DNA of 34,146 nt, from positions 1-34,146 of IMG/VR virus record IMGVR_UViG_3300047409_000201, one strand, 5' to 3'. This DNA is from a virus. Shown piece by piece: positions 1 through 34,146 of the stretch. The stretch's first letter is position 1. The number at the start of each line of letters is the position of its first letter. The notes under the pieces were generated by a model, which saw only the letters and a program-made list of their open reading frames with translations, searched no databases and was not told where the DNA came from. The position numbers and the translations under genes were made by a program.

Positions 1-20
1 AGGCCTTCGCGACGGTTCAC
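1..20 (-). CDS. Possible start of a leftward gene cut by the window edge
   Basis: A GTG on the minus strand (18-20) overlaps the TGA stop of the membrane-protein gene to its right in a GTGA arrangement. This is the same coupling used by many genes here. Only six to seven codons are visible, so no function can be given. If the upstream membrane protein is a holin, an endolysin gene would be a reasonable expectation, but that is inference from gene order only. Confidence 0.3.
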
Positions 21-241
21 TGACGGTTCCCCAGAAGCATCATGACGCCGAATCCCGCCGTCAGAGCGACGACCGCGGCGAGGATCACGGCGCCAAGGGC
101 GGCGACGGGCGCGAACGGATCGCGGGCGTGGATGTCCCCGAACAGGTCAGTGAGCGCGTAAGCGAAAACGCCGGCGAACGTCAGGACGACCGCGATCACG
201 CTCGCGACGTCGCGCCAGGAGGCGGTACGTCTGTTCGTCAT
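17..241 (-). CDS. Small two-helix membrane protein (holin candidate)
   Basis: This 74-residue protein has a short basic N-terminus (TNRRTASWR), a hydrophobic segment at about residues 11-34, a polar loop with charged residues (GDIHARD), and a second hydrophobic segment at about 44-70. Size and topology fit a class II-like holin, which would sit in the host inner membrane and time lysis. Its ATG overlaps the TGA of the coiled-coil gene upstream (ATGA), so both are probably in one leftward operon read from the 671-792 control region. No family was recognised. Any small phage membrane protein could look like this. Confidence 0.7.
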   Translation of the reverse strand: MTNRRTASWRDVASVIAVVLTFAGVFAYALTDLFGDIHARDPFAPVAALGAVILAAVVALTAGFGVMMLLGNRQ

Positions 242-522
242 TGCCCCGGCCCAAACCTCGCGACGAGCGCGCCGATCGAGCTTACGAGGCTGTCGATCCG
301 TTCGGTGAGGACGTCCATACGGAGATCACGCGCCGCGTCCCGCTTCGTCTGTTCGCTCCATCGCTTGTCCTGCTCGGCCCATCGCTCTTTCTGGCGCTTC
401 CATTCTTCGTCCTGTTCGCGGATGAAAATCTCGTGATCGGTCATTAGCTGGACGTGGCTTTTCTCCAGCATTTCGAGACGCTCGCGCCACGATTCGGCGC
501 TGTTGCCGTTGCCTTCGCTCAT
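238..522 (-). CDS. Coiled-coil phage protein, 94 aa
   Basis: The frame stays open far upstream, but the likely start is the ATG at 522, which overlaps the stop of the preceding leftward gene (519-671) by four bases. The product begins MSEGNGNSAE and is strongly helical and charged. A central stretch rich in E, K, R, Q and W (WKRQKERWAEQDKRW) suggests a coiled coil, followed by a more hydrophobic C-terminal helix (IDSLVSSIGALVARF). No enzymatic motif is visible. It lies between a Lys-rich peptide and a two-helix membrane protein. Comparable charged helical proteins occur in lysis or accessory operons, but no function can be assigned. Confidence 0.7.
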   Translation of the reverse strand: MSEGNGNSAESWRERLEMLEKSHVQLMTDHEIFIREQDEEWKRQKERWAEQDKRWSEQTKRDAARDLRMDVLTERIDSLVSSIGALVARFGPGQ

Positions 523-671
523 TTCGCCTTCTTCGCCGCAGGCTTCTTCGCCCAACGCGCTTTTGCGGCGTGCTTCGCCGCGGCGCTGCGTTCGGCGGGC
601 GTCATCTTGGCGTAACGGGCTGCTACCATCTGCGCCCCGATTGATTTCGGTACGGATTCCTTTTTCGCCAT
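519..671 (-). CDS. Small Lys/Ala-rich basic peptide, 50 aa
   Basis: The frame is open to 806, but the ATG at 669-671 is the plausible start because the longer version would translate the palindromic operators. The product begins MAKKESVPKSI and ends in a run of Lys-Ala repeats (KHAAKARWAKKPAAKKAK). It carries the MTPAERSAAAKHAAKARW pattern common in small basic phage and bacterial proteins. The composition suggests nucleic-acid binding, but no defined fold is recognised. It is the first gene of the leftward operon. A -10-like TATTCT lies 12 nt upstream and the first operator copy abuts its start codon, so it is probably directly controlled by the operator array. Confidence 0.65.
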   Translation of the reverse strand: MAKKESVPKSIGAQMVAARYAKMTPAERSAAAKHAAKARWAKKPAAKKAK

Positions 672-770
672 TCCTACGTGGGCAGAATACCACGGAGCCC
701 ACGCGGGCATTTCGCCGGTTGACAATGCCCACGTGGGCATGAGATCCTCTGATTGTGCCCACGTGGGCAC
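671..770. promoter_or_regulatory. Four-copy palindromic operator array in a divergent control region
   Basis: Four copies of the 14-bp palindrome TGCCCACGTGGGCA lie between divergent genes. O1 is 671-684 (two mismatches), O2 is 696-709 (two mismatches), O3 is 726-739 (perfect, extended to a 16-bp palindrome at 725-740), and O4 is 756-769 (perfect, extended to 755-770). The start-to-start spacing is 25, 30 and 30 bp, near integral helical turns for O2-O4. O1 abuts the leftward start and O4 abuts the rightward TATATA box. A TTGACA hexamer lies at 719-724. This has the layout of a repressor-operated switch. The binding protein is not identified. Confidence 0.8.
684..689 (-). promoter_or_regulatory. 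Possible -10 element of the leftward operon
   Basis: Read on the minus strand, the hexamer is TATTCT, 12 nt upstream of the ATG at 671 and touching operator O1. No convincing -35 hexamer is seen at the right distance. It is supported mainly by its position. Confidence 0.35.
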
Positions 771-771
771 A

Positions 772-777
772 TATATA
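772..777 (+). promoter_or_regulatory. Possible -10 element and strong ribosome site of the rightward early operon
   Basis: TATATA at 772-777 directly follows operator O4. A strong Shine-Dalgarno stretch (AAGGAGGAG, 778-786) lies just downstream, six bases before the ATG at 793. The ribosome site decides the start of the 41-residue ORF. A perfect -35 hexamer at the standard distance is not present. TTGACA at 719-724 is too far from this box. Confidence 0.4.
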
Positions 778-792
778 AGGAGGAGTACCGAA

Positions 793-918
793 ATGTTCGA
801 CCCCAACGACTTCGCCGGCGAAACCCGCGAGGACTATCACGCTGATCTGGCGCGCATCGAAGCGGAGCGCGACGAAGAAGACGAGCGCGAGGCGCTCATT
901 GCAGGGGAGGCCGCATAA
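793..918 (+). CDS. Small acidic peptide, 41 aa
   Basis: The frame opens at 733, but the ATG at 793 is preceded by the best Shine-Dalgarno sequence in the window, and a longer protein would run through operators O3 and O4. The product begins MFDPNDFAGETRED and is very acidic (RDEEDERE near the C-terminus), probably helical, with no recognisable domain. It is the first gene of the rightward early operon and ends immediately before the next ATG at 919. Short acidic early proteins are common in phages, but no specific role can be given. Confidence 0.7.
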   Translation: MFDPNDFAGETREDYHADLARIEAERDEEDEREALIAGEAA

Positions 919-1431
919 ATGCCGCTCAGAATGAAGGACTTCGAGCCCGGCGTCGCCGTGCCGCTCGTACTGAAGTCGCTCGAACCGAAGGAAGCGCCCG
1001 ACAACGGCTACGGGCCCGCGATGGTGTTTCAGTCGAACGAGGGCGCGGTCTACCTGACGCCTTTCGCCGCAAGCCAGGTGCAGGACGATCTGCACGCGCT
1101 CGCGGTTTCGCCCGGTGATCCCATCGTTATCGTGCGGCGCGGCAATCGCTTCACCGTTCAGCGCGGCGGACCGCCCGCGAACGGCAACGGGCACGGCAAC
1201 TACCCGAACGGCGGCGGAAACGCGCCCACGCCTCCGCAAACGCCTGCCGCGGCCATTCCTCAGACGACCCAGACCTCGAAACTGTCCGGGTGCTTCTGCG
1301 CGGCGATCGACGCTGTAGCCGACGCCCAGACCTACGCCGACCGGAAAGGCCTGAAAGTGACGTTCACGAGCGAGGACGTCCGGGCGGTCGCGATCTCCTG
1401 CTGGATCCAGTGCTCGAAGGAGGGCCGTTAG
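919..1431 (+). CDS. Early protein with beta-rich N-terminus, Gly/Asn/Pro linker and conserved C-terminus
   Basis: Three parts are visible in the 170 residues. Residues 1-80 look beta-rich and end in an IVIVRRGNRFTVQRGG segment. Residues 80-120 form a Gly/Asn/Pro/Thr-rich linker. Residues 120-170 contain the pattern AAIDAVADAQTYADRKG followed by FTSEDVRAVAISCWIQ. The modular build with a flexible linker recalls phage single-strand-binding or recombination accessory proteins, but no known fold was recognised. It is encoded directly after the acidic peptide (TAA then ATG) with a GGGGAGG ribosome site at 903-909. It precedes the Gp157-like gene, so a role in early DNA metabolism is plausible inference. 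Confidence 0.75.
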   Translation: MPLRMKDFEPGVAVPLVLKSLEPKEAPDNGYGPAMVFQSNEGAVYLTPFAASQVQDDLHALAVSPGDPIVIVRRGNRFTVQRGGPPANGNGHGNYPNGGGNAPTPPQTPAAAIPQTTQTSKLSGCFCAAIDAVADAQTYADRKGLKVTFTSEDVRAVAISCWIQCSKEGR

Positions 1432-1986
1432 ATGGCGACCCTTTCGCTCGTACCCGCCGCGCCCGCACCGCGCCGTACGCTCGCGTCCCATCTTGAGGGC
1501 GTCGATTACATCCTCGACACGATCGAGTCGATGGACGACGAATCGCTCGACGACGAAGCCCGCGACGAACTCTCGAAAATGCTCGTAGAGGAACTCGCGG
1601 GCACGCGCCAGAAGGTAGATAACGTCTCGTGCGCGCTCGCGACGTGGGAAGGCCTTGAGGCGTCCGCGACGGCTGAGATCGCGCGCCTCGAAGCGCGCCG
1701 CACGCGCTTTACGCGGATGCGCGAACGGCTGGAGCTTCACGTCCTCGCCGTACTCGAAGCCTCGAACCTTCCGAAGATCGAAGGCAACATCGCGACGCTC
1801 ACGCGGCGCGTCAATCCGCCCTCGGTGCGGATCGACGAGCCCGCCGCGATTCCCTTCGACTACATGCGGACGCCTCCGCGCCCCGCCCCGGTCGCGGACA
1901 AGGCGCTGATTAAGAGCGCCATTCTCGCCGGCGAAACGGTCCCCGGCTGTTCGCTCGCGCGCACGGCGCGGCTGGTTCGCTCATGA
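1432..1986 (+). CDS. Siphovirus Gp157-like protein
   Basis: This 184-residue protein matches the Sipho_Gp157 family by layout. A helical, coiled-coil N-terminal part (about residues 20-115, rich in E, R and A) is followed by a characteristic C-terminal block. That block reads IEGNIATLTRRVNPPSV, then IPFDYM, then a proline-rich turn and ADKALIKSAILAGE with VPG. The DK..IK....G..VPG pattern is the family signature. Gp157 proteins occur in early regions of phages and have been linked to phage resistance in some hosts, but the biochemical role is not settled. The gene follows the upstream stop directly, with GGAGGG as ribosome site, and its stop overlaps the start of a 30-residue ORF. Confidence 0.85.
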   Translation: MATLSLVPAAPAPRRTLASHLEGVDYILDTIESMDDESLDDEARDELSKMLVEELAGTRQKVDNVSCALATWEGLEASATAEIARLEARRTRFTRMRERLELHVLAVLEASNLPKIEGNIATLTRRVNPPSVRIDEPAAIPFDYMRTPPRPAPVADKALIKSAILAGETVPGCSLARTARLVRS

Positions 1987-2075
1987 CGCACGAGCGTTGG
2001 GTCCGGTGCTTTTACTGGTTCCTCGCCGCGAACGCAGCGATATGGGCTGTGCTGATCTGGCGCGACGCGCCGTAG
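1983..2075 (+). CDS. 30-residue single-helix membrane peptide
   Basis: An ATG overlaps the TGA of the Gp157-like gene (ATGA) and opens a 30-codon frame beginning MTHERWVRC. A hydrophobic stretch (FYWFLAANAAIWAVLIW, residues 10-26) is long enough to span a membrane, followed by RDAP and a stop. Translational coupling and the clean hydrophobic segment support a real micropeptide. Its function is unknown. It is the last gene of the rightward early operon before the terminator. Confidence 0.5.
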   Translation: MTHERWVRCFYWFLAANAAIWAVLIWRDAP

Positions 2076-2078
2076 AAT

Positions 2079-2167
2079 GGGGGCACGTACCCCGCGGAAG
2101 GTTTTGGTTGTACCTTCCGTCCTCGCGTGAAAACGAAGCGCCCGCCTCATGGCGGGCGTTTTGCTTT
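2079..2167 (+). ncRNA. Candidate small RNA ending at the early terminator
   Basis: A TAGAAT hexamer (2073-2078) is followed by three potential hairpins and no ORF. These are GGGG/CCCC around 2080-2093, CGGAAGGT (2095-2102) pairing with ACCTTCCG (2112-2119), and the intrinsic terminator at 2139-2158. If the hexamer is a -10 element, a transcript of roughly 80 nt would result. No clear -35 is seen, and the structure could equally be the 3' end of the early mRNA. Confidence 0.3.
2139..2167. terminator. Bidirectional intrinsic terminator
   Basis: CGCCCGCC (2139-2146), loop TCAT and GGCGGGCG (2151-2158) form an eight-bp GC stem followed by TTTTGCTTT on the plus strand. On the minus strand the same stem is followed by CTTCGTTTTC. 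It lies between the rightward early operon and the convergent integrase gene, so it can stop both. Confidence 0.85.
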
Positions 2168-2213
2168 GGCCCCTCGGCTCCACGTCTCACTGCTTAACCG
2201 CAGGCCACTCCGA

Positions 2214-3251
2214 TTACAGCACGCCCGCAAGCGGGTTACGTCCGCCGAACGCATGGATGTCGCGCACGTAGCGCCGCATGGTCGAAAGATTCGCATGGCC
2301 GGTCATCTTCATGATTTCGGCGTCAGAGCTTCCCGTATTCGCCGCGGCCGTCACGGCGCCCGCGCGCAGCGAATGCCCGGAGATGCCGTCGAAATCGAGT
2401 CCCGCTTTCTGCGCGGCGTATTTGACGACTTTCGCGACGCTCTGCCCGCAGATGCCGTGTCCCAGAACGATCTGCTGCATGTTGCGCCCGCGGCCCATGC
2501 GCGCAAAGAGAGCGCCTTGCCACTCGCCGCGCACTTCGAGCCAGCGTTTCAGAGCGCGGACCGGATCGGTTAATTCATGCTGACCCGCCCAGATGCCCAC
2601 CGTGCGCCCGCGCCCCCCCTGATCGGTCTTCGAGTGCGGCACATAGACGGCGATGCCTTCCGGCCGGAAGGTGATATCGCAGAGTTGCAGGGCGGCGACT
2701 TCACTGCGCCGCAGGGAACTTGAAAATCCCAGAAGGATCAGGGCGCGGTCGCGCACGCCGCGCGGCTTTGACGGATCGCAGGCCTCCATCATGCGGCGAA
2801 GCTGCTCGGGCGTAAGCGCGTTCTTGCCGCGCGGCTGTTCTCTGCGCCGGCGCTTCACGTTCGCGATCAGTTGTTTCGCTTCGCGCGAATCGGGCGGTTC
2901 GACGCCGCTTCTGCGGTGATGCTGCAGGATCGCGGAGATGTGGCGCGCGGCGGTCGTCACGCGCCGCTGGCGCTGCGTAAGCTGCCAGGTCGAGTAGAGC
3001 GTCAGCGTTTCAGTCGATGCGGGCAGGGGGCGACGGCCCGCCCGCATACACCAGCCGACGAACACGCGCCAGTCGCTTTCGTAACAGCGGAGAGTCTCGC
3101 CGCTCAGTTGCTCGGCGCGCAGCAGCTCGCGCTGGCGGCGCAGCGTGGGCAAGTCGATTCCTCCTGCATTACCCAGAAGCGGAAGTTGTTCGGCTTCGCT
3201 GAGGTCGGAAATATTTTTGTCATTTTCAGGCCCAGGGGCATTTTTTTCCAT
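2214..3251 (-). CDS. int: Tyrosine recombinase/integrase
   Basis: This 345-residue protein has the two-domain build of a phage tyrosine integrase. Residues 35-135 form the SAM-like core-binding domain and residues 145-340 the catalytic domain. Visible catalytic residues are R181 (SSLRRSEV), K208 (HSKTDQ), H293 and R296 (SGHSLRAG), H319 (MTGHANL) and the nucleophile Y328 (RRYVRD). It would catalyse site-specific integration and excision, making the phage temperate. It is transcribed leftward, convergent with the early operon. The first 30 residues are polar and may be disordered. The ATG at 3251 lacks an obvious ribosome site. The attachment site was not located. Confidence 0.95.
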   Translation of the reverse strand: MEKNAPGPENDKNISDLSEAEQLPLLGNAGGIDLPTLRRQRELLRAEQLSGETLRCYESDWRVFVGWCMRAGRRPLPASTETLTLYSTWQLTQRQRRVTTAARHISAILQHHRRSGVEPPDSREAKQLIANVKRRRREQPRGKNALTPEQLRRMMEACDPSKPRGVRDRALILLGFSSSLRRSEVAALQLCDITFRPEGIAVYVPHSKTDQGGRGRTVGIWAGQHELTDPVRALKRWLEVRGEWQGALFARMGRGRNMQQIVLGHGICGQSVAKVVKYAAQKAGLDFDGISGHSLRAGAVTAAANTGSSDAEIMKMTGHANLSTMRRYVRDIHAFGGRNPLAGVL

Positions 3252-3273
3252 TTTGTGAGACGTGGCGGACGCA

Positions 3274-3279
3274 TATAAT
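3274..3279 (+). promoter_or_regulatory. Perfect -10 hexamer upstream of the hairpin region
   Basis: TATAAT occurs 23 bp inside the integrase-replication intergenic region on the plus strand. A weak -35 candidate (TTGTGA, 3253-3258) sits at a short 15-bp spacing. It could drive a rightward transcript through the hairpin to the replication gene. Confidence 0.4.
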
Positions 3280-3420
3280 CTACTCCATATCCGCGATGCG
3301 CGAAACAGGATGTGACCCCGCGAGGGGGACAGAAAATCACGGCTGGTACTACAGGTACGAGGGGATTGCTAACTACTCTATAGCGATCCAGACCCCCGAA
3401 AGGCCTCCCCCCAAAAAGAA

Positions 3421-3465
3421 CGCCCGACATCGGTAGAGATTCGCAGTCTCTACCAGTGTCGGGCG
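3421..3465. other. 45-nt long hairpin, terminator-like on the minus strand
   Basis: CGCCCGACA (3421-3429) pairs with TGTCGGGCG (3457-3465), and GGTAGAGA (3432-3439) pairs with TCTCTACC (3447-3454). The two arms are separated by a two-by-two internal mismatch and closed by a seven-base loop. Read leftward, the hairpin is followed by TTCTTTTTGGGG, which fits an intrinsic terminator for a leftward transcript. On the plus strand no T-tract follows. It could also be a structured RNA element or protein-binding site. Confidence 0.7.
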
Positions 3466-3490
3466 ATCACAACCAAGGACCGGTTGGGAA

Positions 3491-3551
3491 GGACTGTTTC
3501 GATCAACGTCTCACGGTCGGAAAACAGTGCCTGGTCAAATCGAACAGTTCC
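3491..3551. repeat. Three degenerate copies of a TCG-AAACAGT-NCC motif
   Basis: GATCGAAACAGTCC is on the minus strand at 3491-3504, TCGGAAAACAGTGCC on the plus strand at 3517-3531, and ATCGAACAGTTCC on the plus strand at 3539-3551. Similarity is partial but concentrated in CAGTNCC. They may be binding sites for a recombination accessory factor or repressor. Confidence 0.45.
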
Positions 3552-3724
3552 ATTTTGTCGCACCTTCCCCGGCTTTCACAAGTACCGGAAGAACTATTCG
3601 TGAAGGAAAAAAGAAGAACCAGCGACGCCGCTTTAAGACTCTCTCAGCCCGAGATCCACACTCAGAAAAACTGCCCGGAAAATTTTAGAAAAGTTGCGGG
3701 CCTGCAACTCCGGGCGGCGTCACG

Positions 3725-4804
3725 ATGACGGCGCGCGAGGATTTTCAGTCTCAGACGCAGGGCCTCCCGTTCACCAAGGACTTCCACTCGGCGCAGCGGG
3801 CGGTCATGACGGACGATCTCGCCCCGCCCGCGGAGCGCATTCTCGCGCTCGTCAAATACCGCGCCTGGGGACGCCACTCGCTTTACGCCGTCCTCGACGA
3901 CGGGACGCCCGCGCAGCAGAAGGACTTCGCGACCGAACTCGGCATAAACAAGGGAACAGTCTCGCGGGCGGTGGGCTACCTAACGGCGCGGGGCTATATC
4001 CGCGCAGACGGCAGGCGGATTTACCCGGAGATCGCGCCCGTCCTGACGCCCGCGCCCGATACGCTCGTCCGCGACTTCGACCTCGAAGCGTTTGAAAACT
4101 CGCTCGAAGTTGACGATCCTGCAACTTTTTCGCGCTGGCGGGCGGCGAAGACCGCTCAGGAGACGGGCCGGGCGATGGTGCGCGAGGGGCGCGCGATGGC
4201 GAAAACGGCGGTTGCGGAACTCGAAGCGATCCGGCAACTCCGGGTTGCGGCTGTCGGCAACCGGGAGTTGACGGACCCGCAACCCGCATCTTTATTGGTG
4301 TTAGAGACTGTTGAGACGGTTGAGAAACAGACAGACAGACAGACCGGAAACGGAGTCGGTCTGTCGGTTCCTCCCTCTGAAACGAAAGAGCCTCCCGAAA
4401 GCCCCGTTCGGGCGAAACTGCGGCGTTATCTCACCGGGCGAGGCATGGCGCTCGGACTCGGCACGATGCCGTCCGATGCGGTGCTCGGCGAGATAGAAGC
4501 CCATATTCCCGACGATGAAATCTTTGAACGGTTCAAAGCGCAGGTAGACCGGCAGTCGGCGACCGCGCGACCGGGGTCCTGGCGGTATTTCGTGCCGCTT
4601 GCGCGGGCGGTTCACCTGGCGGCGCGGTCGCAGCGCGAACCCGCCGCGCACGTAAACGGCGTCTGCCCCGACTGCAACGGTCGCGGCCTGATCCAGACAG
4701 TCCATCGCGGAATCGGTAGTACGGAGCGATGCGCGTGTCAGCGCAAGCCCCCGGAAAGCGAACGCGAGGAGGAATCCGCCCGCCCCGCGCGGGCTTCCCC
4801 CTGA
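3725..4804 (+). CDS. Probable replication initiator: winged helix plus C-terminal zinc motif
   Basis: The N-terminal third (residues 35-100) reads as a winged helix-turn-helix, with QKDFATELGINKGTVSRAVG as recognition part followed by LTARGYIRADGRRIYP as wing. Residues 140-230 are a variable linker. Residues 228-300 form a helical domain with SWRYFVPLARAV. The C-terminus carries CPDC (C314, C317), GRG, and CAC (C336, C338), a likely zinc site like those in phage replication proteins. At 359 residues it resembles lambda O-type or DnaD-like initiators. An origin-like repeat cluster lies inside the linker-coding region (4209-4310), as in gene O of lambda. The start is ATG at 3725, with only a weak ribosome site. 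Confidence 0.65.
   Translation: MTAREDFQSQTQGLPFTKDFHSAQRAVMTDDLAPPAERILALVKYRAWGRHSLYAVLDDGTPAQQKDFATELGINKGTVSRAVGYLTARGYIRADGRRIYPEIAPVLTPAPDTLVRDFDLEAFENSLEVDDPATFSRWRAAKTAQETGRAMVREGRAMAKTAVAELEAIRQLRVAAVGNRELTDPQPASLLVLETVETVEKQTDRQTGNGVGLSVPPSETKEPPESPVRAKLRRYLTGRGMALGLGTMPSDAVLGEIEAHIPDDEIFERFKAQVDRQSATARPGSWRYFVPLARAVHLAARSQREPAAHVNGVCPDCNGRGLIQTVHRGIGSTERCACQRKPPESEREEESARPARASP
4209..4310. other. Origin-like cluster of GCAAC/GTTGC half-sites within the replication gene
   Basis: Within about 75 bp there are six related half-sites: GGTTGCGG (4210-4217), GGCAACTCCGGG with CCGGGTTGCGG (4233-4250), GGCAACCGGGAGTTGACGG (4256-4274), and CCCGCAACCCG (4276-4286). A locally AT-richer stretch (CTTTATTGGTGTTAGAG, 4290-4306) follows. 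The iterons-then-AT-rich order mirrors the lambda origin inside gene O. Related sequences occur at 3694-3715, just upstream of the gene. Origin function is inference. Confidence 0.45.
4327..4344. repeat. ACAG tetranucleotide tandem repeat
   Basis: Four and a half ACAG units lie in the linker-coding part of the replication gene and encode KQTDRQ-like sequence. A four-base unit would shift the reading frame on slippage, so unit-number changes could switch the C-terminal zinc domain on or off. Confidence 0.7.
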
Positions 4805-4823
4805 ACCCGGCGCGCGGTGAAGT

Positions 4824-5282
4824 ATGGACGACGAGCAACTCATGCTCCCGTACCTGGTCACGCCGATCGACATTAAGCGGATCCGCGACCGTGCGCAGCG
4901 CGAGCGATCGCGCAGCGAGACGGCGCAGGCGAAGCGCGCAAATGAACGGGCGGAGGCTCAGGAACGGCGCGCCCGATTCCTTGAAAAACGCAGACAATCA
5001 CGAGAGAGGGCGGAAATGACGCTGGTATTTGACCGGGAACAGATACGCGCCTGGATTGAGGAATCGACCGGCGCGGGCCTCAGTGTGGACGATGCCCTGC
5101 CCGATACGCTCGCCGCGACCGCGGAAGCTCTCGGCCTGGAACCCGCCGAACTGAAGCTCTGGATATTCGATCACCGGCTCGTGTCGGCCGATGGCGAAGT
5201 GGTGGGCTCGTCGCGACCGGCGAGCGAGTGGACTACCGCGGCGCTCGTACGTTGGGCGCGTCACTTCGGGCTCGGGCGGTAG
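4824..5282 (+). CDS. Unknown early protein with charged helical N-terminus
   Basis: The long reading gives 152 residues. Residues 1-64 begin MDDEQLMLPYLVTPIDIKRI and continue as an Arg/Glu/Ala-rich probable coiled coil. Residues 65-152 form a compact domain (MTLVFDREQIRAWIEEST, then two helices and a WTTAALVRWARHFGLGR C-terminus). The second part has its own ATG at 5016 behind a GAGAGAGG stretch, so an internal start yielding an 88-residue protein is possible. No known motif was recognised. It lies between the replication protein and an HNH nuclease, transcribed in the same direction, which suggests a DNA-metabolism accessory role by context only. Confidence 0.65.
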   Translation: MDDEQLMLPYLVTPIDIKRIRDRAQRERSRSETAQAKRANERAEAQERRARFLEKRRQSRERAEMTLVFDREQIRAWIEESTGAGLSVDDALPDTLAATAEALGLEPAELKLWIFDHRLVSADGEVVGSSRPASEWTTAALVRWARHFGLGR

Positions 5283-5317
5283 CGGTTTAGAATTGAGGCG
5301 CAGTTGATCCGCGTCTC

Positions 5318-5662
5318 ATGCCTATACGTCCTGAATTCCGAAAATTCTACGGCGCGGCGTGGCGCGCCTTCCGCCTCGAATTCATCCGTCTGCGCGGGTC
5401 GAAGTGCTCGGTTTGCAACCGCGTCATTCACAAGTACCTGAATCTGGCGCACGTCGCGCACGATCCGCGCAGCTCCGAACTCCGGTTACTCTGCAACGGT
5501 TGCCACAATAGGCACGACGCCGGACATCGCCTCGCGATCGCGCGCAGGCGGCGCTCGAAGCGGTGGGGTCAGTTGTGGTTGTGGCGAGATGTGGAAGTCG
5601 CGCCATTTCCCGGCTGGCTCCGTCCGCGGCGGGCGCGCGCCGATCAGGATACGCTGTTCTGA
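5318..5662 (+). CDS. HNH endonuclease
   Basis: This 114-residue protein has an HNH nuclease layout. A zinc-binding pair C30-x2-C33 (CSVCNRV) is followed by LAHVAHD (H45, H48, D49) supplying the general-base histidine, and then LLCNGCHNRHDAGH (C59, C62, H63, H70). N- and C-terminal flanks are rich in Arg and Trp and could contact DNA. Small free-standing HNH proteins in phages nick DNA and are often linked to packaging or homing. Here it lies next to a Dam-type methyltransferase gene, which starts four bases after its stop. A TAGAAT hexamer (5287-5292) lies in the short gap upstream. No strong ribosome site is visible. Confidence 0.85.
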   Translation: MPIRPEFRKFYGAAWRAFRLEFIRLRGSKCSVCNRVIHKYLNLAHVAHDPRSSELRLLCNGCHNRHDAGHRLAIARRRRSKRWGQLWLWRDVEVAPFPGWLRPRRARADQDTLF

Positions 5663-5665
5663 TAA

Positions 5666-6565
5666 GTGAGCGCATTCGCGGCTGAAGCTCCCCTGCTTGC
5701 CCCCTTCCCCTGGTTTGGCGGCAAGTCCCGCGCAGCGGATCTCGTCTGGTCGCGCTTCGGCGACGTCGCGAATTACGTCGAACCGTTCGCGGGCTCGCTC
5801 GCCGTTTTGCTGATGCGGCCCGAACCGCGCGGCTACGAAACGGTGAACGACCGCAACGCCTACGTTGCGAACTTCTGGCGCTCGATCCGCTCGGACCCGG
5901 CCGCGGTTGCAGAGTACGCGGACTCGCCCGTAAACGAAACCGATCTCCGGGCGCGTCACGCATGGCTCGCGAAGCAGTCCGACTTCCGGCGCCGCATGGA
6001 AGCGGACCCGGAGTACTTCGATGCGCGCATCGCGGGCTGGTGGGTCTGGGGCATCTCGCAATGGATTGGCTCGGGCTGGTGTTCGCGCCCGGAGTGGCAG
6101 GGACGCGCGGGCGGGCATCGTTACGCGCGGGGCGTCCAGACGGAACGCATCGGCTCGGATCTGGTCGGATACTTCGCGGCGCTCGCCGACCGGCTCCGCG
6201 GGGTGCGCGTGTGCTGCGGGGATTGGGCGCGCATCCTCAAGCCGTCCGCGACTTCGGTGATCGGACACACGGCGGTCCTGCTCGATCCGCCGTACGCGGC
6301 CGATCGCGACGAGGTTTACTCGGACGATTCGATGTTCCTCGCGCATGAGGTACGCGAATGGGCGATTCACACCGGCGACGATCCGCGCTTCCGTATCGCG
6401 CTCTGCGGGTACGAAGGTGAACACGAGATGCCGGCGTCGTGGGAGTGTTGCTCGTGGAAGGCGCACGGAGGCTACGGCAACGCCGGAAACGGCCGCGGGC
6501 GCCTGAACGCGGAGCGCGAGCGTATCTGGTTCAGTCCCGCGTGCATCAGGGGCGGCGATGTCTGA
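5666..6565 (+). CDS. DNA N6-adenine methyltransferase, D12/Dam class
   Basis: The 299 residues carry the motif set of D12-class methyltransferases. FPWFGGKS (14-21) is the SAM-binding motif X, YVEPFAGSLAVLL (38-50) is motif I with the EPFAG signature, and LLDPPY (205-210) is the catalytic DPPY motif IV. The enzyme would transfer a methyl group from SAM to adenine N6 in a short target, probably GATC-like, though the specificity cannot be read from sequence. In phages this usually protects DNA from host restriction or marks packaging or replication sites. Translation starts at GTG 5666, with no ATG nearby. Its 3' end overlaps the next gene by eight bases. Confidence 0.93.
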   Translation: MSAFAAEAPLLAPFPWFGGKSRAADLVWSRFGDVANYVEPFAGSLAVLLMRPEPRGYETVNDRNAYVANFWRSIRSDPAAVAEYADSPVNETDLRARHAWLAKQSDFRRRMEADPEYFDARIAGWWVWGISQWIGSGWCSRPEWQGRAGGHRYARGVQTERIGSDLVGYFAALADRLRGVRVCCGDWARILKPSATSVIGHTAVLLDPPYAADRDEVYSDDSMFLAHEVREWAIHTGDDPRFRIALCGYEGEHEMPASWECCSWKAHGGYGNAGNGRGRLNAERERIWFSPACIRGGDV

Positions 6566-6824
6566 GGCGGCGCGGCGTCTCGCGCAGCTTGCGATCGCGT
6601 ACGAGAAGGCGCACGAGGTTTTTTTCCCCGCCGCGGCGGAAGAAATGGCGACGCTCGCTTCGCTGGTGATGGCGGAGGAAGGCGTGCGCTACTGGATTTC
6701 TCCGGGCGGCGACTCGATCACATGTACGAAGTGCCGCAGGACAAGCCGCAACCCCCAGGACGTGGCGCAGCGTTACTGCGGTCACTGCCATGTGTTCCAC
6801 GACGACCAGCGCAGCCCCGCGTAA
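6558..6824 (+). CDS. Small zinc-motif protein of a widespread hypothetical family
   Basis: The 88-residue product has a helical N-terminus (residues 1-45) and a C-terminal zinc-binding block. C56-x2-C59 (CTKCRRTSRN) and C74-x2-C77-H78 (RYCGHCHVFHDD) are separated by the conserved NPQDV segment. This C-x2-C...NP.DV..RYC..CH.FH pattern recurs in small phage and bacterial proteins of unknown function, which I recognise only as a family without an assigned role. The gene overlaps the methyltransferase stop by eight bases, implying coupled translation. Nucleic-acid or protein binding is likely by analogy with other small zinc ribbons. Confidence 0.8.
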   Translation: MSEAARRLAQLAIAYEKAHEVFFPAAAEEMATLASLVMAEEGVRYWISPGGDSITCTKCRRTSRNPQDVAQRYCGHCHVFHDDQRSPA

Positions 6825-6861
6825 CTGCGGATTGCGCGCTGCGTCATGCGGTTGCGCGGGT

Positions 6862-6867
6862 TACTAT
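6862..6867 (+). promoter_or_regulatory. TACTAT box 7 nt before a start codon
   Basis: TACTAT is followed by exactly seven bases and then the ATG at 6875, an arrangement typical of leaderless TANNNT promoters. The gene's first bases are ATGCCCACGT, identical to the left ten bases of the 16-bp operator at 725-740. No -35 hexamer is evident. Confidence 0.4.
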
Positions 6868-6874
6868 GGGCGCT

Positions 6875-7384
6875 ATGCCCACGTCTCAATCAGCCTCAAA
6901 ACACGTCAGAAAACAGGAAGTAGTAACTGAATTTATGTCGAAGCCCGAAGTGTGCGAGTACCTCGGGAAGTCGAAACGCACGATCGAAACGTTCGTCTCG
7001 CGCGGGCGTCTCGGCGTCTCGTACTTCGCCGGCGCAAACGGCAAGACGGCGCAGTTCCGGCGCGCCGAAGTGGAGGCGCTCGACCGCGAACTGAAGACGC
7101 CCGTACACCGCGCGACGCCTCAGCTCGAGGTTTACCGCCCGGATCCAGCTCGAGGACCGGATCCGTTCGCGGGCCTCGCGGCGCATCTGGCGCAGTTATC
7201 GCAGGCATTCCCGTCGAAGCCCGCGACGGTCGGCGCGTGGCTCACGCTCGACGCCGCGGCGGAAGCGTCCGGGCTACCCAAGAGCTACCTTCTGGCGCAG
7301 GCGAAGCTCGGCGCTCCGTACGCGCTGAACGTCGGCTCGGCCGAACGTCCGCGCTGGCGCTTCAGAACGGAGTCAATGAAATGA
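6875..7384 (+). CDS. Helix-turn-helix DNA-binding protein, excisionase/MerR-like
   Basis: The frame opens at 6722, but earlier codons overlap the upstream gene. ATG 6875 is preferred because a TACTAT box lies seven bases upstream, and ATG 6866 and ATG 6935 are alternatives. Residues 21-70 (MSKPEVCEYLGKSKRTIETFVSRGRLG, then FRRAEVEALDREL) match the excisionase-like wHTH where the EVxxYLGxSxRTI helix reads DNA. Residues 121-165 look like a second, related module (WLTLDAAAEASGLPKSYLLAQAKLG ending PRWRF). A role as transcription regulator or recombination directionality factor is plausible. It is far from the integrase, which favours a regulator. Confidence 0.75.
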   Translation: MPTSQSASKHVRKQEVVTEFMSKPEVCEYLGKSKRTIETFVSRGRLGVSYFAGANGKTAQFRRAEVEALDRELKTPVHRATPQLEVYRPDPARGPDPFAGLAAHLAQLSQAFPSKPATVGAWLTLDAAAEASGLPKSYLLAQAKLGAPYALNVGSAERPRWRFRTESMK

Positions 7385-7441
7385 ACCTCGCGGCTTCTGA
7401 CGGGCGTAGAATCAAATCAAACTCATAGGGCAAGAAACACT

Positions 7442-7472
7442 GAACGGCTCGGGGCAATGCTCCGGGCCGTTC
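7442..7472 (+). other. Strong hairpin in the gap before the small-terminase candidate
   Basis: GAACGGC (7442-7448) pairs with GCCGTTC (7466-7472), and pairing continues inward with two G-T wobbles to a three-base loop (AAT, 7456-7458), giving about 14 bp. No T-tract follows. It may be a terminator without a U-run, an RNA processing site or part of a packaging recognition region. The rest of the 7385-7592 gap holds nothing else supportable. Confidence 0.6.
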
Positions 7473-7592
7473 GCGCGTTCGGGCATAAGACCCGCGCAGA
7501 CGATTGAATACCCTCGCTGCGCTCCGTTACGATGGACTCCAGAACTGGATCTATGAAGCCGTCCGATCTATGATCCCGTTCGCGCGTCACGA

Positions 7593-7943
7593 ATGCCGAC
7601 ATGCGCCGCACACAGAACCAACGGCGAACGCTGTAAGGCCCCCGCGATACACGGCGGGCGCGTCTGCCGTTCGCATGGCGGCTCATGTCCGCAGGTGATC
7701 GCCGCGGCGAAGCTCCGCATCGCGCTTGCGGCGGATGCGGTCGCGGCGCGCCTCCTTTCAATCGCGCTCTCGAAAAAAACGAAGCACGCCGACGCGATCG
7801 CCGCATCGCGTGATCTGCTAAACCGCGCAGGTATCGCAGCGGAGCGCGACGCCACGCAGCGCGGGAATGGAACGATCCTGTGGGAAGAATTCGTAGCGGT
7901 TTACCGGAGGCGCGTACCCGATGCCGAAACAGCCGAACCTTAG
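7593..7943 (+). CDS. HGG-motif protein, candidate small terminase subunit
   Basis: The N-terminal 30 residues form a Cys/His cluster, C4...C14...C25-x2-H28-GG, in the pattern C..H...G..CKAPAI.GG.VCR.HGG that I recognise from phage proteins often annotated as small terminase subunits. The remaining part is helical and includes ARLLSIAL and a SRDLLNRAGIAAERDATQ segment, also typical of that group. A small terminase recognises the packaging site and hands DNA to the large subunit. The large-subunit gene lies about 900 bp downstream, with a sigma factor gene between. The ATG at 7593 has no clear ribosome site. Its 3' end overlaps the sigma gene by 23 bp. Confidence 0.6.
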   Translation: MPTCAAHRTNGERCKAPAIHGGRVCRSHGGSCPQVIAAAKLRIALAADAVAARLLSIALSKKTKHADAIAASRDLLNRAGIAAERDATQRGNGTILWEEFVAVYRRRVPDAETAEP

Positions 7944-8589
7944 CTCCCGTTTGTGGGATGCGTATTGCTTACTCACGTATCAGCAGAATCAGTCATTTAT
8001 GAGGAAACGGCTATCAAAGCAGGGACGCCGCGGCGCGTGGCGCAGGTGGCGCCGCGAACAGGCGATCGTCGCGCAGCTTCCGACCGTGGCGCGTGTGGCG
8101 CGCGAAGTGTCGCGCATGTTCGCGCGTCACATCGACGTGCGCGATCTCGCGCAGGCCGGCACGATCGGGCTCGTGAAAGCGGCGAACTCGTACGACCCGG
8201 CTGCAGGCGCGTTCGAGCCTTACGCTTACTTCCGCATCCGCGGCGCGATTATCGACAGCCAGAAGCGCAGGACGTATCGCGAGGAGGCGCATGTATCGCT
8301 CGATTCGGCGACGGGCGACCGGCGCTATGGCCGGCGCGTACCGGGCGCGGACGAACGAGAGACGACTGCGCGGGCCGCGGAGCGCGCCGAACTGCGCGTA
8401 CGGCTCGCGCGCGCGATCGCGGCGTTACCGCCCGAAGAACGCTACGTACTCGACGCGCATCTGCGCGGGCGTACGCTGCTCTGGACCGCGGAATCCCTCG
8501 GGCGCGGGTTACGATGGACCCGAACGCGGCTCGAACGGGCGCGCGTTATGGTGGGACGCATGGTTCGGGGTAAGCGAAAAGCTGCATGA
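7921..8589 (+). CDS. Phage-encoded sigma factor, FliA/WhiG-like
   Basis: This 222-residue protein carries sigma-70 family regions. Region 2 (about 57-122) includes DVRDLAQAGTIGLVKAANSYD and EPYAYFRIRGAIID, where the YAxxRIRGAIxD segment is characteristic of FliA/WhiG/SigF-type sigmas and contributes to -10 recognition. Region 4 (about 163-215) includes AIAALPPEERYVLDAHLRG and a helix-turn-helix around WTAESLGRGLRWTRTRLERAR. Region 3 is short or missing and region 1.1 is absent. It would bind host core RNA polymerase and redirect it. It lies immediately before the terminase and virion genes, whose starts share a FliA -10-like motif. Its stop overlaps the next gene (ATGA). Confidence 0.88.
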   Translation: MPKQPNLSSRLWDAYCLLTYQQNQSFMRKRLSKQGRRGAWRRWRREQAIVAQLPTVARVAREVSRMFARHIDVRDLAQAGTIGLVKAANSYDPAAGAFEPYAYFRIRGAIIDSQKRRTYREEAHVSLDSATGDRRYGRRVPGADERETTARAAERAELRVRLARAIAALPPEERYVLDAHLRGRTLLWTAESLGRGLRWTRTRLERARVMVGRMVRGKRKAA

Positions 8590-8810
8590 CGTGTCGCGTG
8601 TGCGGCTGTACCGACGAAAACGCCTGCGCGGGCGGCTGCGTGTGGATTGAACCCGGCTTGTGTTCGATCTGCGCGCTCACTGCGGAGGCGCTGCGCGAGT
8701 GGGTGCAACGGGCCGTCATCCCCAATATGGCCGCACTCTGCGAGGAAGTTCTGAGAGACATCGCAGCGGAGGACTCGGACGAACCGCTCATCATCGTCGC
8801 GGGTTCATGA
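8586..8810 (+). CDS. Cys-rich mini-protein
   Basis: A 74-residue protein translated from an ATG overlapping the sigma stop codon. Seven cysteines cluster at the N-terminus (C3, C6, C8, C14, C18, C26, C29) in the order CRVCGCTDENAC...C.W....LCSIC. This resembles small zinc-binding proteins common in phages with the motif C.vCGCtd..AC..GC.W. A helical C-terminal half (LREWVQRAVIP...LCEEVLRDIAAED) follows. The coupling to the sigma gene suggests co-expression, so it could be a regulator or sigma partner, but that is inference. No enzymatic motif is visible. Confidence 0.75.
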   Translation: MTCRVCGCTDENACAGGCVWIEPGLCSICALTAEALREWVQRAVIPNMAALCEEVLRDIAAEDSDEPLIIVAGS

Positions 8811-8834
8811 CAATCGACGCGCTCGGTTCGCGGC

Positions 8835-8842
8835 GTCGATAT
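8835..8842 (+). promoter_or_regulatory. GTCGATAT, variant late-promoter-like motif before terminase
   Basis: GTCGATAT matches the FliA -10 consensus GCCGATAA at six of eight positions and lies 11 nt before the GTG of the large terminase. It is a weaker member of the GTCGAATA family described in the findings. Confidence 0.35.
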
Positions 8843-8853
8843 TAACTCTTTAA

Positions 8854-10602
8854 GTGACCGTTGAAACGCTCTCGCCCGAAGACCTCAAGCTCGTCTATCG
8901 CGAATTCAGGGACCATCGCGCGTTCTGCCGTACGTCGCTCACCGTCGAAACGGAGGCGAAAACGCTCGTTCCGATGGACCTCACGCCGGGACAGGTGCGG
9001 CTTGAAGAAGGCATCAAACGTCAGCGCGATCGCGGGCTACCCGTTCGCATCATTTACCTGAAGGCGCGGCGCATCCACGCGACGACCGGCACCGCGGCGC
9101 GCTTCTTTCACGACACGGCGTTCGCCGCGGGCGTTCATACCGCCGTCCTCGCGCATGACGACAGGAGTACTCAGAACATCTTCGGCATATACAAACGCTT
9201 CCACGATCTCTACAGGCCGTTCGCGGGGCTGATCGGGCTCCCGCCGTCGCGCCTGCTCGCCGAACGCCTCGAATACGAATTCGCCGGCGACCCGGAATCG
9301 AGCTTCATTCAGGTCGCCACCGCGGGCTCGCGCGGCTTCGGGCGCTCGTTCCGGCTTACGAACGTGCATTTTTCGGAGTTTCCGTACTATCCCCATCAGG
9401 CTGAAACGCTCGGCGCGGTTATGGCCGCGGTTCCGAAGCTCCCCGACACGACGGCGATCATCGAAGGCACGGCCAAAACCATCGGCGACCCGTTTCATAC
9501 GATGTGGCAGCAGGCGATGGATACATCGTCGGACTCCGAATGGCTCGGGCTGTTCATGGGATGGTGGGAGCACCGATCGAACCGTCTGCCGCTCGCCGTC
9601 GCGCCCGATCGCTTTCAGGACTCGTTAAGCCGCGACGAACGCGAGTTAATGGCGCGGTTCGGGCTCTCGCTGGAACAACTCGCATGGCGCAGGTACGTCA
9701 TAGCAAACGACTTCTTAGGCGATACGGTACGTTTTCAGCGCGAACACCCCGCGACGCCCGAAGAAGCGTTTACAGCCTCGTCACGCAATCGTTTCAGTGT
9801 TCCCCATATCCAGGCCTTCCCGATTCAGCGCGACCCGATCGCCGGCGAACTGTACGCCTCGCAGGTCGGGACCGAATCGCGCATCGTCTTCCACGCGGGC
9901 GACCGCGGCGCGCTCCGCGTATGGCGCCGTCCCGAACGCGGGCGCTTCTACGCCGTGGGCGCGGACTGCGCGCAGGGGCTCGACGTCGCGCCGTCCGAAG
10001 GCCAGTCGGACCCGGATTACAGCGTCGGCCAGGTGATCGACCGCGACACCGGCGAACAATGCGCCGTGCTGCGGGCGCGCATGATGCCGGGAGAAACGGG
10101 GCGGTACATGGCGGCGCTCTGCCGCTGGTACAACATGGCGCAGATGTGCGGCGAACGGAATCCGGGCGGCGGCGGCGTCTCGATGCTCGAAGCGATGCTC
10201 AACGCGGACTATCCCGCGGGGCTCATCTACCATCGCAGCGTGACGCCCGATCAGGATCCGCAGGTGCGCGGCGATCGCATCGGATGGGACACGTCGGGCG
10301 TCTCGCGCCCGCTCTTAATCGGATACCTCGACGAAGCCATCAGACAGGGCGCGCTCATCATTCGCGACCCGATCACGCAGACGGAGTTGCTCACGTTCTG
10401 TATTAATCCGAAGGGCAAGGCCGAAGCCGTGCAGGGCGCGCACGATGACACGGTGATCGCGCTCGCGCTCGCGGTTGTGGTGATAATGCGTATGCCTCGC
10501 CCGGTTGCGTCCGTCGCGGGCGTCCGTCCGGTTGTGGGGAAGTACGGCGGACGTCCGCAGGCGGACGCCGACCGGCGCGGTGATCGCGTGCGGATTCGAT
10601 GA
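8854..10602 (+). CDS. terL: Terminase large subunit
   Basis: This 582-residue packaging motor protein has an N-terminal ATPase and C-terminal nuclease. A deviant Walker A occupies residues 70-79 (KARRIHATTG), Walker B lies at 167-174 (RLTNVHFSE) with the catalytic acid at E174, and the coupling region is near 202-207 (IIEGTA). The RNase H-like nuclease shows D371 (YAVGADCAQG), E434 (GERNPGG) and D531/D532 (AHDDTVIA). It would translocate DNA into proheads and cut concatemers. Translation starts at GTG 8854 without a ribosome site, behind a GTCGATAT motif. The 'ERNPGGGG' nuclease segment and length are typical of the family. Confidence 0.93.
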   Translation: MTVETLSPEDLKLVYREFRDHRAFCRTSLTVETEAKTLVPMDLTPGQVRLEEGIKRQRDRGLPVRIIYLKARRIHATTGTAARFFHDTAFAAGVHTAVLAHDDRSTQNIFGIYKRFHDLYRPFAGLIGLPPSRLLAERLEYEFAGDPESSFIQVATAGSRGFGRSFRLTNVHFSEFPYYPHQAETLGAVMAAVPKLPDTTAIIEGTAKTIGDPFHTMWQQAMDTSSDSEWLGLFMGWWEHRSNRLPLAVAPDRFQDSLSRDERELMARFGLSLEQLAWRRYVIANDFLGDTVRFQREHPATPEEAFTASSRNRFSVPHIQAFPIQRDPIAGELYASQVGTESRIVFHAGDRGALRVWRRPERGRFYAVGADCAQGLDVAPSEGQSDPDYSVGQVIDRDTGEQCAVLRARMMPGETGRYMAALCRWYNMAQMCGERNPGGGGVSMLEAMLNADYPAGLIYHRSVTPDQDPQVRGDRIGWDTSGVSRPLLIGYLDEAIRQGALIIRDPITQTELLTFCINPKGKAEAVQGAHDDTVIALALAVVVIMRMPRPVASVAGVRPVVGKYGGRPQADADRRGDRVRIR

Positions 10603-10605
10603 AAC

Positions 10606-10613
10606 GTCGAATA
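10606..10613 (+). promoter_or_regulatory. GTCGAATA motif, 7 nt before start at 10621
   Basis: The 8-mer is followed by seven bases and the GTG at 10621, which has no Shine-Dalgarno sequence. The layout fits the -10 element of a leaderless transcript. Confidence 0.5.
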
Positions 10614-10620
10614 CCCCGGC

Positions 10621-11124
10621 GTGACGCTCGAAGTTGTTCTCAGTCGGGAGGCGCTCGAATGGCCGGTACGTGTGGGCGCGATGCGTAAGGCGATGCACCA
10701 ATACGCGGCGTACGAGGGCGCGAAACGACCAGACCAGAACCAGGAACGGGGCGGCGAGGATCTCGACCCCTGGGATGAGGTACAGGCGGCGTGCGCGGAA
10801 TTCGCCGCGGCTGAGGCGCTCGGGCGCGTCTGGGCCGGCGACATCTACAAACGAGAGAAGACGATCGACATACCGCCCGATATCGAAGTGCGATGGACGA
10901 AGCACGAGCACGACGGGCATTTACTTATCTACAAAGAGGACGACGCGACACGGTACTACGTACTGGTAACGGGCTTTCTGCCGGCGTTCCGGGTTCATGG
11001 ATGGATCGACGGGAACGACGCGAAACGGCCCGAATTCCTGCGCCCGCTGCGTCGGGGCCGTCCGCCCGGCTACTTCGTTCCGCGCGAACGTCTCAGCGAT
11101 CCGCGCTTACTTCAGGTCTGGTAG
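10621..11124 (+). CDS. Widespread phage protein with possible nuclease-like fold
   Basis: The 167 residues match a widespread phage-associated hypothetical family I recognise by its pattern: AACAEFAAAEALGRVW, then a D-x(n)-EVRW strand (TIDIPPDIEVRW), then YYVLVTG, GWIDGNDAKRPEF and a C-terminal YFVPRERL. The order acidic helix, D strand and EVR strand recalls restriction-endonuclease-like folds (PD-(D/E)XK with Arg replacing Lys), so a DNA-cleaving or DNA-binding role is possible but unproven. It begins with GTG seven bases after a GTCGAATA motif and follows the terminase by 18 bp, suggesting a late, possibly packaging-linked function. Confidence 0.75.
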   Translation: MTLEVVLSREALEWPVRVGAMRKAMHQYAAYEGAKRPDQNQERGGEDLDPWDEVQAACAEFAAAEALGRVWAGDIYKREKTIDIPPDIEVRWTKHEHDGHLLIYKEDDATRYYVLVTGFLPAFRVHGWIDGNDAKRPEFLRPLRRGRPPGYFVPRERLSDPRLLQVW

Positions 11125-11143
11125 GTCGAACTCGCTCGCTCGC

Positions 11144-11151
11144 GTCGAATA
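11144..11151 (+). promoter_or_regulatory. GTCGAATA motif, 7 nt before start at 11159
   Basis: An exact copy of the 8-mer is followed by seven bases (ACGGGGC) and the ATG of the membrane protein gene, placing a transcription start at or next to the start codon if it acts as a -10 element. Confidence 0.5.
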
Positions 11152-11158
11152 ACGGGGC

Positions 11159-11350
11159 ATGTTCCCCGCATTTCTGATTCAGATCATCGTCGTCCTGATA
11201 ATCGTGGGCCTCATCCTGTGGGTCATCACGCAGATCCCGATGGACGCGACGATCGCGCGCATTATCCGCGTGGTCCTGATCGTCTGCGTCTGTATCTGGC
11301 TGCTGTACGTGCTCCTCGGCGTGACGGGCTCGCATCCGTTCGTGCGGTGA
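11159..11350 (+). CDS. Two-helix membrane protein, Thivi_2564-like (holin candidate)
   Basis: This 63-residue, very hydrophobic protein has helices at about residues 4-25 (FLIQIIVVLIIVGLILWVI) and 33-54 (ARIIRVVLIVCVCIWLLYVLL), joined by the short loop TQIPMDATI. The pattern resembles the small Thivi_2564 membrane family found in bacteria and phages. Its role could be holin-like or an uncharacterised membrane accessory. A GTCGAATA motif lies seven bases before the ATG, so it may have its own late promoter. It stands between an unknown nuclease-like protein and another small phage gene. Confidence 0.75.
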   Translation: MFPAFLIQIIVVLIIVGLILWVITQIPMDATIARIIRVVLIVCVCIWLLYVLLGVTGSHPFVR

Positions 11351-11375
11351 ACGGCGGCGCGGCGCGTGTCCGAAG

Positions 11376-11383
11376 GTCGAATA
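11376..11383 (+). promoter_or_regulatory. GTCGAATA motif, 9 nt before start at 11393
   Basis: An exact 8-mer copy in the 42-bp gap after the membrane protein gene. Spacing to the ATG is nine bases. An alternative GTG at 11387 would be only three bases away. Confidence 0.45.
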
Positions 11384-11392
11384 CAGGTGAGT

Positions 11393-11797
11393 ATGACCGC
11401 ACCGAAAACGCCCGTCCCCGTCCTTGTGATACCAGCGGCGCTCTGCGACGAATTCGGCGAACTCACGAAGCTCAAAGACGAATTCGCCCCCATCCAGGCC
11501 AGATACAACAAATGCCGCGAACGGCTTCAGGCGCTCGTCGCCGACGCCGACCCCGAAGCCGAATTCCGCGTCGAAGGCGAACAGTACCGCGTGCTGATCT
11601 CCGCGCGCGGGCTCGAACGACGCCTCGACATCCCCGCCGTCCGTAAGGAGCTCGGCGCGACGCGCTTCTTAGAAGTGGCGACCGTCACCATGAAGGCGCT
11701 CGAAGCGTACCTGCTCAAGCCCCAGATAGAGGCGCTCACGCTCATTGATCGCACCGGGCCCAGGACGTATTCGCCCGTCCCGATACGGAAGGGCTGA
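11393..11797 (+). CDS. Unknown phage protein, 134 aa
   Basis: It begins MTAPKTPVPVLVIPAAL. An upstream in-frame GTG (11366) would make the GTCGAATA motif coding, so ATG 11393 is preferred, though GTG 11387 is possible. The N-terminal half is helical (DEFGELTKLKDEFAPIQARYNKCRERLQALV), followed by a short beta segment (EFRVEGEQYRVLISARG) and a helical part with RKELGATRFLEVATVTMKALEAYL. The helical segment plus central YRVLISARG strand loosely recalls Gp157-type phage proteins, but no family was securely recognised. The stop codon overlaps the start of the next gene by one base. Function is unknown. Confidence 0.7.
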   Translation: MTAPKTPVPVLVIPAALCDEFGELTKLKDEFAPIQARYNKCRERLQALVADADPEAEFRVEGEQYRVLISARGLERRLDIPAVRKELGATRFLEVATVTMKALEAYLLKPQIEALTLIDRTGPRTYSPVPIRKG

Positions 11798-12027
11798 TGT
11801 CGAAGCAAATCTGTTCATGCGGGGGCGAGCGTACCCGATCGTGGCGCCCGTTCGGGTGGCTCCCGTTCTGCCGGCAATGCTTCGCGAAGCTCCCCGCCGA
11901 ACTCCGAACGGCGATCGAGCGCAGCGACCGCACCGATGAGGCGATCGCGCAGGCCGAAGAATGGCTCGCGATCGACCGCGCGAGACAGGCCGCGAAGCTC
12001 GCGGCGCTCGTGGTAACGAAGGAGTGA
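11797..12027 (+). CDS. Small zinc-binding protein, 76 aa
   Basis: The N-terminus has two Cys pairs, C6-x-C8 (QICSCGG) and C25-x2-C28 (LPFCRQCFAKLP), probably coordinating zinc. A helical C-terminal region (AIERSDRTDEAIAQAEEWLAIDRARQAAKLAAL) follows. The FCRQCFAKLP..LR.AI pattern is common in small phage proteins of unknown function. The ATG overlaps the upstream stop by one base, and the stop lies one base before the next gene, so these small genes form one translational unit leading to the tail fibre. Confidence 0.75.
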   Translation: MSKQICSCGGERTRSWRPFGWLPFCRQCFAKLPAELRTAIERSDRTDEAIAQAEEWLAIDRARQAAKLAALVVTKE

Positions 12028-12028
12028 C

Positions 12029-12355
12029 ATGCCGAACCCCGCGACGATGAGCATTTACAGGGGCGACGACATGGCGCCGACCGTCACCGTGACGGACGGG
12101 ACCGGCGCCGCGGCTAACCTCACCGGCTACACGGCGAAGGCTCAGATAAGAGTGACGCCCAACGACGTAAACCCCGTTGCGACGTTCGCCTGCTCGATCG
12201 CGGGCAACATCGTCACGATGGTTCTCACGCACGCGCAGACCGCGGCGCTCACGCGGAAAGAGTACATCTGGGACGTGCAGATCACGGACACGAACGGATG
12301 GATTACGACGCTGCTCGCGGGGCCGGTCGAAGTGACGTTCGACGTTACGCAGTAG
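12029..12355 (+). CDS. Beta-rich structural protein, BppU N-terminal-like
   Basis: The 108 residues read as a beta-sandwich: SIYRGDDMAPTVTVTD, NLTGYTAKAQIRV, a mid-domain with IVTMVLTHAQTAAL, and IWDVQITDTNGWITTLLAGPVEVTFDVTQ. This order (a turn with IYRGDD, then GYTA.AQIR, then WDVQI.D..G....L..G.v.v..DVT) resembles the N-terminal domain of baseplate upper (BppU-type) proteins and similar virion modules. It sits directly before the large tail fibre gene with a good ribosome site (AAGGAG, 12018-12023), so attachment of fibres to the virion is a reasonable inference. Confidence 0.7.
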   Translation: MPNPATMSIYRGDDMAPTVTVTDGTGAAANLTGYTAKAQIRVTPNDVNPVATFACSIAGNIVTMVLTHAQTAALTRKEYIWDVQITDTNGWITTLLAGPVEVTFDVTQ

Positions 12356-12362
12356 GGGGCAC

Positions 12363-15300
12363 ATGGCGCAGCAGCAGTTTAACGGCGACCTGAATAATCA
12401 GCCGAAGTATTTCGCGACGCTCTCGCAGGGTCCGAAGCTGTTCGCGGAGATCAATACGACGGCGGGACCGCAGGGACCGCCCGGACCGCAGGGACCGCCC
12501 GGACCGCAGGGACCGGCAGGCACGAACGGGACGAACGGCGCGCCCGGAGCAACGGGACCGCAGGGACCGCAGGGCGCGACCGGAGCGCAGGGACCGCAGG
12601 GCACGCCGGGAACTCAGACGCCGTGGACCTCGACGATCGACGCGGCGGATAACGCGCTCATCAACATTGATTACCTCCAGTTCAAAGACAACGGCCAGGG
12701 CGCGATTCTCACGAATAACGTGGCGCTCTCGCTCTCCAGCGGGCAGGCGATGTTCGTTGGAGCGAAGGGGAATATCTACGTCGAAACAGGGAGCCCGCTT
12801 AAACAGCGGCTCGCAATCGACAACCTCGGACACATCACGATCGCCGCGGCGGACGACGCCTCGCCTCCGCTCGCCGTCGCCGGCGTCATTCAATCCACGG
12901 CGGGCGGCTTCCGGTTCCCTGACGGCACGACGCAGACGACCGCGGCCACCGGCTCGGGCTCACAAACGCCGTGGGCCTCGACGATCGACGGCGCGAGCCA
13001 TATCCTTCAGAACGTCGGTTCTATAGGCGTCGGGACCGTTCCCGCGTATCCTCTCGATGTTCTGGCGACGTCCTCCCCGCAGGCGGTTTTCCGCGCGGTG
13101 TCGGTCGCGGGTCAGTACGTCGCCGTCCGCGTGGGCAATATTCTCGCGGTGTCGAGCGGCATCGACATCTACCACAACAATCCCGCAGACTACGGAATCA
13201 CGATCGGCAACGGTTTACCCGGCTCGGCTCCCGCGGCGCAGGGCGGCGATTTCGTGATCGGCGGATACAACCCGGTCGGCGGCGGAACGTGGCGTGAAAT
13301 TCTCCACGTCAGCAACAACGGATACCTGGGGATCGGGACCTCAAACCCGCTATACCCGTTTGATCTGTTCAACTACGCGGGCGTGGCTTATCCGTTCCGC
13401 GTGACGGGACCGGCCGGCACTTTCCCGAACGTCAGGATTACGGCATCGTCGGGTTATTGCAGCACCGTATATTGCTTTGACGACAGCCCTACAAAAGCGA
13501 TGTATGTCGGCATGGGCGTACCCGGAGGCCCCGTTCCGAACGGTGATCTTACGATTACCTCATTCGCTTCGTCGGCGTATATCGAACGGATGCGCGTCAC
13601 GTCGGGCGGGCTGGTAGGTATCGGCGACACGGCGCCCGCTACGCTGCTTTCGCTCTCGCTGAACACGACCGCGCCCCCCGCAACGCTCGCCGCGCTGAGT
13701 ACACCCCTCCATCTGACGGGCGCGGACGGCGGAAACTGCGAGCACTTTATCGACACTTTCGGGAACGGCGGGCCGATTGTTACGGGGCGCAGTTGCGCCG
13801 GCACGAACGCGGCGAAGACCGCATCGCAGAGCGGCGCAACGCTTCTGAGGATTCGCGGGATCGGCTACGGGGCGACCGGCTACGCGAACAATTCGCGGGC
13901 TCAGGTCCTCATGGTCACAACGCAGATATGGACCGACACCGTACAGGGCACAGCGATCGCGTTCTCAACGACGGCCAACAACTCGGTCACGATGACCGAA
14001 TACATGAGGCTCGACCAGGGCGGAAATTTAGGCCTTGGAAGCAACGCGCCGGCGTTTCCGCTCGACATCATCCGGGCGACGCCGCAGATCCGCGTGGCGA
14101 CCGCGACGACCGCCACGCCGCAGGTCCGCATCGGAGCGCCCGCGGCGAACGTCGCGCCCTTCGTCAACTTCTTCACGACGGACGCGCTGACGACCGGCGC
14201 GAGCGTCAGTATGGGCGCTCCAAGCGGCACGATGACACCGGGAGATCTGACGCTCTGCACGCTCACATCGAGCGCGTGGACGGAGCGCGTTCGCGTGCTC
14301 AACACTAACGGTTTCGTCGGCATCGCCACATCCGCGCCGTCCGCGCAGCTTACGGTCAGCGCAAACGCGACGGCGCTCCCGGCGAACACCACTTCGCCGA
14401 ATTTTCAGATCGGCGGGCAGGACGGAACATGGCCTGAGTCCTCGATTGACAGCTTCGGGAGCGCGGTCTATCCCGTCTTTACGTTTCGGAGCGCAGCCGG
14501 GACGAACGCGAGCAAGGCGGCGACCGGCTCGGGCGCGGTGCTCGGGGTGTTTCGCTGGATGGGATACGGCGGCGCGGCTTACGCGCAGTCGGCGCAGCTT
14601 CAGTGCGTCACGACAGAGGCATGGTCGGCCTCGGCGCATGGAACTGCGACGCTTTTCTACGTCACGAAAAACGGGACATCTGCAACGTTTGAGGCCATGC
14701 GGATCGACCAGTCTGGATACCTGGGGCTCGGGACTATCGCGCCGCAATGCCAGCTTGTCGTAAACGGCAACGCGGCGGCTCCGCCGGCTCTCGTGAACGG
14801 TAACTATGGCTCAATGCAGGCGTGCGGGGTGGATAACGGTTTCCCTGAAGTCGGCTTCGATGCGTTCGGGATCAACACATGCGGCCTTCTGACGTTCCGC
14901 ACGGCGAACGGAACGAATGCCGCGAAAACTCCCACCGGCAGCGGTCAGTATCTCGGACAGTTGCGGGGCTTTGGTTACGGCAACACCGGCTATGGCACGT
15001 TTGCGAGTGCGCTTATCGGCTTTCTTTCCACTCAGGCGTTTACCGACACCGCGAAGGGCTGCTCTATTGTCTTCCGAACGGTCCCGAACAACAGCGTGAC
15101 GCAGGCGGAAGTTGCGCGGATCGACCAGTCCGGGTACCTGGGGCTCGGCGTGACCGCGCCGGCGTATCAGCTTCAGTTATCGCTCGATTCCGCGGGCAAG
15201 CCCGCGACCTCGACGTGGACCGTCGCCTCCGACCTTCGGCTGAAGCGCAACGTAAGAGAACTCGTGGGCGGGCTCGCGAAAATCCTCCAGCTACGCCCCG

Positions 15301-15518
15301 TCGAAGCCGAATACAACGGTGTCGGGGGGACTCCCGAAGGGCTCCGCGTGTGTTCGTTCGTCGCGCAGGAAGTTCAGCCGGTCCTGCCGTACGCGGTGAC
15401 ATCGCACGAAGGCACGATCGGCGAAACTAAAACAGAACTGCTTGACCTGAATATGCACGAGATCATCATGCACCTGGTACTCGCGGTTCAGCAGCTCGCA
15501 GGCGCGAAGCCCGCGTGA
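12363..15518 (+). CDS. Tail fibre with collagen-like stalk, repeated shaft and S74 chaperone domain
   Basis: This 1051-residue protein has four parts. Residues 1-34 are an N-terminal attachment segment. Residues 35-83 hold 16 Gly-X-Y triplets (GPQGPPGPQ...), a collagen-like triple helix. Residues 84-945 contain about seven shaft units, each with a G(Y/N)LGLG..AP...L-type turn (DNA near 13026, 13320, 13608, 14021, 14311, 14715 and 15132). The C-terminus is a Peptidase_S74 intramolecular chaperone, SDLRLKRNV with S956 and K961 spaced as in the known Ser-Lys dyad. The domain should help trimer folding and then cleave itself off. Probable role is host receptor binding. It is followed by a small gene. 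Confidence 0.88.
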   Translation: MAQQQFNGDLNNQPKYFATLSQGPKLFAEINTTAGPQGPPGPQGPPGPQGPAGTNGTNGAPGATGPQGPQGATGAQGPQGTPGTQTPWTSTIDAADNALINIDYLQFKDNGQGAILTNNVALSLSSGQAMFVGAKGNIYVETGSPLKQRLAIDNLGHITIAAADDASPPLAVAGVIQSTAGGFRFPDGTTQTTAATGSGSQTPWASTIDGASHILQNVGSIGVGTVPAYPLDVLATSSPQAVFRAVSVAGQYVAVRVGNILAVSSGIDIYHNNPADYGITIGNGLPGSAPAAQGGDFVIGGYNPVGGGTWREILHVSNNGYLGIGTSNPLYPFDLFNYAGVAYPFRVTGPAGTFPNVRITASSGYCSTVYCFDDSPTKAMYVGMGVPGGPVPNGDLTITSFASSAYIERMRVTSGGLVGIGDTAPATLLSLSLNTTAPPATLAALSTPLHLTGADGGNCEHFIDTFGNGGPIVTGRSCAGTNAAKTASQSGATLLRIRGIGYGATGYANNSRAQVLMVTTQIWTDTVQGTAIAFSTTANNSVTMTEYMRLDQGGNLGLGSNAPAFPLDIIRATPQIRVATATTATPQVRIGAPAANVAPFVNFFTTDALTTGASVSMGAPSGTMTPGDLTLCTLTSSAWTERVRVLNTNGFVGIATSAPSAQLTVSANATALPANTTSPNFQIGGQDGTWPESSIDSFGSAVYPVFTFRSAAGTNASKAATGSGAVLGVFRWMGYGGAAYAQSAQLQCVTTEAWSASAHGTATLFYVTKNGTSATFEAMRIDQSGYLGLGTIAPQCQLVVNGNAAAPPALVNGNYGSMQACGVDNGFPEVGFDAFGINTCGLLTFRTANGTNAAKTPTGSGQYLGQLRGFGYGNTGYGTFASALIGFLSTQAFTDTAKGCSIVFRTVPNNSVTQAEVARIDQSGYLGLGVTAPAYQLQLSLDSAGKPATSTWTVASDLRLKRNVRELVGGLAKILQLRPVEAEYNGVGGTPEGLRVCSFVAQEVQPVLPYAVTSHEGTIGETKTELLDLNMHEIIMHLVLAVQQLAGAKPA
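12465..12611. repeat. Collagen-like Gly-X-Y repeat in the tail fibre
   Basis: Sixteen consecutive Gly-X-Y codon triplets, with GGACCGCAG and GGACCGCCC-type units repeated nearly exactly. The DNA repetition allows length change by slippage or recombination without loss of frame. Confidence 0.9.
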
Positions 15519-15529
15519 AGGGGTACGAG

Positions 15530-15805
15530 ATGACCGAAGAAAAGATGGAAACGCCGCGCGCGAACGGCGCGATCGGACCCGCATGTGCCCCAGGCCTTGA
15601 GGGAACGCCGGGACCTGCCGGCGACTCGTGCCCGTTCGACGAACCCATGCTCGCCGCGCTCGCCGAATTCGACCAGCAGGCGCAGAGTATCGAAGCGCAG
15701 CGCATCGGTGCTCTGCGGCTGTTCATGCGCCAGCGCGGGCTCGACGGCGAATGGATGCTGTCGGCCGACCGCAGGGCGCTCGTGCCGAAGAAGCCGGCCG
15801 CTTAG
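15530..15805 (+). CDS. Unknown protein after the tail fibre, 91 aa
   Basis: The ATG at 15530 follows an AAGGGG stretch. An in-frame GTG at 15515 overlaps the fibre stop and is the alternative start. The product begins MTEEKMETPRANG, has a short flexible Pro/Gly-rich segment, and then a helical region (DEPMLAALAEFDQQAQSIEAQRIGALRLFMRQRG) ending WMLSADRRALVPKKPAA. No recognised motif. It could be a fibre assembly or accessory protein by position only. Its 3' end overlaps the convergent leftward gene by four bases (15802-15805). Confidence 0.65.
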   Translation: MTEEKMETPRANGAIGPACAPGLEGTPGPAGDSCPFDEPMLAALAEFDQQAQSIEAQRIGALRLFMRQRGLDGEWMLSADRRALVPKKPAA

Positions 15806-15963
15806 GTCCTCCACATCTTCCACACGTCGCGCACGACGAGGTACGCGAGCGCGACCAGGCCGAACGGCGCAAGCAGACCGCAGGTGATTACGAGTCTCAG
15901 ATCGGAGTCCGCCGCGGCTGCTCTGATTTCCTGATAGAACCATTCGAAGAAGCGTTCCGCCAT
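15802..15963 (-). CDS. Single-helix membrane peptide, 53 aa
   Basis: The ATG at 15961-15963 gives MAERFFEWFYQEIRAAAADS, then a hydrophobic segment (LVITCGLLAPFGLVALAYLVV, residues 26-46) and a basic tail (RDVWKMWRT). The frame extends further upstream, but those codons overlap the preceding gene deeply. It is the last gene of a leftward five-gene cassette and overlaps the upstream 118-residue gene by 67 bp in another frame. A single-pass protein of this type could be a small holin/antiholin or an envelope-active accessory factor. No family was recognised. Confidence 0.6.
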   Translation of the reverse strand: MAERFFEWFYQEIRAAAADSDLRLVITCGLLAPFGLVALAYLVVRDVWKMWRT

Positions 15964-16253
15964 CGCTTTAACTGTTCGACGACTTCGCGATGCTGCGTCT
16001 CGGCTTCCGCCCACGTCGAACAGCGGCGCTCGTCCGCCCCGCCGTCGCCGTCCGTGAAAACCATCGTTTCAAACAGAATCGGCGGACCCTTGCCGAAGCT
16101 GTGATCGAGCCCAAGGAACACGGTCGAAACGAGCGACGCGCCGACCTCATCGCGGGCTACGATGCGGTCCGCCGTCTCAAACCATATCGCCCACGTCTCC
16201 AGATTTGGCTCGGGTACGGGCGTCTGACCCACGAGAATGTATCGCCCGTTCAT
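15897..16253 (-). CDS. Conserved phage protein with VSTVFLGLDHSFG motif
   Basis: ATG 16251-16253 starts a 118-residue protein beginning MNGRYILVGQTPVPEPNLETWA. It then runs WFETADRIVA, VSTVFLGLDHSFGKGPPILFETMVFTDG and RCSTWAEAETQHREVVEQL. I recognise this as a very common phage hypothetical family (RYIL.G..PV...DL..WA.WFE, VSTVFLG.DH.FG.GPP.LFETMVF, STW.EAE..H). Its function is not established. It is usually encoded near lysis or structural genes, and here it sits in the leftward cassette. The ATG overlaps the stop of the 49-residue membrane gene by four bases. Confidence 0.85.
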   Translation of the reverse strand: MNGRYILVGQTPVPEPNLETWAIWFETADRIVARDEVGASLVSTVFLGLDHSFGKGPPILFETMVFTDGDGGADERRCSTWAEAETQHREVVEQLKRWRNASSNGSIRKSEQPRRTPI

Positions 16254-16399
16254 CGTTTCGCGCCCCGTTTCAGCAGTTCGTCGTACTTGCGGCGCAGCGC
16301 GTCGTATCGGTCGCGCATCCGCGCGTACAGGACGGCGAGCGTGACGCTCCACGCGAGCGAAAGCAGGAGGAAGGTATCAACCCGGCTGATGGGTTTCAC
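16250..16399 (-). CDS. 49-residue membrane/coiled-coil peptide (spanin- or Rz-like candidate)
   Basis: A GTG at 16397-16399 opens a frame MKPISRVDTFLLLSLAWSV, whose hydrophobic helix (residues 8-25) is followed by a charged, probably coiled helix (ARMRDRYDALRRKYDELLKR) and GAKR. N-terminal anchor plus charged helix is the topology of small inner-membrane spanins and phage membrane accessory proteins, though 49 residues is short. The GTG lies inside the 3' end of the 78-residue gene (23-bp overlap), and the stop overlaps the next ATG as ATGA. Both overlaps support a real gene in the cassette. Confidence 0.55.
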   Translation of the reverse strand: MKPISRVDTFLLLSLAWSVTLAVLYARMRDRYDALRRKYDELLKRGAKR

Positions 16400-16613
16400 T
16401 GAAGCTGAATACCTCTTGCGGCATCACCGTCATGGACCCGTTTTCACACATGTGAAATCTGACTTTGCCGGTCGATGACACGATCAGAAGCGTTGCGTTC
16501 GCGGCCATCTGAAGCAGCAGATGTTCGCCGTTCGGGAAAAGCACGCGGATCGTTTCTTCGTACTGTATTGACTCGGTGAACCGCTCGGGCAGGCGATCGG
16601 GGAAGCCGGTCAT
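16377..16613 (-). CDS. Unknown small phage protein, 78 aa
   Basis: The ATG at 16611-16613 overlaps the stop of the upstream leftward gene (16610-16936) as ATGA. The longer open frame upstream is a shadow. The product begins MTGFPDRLPERFTESIQYEE and is mainly beta-strand-like: TIRVLFPNGEHLLLQMAANATLLIVSSTGKV and HMCENGSMTVMPQEVFSFSE. It looks like a small beta-barrel or SH3-like domain but no family is recognised. It is translationally coupled within the leftward cassette. Confidence 0.65.
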   Translation of the reverse strand: MTGFPDRLPERFTESIQYEETIRVLFPNGEHLLLQMAANATLLIVSSTGKVRFHMCENGSMTVMPQEVFSFSETHQPG

Positions 16614-16936
16614 AGCGGATCGAGCCCCGCTTCGGTCATGTGCGCGATTGCGGCGTCGATCTCGCGTACCGTTCGGATCGCGCCCGCTTCGAGACGCAGC
16701 GCGGCGAGCCCTTCGGCGAAGTCTTCCGTTCCATGCGGCATCGCCTCCCACGCCGGCGACCCGATCCACTGAACGAGGTACGTCCGCATAATCGCAACGT
16801 CGCGCAGGGTCATCTCGCTCGGGCGCAGCAGGTACGTCTCGATAACGGGTTTCAGCTTGCCCGTCGTTTCATTCATCCAGAAGCCCGGCGCCTTAGCTGA
16901 AATGTGAGACGCCGACTCTTGCGAAGTCGAATTCAT
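16610..16936 (-). CDS. Conserved phage hypothetical protein, 108 aa
   Basis: The product begins MNSTSQESASHISAKAPGFWMNE. It matches the common phage family GFWMNETTGKLKPVIETYL, followed by MTLRDVAIMRTYLVQWIGSPAW, an LR..A..IRTVREIDAAI segment and a C-terminal GLDPL. The family is widespread in temperate phages of Proteobacteria and others but has no proven function. It is the first gene of the five-gene leftward cassette. Its start (16936) lies four bases from the divergent portal start (16941), and the portal's GTCGAATT motif falls within its first codons. Confidence 0.85.
   Translation of the reverse strand: MNSTSQESASHISAKAPGFWMNETTGKLKPVIETYLLRPSEMTLRDVAIMRTYLVQWIGSPAWEAMPHGTEDFAEGLAALRLEAGAIRTVREIDAAIAHMTEAGLDPL
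16926..16933 (+). promoter_or_regulatory. GTCGAATT motif, 7 nt before the portal start
   Basis: A one-mismatch copy of GTCGAATA is followed by seven bases (CATACGT) and the portal GTG at 16941. It lies inside the first codons of the opposite-strand gene, so a portal promoter would overlap coding sequence. Confidence 0.5.
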
Positions 16937-16940
16937 ACGT

Positions 16941-19079
16941 GTGGACGACCAGTCTAAGTATCAACTGAAATGGCCGGACGCCGAACTTTCCCGCATCGCG
17001 AACCGCATCCAGCAGGACTATCGTAACGCGCTTTCGGACCATAACCGGCGCATCCAGCGGTGGCGCGATTACTACCGGCGCTGGAGGTCCATCGCGGAAG
17101 CGCCGGCGATGGGCGAAGAAGACGCCTCGAATTTCCCGCTCCCGTACTGCAAGTGGAATATCTGGACCAAATGGAGCAAGGAAATGGACGGGCTTTTCGG
17201 CGATGACGCCGAAATCGTCGCCGTCCCGGTCGGACCGTCCGACTACCGCACCGACAAGAAGATATCGAGATACATGACGTGGCGGGTGTTCAACAGCATG
17301 AAGCTGCTGAACCCGTTCTGCGAATTCGTCCTGCGGAAACTGATTTTCGGCAAGTCGATCGCGTACGCGCCGTGGCGCGTCGATAAGTACGAGGTCAAGG
17401 GCAAGGAGATCACCGACTACGAGGGCGCGGACTTTCAACCGCTCTGGCCTGACGACTTTATCGCGCCCGCGGAAGAAGTAAAGACGCTCCACGAGTTTTC
17501 GTTCGTGATCCGGCGCGTGCGCGTCCGCCCGGACGACCTCCTCCAGGGCGAAGCGGACGGGCTCTACCAGAACATCACCCCCAATTGGGAGCGCATCGTT
17601 ACGTACGCGCAGCAGGGCACGATGCGCGACACCGAAGGCGAAGAAATCCGCCGCGAGAAGGACGACGCCGAAGGCATCGTTTACGAACGCCCGCAAAGCT
17701 CGGGCGAATGGGTGCTCGTTCTCGAATGGTACGGACGCTGGCGACCGCTCAAAGCGAAGAAGTCGGACGCCTCGCAGTGGGACTTCAAAGCGCGCGAGAT
17801 GCGCGAGCAGGAATTCGTCGTCCGCTATCTCTGGGATCTTCACATCGTTATCGGCGTGCAGGCGCTCGGCGACCTCTACCCGACCATGAAACACCGCCGT
17901 CCGTTCGTCGAAACGTCGATGTGTAAAGACGGCACCTACTGGAGCCCCGGCATGTGCGAAATGCTGATCGACCTCGAAGACGAACTCGCGGCCAATCACA
18001 ACCTCGCGACCGAAGGCGGACAGATGGCGATGAATCCGCCGATCGGCTACCGCCCCGCGGCCGGCGTCACGCCCGACACGATACGGCTCGAACCGGGCCT
18101 CGCGATCCCGCTCGACAACCCGCAGACCGACATAAGGGAAATCAAGATCACCACTTCGCTTGATCTGGCGACGTGGAAGGAACAGACGGTACTCGCCTAC
18201 GGGGAGAAGCTGACGGGCTTATCCGACTTGCAGATGGGCCGGCAGAGCGATCGCCCGAACGCGCCGCGGACCGCGACGCAGACGGTGAAGCTGCTCGAAG
18301 AAGGCAACGTACGTATCTCGCTCGACACGAAGGTGCTCCGCGAGGATATGTCCGCCGTCCTGACGCACATCTGGGAACTCGAATATATGTTTTCGTCGCC
18401 GGAAACGTTCTTCCGCGTGACCGAAGAAGACGCGGACGGCGCATTTCCGACCGCACAGGGCGGCTCGGTCCTCACGCTCGAAGACCGCGACGGGCGTTAC
18501 GACTTCCGCCTCGAATTCGCTTCGAGCGTCTGGTCGAAGGAGGTCAAGAAGGAACAGGCGCTCGCGCGCTACCAGCTCGATTTGCAGAACCCGCTTATCG
18601 TGCAGAACCCGCGGGCGCTCTGGTCAACGACGCGCGACGCGCATGAGGCGTTAGGCGATCCGAACTTCGCCGATCTCGTTCCCGAACCGCCCGCGCCCGA
18701 TATTCCGGTGGATCCGAAAGTCGAATGGACCCGGATGCTGCAGGGCGAAACGGTGCTCGTGAACCCGCTCGATAACGACGAACTGCACATGGTTCGCCAC
18801 GCGCAGGACTTCGGACGCGCGCAGGCGGACCCGAAGACCGACCGCGATTCGATCATGGCGCTCCACGCGCACTATCTCGCGCATCAGGCGCAACTCATTC
18901 AGAAGAAGACGCAGCAGGCGCTCGTCGAACAGGCGGTACAGGCCGCGGCGACCGGGCAACCGATCGGGATGCCGCATGGACTTTGGGGCAACCCGCCGAC
19001 GCAGCCCGCGGGCAACCCGCTCGCGACCGGGCCGAACATTTACTCGGGGCACCCTGAGAACCTCCACGGCGCTTCGTAA
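16941..19079 (+). CDS. Portal protein
   Basis: This 712-residue protein is recognised as a phage portal of the about 700-residue type. It begins MDDQSKYQLKWPDAELSRIANRI and carries the helical WRDYYRRWRS segment. The central clip/stem region includes WGRWRPL-like and GTYWSPGMCEMLIDLEDELAANHN. A long helical crown follows (QALARYQLDLQNP, then a Gln/Ala-rich C-terminal arm ending in PTQPAGNP). Twelve copies would form the ring at the capsid vertex through which the terminase packs DNA. GTG 16941 is the start. The stop overlaps the nuclease start by one base. Confidence 0.88.
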   Translation: MDDQSKYQLKWPDAELSRIANRIQQDYRNALSDHNRRIQRWRDYYRRWRSIAEAPAMGEEDASNFPLPYCKWNIWTKWSKEMDGLFGDDAEIVAVPVGPSDYRTDKKISRYMTWRVFNSMKLLNPFCEFVLRKLIFGKSIAYAPWRVDKYEVKGKEITDYEGADFQPLWPDDFIAPAEEVKTLHEFSFVIRRVRVRPDDLLQGEADGLYQNITPNWERIVTYAQQGTMRDTEGEEIRREKDDAEGIVYERPQSSGEWVLVLEWYGRWRPLKAKKSDASQWDFKAREMREQEFVVRYLWDLHIVIGVQALGDLYPTMKHRRPFVETSMCKDGTYWSPGMCEMLIDLEDELAANHNLATEGGQMAMNPPIGYRPAAGVTPDTIRLEPGLAIPLDNPQTDIREIKITTSLDLATWKEQTVLAYGEKLTGLSDLQMGRQSDRPNAPRTATQTVKLLEEGNVRISLDTKVLREDMSAVLTHIWELEYMFSSPETFFRVTEEDADGAFPTAQGGSVLTLEDRDGRYDFRLEFASSVWSKEVKKEQALARYQLDLQNPLIVQNPRALWSTTRDAHEALGDPNFADLVPEPPAPDIPVDPKVEWTRMLQGETVLVNPLDNDELHMVRHAQDFGRAQADPKTDRDSIMALHAHYLAHQAQLIQKKTQQALVEQAVQAAATGQPIGMPHGLWGNPPTQPAGNPLATGPNIYSGHPENLHGAS

Positions 19080-19702
19080 TGCAGAGTGGCAGTTACTACG
19101 ATCGGGAGTCGGCGCAGCATATCGACGGTTCGCTCATCTTCAAGACCCGCGAAGACCGCGAATCTGAGGCGTTCGTGGCGCGCGAGATCAGCGAAGCGTG
19201 GAAGTGCGAACTTCTGAGCTTCGGCGATCTGTGCCCGATCGACTGGTACGCCGTCCGCGACGGGCGGTTTGTCGGCGTGATCGAACTCAAGACGCGATCG
19301 CACGCGCGGAACAGATACCCGACCACGTTTCTGAATATGCGTAAATGGCTCGCTCTGACGATGGCAGAGCAATGGACCGGCGCGCCGGCGATTCTCGCCG
19401 TCCGCTTCACTGACGGGGTGTATTGGGCGCCGATTTCCCGGCTGAAGGCCCCTCTCACGGTGCGGGTGGGCGGCTGCACGCACATCGTTAAATCGCGCAG
19501 CGACGTTGAGCCACAGGTCGAAGTGCCGATAGAGGCGTTAAGGCCGCTCAGGAAGGAGACAGATGCCGAAATTTCTCGAAGACAAGCTGAAGAAGGAATA
19601 CCCGAACAACCCCTCGGCGGTGTACGGAACGATGAACAAGCTCGGCTATATGAGGGGCAACCAGGAGACGGCGGCGGGGCGCGCGGCGGAAGCGAAGCAT
19701 AA
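19079..19702 (+). CDS. PD-(D/E)XK nuclease
   Basis: The nuclease core is readable. An acidic helix (REDRESEAFVAREISEAW, residues 24-41) is followed by PIDWYAV (D55) and VGVIELKTRS (E69, K71), matching the PD-(D/E)XK catalytic pattern, and by a NRYPTTFLNMRKWLAL helix. It would cleave DNA in a metal-dependent manner. In the portal-capsid region such enzymes may assist packaging or act as anti-host nucleases. The last 46 codons overlap a complete, well-formed small gene (19563-19745) in another frame. The C-terminal tail (QPLGGVRNDEQARLYEGQ...) is of low complexity and is probably non-essential. Confidence 0.8.
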   Translation: MQSGSYYDRESAQHIDGSLIFKTREDRESEAFVAREISEAWKCELLSFGDLCPIDWYAVRDGRFVGVIELKTRSHARNRYPTTFLNMRKWLALTMAEQWTGAPAILAVRFTDGVYWAPISRLKAPLTVRVGGCTHIVKSRSDVEPQVEVPIEALRPLRKETDAEISRRQAEEGIPEQPLGGVRNDEQARLYEGQPGDGGGARGGSEA

Positions 19703-19745
19703 GCGCGATCAGTCGCCCGTCACGGTTCGCGGGCGTCGCCGGTAG
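19563..19745 (+). CDS. Small conserved phage protein overlapping the nuclease gene
   Basis: A strong ribosome site (AAGGAG, 19553-19558) precedes the ATG. The 60-residue product begins MPKFLEDKLKKEY, contains SAVYGTMNKLGYMRGN and ends in a basic KHKRDQSP-type tail. This matches the short phage family MP.FL..KLKKEYG.NP.AVYGT.N..G.M.GN. Most of it is read in a different frame from the last 46 codons of the nuclease gene. Function is unknown. The basic nature suggests nucleic-acid or protein contact in the virion. Confidence 0.75.
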   Translation: MPKFLEDKLKKEYPNNPSAVYGTMNKLGYMRGNQETAAGRAAEAKHKRDQSPVTVRGRRR

Positions 19746-19747
19746 GC

Positions 19748-19764
19748 GTCAATTTTAAATTGAC
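19748..19764. promoter_or_regulatory. 17-bp near-perfect palindrome abutting a start codon
   Basis: GTCAATTTTAAATTGAC reads almost identically on both strands and ends directly before the ATG at 19765. It is AT-rich in a GC-rich surrounding and contains TTAAAT, so it could be an operator overlapping a leaderless promoter, or a short terminator-like structure. Confidence 0.55.
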
Positions 19765-20118
19765 ATGGGCGGCTTCGGCTCGGGGCTCCACAAGAGCAAA
19801 CGCGGGCGTACCGCGACGCTCGTACCGTGTCCGTACTGCGGCGAGACGGTCCCGCTCGCGCAGGCAGGCAGGAAAGGGCACGCGGGATGTACGCGCGTAA
19901 GGCGGCGTCTGCCGTCACGACGCCGGCAGAAACGTCCGAAAGAGGAGATCGCCGCGGGCCTCGTGCGCGGGGAACACGGCGAAATGATTCTCCCGCTCAC
20001 GCGCGAACAGATAGCCGAACGTATCGGGGCGATGAGCGCGGGAGCGTTCGGGCGCATGGCGCGGCGTCTGATTCTCAGGCGCAGGGCAAAATCTAAAGAA
20101 CTGAGGCGCGCAGGATGA
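19765..20118 (+). CDS. MGG-type small basic zinc protein
   Basis: The product begins MGGFGSGLHKSKRGR, the MGGxGSG start seen in several phage proteins. A zinc-like cluster C22-x2-C25...H39-x2-C42 (CPYCGE...KGHAGC) follows, then a basic arm (RVRRRLPSRRRQKRPKEE). The C-terminal part (LPLTREQIAERIGAMSAGAFGRMARRLIL) looks like a helix-turn-helix. At 117 residues it may be a DNA-binding regulator. No named family was recognised. A 17-bp palindrome touches its start codon and could be its own operator. Its stop overlaps the next ATG. Confidence 0.7.
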   Translation: MGGFGSGLHKSKRGRTATLVPCPYCGETVPLAQAGRKGHAGCTRVRRRLPSRRRQKRPKEEIAAGLVRGEHGEMILPLTREQIAERIGAMSAGAFGRMARRLILRRRAKSKELRRAG

Positions 20119-20291
20119 TGGCAATAATCACGGTCACGTACGGGGCGCACGCGCCCGTAACGATCACGACGGGCGGGGCGGTCGCGATCACAATTGACGC
20201 GAACGACATCAAGGTGCGGCACGACGGGAAAGTAGACGTTTTCCCGACCGAAGCAACGCAGGGGCTCGTAAGCGTTGTCCTGCCGAAGTAG
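20115..20291 (+). CDS. Small beta-rich protein, 58 aa
   Basis: The ATG at 20115 overlaps the upstream TGA (ATGA), opening a 58-codon frame that begins MMAIITVTYGAHAPVTITT and ends LVSVVLPK. It alternates hydrophobic and polar residues (ITVTYG, VTITTGGAVAITIDA, IKVRHDGKVDVFPTE), the pattern of a small beta-sheet domain. No family recognised. Coupled translation and virion-module context suggest a small structural or decoration protein. Confidence 0.55.
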   Translation: MMAIITVTYGAHAPVTITTGGAVAITIDANDIKVRHDGKVDVFPTEATQGLVSVVLPK

Positions 20292-20332
20292 CGCAGTGAC
20301 GATTTACGCTCTGCAACATGCCTCTGCGGGGG

Positions 20333-20338
20333 TACTCT
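20333..20338 (+). promoter_or_regulatory. TACTCT box 6 nt before the Acb2-like start
   Basis: TACTCT is followed by TGACTC and then the ATG at 20345, fitting a leaderless TANNNT arrangement. No ribosome site precedes the gene. It differs from the GTCGAATA class, so this gene might use host sigma and be expressed early. Confidence 0.4.
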
Positions 20339-20344
20339 TGACTC

Positions 20345-20626
20345 ATGCCCGACGATACGCCGATCGGTAAACTGCCCGTCGATTTCACGCGGGCGCGCGG
20401 CCTCAGCACCGAAGTCGCCAAAGCGATCGACGACGCCTTCGAGTACCACGAATGGGATGCGATGCAGGCCCTACACGGCGCGGAGATCCGTAAGGCGCTC
20501 GCGAACGCCGTTAAGGTGATCGTTACGAACGCCCCGCCGTGTCCCGATCGCTCGGCCGCAATCCGCAAGATCCGCGAGGCGCGCATGGACGCAAACTCGG
20601 CGATTACGCATGGCGGGAAATACTAG
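20345..20626 (+). CDS. Acb2/Tad1-hairpin-like anti-CBASS protein
   Basis: This 93-residue helical protein matches the Acb2 pattern as I know it. An N-terminal helix carries IDDAFEYHEW (residues 28-37), a second helix EIRKALANAVKVIV (47-60) leads to a P-rich turn (NAPPCPDRS), and the conserved C-terminal helix reads RKIREARMDANSAI (74-87). Acb2 proteins bind and sequester cyclic di- and trinucleotides, silencing host CBASS signalling (and in some members Thoeris). Its position as a short gene with its own promoter-like box within the virion region fits a counter-defence gene. Ligand specificity cannot be read. Confidence 0.75.
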   Translation: MPDDTPIGKLPVDFTRARGLSTEVAKAIDDAFEYHEWDAMQALHGAEIRKALANAVKVIVTNAPPCPDRSAAIRKIREARMDANSAITHGGKY

Positions 20627-20882
20627 CGCAGGGCCGAAGATCGTAACGAGCGAACGGCTCGACGGGATCGACCGCGAGAACTTCGCGGAAATGATCTCCT
20701 CGCCGTCGTTCGCGATCCTCTACAAACGCTACGTGGACGAACTTGTTCGCACGTCGAAGCTGTGTGAGACGCTGACGGACCCGCCCGAACTCTACCGGGC
20801 GCAGGGCCGCGTACAGGCGCTCCGCATGGCGACGACGCTCCCGCAGAAGCTCCTCGAAGAAATGCAGCAGCCGAAACGCTGA
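20610..20882 (+). CDS. Conserved phage protein in the head region, 90 aa
   Basis: The product begins MAGNTSAGPKIVTSER. It contains FAILYKRYVDELVRTSKLCETLTDP, then ELYRAQGRVQALRMATTLPQKLLEEM. The RAQGRVQALRMA..LP..LL pattern recurs in small phage head-region proteins of unknown role. It is helical, with no enzymatic motif. It overlaps the Acb2-like gene by 17 bp, so the two are probably co-translated. A motif-bearing gap follows before the next unit. Confidence 0.7.
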   Translation: MAGNTSAGPKIVTSERLDGIDRENFAEMISSPSFAILYKRYVDELVRTSKLCETLTDPPELYRAQGRVQALRMATTLPQKLLEEMQQPKR

Positions 20883-20893
20883 CCCCCGTACCC

Positions 20894-20901
20894 GTCGAAT
20901 A
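20894..20901 (+). promoter_or_regulatory. GTCGAATA motif, 9 nt before start at 20911
   Basis: An exact copy of the 8-mer in the 28-bp gap between two genes, followed by CGACGGCGT and ATG. It would begin the transcript carrying the scaffold and capsid genes. Confidence 0.5.
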
Positions 20902-20910
20902 CGACGGCGT

Positions 20911-21177
20911 ATGGACTTTATTCAGGTCGCAGGCGGCACGACCGCCCTCAATCTCTCCCGCATCGACTCGGCGCGCCTCCTCCCCGATGGCGGACTCGCC
21001 CTCTCGATCGGACCGAACGCCTTCCATCTCGAACCCGGCGACGAAACAGACGCCGTTATCAAGCACTTCGGTCTGAAGACGAAGGCCGAAAGAGACGCCG
21101 AACACGAGAAGCGCGAAAAGAAGGCCGAAAAAGACGCCGAACACAACGACGCGAACAAGCCCGCTCTAAAGAAGTGA
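20911..21177 (+). CDS. Unknown protein with Lys/Glu-rich tail, 88 aa
   Basis: The N-terminal half (MDFIQVAGGTTALNLSRID, then GGLALSIGPNAFHLEPGDE) is beta-strand-like. The C-terminal half is a highly charged helix (KTKAERDAEHEKREKKAEKDAEHND) with repeated A-E-K-D-A-E-H elements. The tail could interact with nucleic acid or a partner. The start is ATG 20911, behind a GTCGAATA motif. The stop overlaps the next GTG. No family recognised. By position it belongs to the head-assembly unit. Confidence 0.65.
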   Translation: MDFIQVAGGTTALNLSRIDSARLLPDGGLALSIGPNAFHLEPGDETDAVIKHFGLKTKAERDAEHEKREKKAEKDAEHNDANKPALKK

Positions 21178-21521
21178 CCGGGATTGTTGCAGCCGTCCGC
21201 TGCAACTTCTGTTCGCGCGCGCTCCCGGCGTGGCGCACGCATCGTTTCGGACGGGACGACCGGCCGGCGCAGACCGTTTGCGACGACTGCCTCGACTGGC
21301 ACATGCGCGCGCTCGAACTGCTCGCGGGGCGCGCGATTCCTCCCTGTCAGAACTGCGGCAAAGAAATTTCGCACGACGGTCTGACAACTGGCGAAAAGCG
21401 TTACGTCGTGCCACGAGACGGGATTTACCAGGTGCTGTGTGCGGCGTGCGTTCGGCCTTACGTCGAAAAGCGCGGCGACCTCTACCGCGGGACCGCCTTC
21501 GGCGCGGCGTTGAAACTATGA
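21174..21521 (+). CDS. Protein with two zinc-ribbon-like Cys clusters, 115 aa
   Basis: It starts with GTG overlapping the upstream stop. Eight cysteines fall in four C-x2-C pairs: C10/C13 (CNFC), C36/C39 (CDDC), C58/C61 (CQNC) and C89/C92 (CAAC). They suggest two zinc ribbons linked by helical segments (DWHMRALELLAG). The product begins MTGIVAAVRCNFCSRALP. Such proteins may bind nucleic acid or act as assembly adaptors. No known family. It is translationally coupled to the scaffold candidate (ATGA overlap at 21518). Confidence 0.7.
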   Translation: MTGIVAAVRCNFCSRALPAWRTHRFGRDDRPAQTVCDDCLDWHMRALELLAGRAIPPCQNCGKEISHDGLTTGEKRYVVPRDGIYQVLCAACVRPYVEKRGDLYRGTAFGAALKL

Positions 21522-22255
21522 CGCCATCAGCTCCTATCGAAGAACAGCCGCAGGGCGCCGGTACTTCTCCTCCGGCGCCTGCCGCGGACCCCGCAGAACT
21601 CGCCCGCCAGATCGCCGACCTCAAAGAACAGGTCGCGGAAAACCAGCGCACCGCGCAGTATTGGGCCGAACGCGCCCGCGCGACCGCTCCCGAACCGGCG
21701 CACGTCCGCGTCGAACCGGAACCCGAAGAAGACGACACCGACGTACTCGAAGCCATCACGACCGAAGGTACGAAGGGCTTCGACCGGCTCGCCGAAAAAC
21801 GCGGCTTCGTCAAAAAGGCGGATGTCGCGGCCATGATCGAAGCGCGGGCGACCTCGCTTACGAAGGAACAGGAACTCATCGAGAGATACCCCGACCTTCG
21901 CCAGAAAAACTCGGACTTTTTTAAGGCAACGGCGGCGCATTACGGCGAATTGGTTAAAAGCGGCACGCCCGCGGTTCTCGCAATGGAACTTGCATCTGAA
22001 AAAGCCGAACTCGATTTCATGCGCTCGGGAAAGTTGAAACCCGAAGCGCCCAAGGACGACGGCGACCGGCGCACGCGCGCCGCGGCTGCATCGGGCGCGC
22101 CATCGCGCAGGCCTGCGGCGAACGAACCGGACGACGACGAACTCTCGCCCGATCAGAAGCGCATCGCGGCGGCGATGGGCATTTCAGAAGAAGCCTACCT
22201 GAAGCGCGCGAAAGCCGGCGTCAACGTGGGCGGACGACCCGGAGCGAGGCGCTAG
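21518..22255 (+). CDS. Scaffold / capsid assembly protein candidate
   Basis: The frame opens at 21230, but ATG 21518 overlaps the upstream stop (ATGA) and gives 245 residues. The product begins MTPSAPIEEQPQGAG, has a long charged helix (AELARQIADLKEQVAENQRTAQYW), an acidic linker, further helices (DFFKATAAHYGELVKSG), and a C-terminal pair ending LSPDQKRIAAAMGISEEAYLKRAKAG. The helical, Pro/Ala/Glu-rich character and the C-terminal MGISEEAYLK...G pattern are typical of phage scaffold or prohead proteins, which guide coat assembly and leave. It lies two genes upstream of the decoration and capsid genes, as expected. Confidence 0.75.
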   Translation: MTPSAPIEEQPQGAGTSPPAPAADPAELARQIADLKEQVAENQRTAQYWAERARATAPEPAHVRVEPEPEEDDTDVLEAITTEGTKGFDRLAEKRGFVKKADVAAMIEARATSLTKEQELIERYPDLRQKNSDFFKATAAHYGELVKSGTPAVLAMELASEKAELDFMRSGKLKPEAPKDDGDRRTRAAAASGAPSRRPAANEPDDDELSPDQKRIAAAMGISEEAYLKRAKAGVNVGGRPGARR

Positions 22256-23182
22256 ATGTCCGTTAAGCGCAAGGTGAAAGTTCCCGACCCGGCAGAACTC
22301 GCGAATAAGCGCGTTCTCGCGGACATCAAAGCGCGCGACGAAGCGAAGAAGCACGAACAGGCGCTCGCGGCCGACCTCGGGCTCAATCTCAAGCCCCCGT
22401 TACCGGAAGCGGCGACCGCGGCGGAATTTCTCGCGGACGAATTCGAGCGCAGGGCGTTCGGCGATCAGGTCCCGACCTACACGCGCGTGCTCTACGGTCC
22501 CGACCCGCTTCTGACATCGTGCCCCGCGATGAAAGCGGCGATCGAGAAGGTCGGACTCGAAGAATACGCGAACGCGACCGCCGAAGCGATTCTGCTCAAA
22601 GAGTCAAAAGCCGTGACCGATCCGGTCATGCAGCGCGGGCTCATGGCGGCGATCGCGAAATTCGGCAAGGCCGAAGTAGCGCGGGCGTTCAAAGAGCGCA
22701 TTCTGAAAATCCCCGTCCGTACCGTCGAAGTCGAAGCCGACCGCGAAGACCCGCTCATATTCAGCCGTCCGCTTGAGGAGGCCGTCGAACGTTACGGTTC
22801 GCCCGGCATGGCGCCGAAGTTCCTTTCAGAGCGTTGCATCGCCGTCCTCGGGCTCCGCGGCTACCGCATCGTGACGGACGAGCGCGGCGACCCGGTGAAA
22901 GTCGGAACGCTGCTTATGGGCGAAATTCCGATTGCGATGGCGGAACGGCGTCGCCGGCATTGGGCCGAACAGTCCAACGAACTCATGGAGTCGATGGAAG
23001 ACGATTACCGCCAGTCGGTCGAATCGGAAGTGAAAAACGCGGGCCGCGGCTTCGCTTCGATCCTCACTCCGGGCGAAACGGTGCGATCGCAGGCGGCGGG
23101 CGATTTCCCCGACGACCCCGTTCTTACCGAAAGTTATCTGAACCGGAGCAGGGAAACCGGCTTCCGCGTCGAAAGAGGTTAG
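22256..23182 (+). CDS. Unknown head-region protein, 308 aa
   Basis: The product begins MSVKRKVKVPDPAELANKRVL and starts directly after the scaffold stop. It is mixed helical, with a basic N-terminus, PLLTSCPAMKAAIEKVG, SKAVTDPVMQRGLMAAIAKFG, a GYRIVTDERGDPVKVGTLLMGEIPIAMAERRRRHWAEQS segment and a C-terminal tail. The GEIP..MAERRR.HWAEQSNE stretch is shared with proteins of phage head modules that I know without function. A minor capsid or internal head role is likely by context. No catalytic motif is visible. Confidence 0.7.
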   Translation: MSVKRKVKVPDPAELANKRVLADIKARDEAKKHEQALAADLGLNLKPPLPEAATAAEFLADEFERRAFGDQVPTYTRVLYGPDPLLTSCPAMKAAIEKVGLEEYANATAEAILLKESKAVTDPVMQRGLMAAIAKFGKAEVARAFKERILKIPVRTVEVEADREDPLIFSRPLEEAVERYGSPGMAPKFLSERCIAVLGLRGYRIVTDERGDPVKVGTLLMGEIPIAMAERRRRHWAEQSNELMESMEDDYRQSVESEVKNAGRGFASILTPGETVRSQAAGDFPDDPVLTESYLNRSRETGFRVERG

Positions 23183-23185
23183 TAC

Positions 23186-23755
23186 ATGGCGAACCCAAAT
23201 AATCCGTTCGGCTTCCGTCCCGTCATCCGTTCGGGCGGCGCGCCGTTCAGCGTCTCCGAATACGCCAAGGCGCTCGCTGACCCGACGCCGATTTTCGCGT
23301 TTGACATGGTGGGGCACATCACAGGCGGCGTTGCTCCCCCCCTGCCTGAGAACCCGGCGTACACGCTCTCGCGCATCCAGGCGGGCTCGCTTCTGACGCC
23401 CGGTACGTCGCTCTGGCTCGGGCCGTCGCTCACTTTCGGCGCGGCATCGAAGGCGACCATACATCCGGTCTGCGATGAAGTCGATATCGTGATGATCGCG
23501 CAGTGTTCGGGCGCGGTCGCGATTACGAACGCCGCGCACGCGAACCTCAACGCGAACATCCTCAACACGGCGGGAAGCCTGCTCACGAAGCAGAGCGCGC
23601 ACCAGGTCAACTCGGCGGGCATCGCCGTCACCGCGGGCCTCGACCTCCGCATCCTCAATGTCGCGATGATTTCGCCGAACGTCGAAGGCGCGAACGCCAT
23701 CGTCGAAGTGACGATCGCTAAACACACCTTCGGACAGGGCGCAGCCGGAAGCTAG
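23186..23755 (+). CDS. Capsid decoration/stabilisation candidate, NPFGFRP type
   Basis: The product begins MANPNNPFGFRPVIRSGG, a start common to phage proteins encoded next to the major capsid gene. The 189 residues are beta-rich (SLWLGPSLTFGAASKATIHPV, DIVMIAQCSGAVAITN, LRILNVAMISPN). Such proteins are thought to decorate or stabilise the capsid. It lies 12 bp upstream of the major capsid gene with a GGAGCC ribosome-like stretch in between. Identification rests on the NPFGFRP start and gene order. Confidence 0.7.
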   Translation: MANPNNPFGFRPVIRSGGAPFSVSEYAKALADPTPIFAFDMVGHITGGVAPPLPENPAYTLSRIQAGSLLTPGTSLWLGPSLTFGAASKATIHPVCDEVDIVMIAQCSGAVAITNAAHANLNANILNTAGSLLTKQSAHQVNSAGIAVTAGLDLRILNVAMISPNVEGANAIVEVTIAKHTFGQGAAGS

Positions 23756-23767
23756 GAGCCATTTCAA

Positions 23768-24688
23768 ATGTTCATCAGAACGCTTTACCCGGATCTGTAC
23801 CTCGAATCAATGCTGCCCGCAATCGACGAGGTTGTGCAGACCAAATACGCGAGATTCCCCGAAGAATTTTCGGAAGTCTTTCGCATGGAAACGTCTTCGC
23901 GCGGCATCGAGCAGACGACCGAAATTACGGGCTTTGCTCAGATGGCCGTCGTCCCCGAAGGCGAGAACACACGCTATGACGAGGCCTTGCCCGCGTTCAA
24001 TAAAACCTACAACCACGCGCAGTATTCGCTCGGGTTCCGGGTTACGCGCGTGGCGATGGACGACGACAAATTCGGCGTCGTGCGTAAGCTCTCGACCGAA
24101 CTCGGCCGAAGCGCGTCTGAGACGAAGGAAGTCACCGCGGCGTCGGTGTTCAACAACGGCTTTCTGGTCGCCAACGGTCCCGATGGCGTCCCGCTGTTCT
24201 CGCTCGCGCATCCTCTCGTCGGCGGCGGCGTACAGGCGAACATGCTCTCGTATCCGTCCGATCCCGATGTGACCTCGATGCAGCTTGCGCTGACCGGGAT
24301 GCGAACGGCAGTCGATCACAGAGGGAAGCGCCAGCGCATTCCGCCCCGTAAAGCGATCTTCCCGCCACAGCTCGAATTCGTGGGCGCGGAACTGCTCGGC
24401 GGGCCCGATCGCCCGGACACGGCGAACCGCGCGATCAACGCTTTTCGCCGGCGCTCGGGGATGCCGTCGTTCGATACCTGGATCGTCTGGGACTATCTCA
24501 GCGACCCGCACGCCTGGTTCCTCGAAGCCGATCAGGAAGACACCGAACTCCGATTTTACTGGCGGGAAAAGTTCAACACGGTGCACGATCTGGACTTCGA
24601 CAGTCGTAGTACGAAGACGGCGGGCTGGATGCGGTTCTCGTGCGGCTTCAACGGCTTCTACGGCGTGTTCGCAGTCCCAAGCTCCTAA
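23768..24688 (+). CDS. Major capsid protein, Mu gpT-like HK97 fold
   Basis: This 306-residue protein begins MFIRTLYPDLYLESMLPAID. It carries gpT-type head features: RMETSSRGIEQTTEITGFAQM, a SLGFRVTRVAMDDD core strand-helix, FNNGF (128-132), SLAHPL (145-150) followed by a Gly-rich turn and N158ML, and a C-terminal YFYWREKFNTV-like beta segment. The Mu gpT family forms HK97-fold capsid shells. Scaffold and decoration genes upstream support the assignment. No protease gene is visible, so maturation might not require cleavage. Confidence 0.88.
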   Translation: MFIRTLYPDLYLESMLPAIDEVVQTKYARFPEEFSEVFRMETSSRGIEQTTEITGFAQMAVVPEGENTRYDEALPAFNKTYNHAQYSLGFRVTRVAMDDDKFGVVRKLSTELGRSASETKEVTAASVFNNGFLVANGPDGVPLFSLAHPLVGGGVQANMLSYPSDPDVTSMQLALTGMRTAVDHRGKRQRIPPRKAIFPPQLEFVGAELLGGPDRPDTANRAINAFRRRSGMPSFDTWIVWDYLSDPHAWFLEADQEDTELRFYWREKFNTVHDLDFDSRSTKTAGWMRFSCGFNGFYGVFAVPSS

Positions 24689-24694
24689 ACGGCT

Positions 24695-25177
24695 ATGCCA
24701 GCAATCACCAGATTTACCGGGCTCGTCGTGGCCGTTCCGGGCGGCGGCTCGAAGGGCCATTCAGCCTTCAAAAACATCAGCCCGCAGGTCGGAATCGACA
24801 TTCAGATTCCCACTAATCAGACGTTGCCCGCTCTCCAGATTTCGCAGCCTGACGGGACGGTGATCTATACGCTCGGTCCCGCGGCTCCGCTCGCGGCCTC
24901 GGGCGCGCTTCCGACGACGGGCGGCTCGTACGTCATCACGAAGACGGGCGCGGCGGCGGCGCTCACGCTCGCAGCTCCGACCGCGAACGGCGCGACGCTC
25001 ACGATCACATCGCAGACCGGCTTCGCGCACACGATCACGACGGCGGGCCTGCTCAGAACGGGCGCTGCTCCGTCGAACGTCGCGACCTTCGCCGCTTTCC
25101 CCGGCGCGAGCCTTACGCTGTTCTCGGCGAACGGCTTCTGGAACGTGATCTCACAGAACGGCGTAACGTTTACGTAA
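24695..25177 (+). CDS. Beta-rich virion protein, 160 aa
   Basis: The product begins MPAITRFTGLVVAVPGGG. It is low in charge and rich in Thr, Ala and Gly: SYVITKTGAAAALTLAAPTANG, TLTITSQTGFAHTITTAG, SLTLFSANGFWNVISQNG. The last segment (G..LTLFSANGFWNVISQ.GV) is common in phage tail or capsid surface domains. It follows the major capsid gene by six bases. A capsid surface or decoration role is likely by context. Confidence 0.7.
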   Translation: MPAITRFTGLVVAVPGGGSKGHSAFKNISPQVGIDIQIPTNQTLPALQISQPDGTVIYTLGPAAPLAASGALPTTGGSYVITKTGAAAALTLAAPTANGATLTITSQTGFAHTITTAGLLRTGAAPSNVATFAAFPGASLTLFSANGFWNVISQNGVTFT

Positions 25178-25181
25178 ACCG

Positions 25182-25547
25182 ATGTCCGCGCCGCTCAAGG
25201 TTATCCCGGTCACGATTCCCGCAGGCCAGTCGCTCTCTAACGGCGCGCTCGTGGGCGACTACCGGATTTCAGGCCTCCAGTTCCCGCCAGTGTGGGCGGC
25301 GGGCGGTATCTCGTGGCAGGCCTCGCTTGACGACGGCGCAACGTGGGTAGAAGTCACCGACGCGACCGGCGCGCCGATCGCGTACCCGACCGCGGGCGCA
25401 GCCAACACGTATTTCCTGCTCGACTCGACGAAATTCGTGGGGCTCACGCTCGTCCGAATCCGCTCGGGCACGCTCGCGGCTCCGGTCAATCAGGGCGCCA
25501 ACTGCGTTCTGCGGCTCGCCTGCGCGAAACTCAACCCGCTCTATTGA
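25182..25547 (+). CDS. Beta-sandwich virion protein, 121 aa
   Basis: The product begins MSAPLKVIPVTIPAGQSLSNG and reads as alternating beta strands (LVGDYRISGLQFPPVW, ISWQASLDDGATWVEVTDATG, FVGLTLVRIRSGTLAAPVNQG, CVLRLACAKLNPLY). The 'GA.W..V.D..G' and 'lR.RSGT...PVNQGA' features appear in small phage head-surface proteins. It is encoded four bases after the preceding structural gene and ends overlapping a convergent HNH gene by seven bases. Role inferred only from context. Confidence 0.65.
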   Translation: MSAPLKVIPVTIPAGQSLSNGALVGDYRISGLQFPPVWAAGGISWQASLDDGATWVEVTDATGAPIAYPTAGAANTYFLLDSTKFVGLTLVRIRSGTLAAPVNQGANCVLRLACAKLNPLY

Positions 25548-26350
25548 CGCATGTAGGCGAGGATTGCTTCGATTTCTTCGGGCGTCGCGTCTCGCTTCAG
25601 CACGTTGCAGCGATAGCAAATAACCCGAACGTTACCGTCTGTGTAGCCTTTGGTGTTGTCGCGCCGATCGAGAGAGGGAGAAAGAGGGCTCGGTCGCTTC
25701 AGGTTGCGCCGGACATAATCAAGTGTCTTGTTACAACAGGCGCACTCTGCCGGAAATGCCTTCCTGATCGCGTGTAGTCCGTCGCACTCCAGTCCAAGTC
25801 GCTTTGCCCTCACACGCGCGCCGCGAATCAGAATCGTCATACGGTTGGCGGGGTTCGCCTCGTACTGGCGGGTGTTCTCGGCCATCTGGGGCTTTCGGCC
25901 CTGGTAATACTTTTTCAATTTCTCGGCATTTTTCGCCCGATACTCGCGTTGCCGTTCGGCCATCGCTTCGCGATTCGCCTCGTGCCACTTTTTGTTGGTT
26001 TCGCGGACTCTTTCGGGATTTGCTTTTCGGTACGCCGCTGATGCCGCCCGCTGCTGTTCAGCGTGCGCGGCGTAGTAGGCGGCGCTGTGTTCCCGCTGTT
26101 TTTGGGGATCGCGCCTTTCGTATTGAGCCCGGATCTTCTCCGGATTCGCCTGCTTCCACTTCTGGTCTTTCCTGCGATCCGTTTCGCGGGCTTTTTCCGG
26201 ATTGGCCTCGCGCCACCGTTTGTCGCTCGCCTTCCGTTTTTCGCGGAACGCGGCAGGATCTTCCGCTATGCGTCGCGCCCTGCGTTTCCGCTCGGCTTCG
26301 ACCTTCTTTTGTTTCCTGATGGCTTCCGGGCTAGACTCTGATGCAGCCAT
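25541..26350 (-). CDS. HNH endonuclease gene inserted on the opposite strand
   Basis: The product begins MAASESSPEAIRKQKK. A long charged helical arm (residues 20-165) has repeated ANPEK/ANPER units (REANPEKARE, KQANPEKIRA, RKANPERVRE), a DNA-binding arrangement of many phage HNH enzymes. The C-terminal nuclease (about 180-265) shows ECACCNKT, LSPSLDRRDNTKGYTDGNV and CYRCNVLKRDAT, with C-x2-C zinc pairs and an Asp-Asn catalytic region. It is the only leftward gene in the capsid-to-tail block (16941 rightward), so it looks like a mobile free-standing homing-type endonuclease. Confidence 0.88.
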   Translation of the reverse strand: MAASESSPEAIRKQKKVEAERKRRARRIAEDPAAFREKRKASDKRWREANPEKARETDRRKDQKWKQANPEKIRAQYERRDPQKQREHSAAYYAAHAEQQRAASAAYRKANPERVRETNKKWHEANREAMAERQREYRAKNAEKLKKYYQGRKPQMAENTRQYEANPANRMTILIRGARVRAKRLGLECDGLHAIRKAFPAECACCNKTLDYVRRNLKRPSPLSPSLDRRDNTKGYTDGNVRVICYRCNVLKRDATPEEIEAILAYMRQ

Positions 26351-26476
26351 GCGTTCTGTTTCTCCAGATCGTGTGGTTAGGGCCGTGACGATGCTTCAAC
26401 ATCGGCGCGGTCCGCACCTTCAATTGTGCCGTTTTGTGAGTGCGCGGAACAAGTACGGGCGTACCGGAGGTCCGCT

Positions 26477-26484
26477 GTCGAATA
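26477..26484 (+). promoter_or_regulatory. GTCGAATA motif, 7 nt before start at 26492
   Basis: An exact copy followed by GACGGGT and the ATG at 26492. It lies in the 141-bp gap next to the leftward HNH gene and would restart late transcription for the connector and tail genes beyond the insertion. Confidence 0.5.
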
Positions 26485-26491
26485 GACGGGT

Positions 26492-27442
26492 ATGAGCACC
26501 TGGGGCCAGTTGAGGATGAGGCTGCAAGTTTCGTTCCCCGCCTTGCCTCTCGACCTTCTTGACGAATTTTTGGTTGGTCGTTACACTTCCGTCCTCTCGG
26601 CAACCGACTGGTACGGCCTCAAGGCGCACGCGACCATTCAGACGCTCGCGGCGTACCAGTCGCTCACGACCGAATCCGTGACGCTGCAGGTCGGCTCGGC
26701 GTCGGTCGCCGGCGTCGGTACGAACTGGACCGCGGCGGTTGTCGGTCTGAACTTCTATAAACCCGGCGACAACGTTGTTTACACCGTTCAGGGCTTCATA
26801 TCGCCCGTTCAGATCACGCTCGACCGTCCGTACGAAGGCATCTCGGGCAACGCTCCGGGCACGCCGTACGCGGGCGCGCCGTACGTTCTCATGCAGGACG
26901 TTTACCCGCTTCCCGACGACGCCCGCACGCCCGTAACGATCATCAACCCGGTTAACGGAAAACCGTTGCAGGAGTTTACGAAACAGGGCCTCGATATTTC
27001 AGCCGGAACGCGGGCCGCGATCGGGGATGTGTGGAGCTTCGCGATCGTGGGCGATACGACCGAAGACGCGCCCCCCGTTCTCCATCAGATCCGGTTCTAT
27101 CCGGCTCCGCAGTTCTCGCGCGGCTTCCAGCTCGAATATCACCGCGACCCGAACATCTTCACCGGCCAGAACACCTCCGCGTCGCCCCTCCCGTTCGTGA
27201 CGGACCTCGTTCTGACGGCGGGCGCACGCGCGGACGCCGCGACGCATCTCGGGATGATTTCGGCGGCGAAGTACGAAGCGGACTTCGAAAAGGAACTGTC
27301 GCGAATGCTTTTGGTCGAACATGCTGAACGGCGAAAAAAAGTCGCCTTCCGCATGGCGCCAAGGTTTACAAGACACCGATTGGCGCGCGTCGATCGCGCC
27401 CGCGGCCGTGGTTGGGGAAGCGGTCAGGGCGGTCCGTCCTAG
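26492..27442 (+). CDS. Head-tail connector or tail accessory protein, 316 aa
   Basis: The product begins MSTWGQLRMRLQVSFPALPLDLLDEFL. An N-terminal helical region (FLVGRYTSVLSATDWYGLKAHATIQTLA) is followed by a beta-rich part (SVTLQVGSASVAGVGTNWT, PVQITLDRPYEG) and a C-terminal helical region with LVLTAGARADAATHLG and a basic tail. The N-terminal helix plus 'G.gT.WT....G..f...' beta insertion is found in phage head-tail connector proteins. It follows a GTCGAATA motif and precedes two smaller adaptor candidates. The C-terminal RGRGWGSGQGGPS tail is probably disordered. Confidence 0.65.
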   Translation: MSTWGQLRMRLQVSFPALPLDLLDEFLVGRYTSVLSATDWYGLKAHATIQTLAAYQSLTTESVTLQVGSASVAGVGTNWTAAVVGLNFYKPGDNVVYTVQGFISPVQITLDRPYEGISGNAPGTPYAGAPYVLMQDVYPLPDDARTPVTIINPVNGKPLQEFTKQGLDISAGTRAAIGDVWSFAIVGDTTEDAPPVLHQIRFYPAPQFSRGFQLEYHRDPNIFTGQNTSASPLPFVTDLVLTAGARADAATHLGMISAAKYEADFEKELSRMLLVEHAERRKKVAFRMAPRFTRHRLARVDRARGRGWGSGQGGPS

Positions 27443-27444
27443 CC

Positions 27445-28116
27445 ATGAACTTCGGGACGATGCAGGCGATCGTGAGCCAGCGGCTCGCCGAAGGCGCGGG
27501 CGCGCTGTTCTACCCGGCTTCGGAGATTAACGCGGGGCTGAACGAAGCGCAGCGCGTCTTTGTCCTGCTCACGCTCTGCATTGAAAAAACCGCTCCGTGG
27601 ACGATTCCCGCAGATACGACGTTTACGCACATGCTGACGGTCTTCCCCGACTGGATTGCGCCGCTGCGTCTGGTTGACGCGGACGGCGGCAAGATCCGCC
27701 CGTCGCGCCTGAGCGACCTGTGGGCGCTCGATTCGCAATGGCCGGGAGCGAAGGGCGCGCCTGAGCGTTACGCCGCGATGGGCTCGGATCTGCTCGCGCT
27801 TTACCGGACGCCGCAGGGACCAACGCCGGTCACCGTACAGTACGCGGCGGCTCCCGCCACGATGAGCGCACCGATCGACGTTCCGGGCATTCCCCTCCAG
27901 TTTCACGAACTGCTCGTGAAGTACGCGATTCCCCGCACGCGCATGGTCGAAGGCGGCGCGGAATTCACGAAGACGCTCCCGCTCGATGCCGAATTCATGG
28001 CGGCTGCGTCCGACTACGCAAAATACGTTCGCGCCCGGAACGTCGCGGCAGGCTACGACACGCTCCCGCCTGAGATCGAAGGGTTCGACCTCTCGCACGC
28101 AAGGAGGGCGAAGTAG
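27445..28116 (+). CDS. Tail adaptor candidate, 223 aa
   Basis: The ATG at 27445 is chosen. A TTG at 27412 is in frame but overlaps the upstream gene. The product begins MNFGTMQAIVSQRLAEGAGALFYP, then EINAGLNEAQRVFVLLTLC, a beta part (DTTFTHMLTVFPDWIAPLRLVDADG) and a C-terminal helical region (FHELLVKYAIPRTRMVEGG). The 'I...RL.E.....FYP..EIN..LNEAQR.F' start is typical of podovirus/siphovirus adaptor proteins between portal and tail. Its stop overlaps the GTG of the next gene by one base. Confidence 0.7.
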   Translation: MNFGTMQAIVSQRLAEGAGALFYPASEINAGLNEAQRVFVLLTLCIEKTAPWTIPADTTFTHMLTVFPDWIAPLRLVDADGGKIRPSRLSDLWALDSQWPGAKGAPERYAAMGSDLLALYRTPQGPTPVTVQYAAAPATMSAPIDVPGIPLQFHELLVKYAIPRTRMVEGGAEFTKTLPLDAEFMAAASDYAKYVRARNVAAGYDTLPPEIEGFDLSHARRAK

Positions 28117-28751
28117 TGGCGCTCGACGTGGCGAACTGTATACCGGATACCTGGTTCCGGCTCGGCTTCTCGAATCTTGCCGATATGAGCGCGGCGAATA
28201 CGTGGATCCAGACGTCCGAACTCTATCAGTGGGCGGACGACTTCATGAAGGCGCTCGGCCGTACGACTGCCGTATTTCTCACGTACGACGCCTCTGTGAA
28301 CGTCACGCCGGGTACGGCTGCGTATTTCCTCCCCGCGGGGCACGTCTTCACAGAGGGCGCGTGGCTCGTTTATCTCTGGTCCGGGGTTCAGGCTCTCAGA
28401 CTGACGACCACGCAGGAGCTTTACGCGCTCGACGCGACATGGCCGGCTACGCAGGGATCGCCCGAACGCCTCTCGCTCGACGCGGGCGACGTTCTGACGT
28501 GCGTGCTCTACCCGAATCCCGTCTCGAAATCCGTTCTCTGGCTGATCCTCGAACTCTTACCGGCTCCGGTAGTGCTCGGAGCTTCGGTTCTCCCCTGTTC
28601 CCCGATCCTGACTGATGCGTTCACGTACGCGATGATCGCGGGCGCGCTCTCGAAAGAGTCGGACAACGCAAAGCCCGAAGTAGCGGCGCACGCCGCTAAC
28701 AAACTACGGCTGTACGCCGAAGTCGCGAAGAAGCTCTGGGGGCCGCGCTGA
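28116..28751 (+). CDS. Second tail adaptor candidate, 211 aa
   Basis: It starts with GTG overlapping the upstream stop. The product begins MALDVANCIPDTWFRLGFSN and continues with DLMSAANTWIQ-like and LYQWADDFMKALGRTTAVF segments. A central beta part contains YALDATWPATQGSPERLSLDAGDVL, parallel to LWALDSQWPGAKGAPERYAAMGSDLL in the preceding gene. The shared W-P-x(4)-G-x-PER motif suggests the two genes arose by duplication. The C-terminus is helical (SKESDNAKPEVAAHAANKL). Its stop overlaps the start of the large tail gene. Confidence 0.7.
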   Translation: MALDVANCIPDTWFRLGFSNLADMSAANTWIQTSELYQWADDFMKALGRTTAVFLTYDASVNVTPGTAAYFLPAGHVFTEGAWLVYLWSGVQALRLTTTQELYALDATWPATQGSPERLSLDAGDVLTCVLYPNPVSKSVLWLILELLPAPVVLGASVLPCSPILTDAFTYAMIAGALSKESDNAKPEVAAHAANKLRLYAEVAKKLWGPR

Positions 28752-31700
28752 TGGGTTACGAACGGCAAAAACTCCAGATGCTCGGCGGCGGCTTCAACAT
28801 GCTGCCTCCGGGCGATAAAGTCCCCGTCACCGACTATCTGCTCGCGCAGAATTTCAGGACGGACGCGCTCGGGCGTCTCGTCTCGCGCGCCGGATATCCG
28901 CAGGTCTTTCAGCAGACGGGCATCGCGATCGCGCATTCGGCGGCGGCGATGGGCGCGGGCGGTCCCTACTACGTGGCGGGCAATACTACGGCCGATCTGA
29001 CGGGCGTGGGATGGCTCTATTACAACGGTCAGCCGATCGCGAGCGGGTTCGACGCGCACCGTGTCGGATTCGCTGCGCAAAACGGCTTTATGTGGGTGAT
29101 GAACCGCGGTAAACAGGGGCGGCATACGCCCGGTTCGCAGTTCGAGACCTGGACCCTCACCCCGCCCCCCGCGTCGCCGACCGCCGCGGCGACCGGGCTC
29201 CCGTTAACTTCGGGAAACGCCACGTACACGTACAACCGGGTGGGCGACCCGACTTACATCCACTACCTCTCGATCAACGGAACTTCCTACCAGTTCGCGG
29301 AAGACGGCTACGGCGCCGCGCAGATTCCGCTTCTGCTCTCGATCCTCGCGAAAAACGACCCGAACGCGACCGTTCAGTACGACGGCACGAGTCAGAATCT
29401 CGTGATTACGCCGATCGCGCCGAACACGCTCGTTACGGTCACAGGCTCGGACGGCAACCCCGCGAAGAACCTCGCGAACGGCGCAATAACGGCGCTTCCG
29501 ACCGGCACCTATGTTTTCTATCTCACCTATCAGAGCTTCGATTCGACGCTCGAATCGAACCCGTCTCCCCCCTCGAATCCCGTTACGGTCAACGGTCAGG
29601 CGATTCTCGTCACGTTCCCGACCGCGCCCGCGCCGGGAGATCAGCCGCAGGACGGGCGCGTAAATTTCATCAACATCTACGTGATCGGCGGCACGATGCA
29701 GAGCGCGTACCGCGCGGGACAGGTGGTTGCGACGAATACGGGGTGGACGACTTCGTTCGTTTACGCGCAGGACGACGCGAGCGTAATCGAGAACGGCGTC
29801 GTAATGCCGACTGACAACGACCTCCCGCCCGCGGCGGCGGGCGTCATCGGGCCGCACTTCTCGCGGCTCTACGCATGGTCAACAGCCCTCAACAGGAACC
29901 GGCTTTTCTGGACTAACCCCGGAGAACCGCAGTACTGGCCGGGAGCGAACGACCCGCAGATCGGCAATTGGGTGGACGTGGGGCTCGACGACGAAGACAT
30001 TCTCTGGTGTTCGATCCACGCGAACCTGATTATTCTCTACAAACAGCGTTCGGTCTGGATGCTGATAGGCTCCGATCCCTCGACGGCGACGCTCGAACAG
30101 GTTTACGACGGGCTCGGGCTCGTCAATCAGTGGGCGCTCGCGCCCGCAGGCCAGGTCGATTACTTCGTCGCGCCGAACGGCCTCTGTCTGTTCGACATGA
30201 GCCAGGTACATGAGATATCGGGCAACGTTCAGCCGCTGTTCAACACGTCGATCGTGAATTCGGGACCACTCACGCCTCCGGGCAACATTCTGGCGGGACC
30301 GTCCGTTATCGCGGGCTCGATCTCGTCCTACGCCGTCTCGCTCGGCCATGCGCTCGGGCGGCTGTTCATCTCCTACGGCGAAAACGGCTCGACGGGCGTT
30401 AAGTACGTGACGCTCGTATTCGACGAAGGACCGGAACCGGAACGGCAGGCCTACTTACAGCCGCGCTCGGGGCGATGGTTTTACGAACGGCAGTCGATCG
30501 CCGGCCTCAACGGATTTTACGGCTTCTTCTTCGACGGTACGCAGATGATCGGGCTCACTGGCGGCACCATCGCGACCGGGCTCGGCCTTGCGGACTTCCG
30601 CGGCTTTCTGACGGAGGACGTTACAACCGTTCCGATCGAATGCGTCTACGGCTCGCACTACGAAGACTGCGGGCAACCGGACAACGACAAGCAATGGTTA
30701 GAAGTTGTTATCGACTACGAATACGTCGCCGGAACGCCGGCTGACGTGTACGCGGCATTCAACACCGGAAAGATCGCGCCGCTCAAGTTGGGCACGCTCG
30801 CGACAGGCGCGCGTCAGTCGGCGAGTTTCTCGCCGGGCGCGCTCACAGGCGGGGCGGACGGCGCATTTCTCGCGCGGAATATGGCGGTCTTCATCGACGC
30901 CATGACGACCGGCAAGCTGACAATTCATAACGTGTACCTGTTCTTCTACGTCGAAGCGCGGGTAGCCCTCATCGCCTCGACGATCCCGACCGATCTCGGC
31001 GTCGGAAAAATCAAGCAGGCGAAGGAACTCGAACTCGACATCGACACGTCGGCGAGCGCGGGCAATGCGATCGCAACCATCGTGAGCGACCTTCCCGGCA
31101 ACCAGCTCGCGATTCGTCAGACGATCAACGTGCAGACGCCCGGACGCGCCATCATGAAATACCCCTTCGCCGTTCAGGAGGGGCTCTTGTGGCAAGTACT
31201 CCTCGGCGGGCCTCCGCGCTTCCGGCTCTATTCGGCGCGGCTGCTGATGCGAGTACTCGGCACGTCGGTAGAAGCCTACGAAGGCGCGGCGGGCTTCGTC
31301 TGGGATTCGATGGAACAGAATCTCGGCGATCCGATCGCGGTCAAACGGGCGCGGGAAATTTCGCTCAAAATCGACTTTAACGGCGCGCTCACGGTGAATC
31401 TGCTTACGGACCTTCCGGGCAACGCGCAGACGGTTCGTTTCACGACGACGATCAACTCGTCTCAGAGCGGCGCGCGCGTGTTCATGATCCCGCTGCCGCA
31501 GGGCGCGAACAATTCCGTCGAAGGACGCATCTACCGGCTGAAGCTCTCGGCCTCGGTGCGCTTCACGCTCTACGGCGCGGCGATCGACGCGCGGGCGGTC
31601 GGCATCTACGTCGAAGCCTACGAAGCGACGGGCGGCGCGGTGTGGGACTCAACCGCGATCGACTTCGGCGACGCGGACACGAAGACTTTCGACGAGCTTC

Positions 31701-32449
31701 GCTTCGAGATGGAAACGGACGCCGGCGCAACGGCGACCGCGACGCTTTACACCGATCTCCCCGGTGAAGCCGCGGCGGTGCGCGGGACGTACACACTCGC
31801 GACCGGCACGACGGGGCGCGCGTGGATTACGGCGCCGCTGCCGGCGAACATCGAAGGACGTTCGGCGCGCGTGCTGATCTCCTCGGGTACGGGCTTCCGT
31901 CTCTATACGGCAGAGGCGCGATGGTTCCGCGTGGGCCGCTATCTGTGCGCGACGACGCCATCGGGCAATGATGCGTTTACGACGCTCGCGTTCGACTTCG
32001 AAAGCGAACGGATCAAAATGTATAAGCGCCTGGAGGTGGATATCTGGGCCGACAACACCGTTTCGATCACCGTAATAACCGATCAGGGCGGCACGCTTCA
32101 GACGGTCTACAACCCGCAGGCGACCACCAACGGACGGCAGACGGTGTTGATTACGTTTCCTCCCGGCGTGCGCGGGCGGCTGCTCCGCGTCTCGGTCGCG
32201 AGCGCGGCGAACGGACCCTACGCGGCGCGGATTTATCACATACGCGCATGGTCCCGGCCTCTCACCGAACCGGAGGGCGGCTGGAAATGGGAAGTCTACC
32301 CGCTCGAAGCGAGCGACGTGCTTCCGGCATGGCATCGGTTCCCGGTCGCGGAAACGCCCGCGGTCTGGACCTGGACGCCGGTGCTCTCGGTCGAACCGAC
32401 GCCCGATACGTGGGAGTGGGTGCCGGTCGACCTCTCTGTTTCGGGGTAA
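28751..32449 (+). CDS. Large tail hub/needle-type structural protein, 1232 aa, with C-terminal repeats
   Basis: The first about 730 residues (MGYERQKLQMLGGGFNMLPPG..., DYLLAQNFRTDALGRLVSRAG, PHFSRLYAWSTALNRNRLFWTNPGEPQYW, LVNQWALAPAGQVDYFVAPNGLCLF) resemble the beta-propeller-like tail hub proteins of podoviruses (gp10/tail tubular B type), with a conserved R..W....NR..WTN.GEP..W segment. Residues about 735-1160 contain four related beta modules, each with a TDLPG....VR element. The C-terminus ends in W-rich strands (WTWTPVLSVEPTPDTWEWVPVDLSVSG). It should build the tail and contact fibres. Confidence 0.8.
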   Translation: MGYERQKLQMLGGGFNMLPPGDKVPVTDYLLAQNFRTDALGRLVSRAGYPQVFQQTGIAIAHSAAAMGAGGPYYVAGNTTADLTGVGWLYYNGQPIASGFDAHRVGFAAQNGFMWVMNRGKQGRHTPGSQFETWTLTPPPASPTAAATGLPLTSGNATYTYNRVGDPTYIHYLSINGTSYQFAEDGYGAAQIPLLLSILAKNDPNATVQYDGTSQNLVITPIAPNTLVTVTGSDGNPAKNLANGAITALPTGTYVFYLTYQSFDSTLESNPSPPSNPVTVNGQAILVTFPTAPAPGDQPQDGRVNFINIYVIGGTMQSAYRAGQVVATNTGWTTSFVYAQDDASVIENGVVMPTDNDLPPAAAGVIGPHFSRLYAWSTALNRNRLFWTNPGEPQYWPGANDPQIGNWVDVGLDDEDILWCSIHANLIILYKQRSVWMLIGSDPSTATLEQVYDGLGLVNQWALAPAGQVDYFVAPNGLCLFDMSQVHEISGNVQPLFNTSIVNSGPLTPPGNILAGPSVIAGSISSYAVSLGHALGRLFISYGENGSTGVKYVTLVFDEGPEPERQAYLQPRSGRWFYERQSIAGLNGFYGFFFDGTQMIGLTGGTIATGLGLADFRGFLTEDVTTVPIECVYGSHYEDCGQPDNDKQWLEVVIDYEYVAGTPADVYAAFNTGKIAPLKLGTLATGARQSASFSPGALTGGADGAFLARNMAVFIDAMTTGKLTIHNVYLFFYVEARVALIASTIPTDLGVGKIKQAKELELDIDTSASAGNAIATIVSDLPGNQLAIRQTINVQTPGRAIMKYPFAVQEGLLWQVLLGGPPRFRLYSARLLMRVLGTSVEAYEGAAGFVWDSMEQNLGDPIAVKRAREISLKIDFNGALTVNLLTDLPGNAQTVRFTTTINSSQSGARVFMIPLPQGANNSVEGRIYRLKLSASVRFTLYGAAIDARAVGIYVEAYEATGGAVWDSTAIDFGDADTKTFDELRFEMETDAGATATATLYTDLPGEAAAVRGTYTLATGTTGRAWITAPLPANIEGRSARVLISSGTGFRLYTAEARWFRVGRYLCATTPSGNDAFTTLAFDFESERIKMYKRLEVDIWADNTVSITVITDQGGTLQTVYNPQATTNGRQTVLITFPPGVRGRLLRVSVASAANGPYAARIYHIRAWSRPLTEPEGGWKWEVYPLEASDVLPAWHRFPVAETPAVWTWTPVLSVEPTPDTWEWVPVDLSVSG
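31085..32092. repeat. Four diverged protein-level repeats in the large tail protein
   Basis: The elements SDLPGNQLAIR (31085), TDLPGNAQTVR (31406), TDLPGEAAAVR (31751) and TDQGGTLQTVY (32078) recur every 107-115 codons. The surrounding VEAYEGAAGFVWDS and VEAYEATGGAVWDS blocks are conserved between neighbours. The repeats look like tandem beta-sandwich domains formed by duplication. Confidence 0.85.
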
Positions 32450-32452
32450 ACG

Positions 32453-32863
32453 ATGTCTGAACTCGCGCCGTTGCCGCAGGGCGTTGGTGGATCCGGGGCG
32501 CGCGATCTCGTAAACGCGATCAACGACCGGCTGCGCCGCATCGGGACGGGAATCCAGCAGGTTACGAAGGTCGCCGCGGCCGCGCCTCCCCCCGTTGCAG
32601 CTCGCGCGGGCCTGAACGCGATCACCGTGTCGACGACGCCGTACAACCTCGCGACGGACGACGACATAATCGTGCTCGTCTCGGGCGCAAGCGTTCTGAA
32701 GTTTCCGCAGTTCTCAACGATTCCGCTCAGACACGTTTATTCGTTTGTGAATCACTCGGGCGTCGACTGCACGCTGACGACGACCGCGGGCGACACGATC
32801 GCAAACGTCGCCTCGTTCGTCATCCCCTACGGCGCCGCTTACGAGATTGTGCCGAACACGTGA
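32453..32863 (+). CDS. Tail-associated small protein, 136 aa
   Basis: The product begins [25 protein letters not shown], then a helical stretch ([19 protein letters not shown]), a Pro/Ala linker and a beta-rich domain ([71 protein letters not shown]). The helix-linker-beta order suggests a coiled-coil/beta tail tip or fibre attachment protein. It is encoded between the large tail gene and the collagen-like genes, and its stop overlaps the following GTG. No family is recognised. Confidence 0.65.
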
Positions 32864-33900
32864 GCAACGCTCAGATAATTTCGCACGCGACCGTGAGCGT
32901 GAAGGGCGATATCGCCTCCTTCGACGGTCAGAATCCGCGCTCGCTGCCGGTGGGTGCGGACTTCGGGTTTCTCATCTCGCATTCGTCGTTCCCGTTCGGG
33001 ATCGGCTATTTCGCGAAGGGACCCGCGGGCTTGTGGCTCATGGCGGATTCGACCGCGCCCTACGGCATCCGCTGGACGAACACGCTGCCAGCGGGATTTC
33101 CGGGCGCTCCAGGACCGGCAGGGCCGGCAGGCGCGACCGGACCGGCAGGAACGCCGGGAACGCCCGGAGGACCAGGCAGTACGCCCGGACCGACCGGACC
33201 GGCAGGGGCGCCGGGAACGGCAGGAGCGCCCGGACCGCAGGGACCTCCAAGCATCGTCACAGGACCGACCGGCACGCCGGGAACGGTCGGACCGCCCGGA
33301 CCGCAGGGTTTTCCCGGTAATCAGGGGCCGACAGGTAATCCGGGGCTCGTTCCGGGCGGCAGAGGGCCGATCGGCGCGCCGGGGCCGACAGGTCCGTTCG
33401 GACCGGCAGGCGCAAGCCCGGTCGGGCCTGCCGGTAATCAGGGAGCGCAGGGACCGCAGGGAATCCAGGGGCTTCAGGGAGTGGGCGGGCCTGGTGGCGA
33501 CGGCGGCGCGGGCGGTCGCGGTGGTCCGTTCGGACCGGCAGGCGTAAGCGGAAACGGTAACGAGGGCGGCATGGGAGGGCCGGGAGGCTCGGGCGATCCG
33601 GGCGGTCCGGGCGGGGCTGGCGGCGCGGGCGGCGACGGCGCAGAGGGCGACAGCAACTTCGACATTGCGGGCGGCGGCGGCGCTCCCGGTGGCGACGGCG
33701 GCGCGGGCGGCGACAGTACGACAGGGGTAGGAGGTCCGGGCGGGCGCGGCGGTAACGGCGGGCGCGGCGGTGACGGTAACGCAGGCGGATTCTTCGCCGA
33801 AGGCGGCGACGGCGGCGGCGGCGGGCCTGGAGGGAGCGGAGTCGTGCCCGGACCGGCCGGCGCTCCAGGCGCACCCGGCGCTCACGGAGTCCCGAATTGA
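32860..33900 (+). CDS. Collagen-like and glycine-rich fibre/adhesin protein
   Basis: The 346 residues have three zones. Residues 1-78 form an N-terminal domain (beginning [20 protein letters not shown]). Residues 79-209 are mostly Gly-X-Y triplets, a collagen-like stalk with short interruptions (SIVT, LVPG, ASPV). Residues 210-328 are built of GG-x units with short non-glycine loops (NGNE, SNFDI, STT, FFAE). The last zone resembles the polyglycine-II sandwich of T-even-type gp38 adhesins. The protein probably forms a host-contacting fibre tip. GTG start overlaps the upstream stop. The next gene repeats the N-terminal domain. Confidence 0.8.
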
Positions 33901-34146
33901 GCGACGCCAAGCTGATCGCGGCTTCGACCGTTTCCGTGAAGGGCGATATCGCCTCTTTCGACGGGCTCAATCCGCGGGCGCTTCCGGTGGGGCCGAACGG
34001 CTCGATCCTCGTACCGGATTCGTCGAAGCTGCTCGGGCTCAAGTGGCTCGTGCCCGGACCGGACGGCTATTTTCTCTCGCCGACGCCGACCGGCCTGCAA
34101 TGGGTCGATGCCCGAACCCTGATTCCTCCCGGCGCGACGGGACCGG
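33897..34146 (+). CDS. Second collagen-type fibre gene, cut by the window end
   Basis: A TTG at 33897 overlaps the upstream TGA (TTGA) and opens a frame [20 protein letters not shown] that stays open to the last base. Its first 32 residues closely match those of the preceding gene ([20 protein letters not shown]), and the DNA is nearly identical across GTGAAGGGCGATATCGCCTC. At the window edge it enters PPGATGP, the start of a collagen-like stretch. It is therefore a tandem paralogue sharing the attachment domain. The C-terminal receptor-binding part is not seen. Confidence 0.75.

Follow-up and report, generated by a model that had tools for sequence, protein, structure and literature searches.

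Late sigma factors encoded by phages are already known, and so are leaderless genes that follow a -10 box. The late sigma factor gp55 of phage T4 has the late promoter TATAAATA (PMC3014915), and for the sigma factors of the phages phiEco32 and 7-11 the promoters were identified through extended -10-like motifs that recur ahead of structural genes (PMC4331800). Bacterial leaderless genes are transcribed from the start codon onwards because a TANNNT box lies about 10-12 nt ahead of it (PMC3160421). The FliA promoter is described as TAAAGTTT-n11-GCCGATAA, and for E. coli aer transcription was measured to begin 6 bp past the octamer (PMC2859248).

Studying a virus record of 34,146 bases over its full length (the window) reveals a sigma factor gene and, downstream of it, the box GTCGAATA placed a few nucleotides before the start codons of putative late genes. 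Judging from the sequence, the phage sigma factor very probably reads -10-dominated late promoters which are fused to the start codons and would give leaderless late messages. The papers searched contain no late regulon in which the promoters are joined to the start codons; the combination, the FliA-like sigma factor with no predicted domain 3 and the co-varying box set it apart from the known systems.

With FliA and WhiG (sigma-28) the phage protein shares its domain 2, for which these two are the best match; the box has G.CGA in common with GCCGATAA, and a weak -35 preference is found at the same offset. However, the phage sigma factor appears to have no domain 3, scores far below the family cut-off and has no flagellar role, and in place of the promoter TAAA-n15-GCCGATAA the phages have the box GTCGAATA or GGCGAATA with the -35 nearly absent. 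T4 gp55 is likewise a phage sigma factor of late genes with an 8-base -10-type box; its promoters have little or no -35, and here the box dominates with a weak -35 signal present. However, the T4 box is unrelated, the sigma factor described here has a domain-4-like region, and the dependence on a sliding clamp and a gp33-like co-activator has no known counterpart in this system. T4 late messages, moreover, are not known to be generally leaderless. In phiEco32 and 7-11 a phage sigma factor is also accompanied by repeated -10-like motifs ahead of structural genes; these motifs, however, are TGTGATGTTATA-like, occur in several copies in one intergenic region and are not fixed to the start codon. 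The TANNNT genes are alike in that the position of a -10 box sets the start codon as the start point, but theirs is a housekeeping box in cellular genes, whereas here a dedicated phage box is tied to a phage sigma factor. ECF sigma factors, finally, also consist of domains 2 and 4 joined by a flexible linker, although the phage domain 2 is nearer to FliA/WhiG and a GGAAC-type -35 is missing, no such k-mer being enriched at any offset.

The phage sigma factor

The sigma factor (222 aa, 7921..8589, + strand) consists of a FliA/WhiG-like domain 2, a disordered linker and a domain-4-like region. It matches Pfam Sigma70_r2 (3.6e-13), and among solved structures FliA (chain 9wsm, E 9e-21) aligns over residues 39-116, with RIRGA-D present in region 2.4 of the FliA-like domain 2. 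The TIGR02479 profile (FliA/WhiG) gives 64.7 bits, far short of the cut-off of 189.6, and TIGR02937, the general sigma-70/ECF profile that ECF sigma factors share, is passed (69.7 bits vs 42.9). An AlphaFold2 model (mean pLDDT 87) shows two confidently predicted helical parts, at 7-123 and 149-216, and a disordered linker at 125-145; domain 3 is absent from the predicted structure, and the WhiG alignment skips the stretch between domains 2 and 4. A fold search with the model returned sigma-28, WhiG and other sigma factors; the TM-scores are low, since the domains have no fixed position relative to each other. Residue K115 in region 2.4 corresponds in the alignment to the R of LDELR in E. coli FliA; by this alignment D112 and K115 would correspond to D81 and R84 of sigma-28.

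Relatives and host group

The gene following the sigma gene encodes the terminase large subunit (8854..10602, + strand; PHROG 2, 1.5e-18), which has the sigma factor as a conserved neighbour and no box of its own. Terminase searches gave about 42 relatives that are 53-98% identical, a further 14 that are distant, with 23-32% identity, and one more relative in an assembly from Bryobacterales (Acidobacteriota); the family set of about 45 loci was found through the terminase. A terminase relative is present in 11 of 257 Bryobacterales genomes, and a sigma homologue adjoins it at seven of the eight loci inspected, which suggests that the hosts of this family of soil phages may be Acidobacteriota/Bryobacterales. 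At distant Bryobacterales loci, where the terminase is 40-49% identical, a sigma homologue is present and no box can be recognised.

Searching viral contigs for the sigma factor with a single sequence gave no matches, and an alignment of four sequences found 21 loci. No sigma relatives were found among 50,697 deposited phage records. A scan of viral contigs for the pattern GTCGAATANNNNGGCATG returned mostly single chance matches and few further records with several sites.

Box copies in the window

A sequence-only reading of the window had listed seven box sites before late genes. All seven coordinates and spacings could be reproduced, and six of the sites stand. Two exact copies of GTCGAATA, both kept in L001, lie 7 nt before a start codon on the + strand (10606..10613 before GTG 10621, and 11144..11151 before ATG 11159). 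Two more have a spacing of 9 nt (11376..11383 before ATG 11393 and 20894..20901 before ATG 20911, both +); each of them has a purine at +7, allowing a possible 2-nt leader, GU-AUG in the case of 11376. In most relatives of the window's own sigma group, S1, the orthologue of the gene behind the 11376 box has GTCGAAT before it as well. The copy at 26477..26484 (+), again 7 nt before its start (ATG 26492), precedes a tail-region gene with the N-terminus MSTWGQL, whose orthologue has the box in four records (G006, G011, G019, G043), GGCGAATA in G029 and a leadered arrangement in G037. The variant GTCGAATT at 16926..16933 (+), 7 nt before the portal GTG at 16941, was retained because the portal genes in about half of the other records have GTCGAAT or GGCGAAT at 7-9 nt. 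The seventh site, GTCGATAT at 8835..8842 (+), 11 nt before the terminase start, was dropped because it has three mismatches to GTCGAATA and no counterpart in the relatives, among which only G028 has GTCGAATA ahead of the terminase. The window therefore contains six box sites, not seven.

Counting exact copies only, GTCGAATA occurs six times in the window vs 1.1 expected, a number reached by none of 100 shuffles. Five of these six copies are located 7-9 nt 5' of an RTG which opens at least 60 codons (binomial p about 8e-8, against a rate of 2.7% for 8-mers of similar copy number at 7-9 nt before such an RTG), and among 4,395 8-mers of similar copy number GTCGAATA has the best tie to start codons. 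The remark of the sequence-only reading that the motif is missing in the stretch before the sigma gene was borne out on either strand, and none of the seven genes named, said to be mostly devoid of Shine-Dalgarno sites, has GGAG, GAGG or AGGA where a Shine-Dalgarno core would lie.

The sixth exact copy, at 30417..30424 (-), had been omitted from that reading; it lies within a coding region of the opposite strand and is probably a chance copy. Inside the portal gene GTCGAATG at 18720 has a matching copy in G002; it is probably set by the protein sequence and was left uncounted.

The box across the phage family

Comparison with related phages carrying the sigma factor, a check put forward together with the seven sites, showed the same box at a fixed 7-nt spacing before non-homologous genes in many phages. 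In five phages GTCGAATA exactly 7 nt before RTG ranks first among all combinations of 8-mers and spacings. GTCGAAT 8 nt before RTG is the rank-1 combination of 7-mer and spacing in S1 (10^-57, a value inflated by the kinship of the S1 records) and in S2 (10^-13), and in a third, sister sigma group GGCGAAT takes rank 1 at the same spacing. Among the motif-bearing records 52 of 86 GTCGAATA copies lie exactly 7 nt before an open frame vs 1.1 expected. Box positions 1-7 are near-invariant at the 7-nt place, and position 8 follows the order A > C > G > T. The spacing is 7 in 75 of 108 non-redundant sites with unrelated flanks and 6, 8 or 9 in the remainder, so that a very short leader is possible for part of the messages.

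Some of the GTCGAATA copies that have no start codon 7 nt further on are apparent chance copies. Three others (G002 14317, G009 9338, G037 19415) are followed by a separate Shine-Dalgarno site and start codon, and in a few copies the start codon lies only 1-4 nt later than the 7-nt place; leadered copies of both kinds are what a promoter predicts. Several sigma-bearing members of the family have few or no recognisable boxes; the first de novo motif search in these motif-poor phages found nothing, and a substitution table later exposed GGCGAATA.

Linkage and co-variation of box and sigma factor

In all close relatives whose sequence reaches there, the terminase gene is immediately preceded by the sigma gene. 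None of the 14 distant terminase relatives has an adjoining sigma gene, and the motif is absent from them too. Wherever a record shows both sides, the 7-nt sites are located downstream of the sigma gene and on its strand. In G003 the block from the portal to the internal virion protein has the opposite orientation to sigma and terminase, and its boxes are inverted as well.

In most members of the third sigma group an insert precedes the conserved EDM/EDL stretch, and residue 115 is R instead of K. Across 29 sigma factors, box position 2 is T in 82 cases and G in 7 where residue 115 is K, and T in 3 and G in 14 where it is another residue (p 6e-10, which overstates the evidence because the tree needs only about two independent changes of residue 115).

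Anatomy of the proposed promoter and translation start

The sequence-only reading had seen no shared -35 and had suggested that recognition may rest mainly on the -10 or on an activator. The dominance of the box is upheld, but the sites do show a weak -35 preference: the clearest signal on the upstream side is found at -19 to -17 from the box (0.17 bit at -19, C depleted, n=108 sites), which falls at the -35 offset where FliA promoters bear TAAA. The box is thus dominant but perhaps not alone. GCCGATA is not enriched in the scan of k-mers and spacings. The 6-bp gap of aer places the 7-nt gap found here within one or two bases of a measured case.

A core Shine-Dalgarno sequence in the usual zone was found for 0 of 45 motif genes vs 107 of 587 other genes, a contrast that is partly forced because the box itself occupies this zone.

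Alternative explanations

The box could be a promoter element that is read by a host sigma factor, FliA-like or housekeeping, with the phage sigma factor having another role. Its resemblance to the FliA -10 and the many sigma-70 family genes in the host group (30 domain-2 matches in the Bryobacterales assembly) speak for such a reading, yet in this 7.1 Mb assembly the motif with RTG at the box spacing stays near background (22 vs 9 for the reversed control), and the motif is restricted to phages with the linked sigma factor and changes with the sigma clade, so that we regard a host sigma factor as improbable. That box changes track the sigma clade also argues against an operator at which another phage regulator, e.g. 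an HTH protein, activates the late genes. HTH proteins are indeed encoded in the window (3725-4804, 6935-7384) and the -35 signal is weak, but activator sites are expected upstream of a promoter and not 7 nt before the start without a second downstream element; an operator is quite improbable.

Even less credible is a translation-initiation signal in the mRNA with no promoter. The box does stand at the Shine-Dalgarno place, at a fixed distance and before genes without a Shine-Dalgarno site; however, the three copies in G002, G009 and G037 have a Shine-Dalgarno site and start of their own and no start at 7 nt, most other genes of these phages are boxless, and the box is confined to the region downstream of the sigma gene. 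Chance or coding constraint might account for the few intragenic copies whose position the protein sequence dictates, such as 18720 and its G002 counterpart, but as an explanation of the box it has practically no probability left and is already refuted by the counts, namely the S1 value, the first rank in three sigma groups and the 108 sites with unrelated flanks.

Proposed mechanism

The comparative evidence, i.e. the spacing, the sigma linkage, the confinement to genes downstream of the sigma gene, the inversion, the sister motif, the missing Shine-Dalgarno cores and the leadered exceptions that do have one, favours the sigma-directed, mostly leaderless late regulon that the sequence-only reading had suggested. 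We lean slightly towards a broader view, in which the late regulon of the whole Acidobacteriota-linked lineage would be leaderless by construction, with a sigma factor devoid of domain 3 and a box spacing that sets the start, and in which box and sigma factor would co-evolve via residue 115 (K reading T and R reading G at position 2). This natural switch offers a handle on the way in which the upstream part of the -10 region is recognised by FliA-like sigma factors. The regulon as a whole gives a clean promoter-specificity prediction for a sigma family without a match in the deposited phage genomes searched. Late messages of this type would skip Shine-Dalgarno-based initiation, which raises the question whether late infection favours leaderless translation. 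For annotation the rule would be to place the true start of a gene 7 nt behind the box.

In the mechanism we propose, the phage sigma factor would act on the host core RNA polymerase and read GTCGAATA as a -10-type late promoter box, mostly via the box itself and with the weak -35 preference only. If A5 of the box is taken as -11A, transcription would begin on the start codon's first base, 7 nt past the box, and messages would be leaderless at spacing 7 and have a leader of 2 nt at spacing 9. Between the promoters, genes would be transcribed by read-through and translated from ordinary ribosome sites. The capsid gene, which has no box and often purine-rich sites upstream, fits such read-through with ordinary translation of internal genes.

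The sigma-terminase pair and a possible repeated element

In Bryobacterales genomes (L269-L275) a sigma homologue adjoins a terminase relative in seven of eight loci inspected, and this adjacency is seen at terminase identities as low as 35%. The GTCGAATA box, the putative late promoter element, is younger than the sigma-terminase pair.

L100 (IMGVR_UViG_3300010412_000089), a distant terminase relative with 38% GC, has no sigma factor gene. In this record CTTGGACT or its core occurs 15 times, at a constant 7 nt upstream of RTG codons, and may represent a repeated element of either coding or promoter type.

Other genes of the window

Inside the late block, an open frame of 269 aa lies on the opposite strand (25541-26350, -), for which a Pfam search gave no match. 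The box at 26477 comes after this frame, and it is this predicted promoter box which drives the next late gene. Immediately 3' of the portal gene a PDDEXK_14 phage putative endonuclease is encoded (19079-19702, +; E 5.9e-19).

Two proteins with collagen-like repeats (12363-15518, +, with a Peptidase_S74 chaperone domain at its end, and 32860-33900, +) are likely tail fibre proteins. Because a tyrosine recombinase is encoded at 2214-3251 (-; Phage_integrase, E 1.3e-22), the phage is probably temperate.
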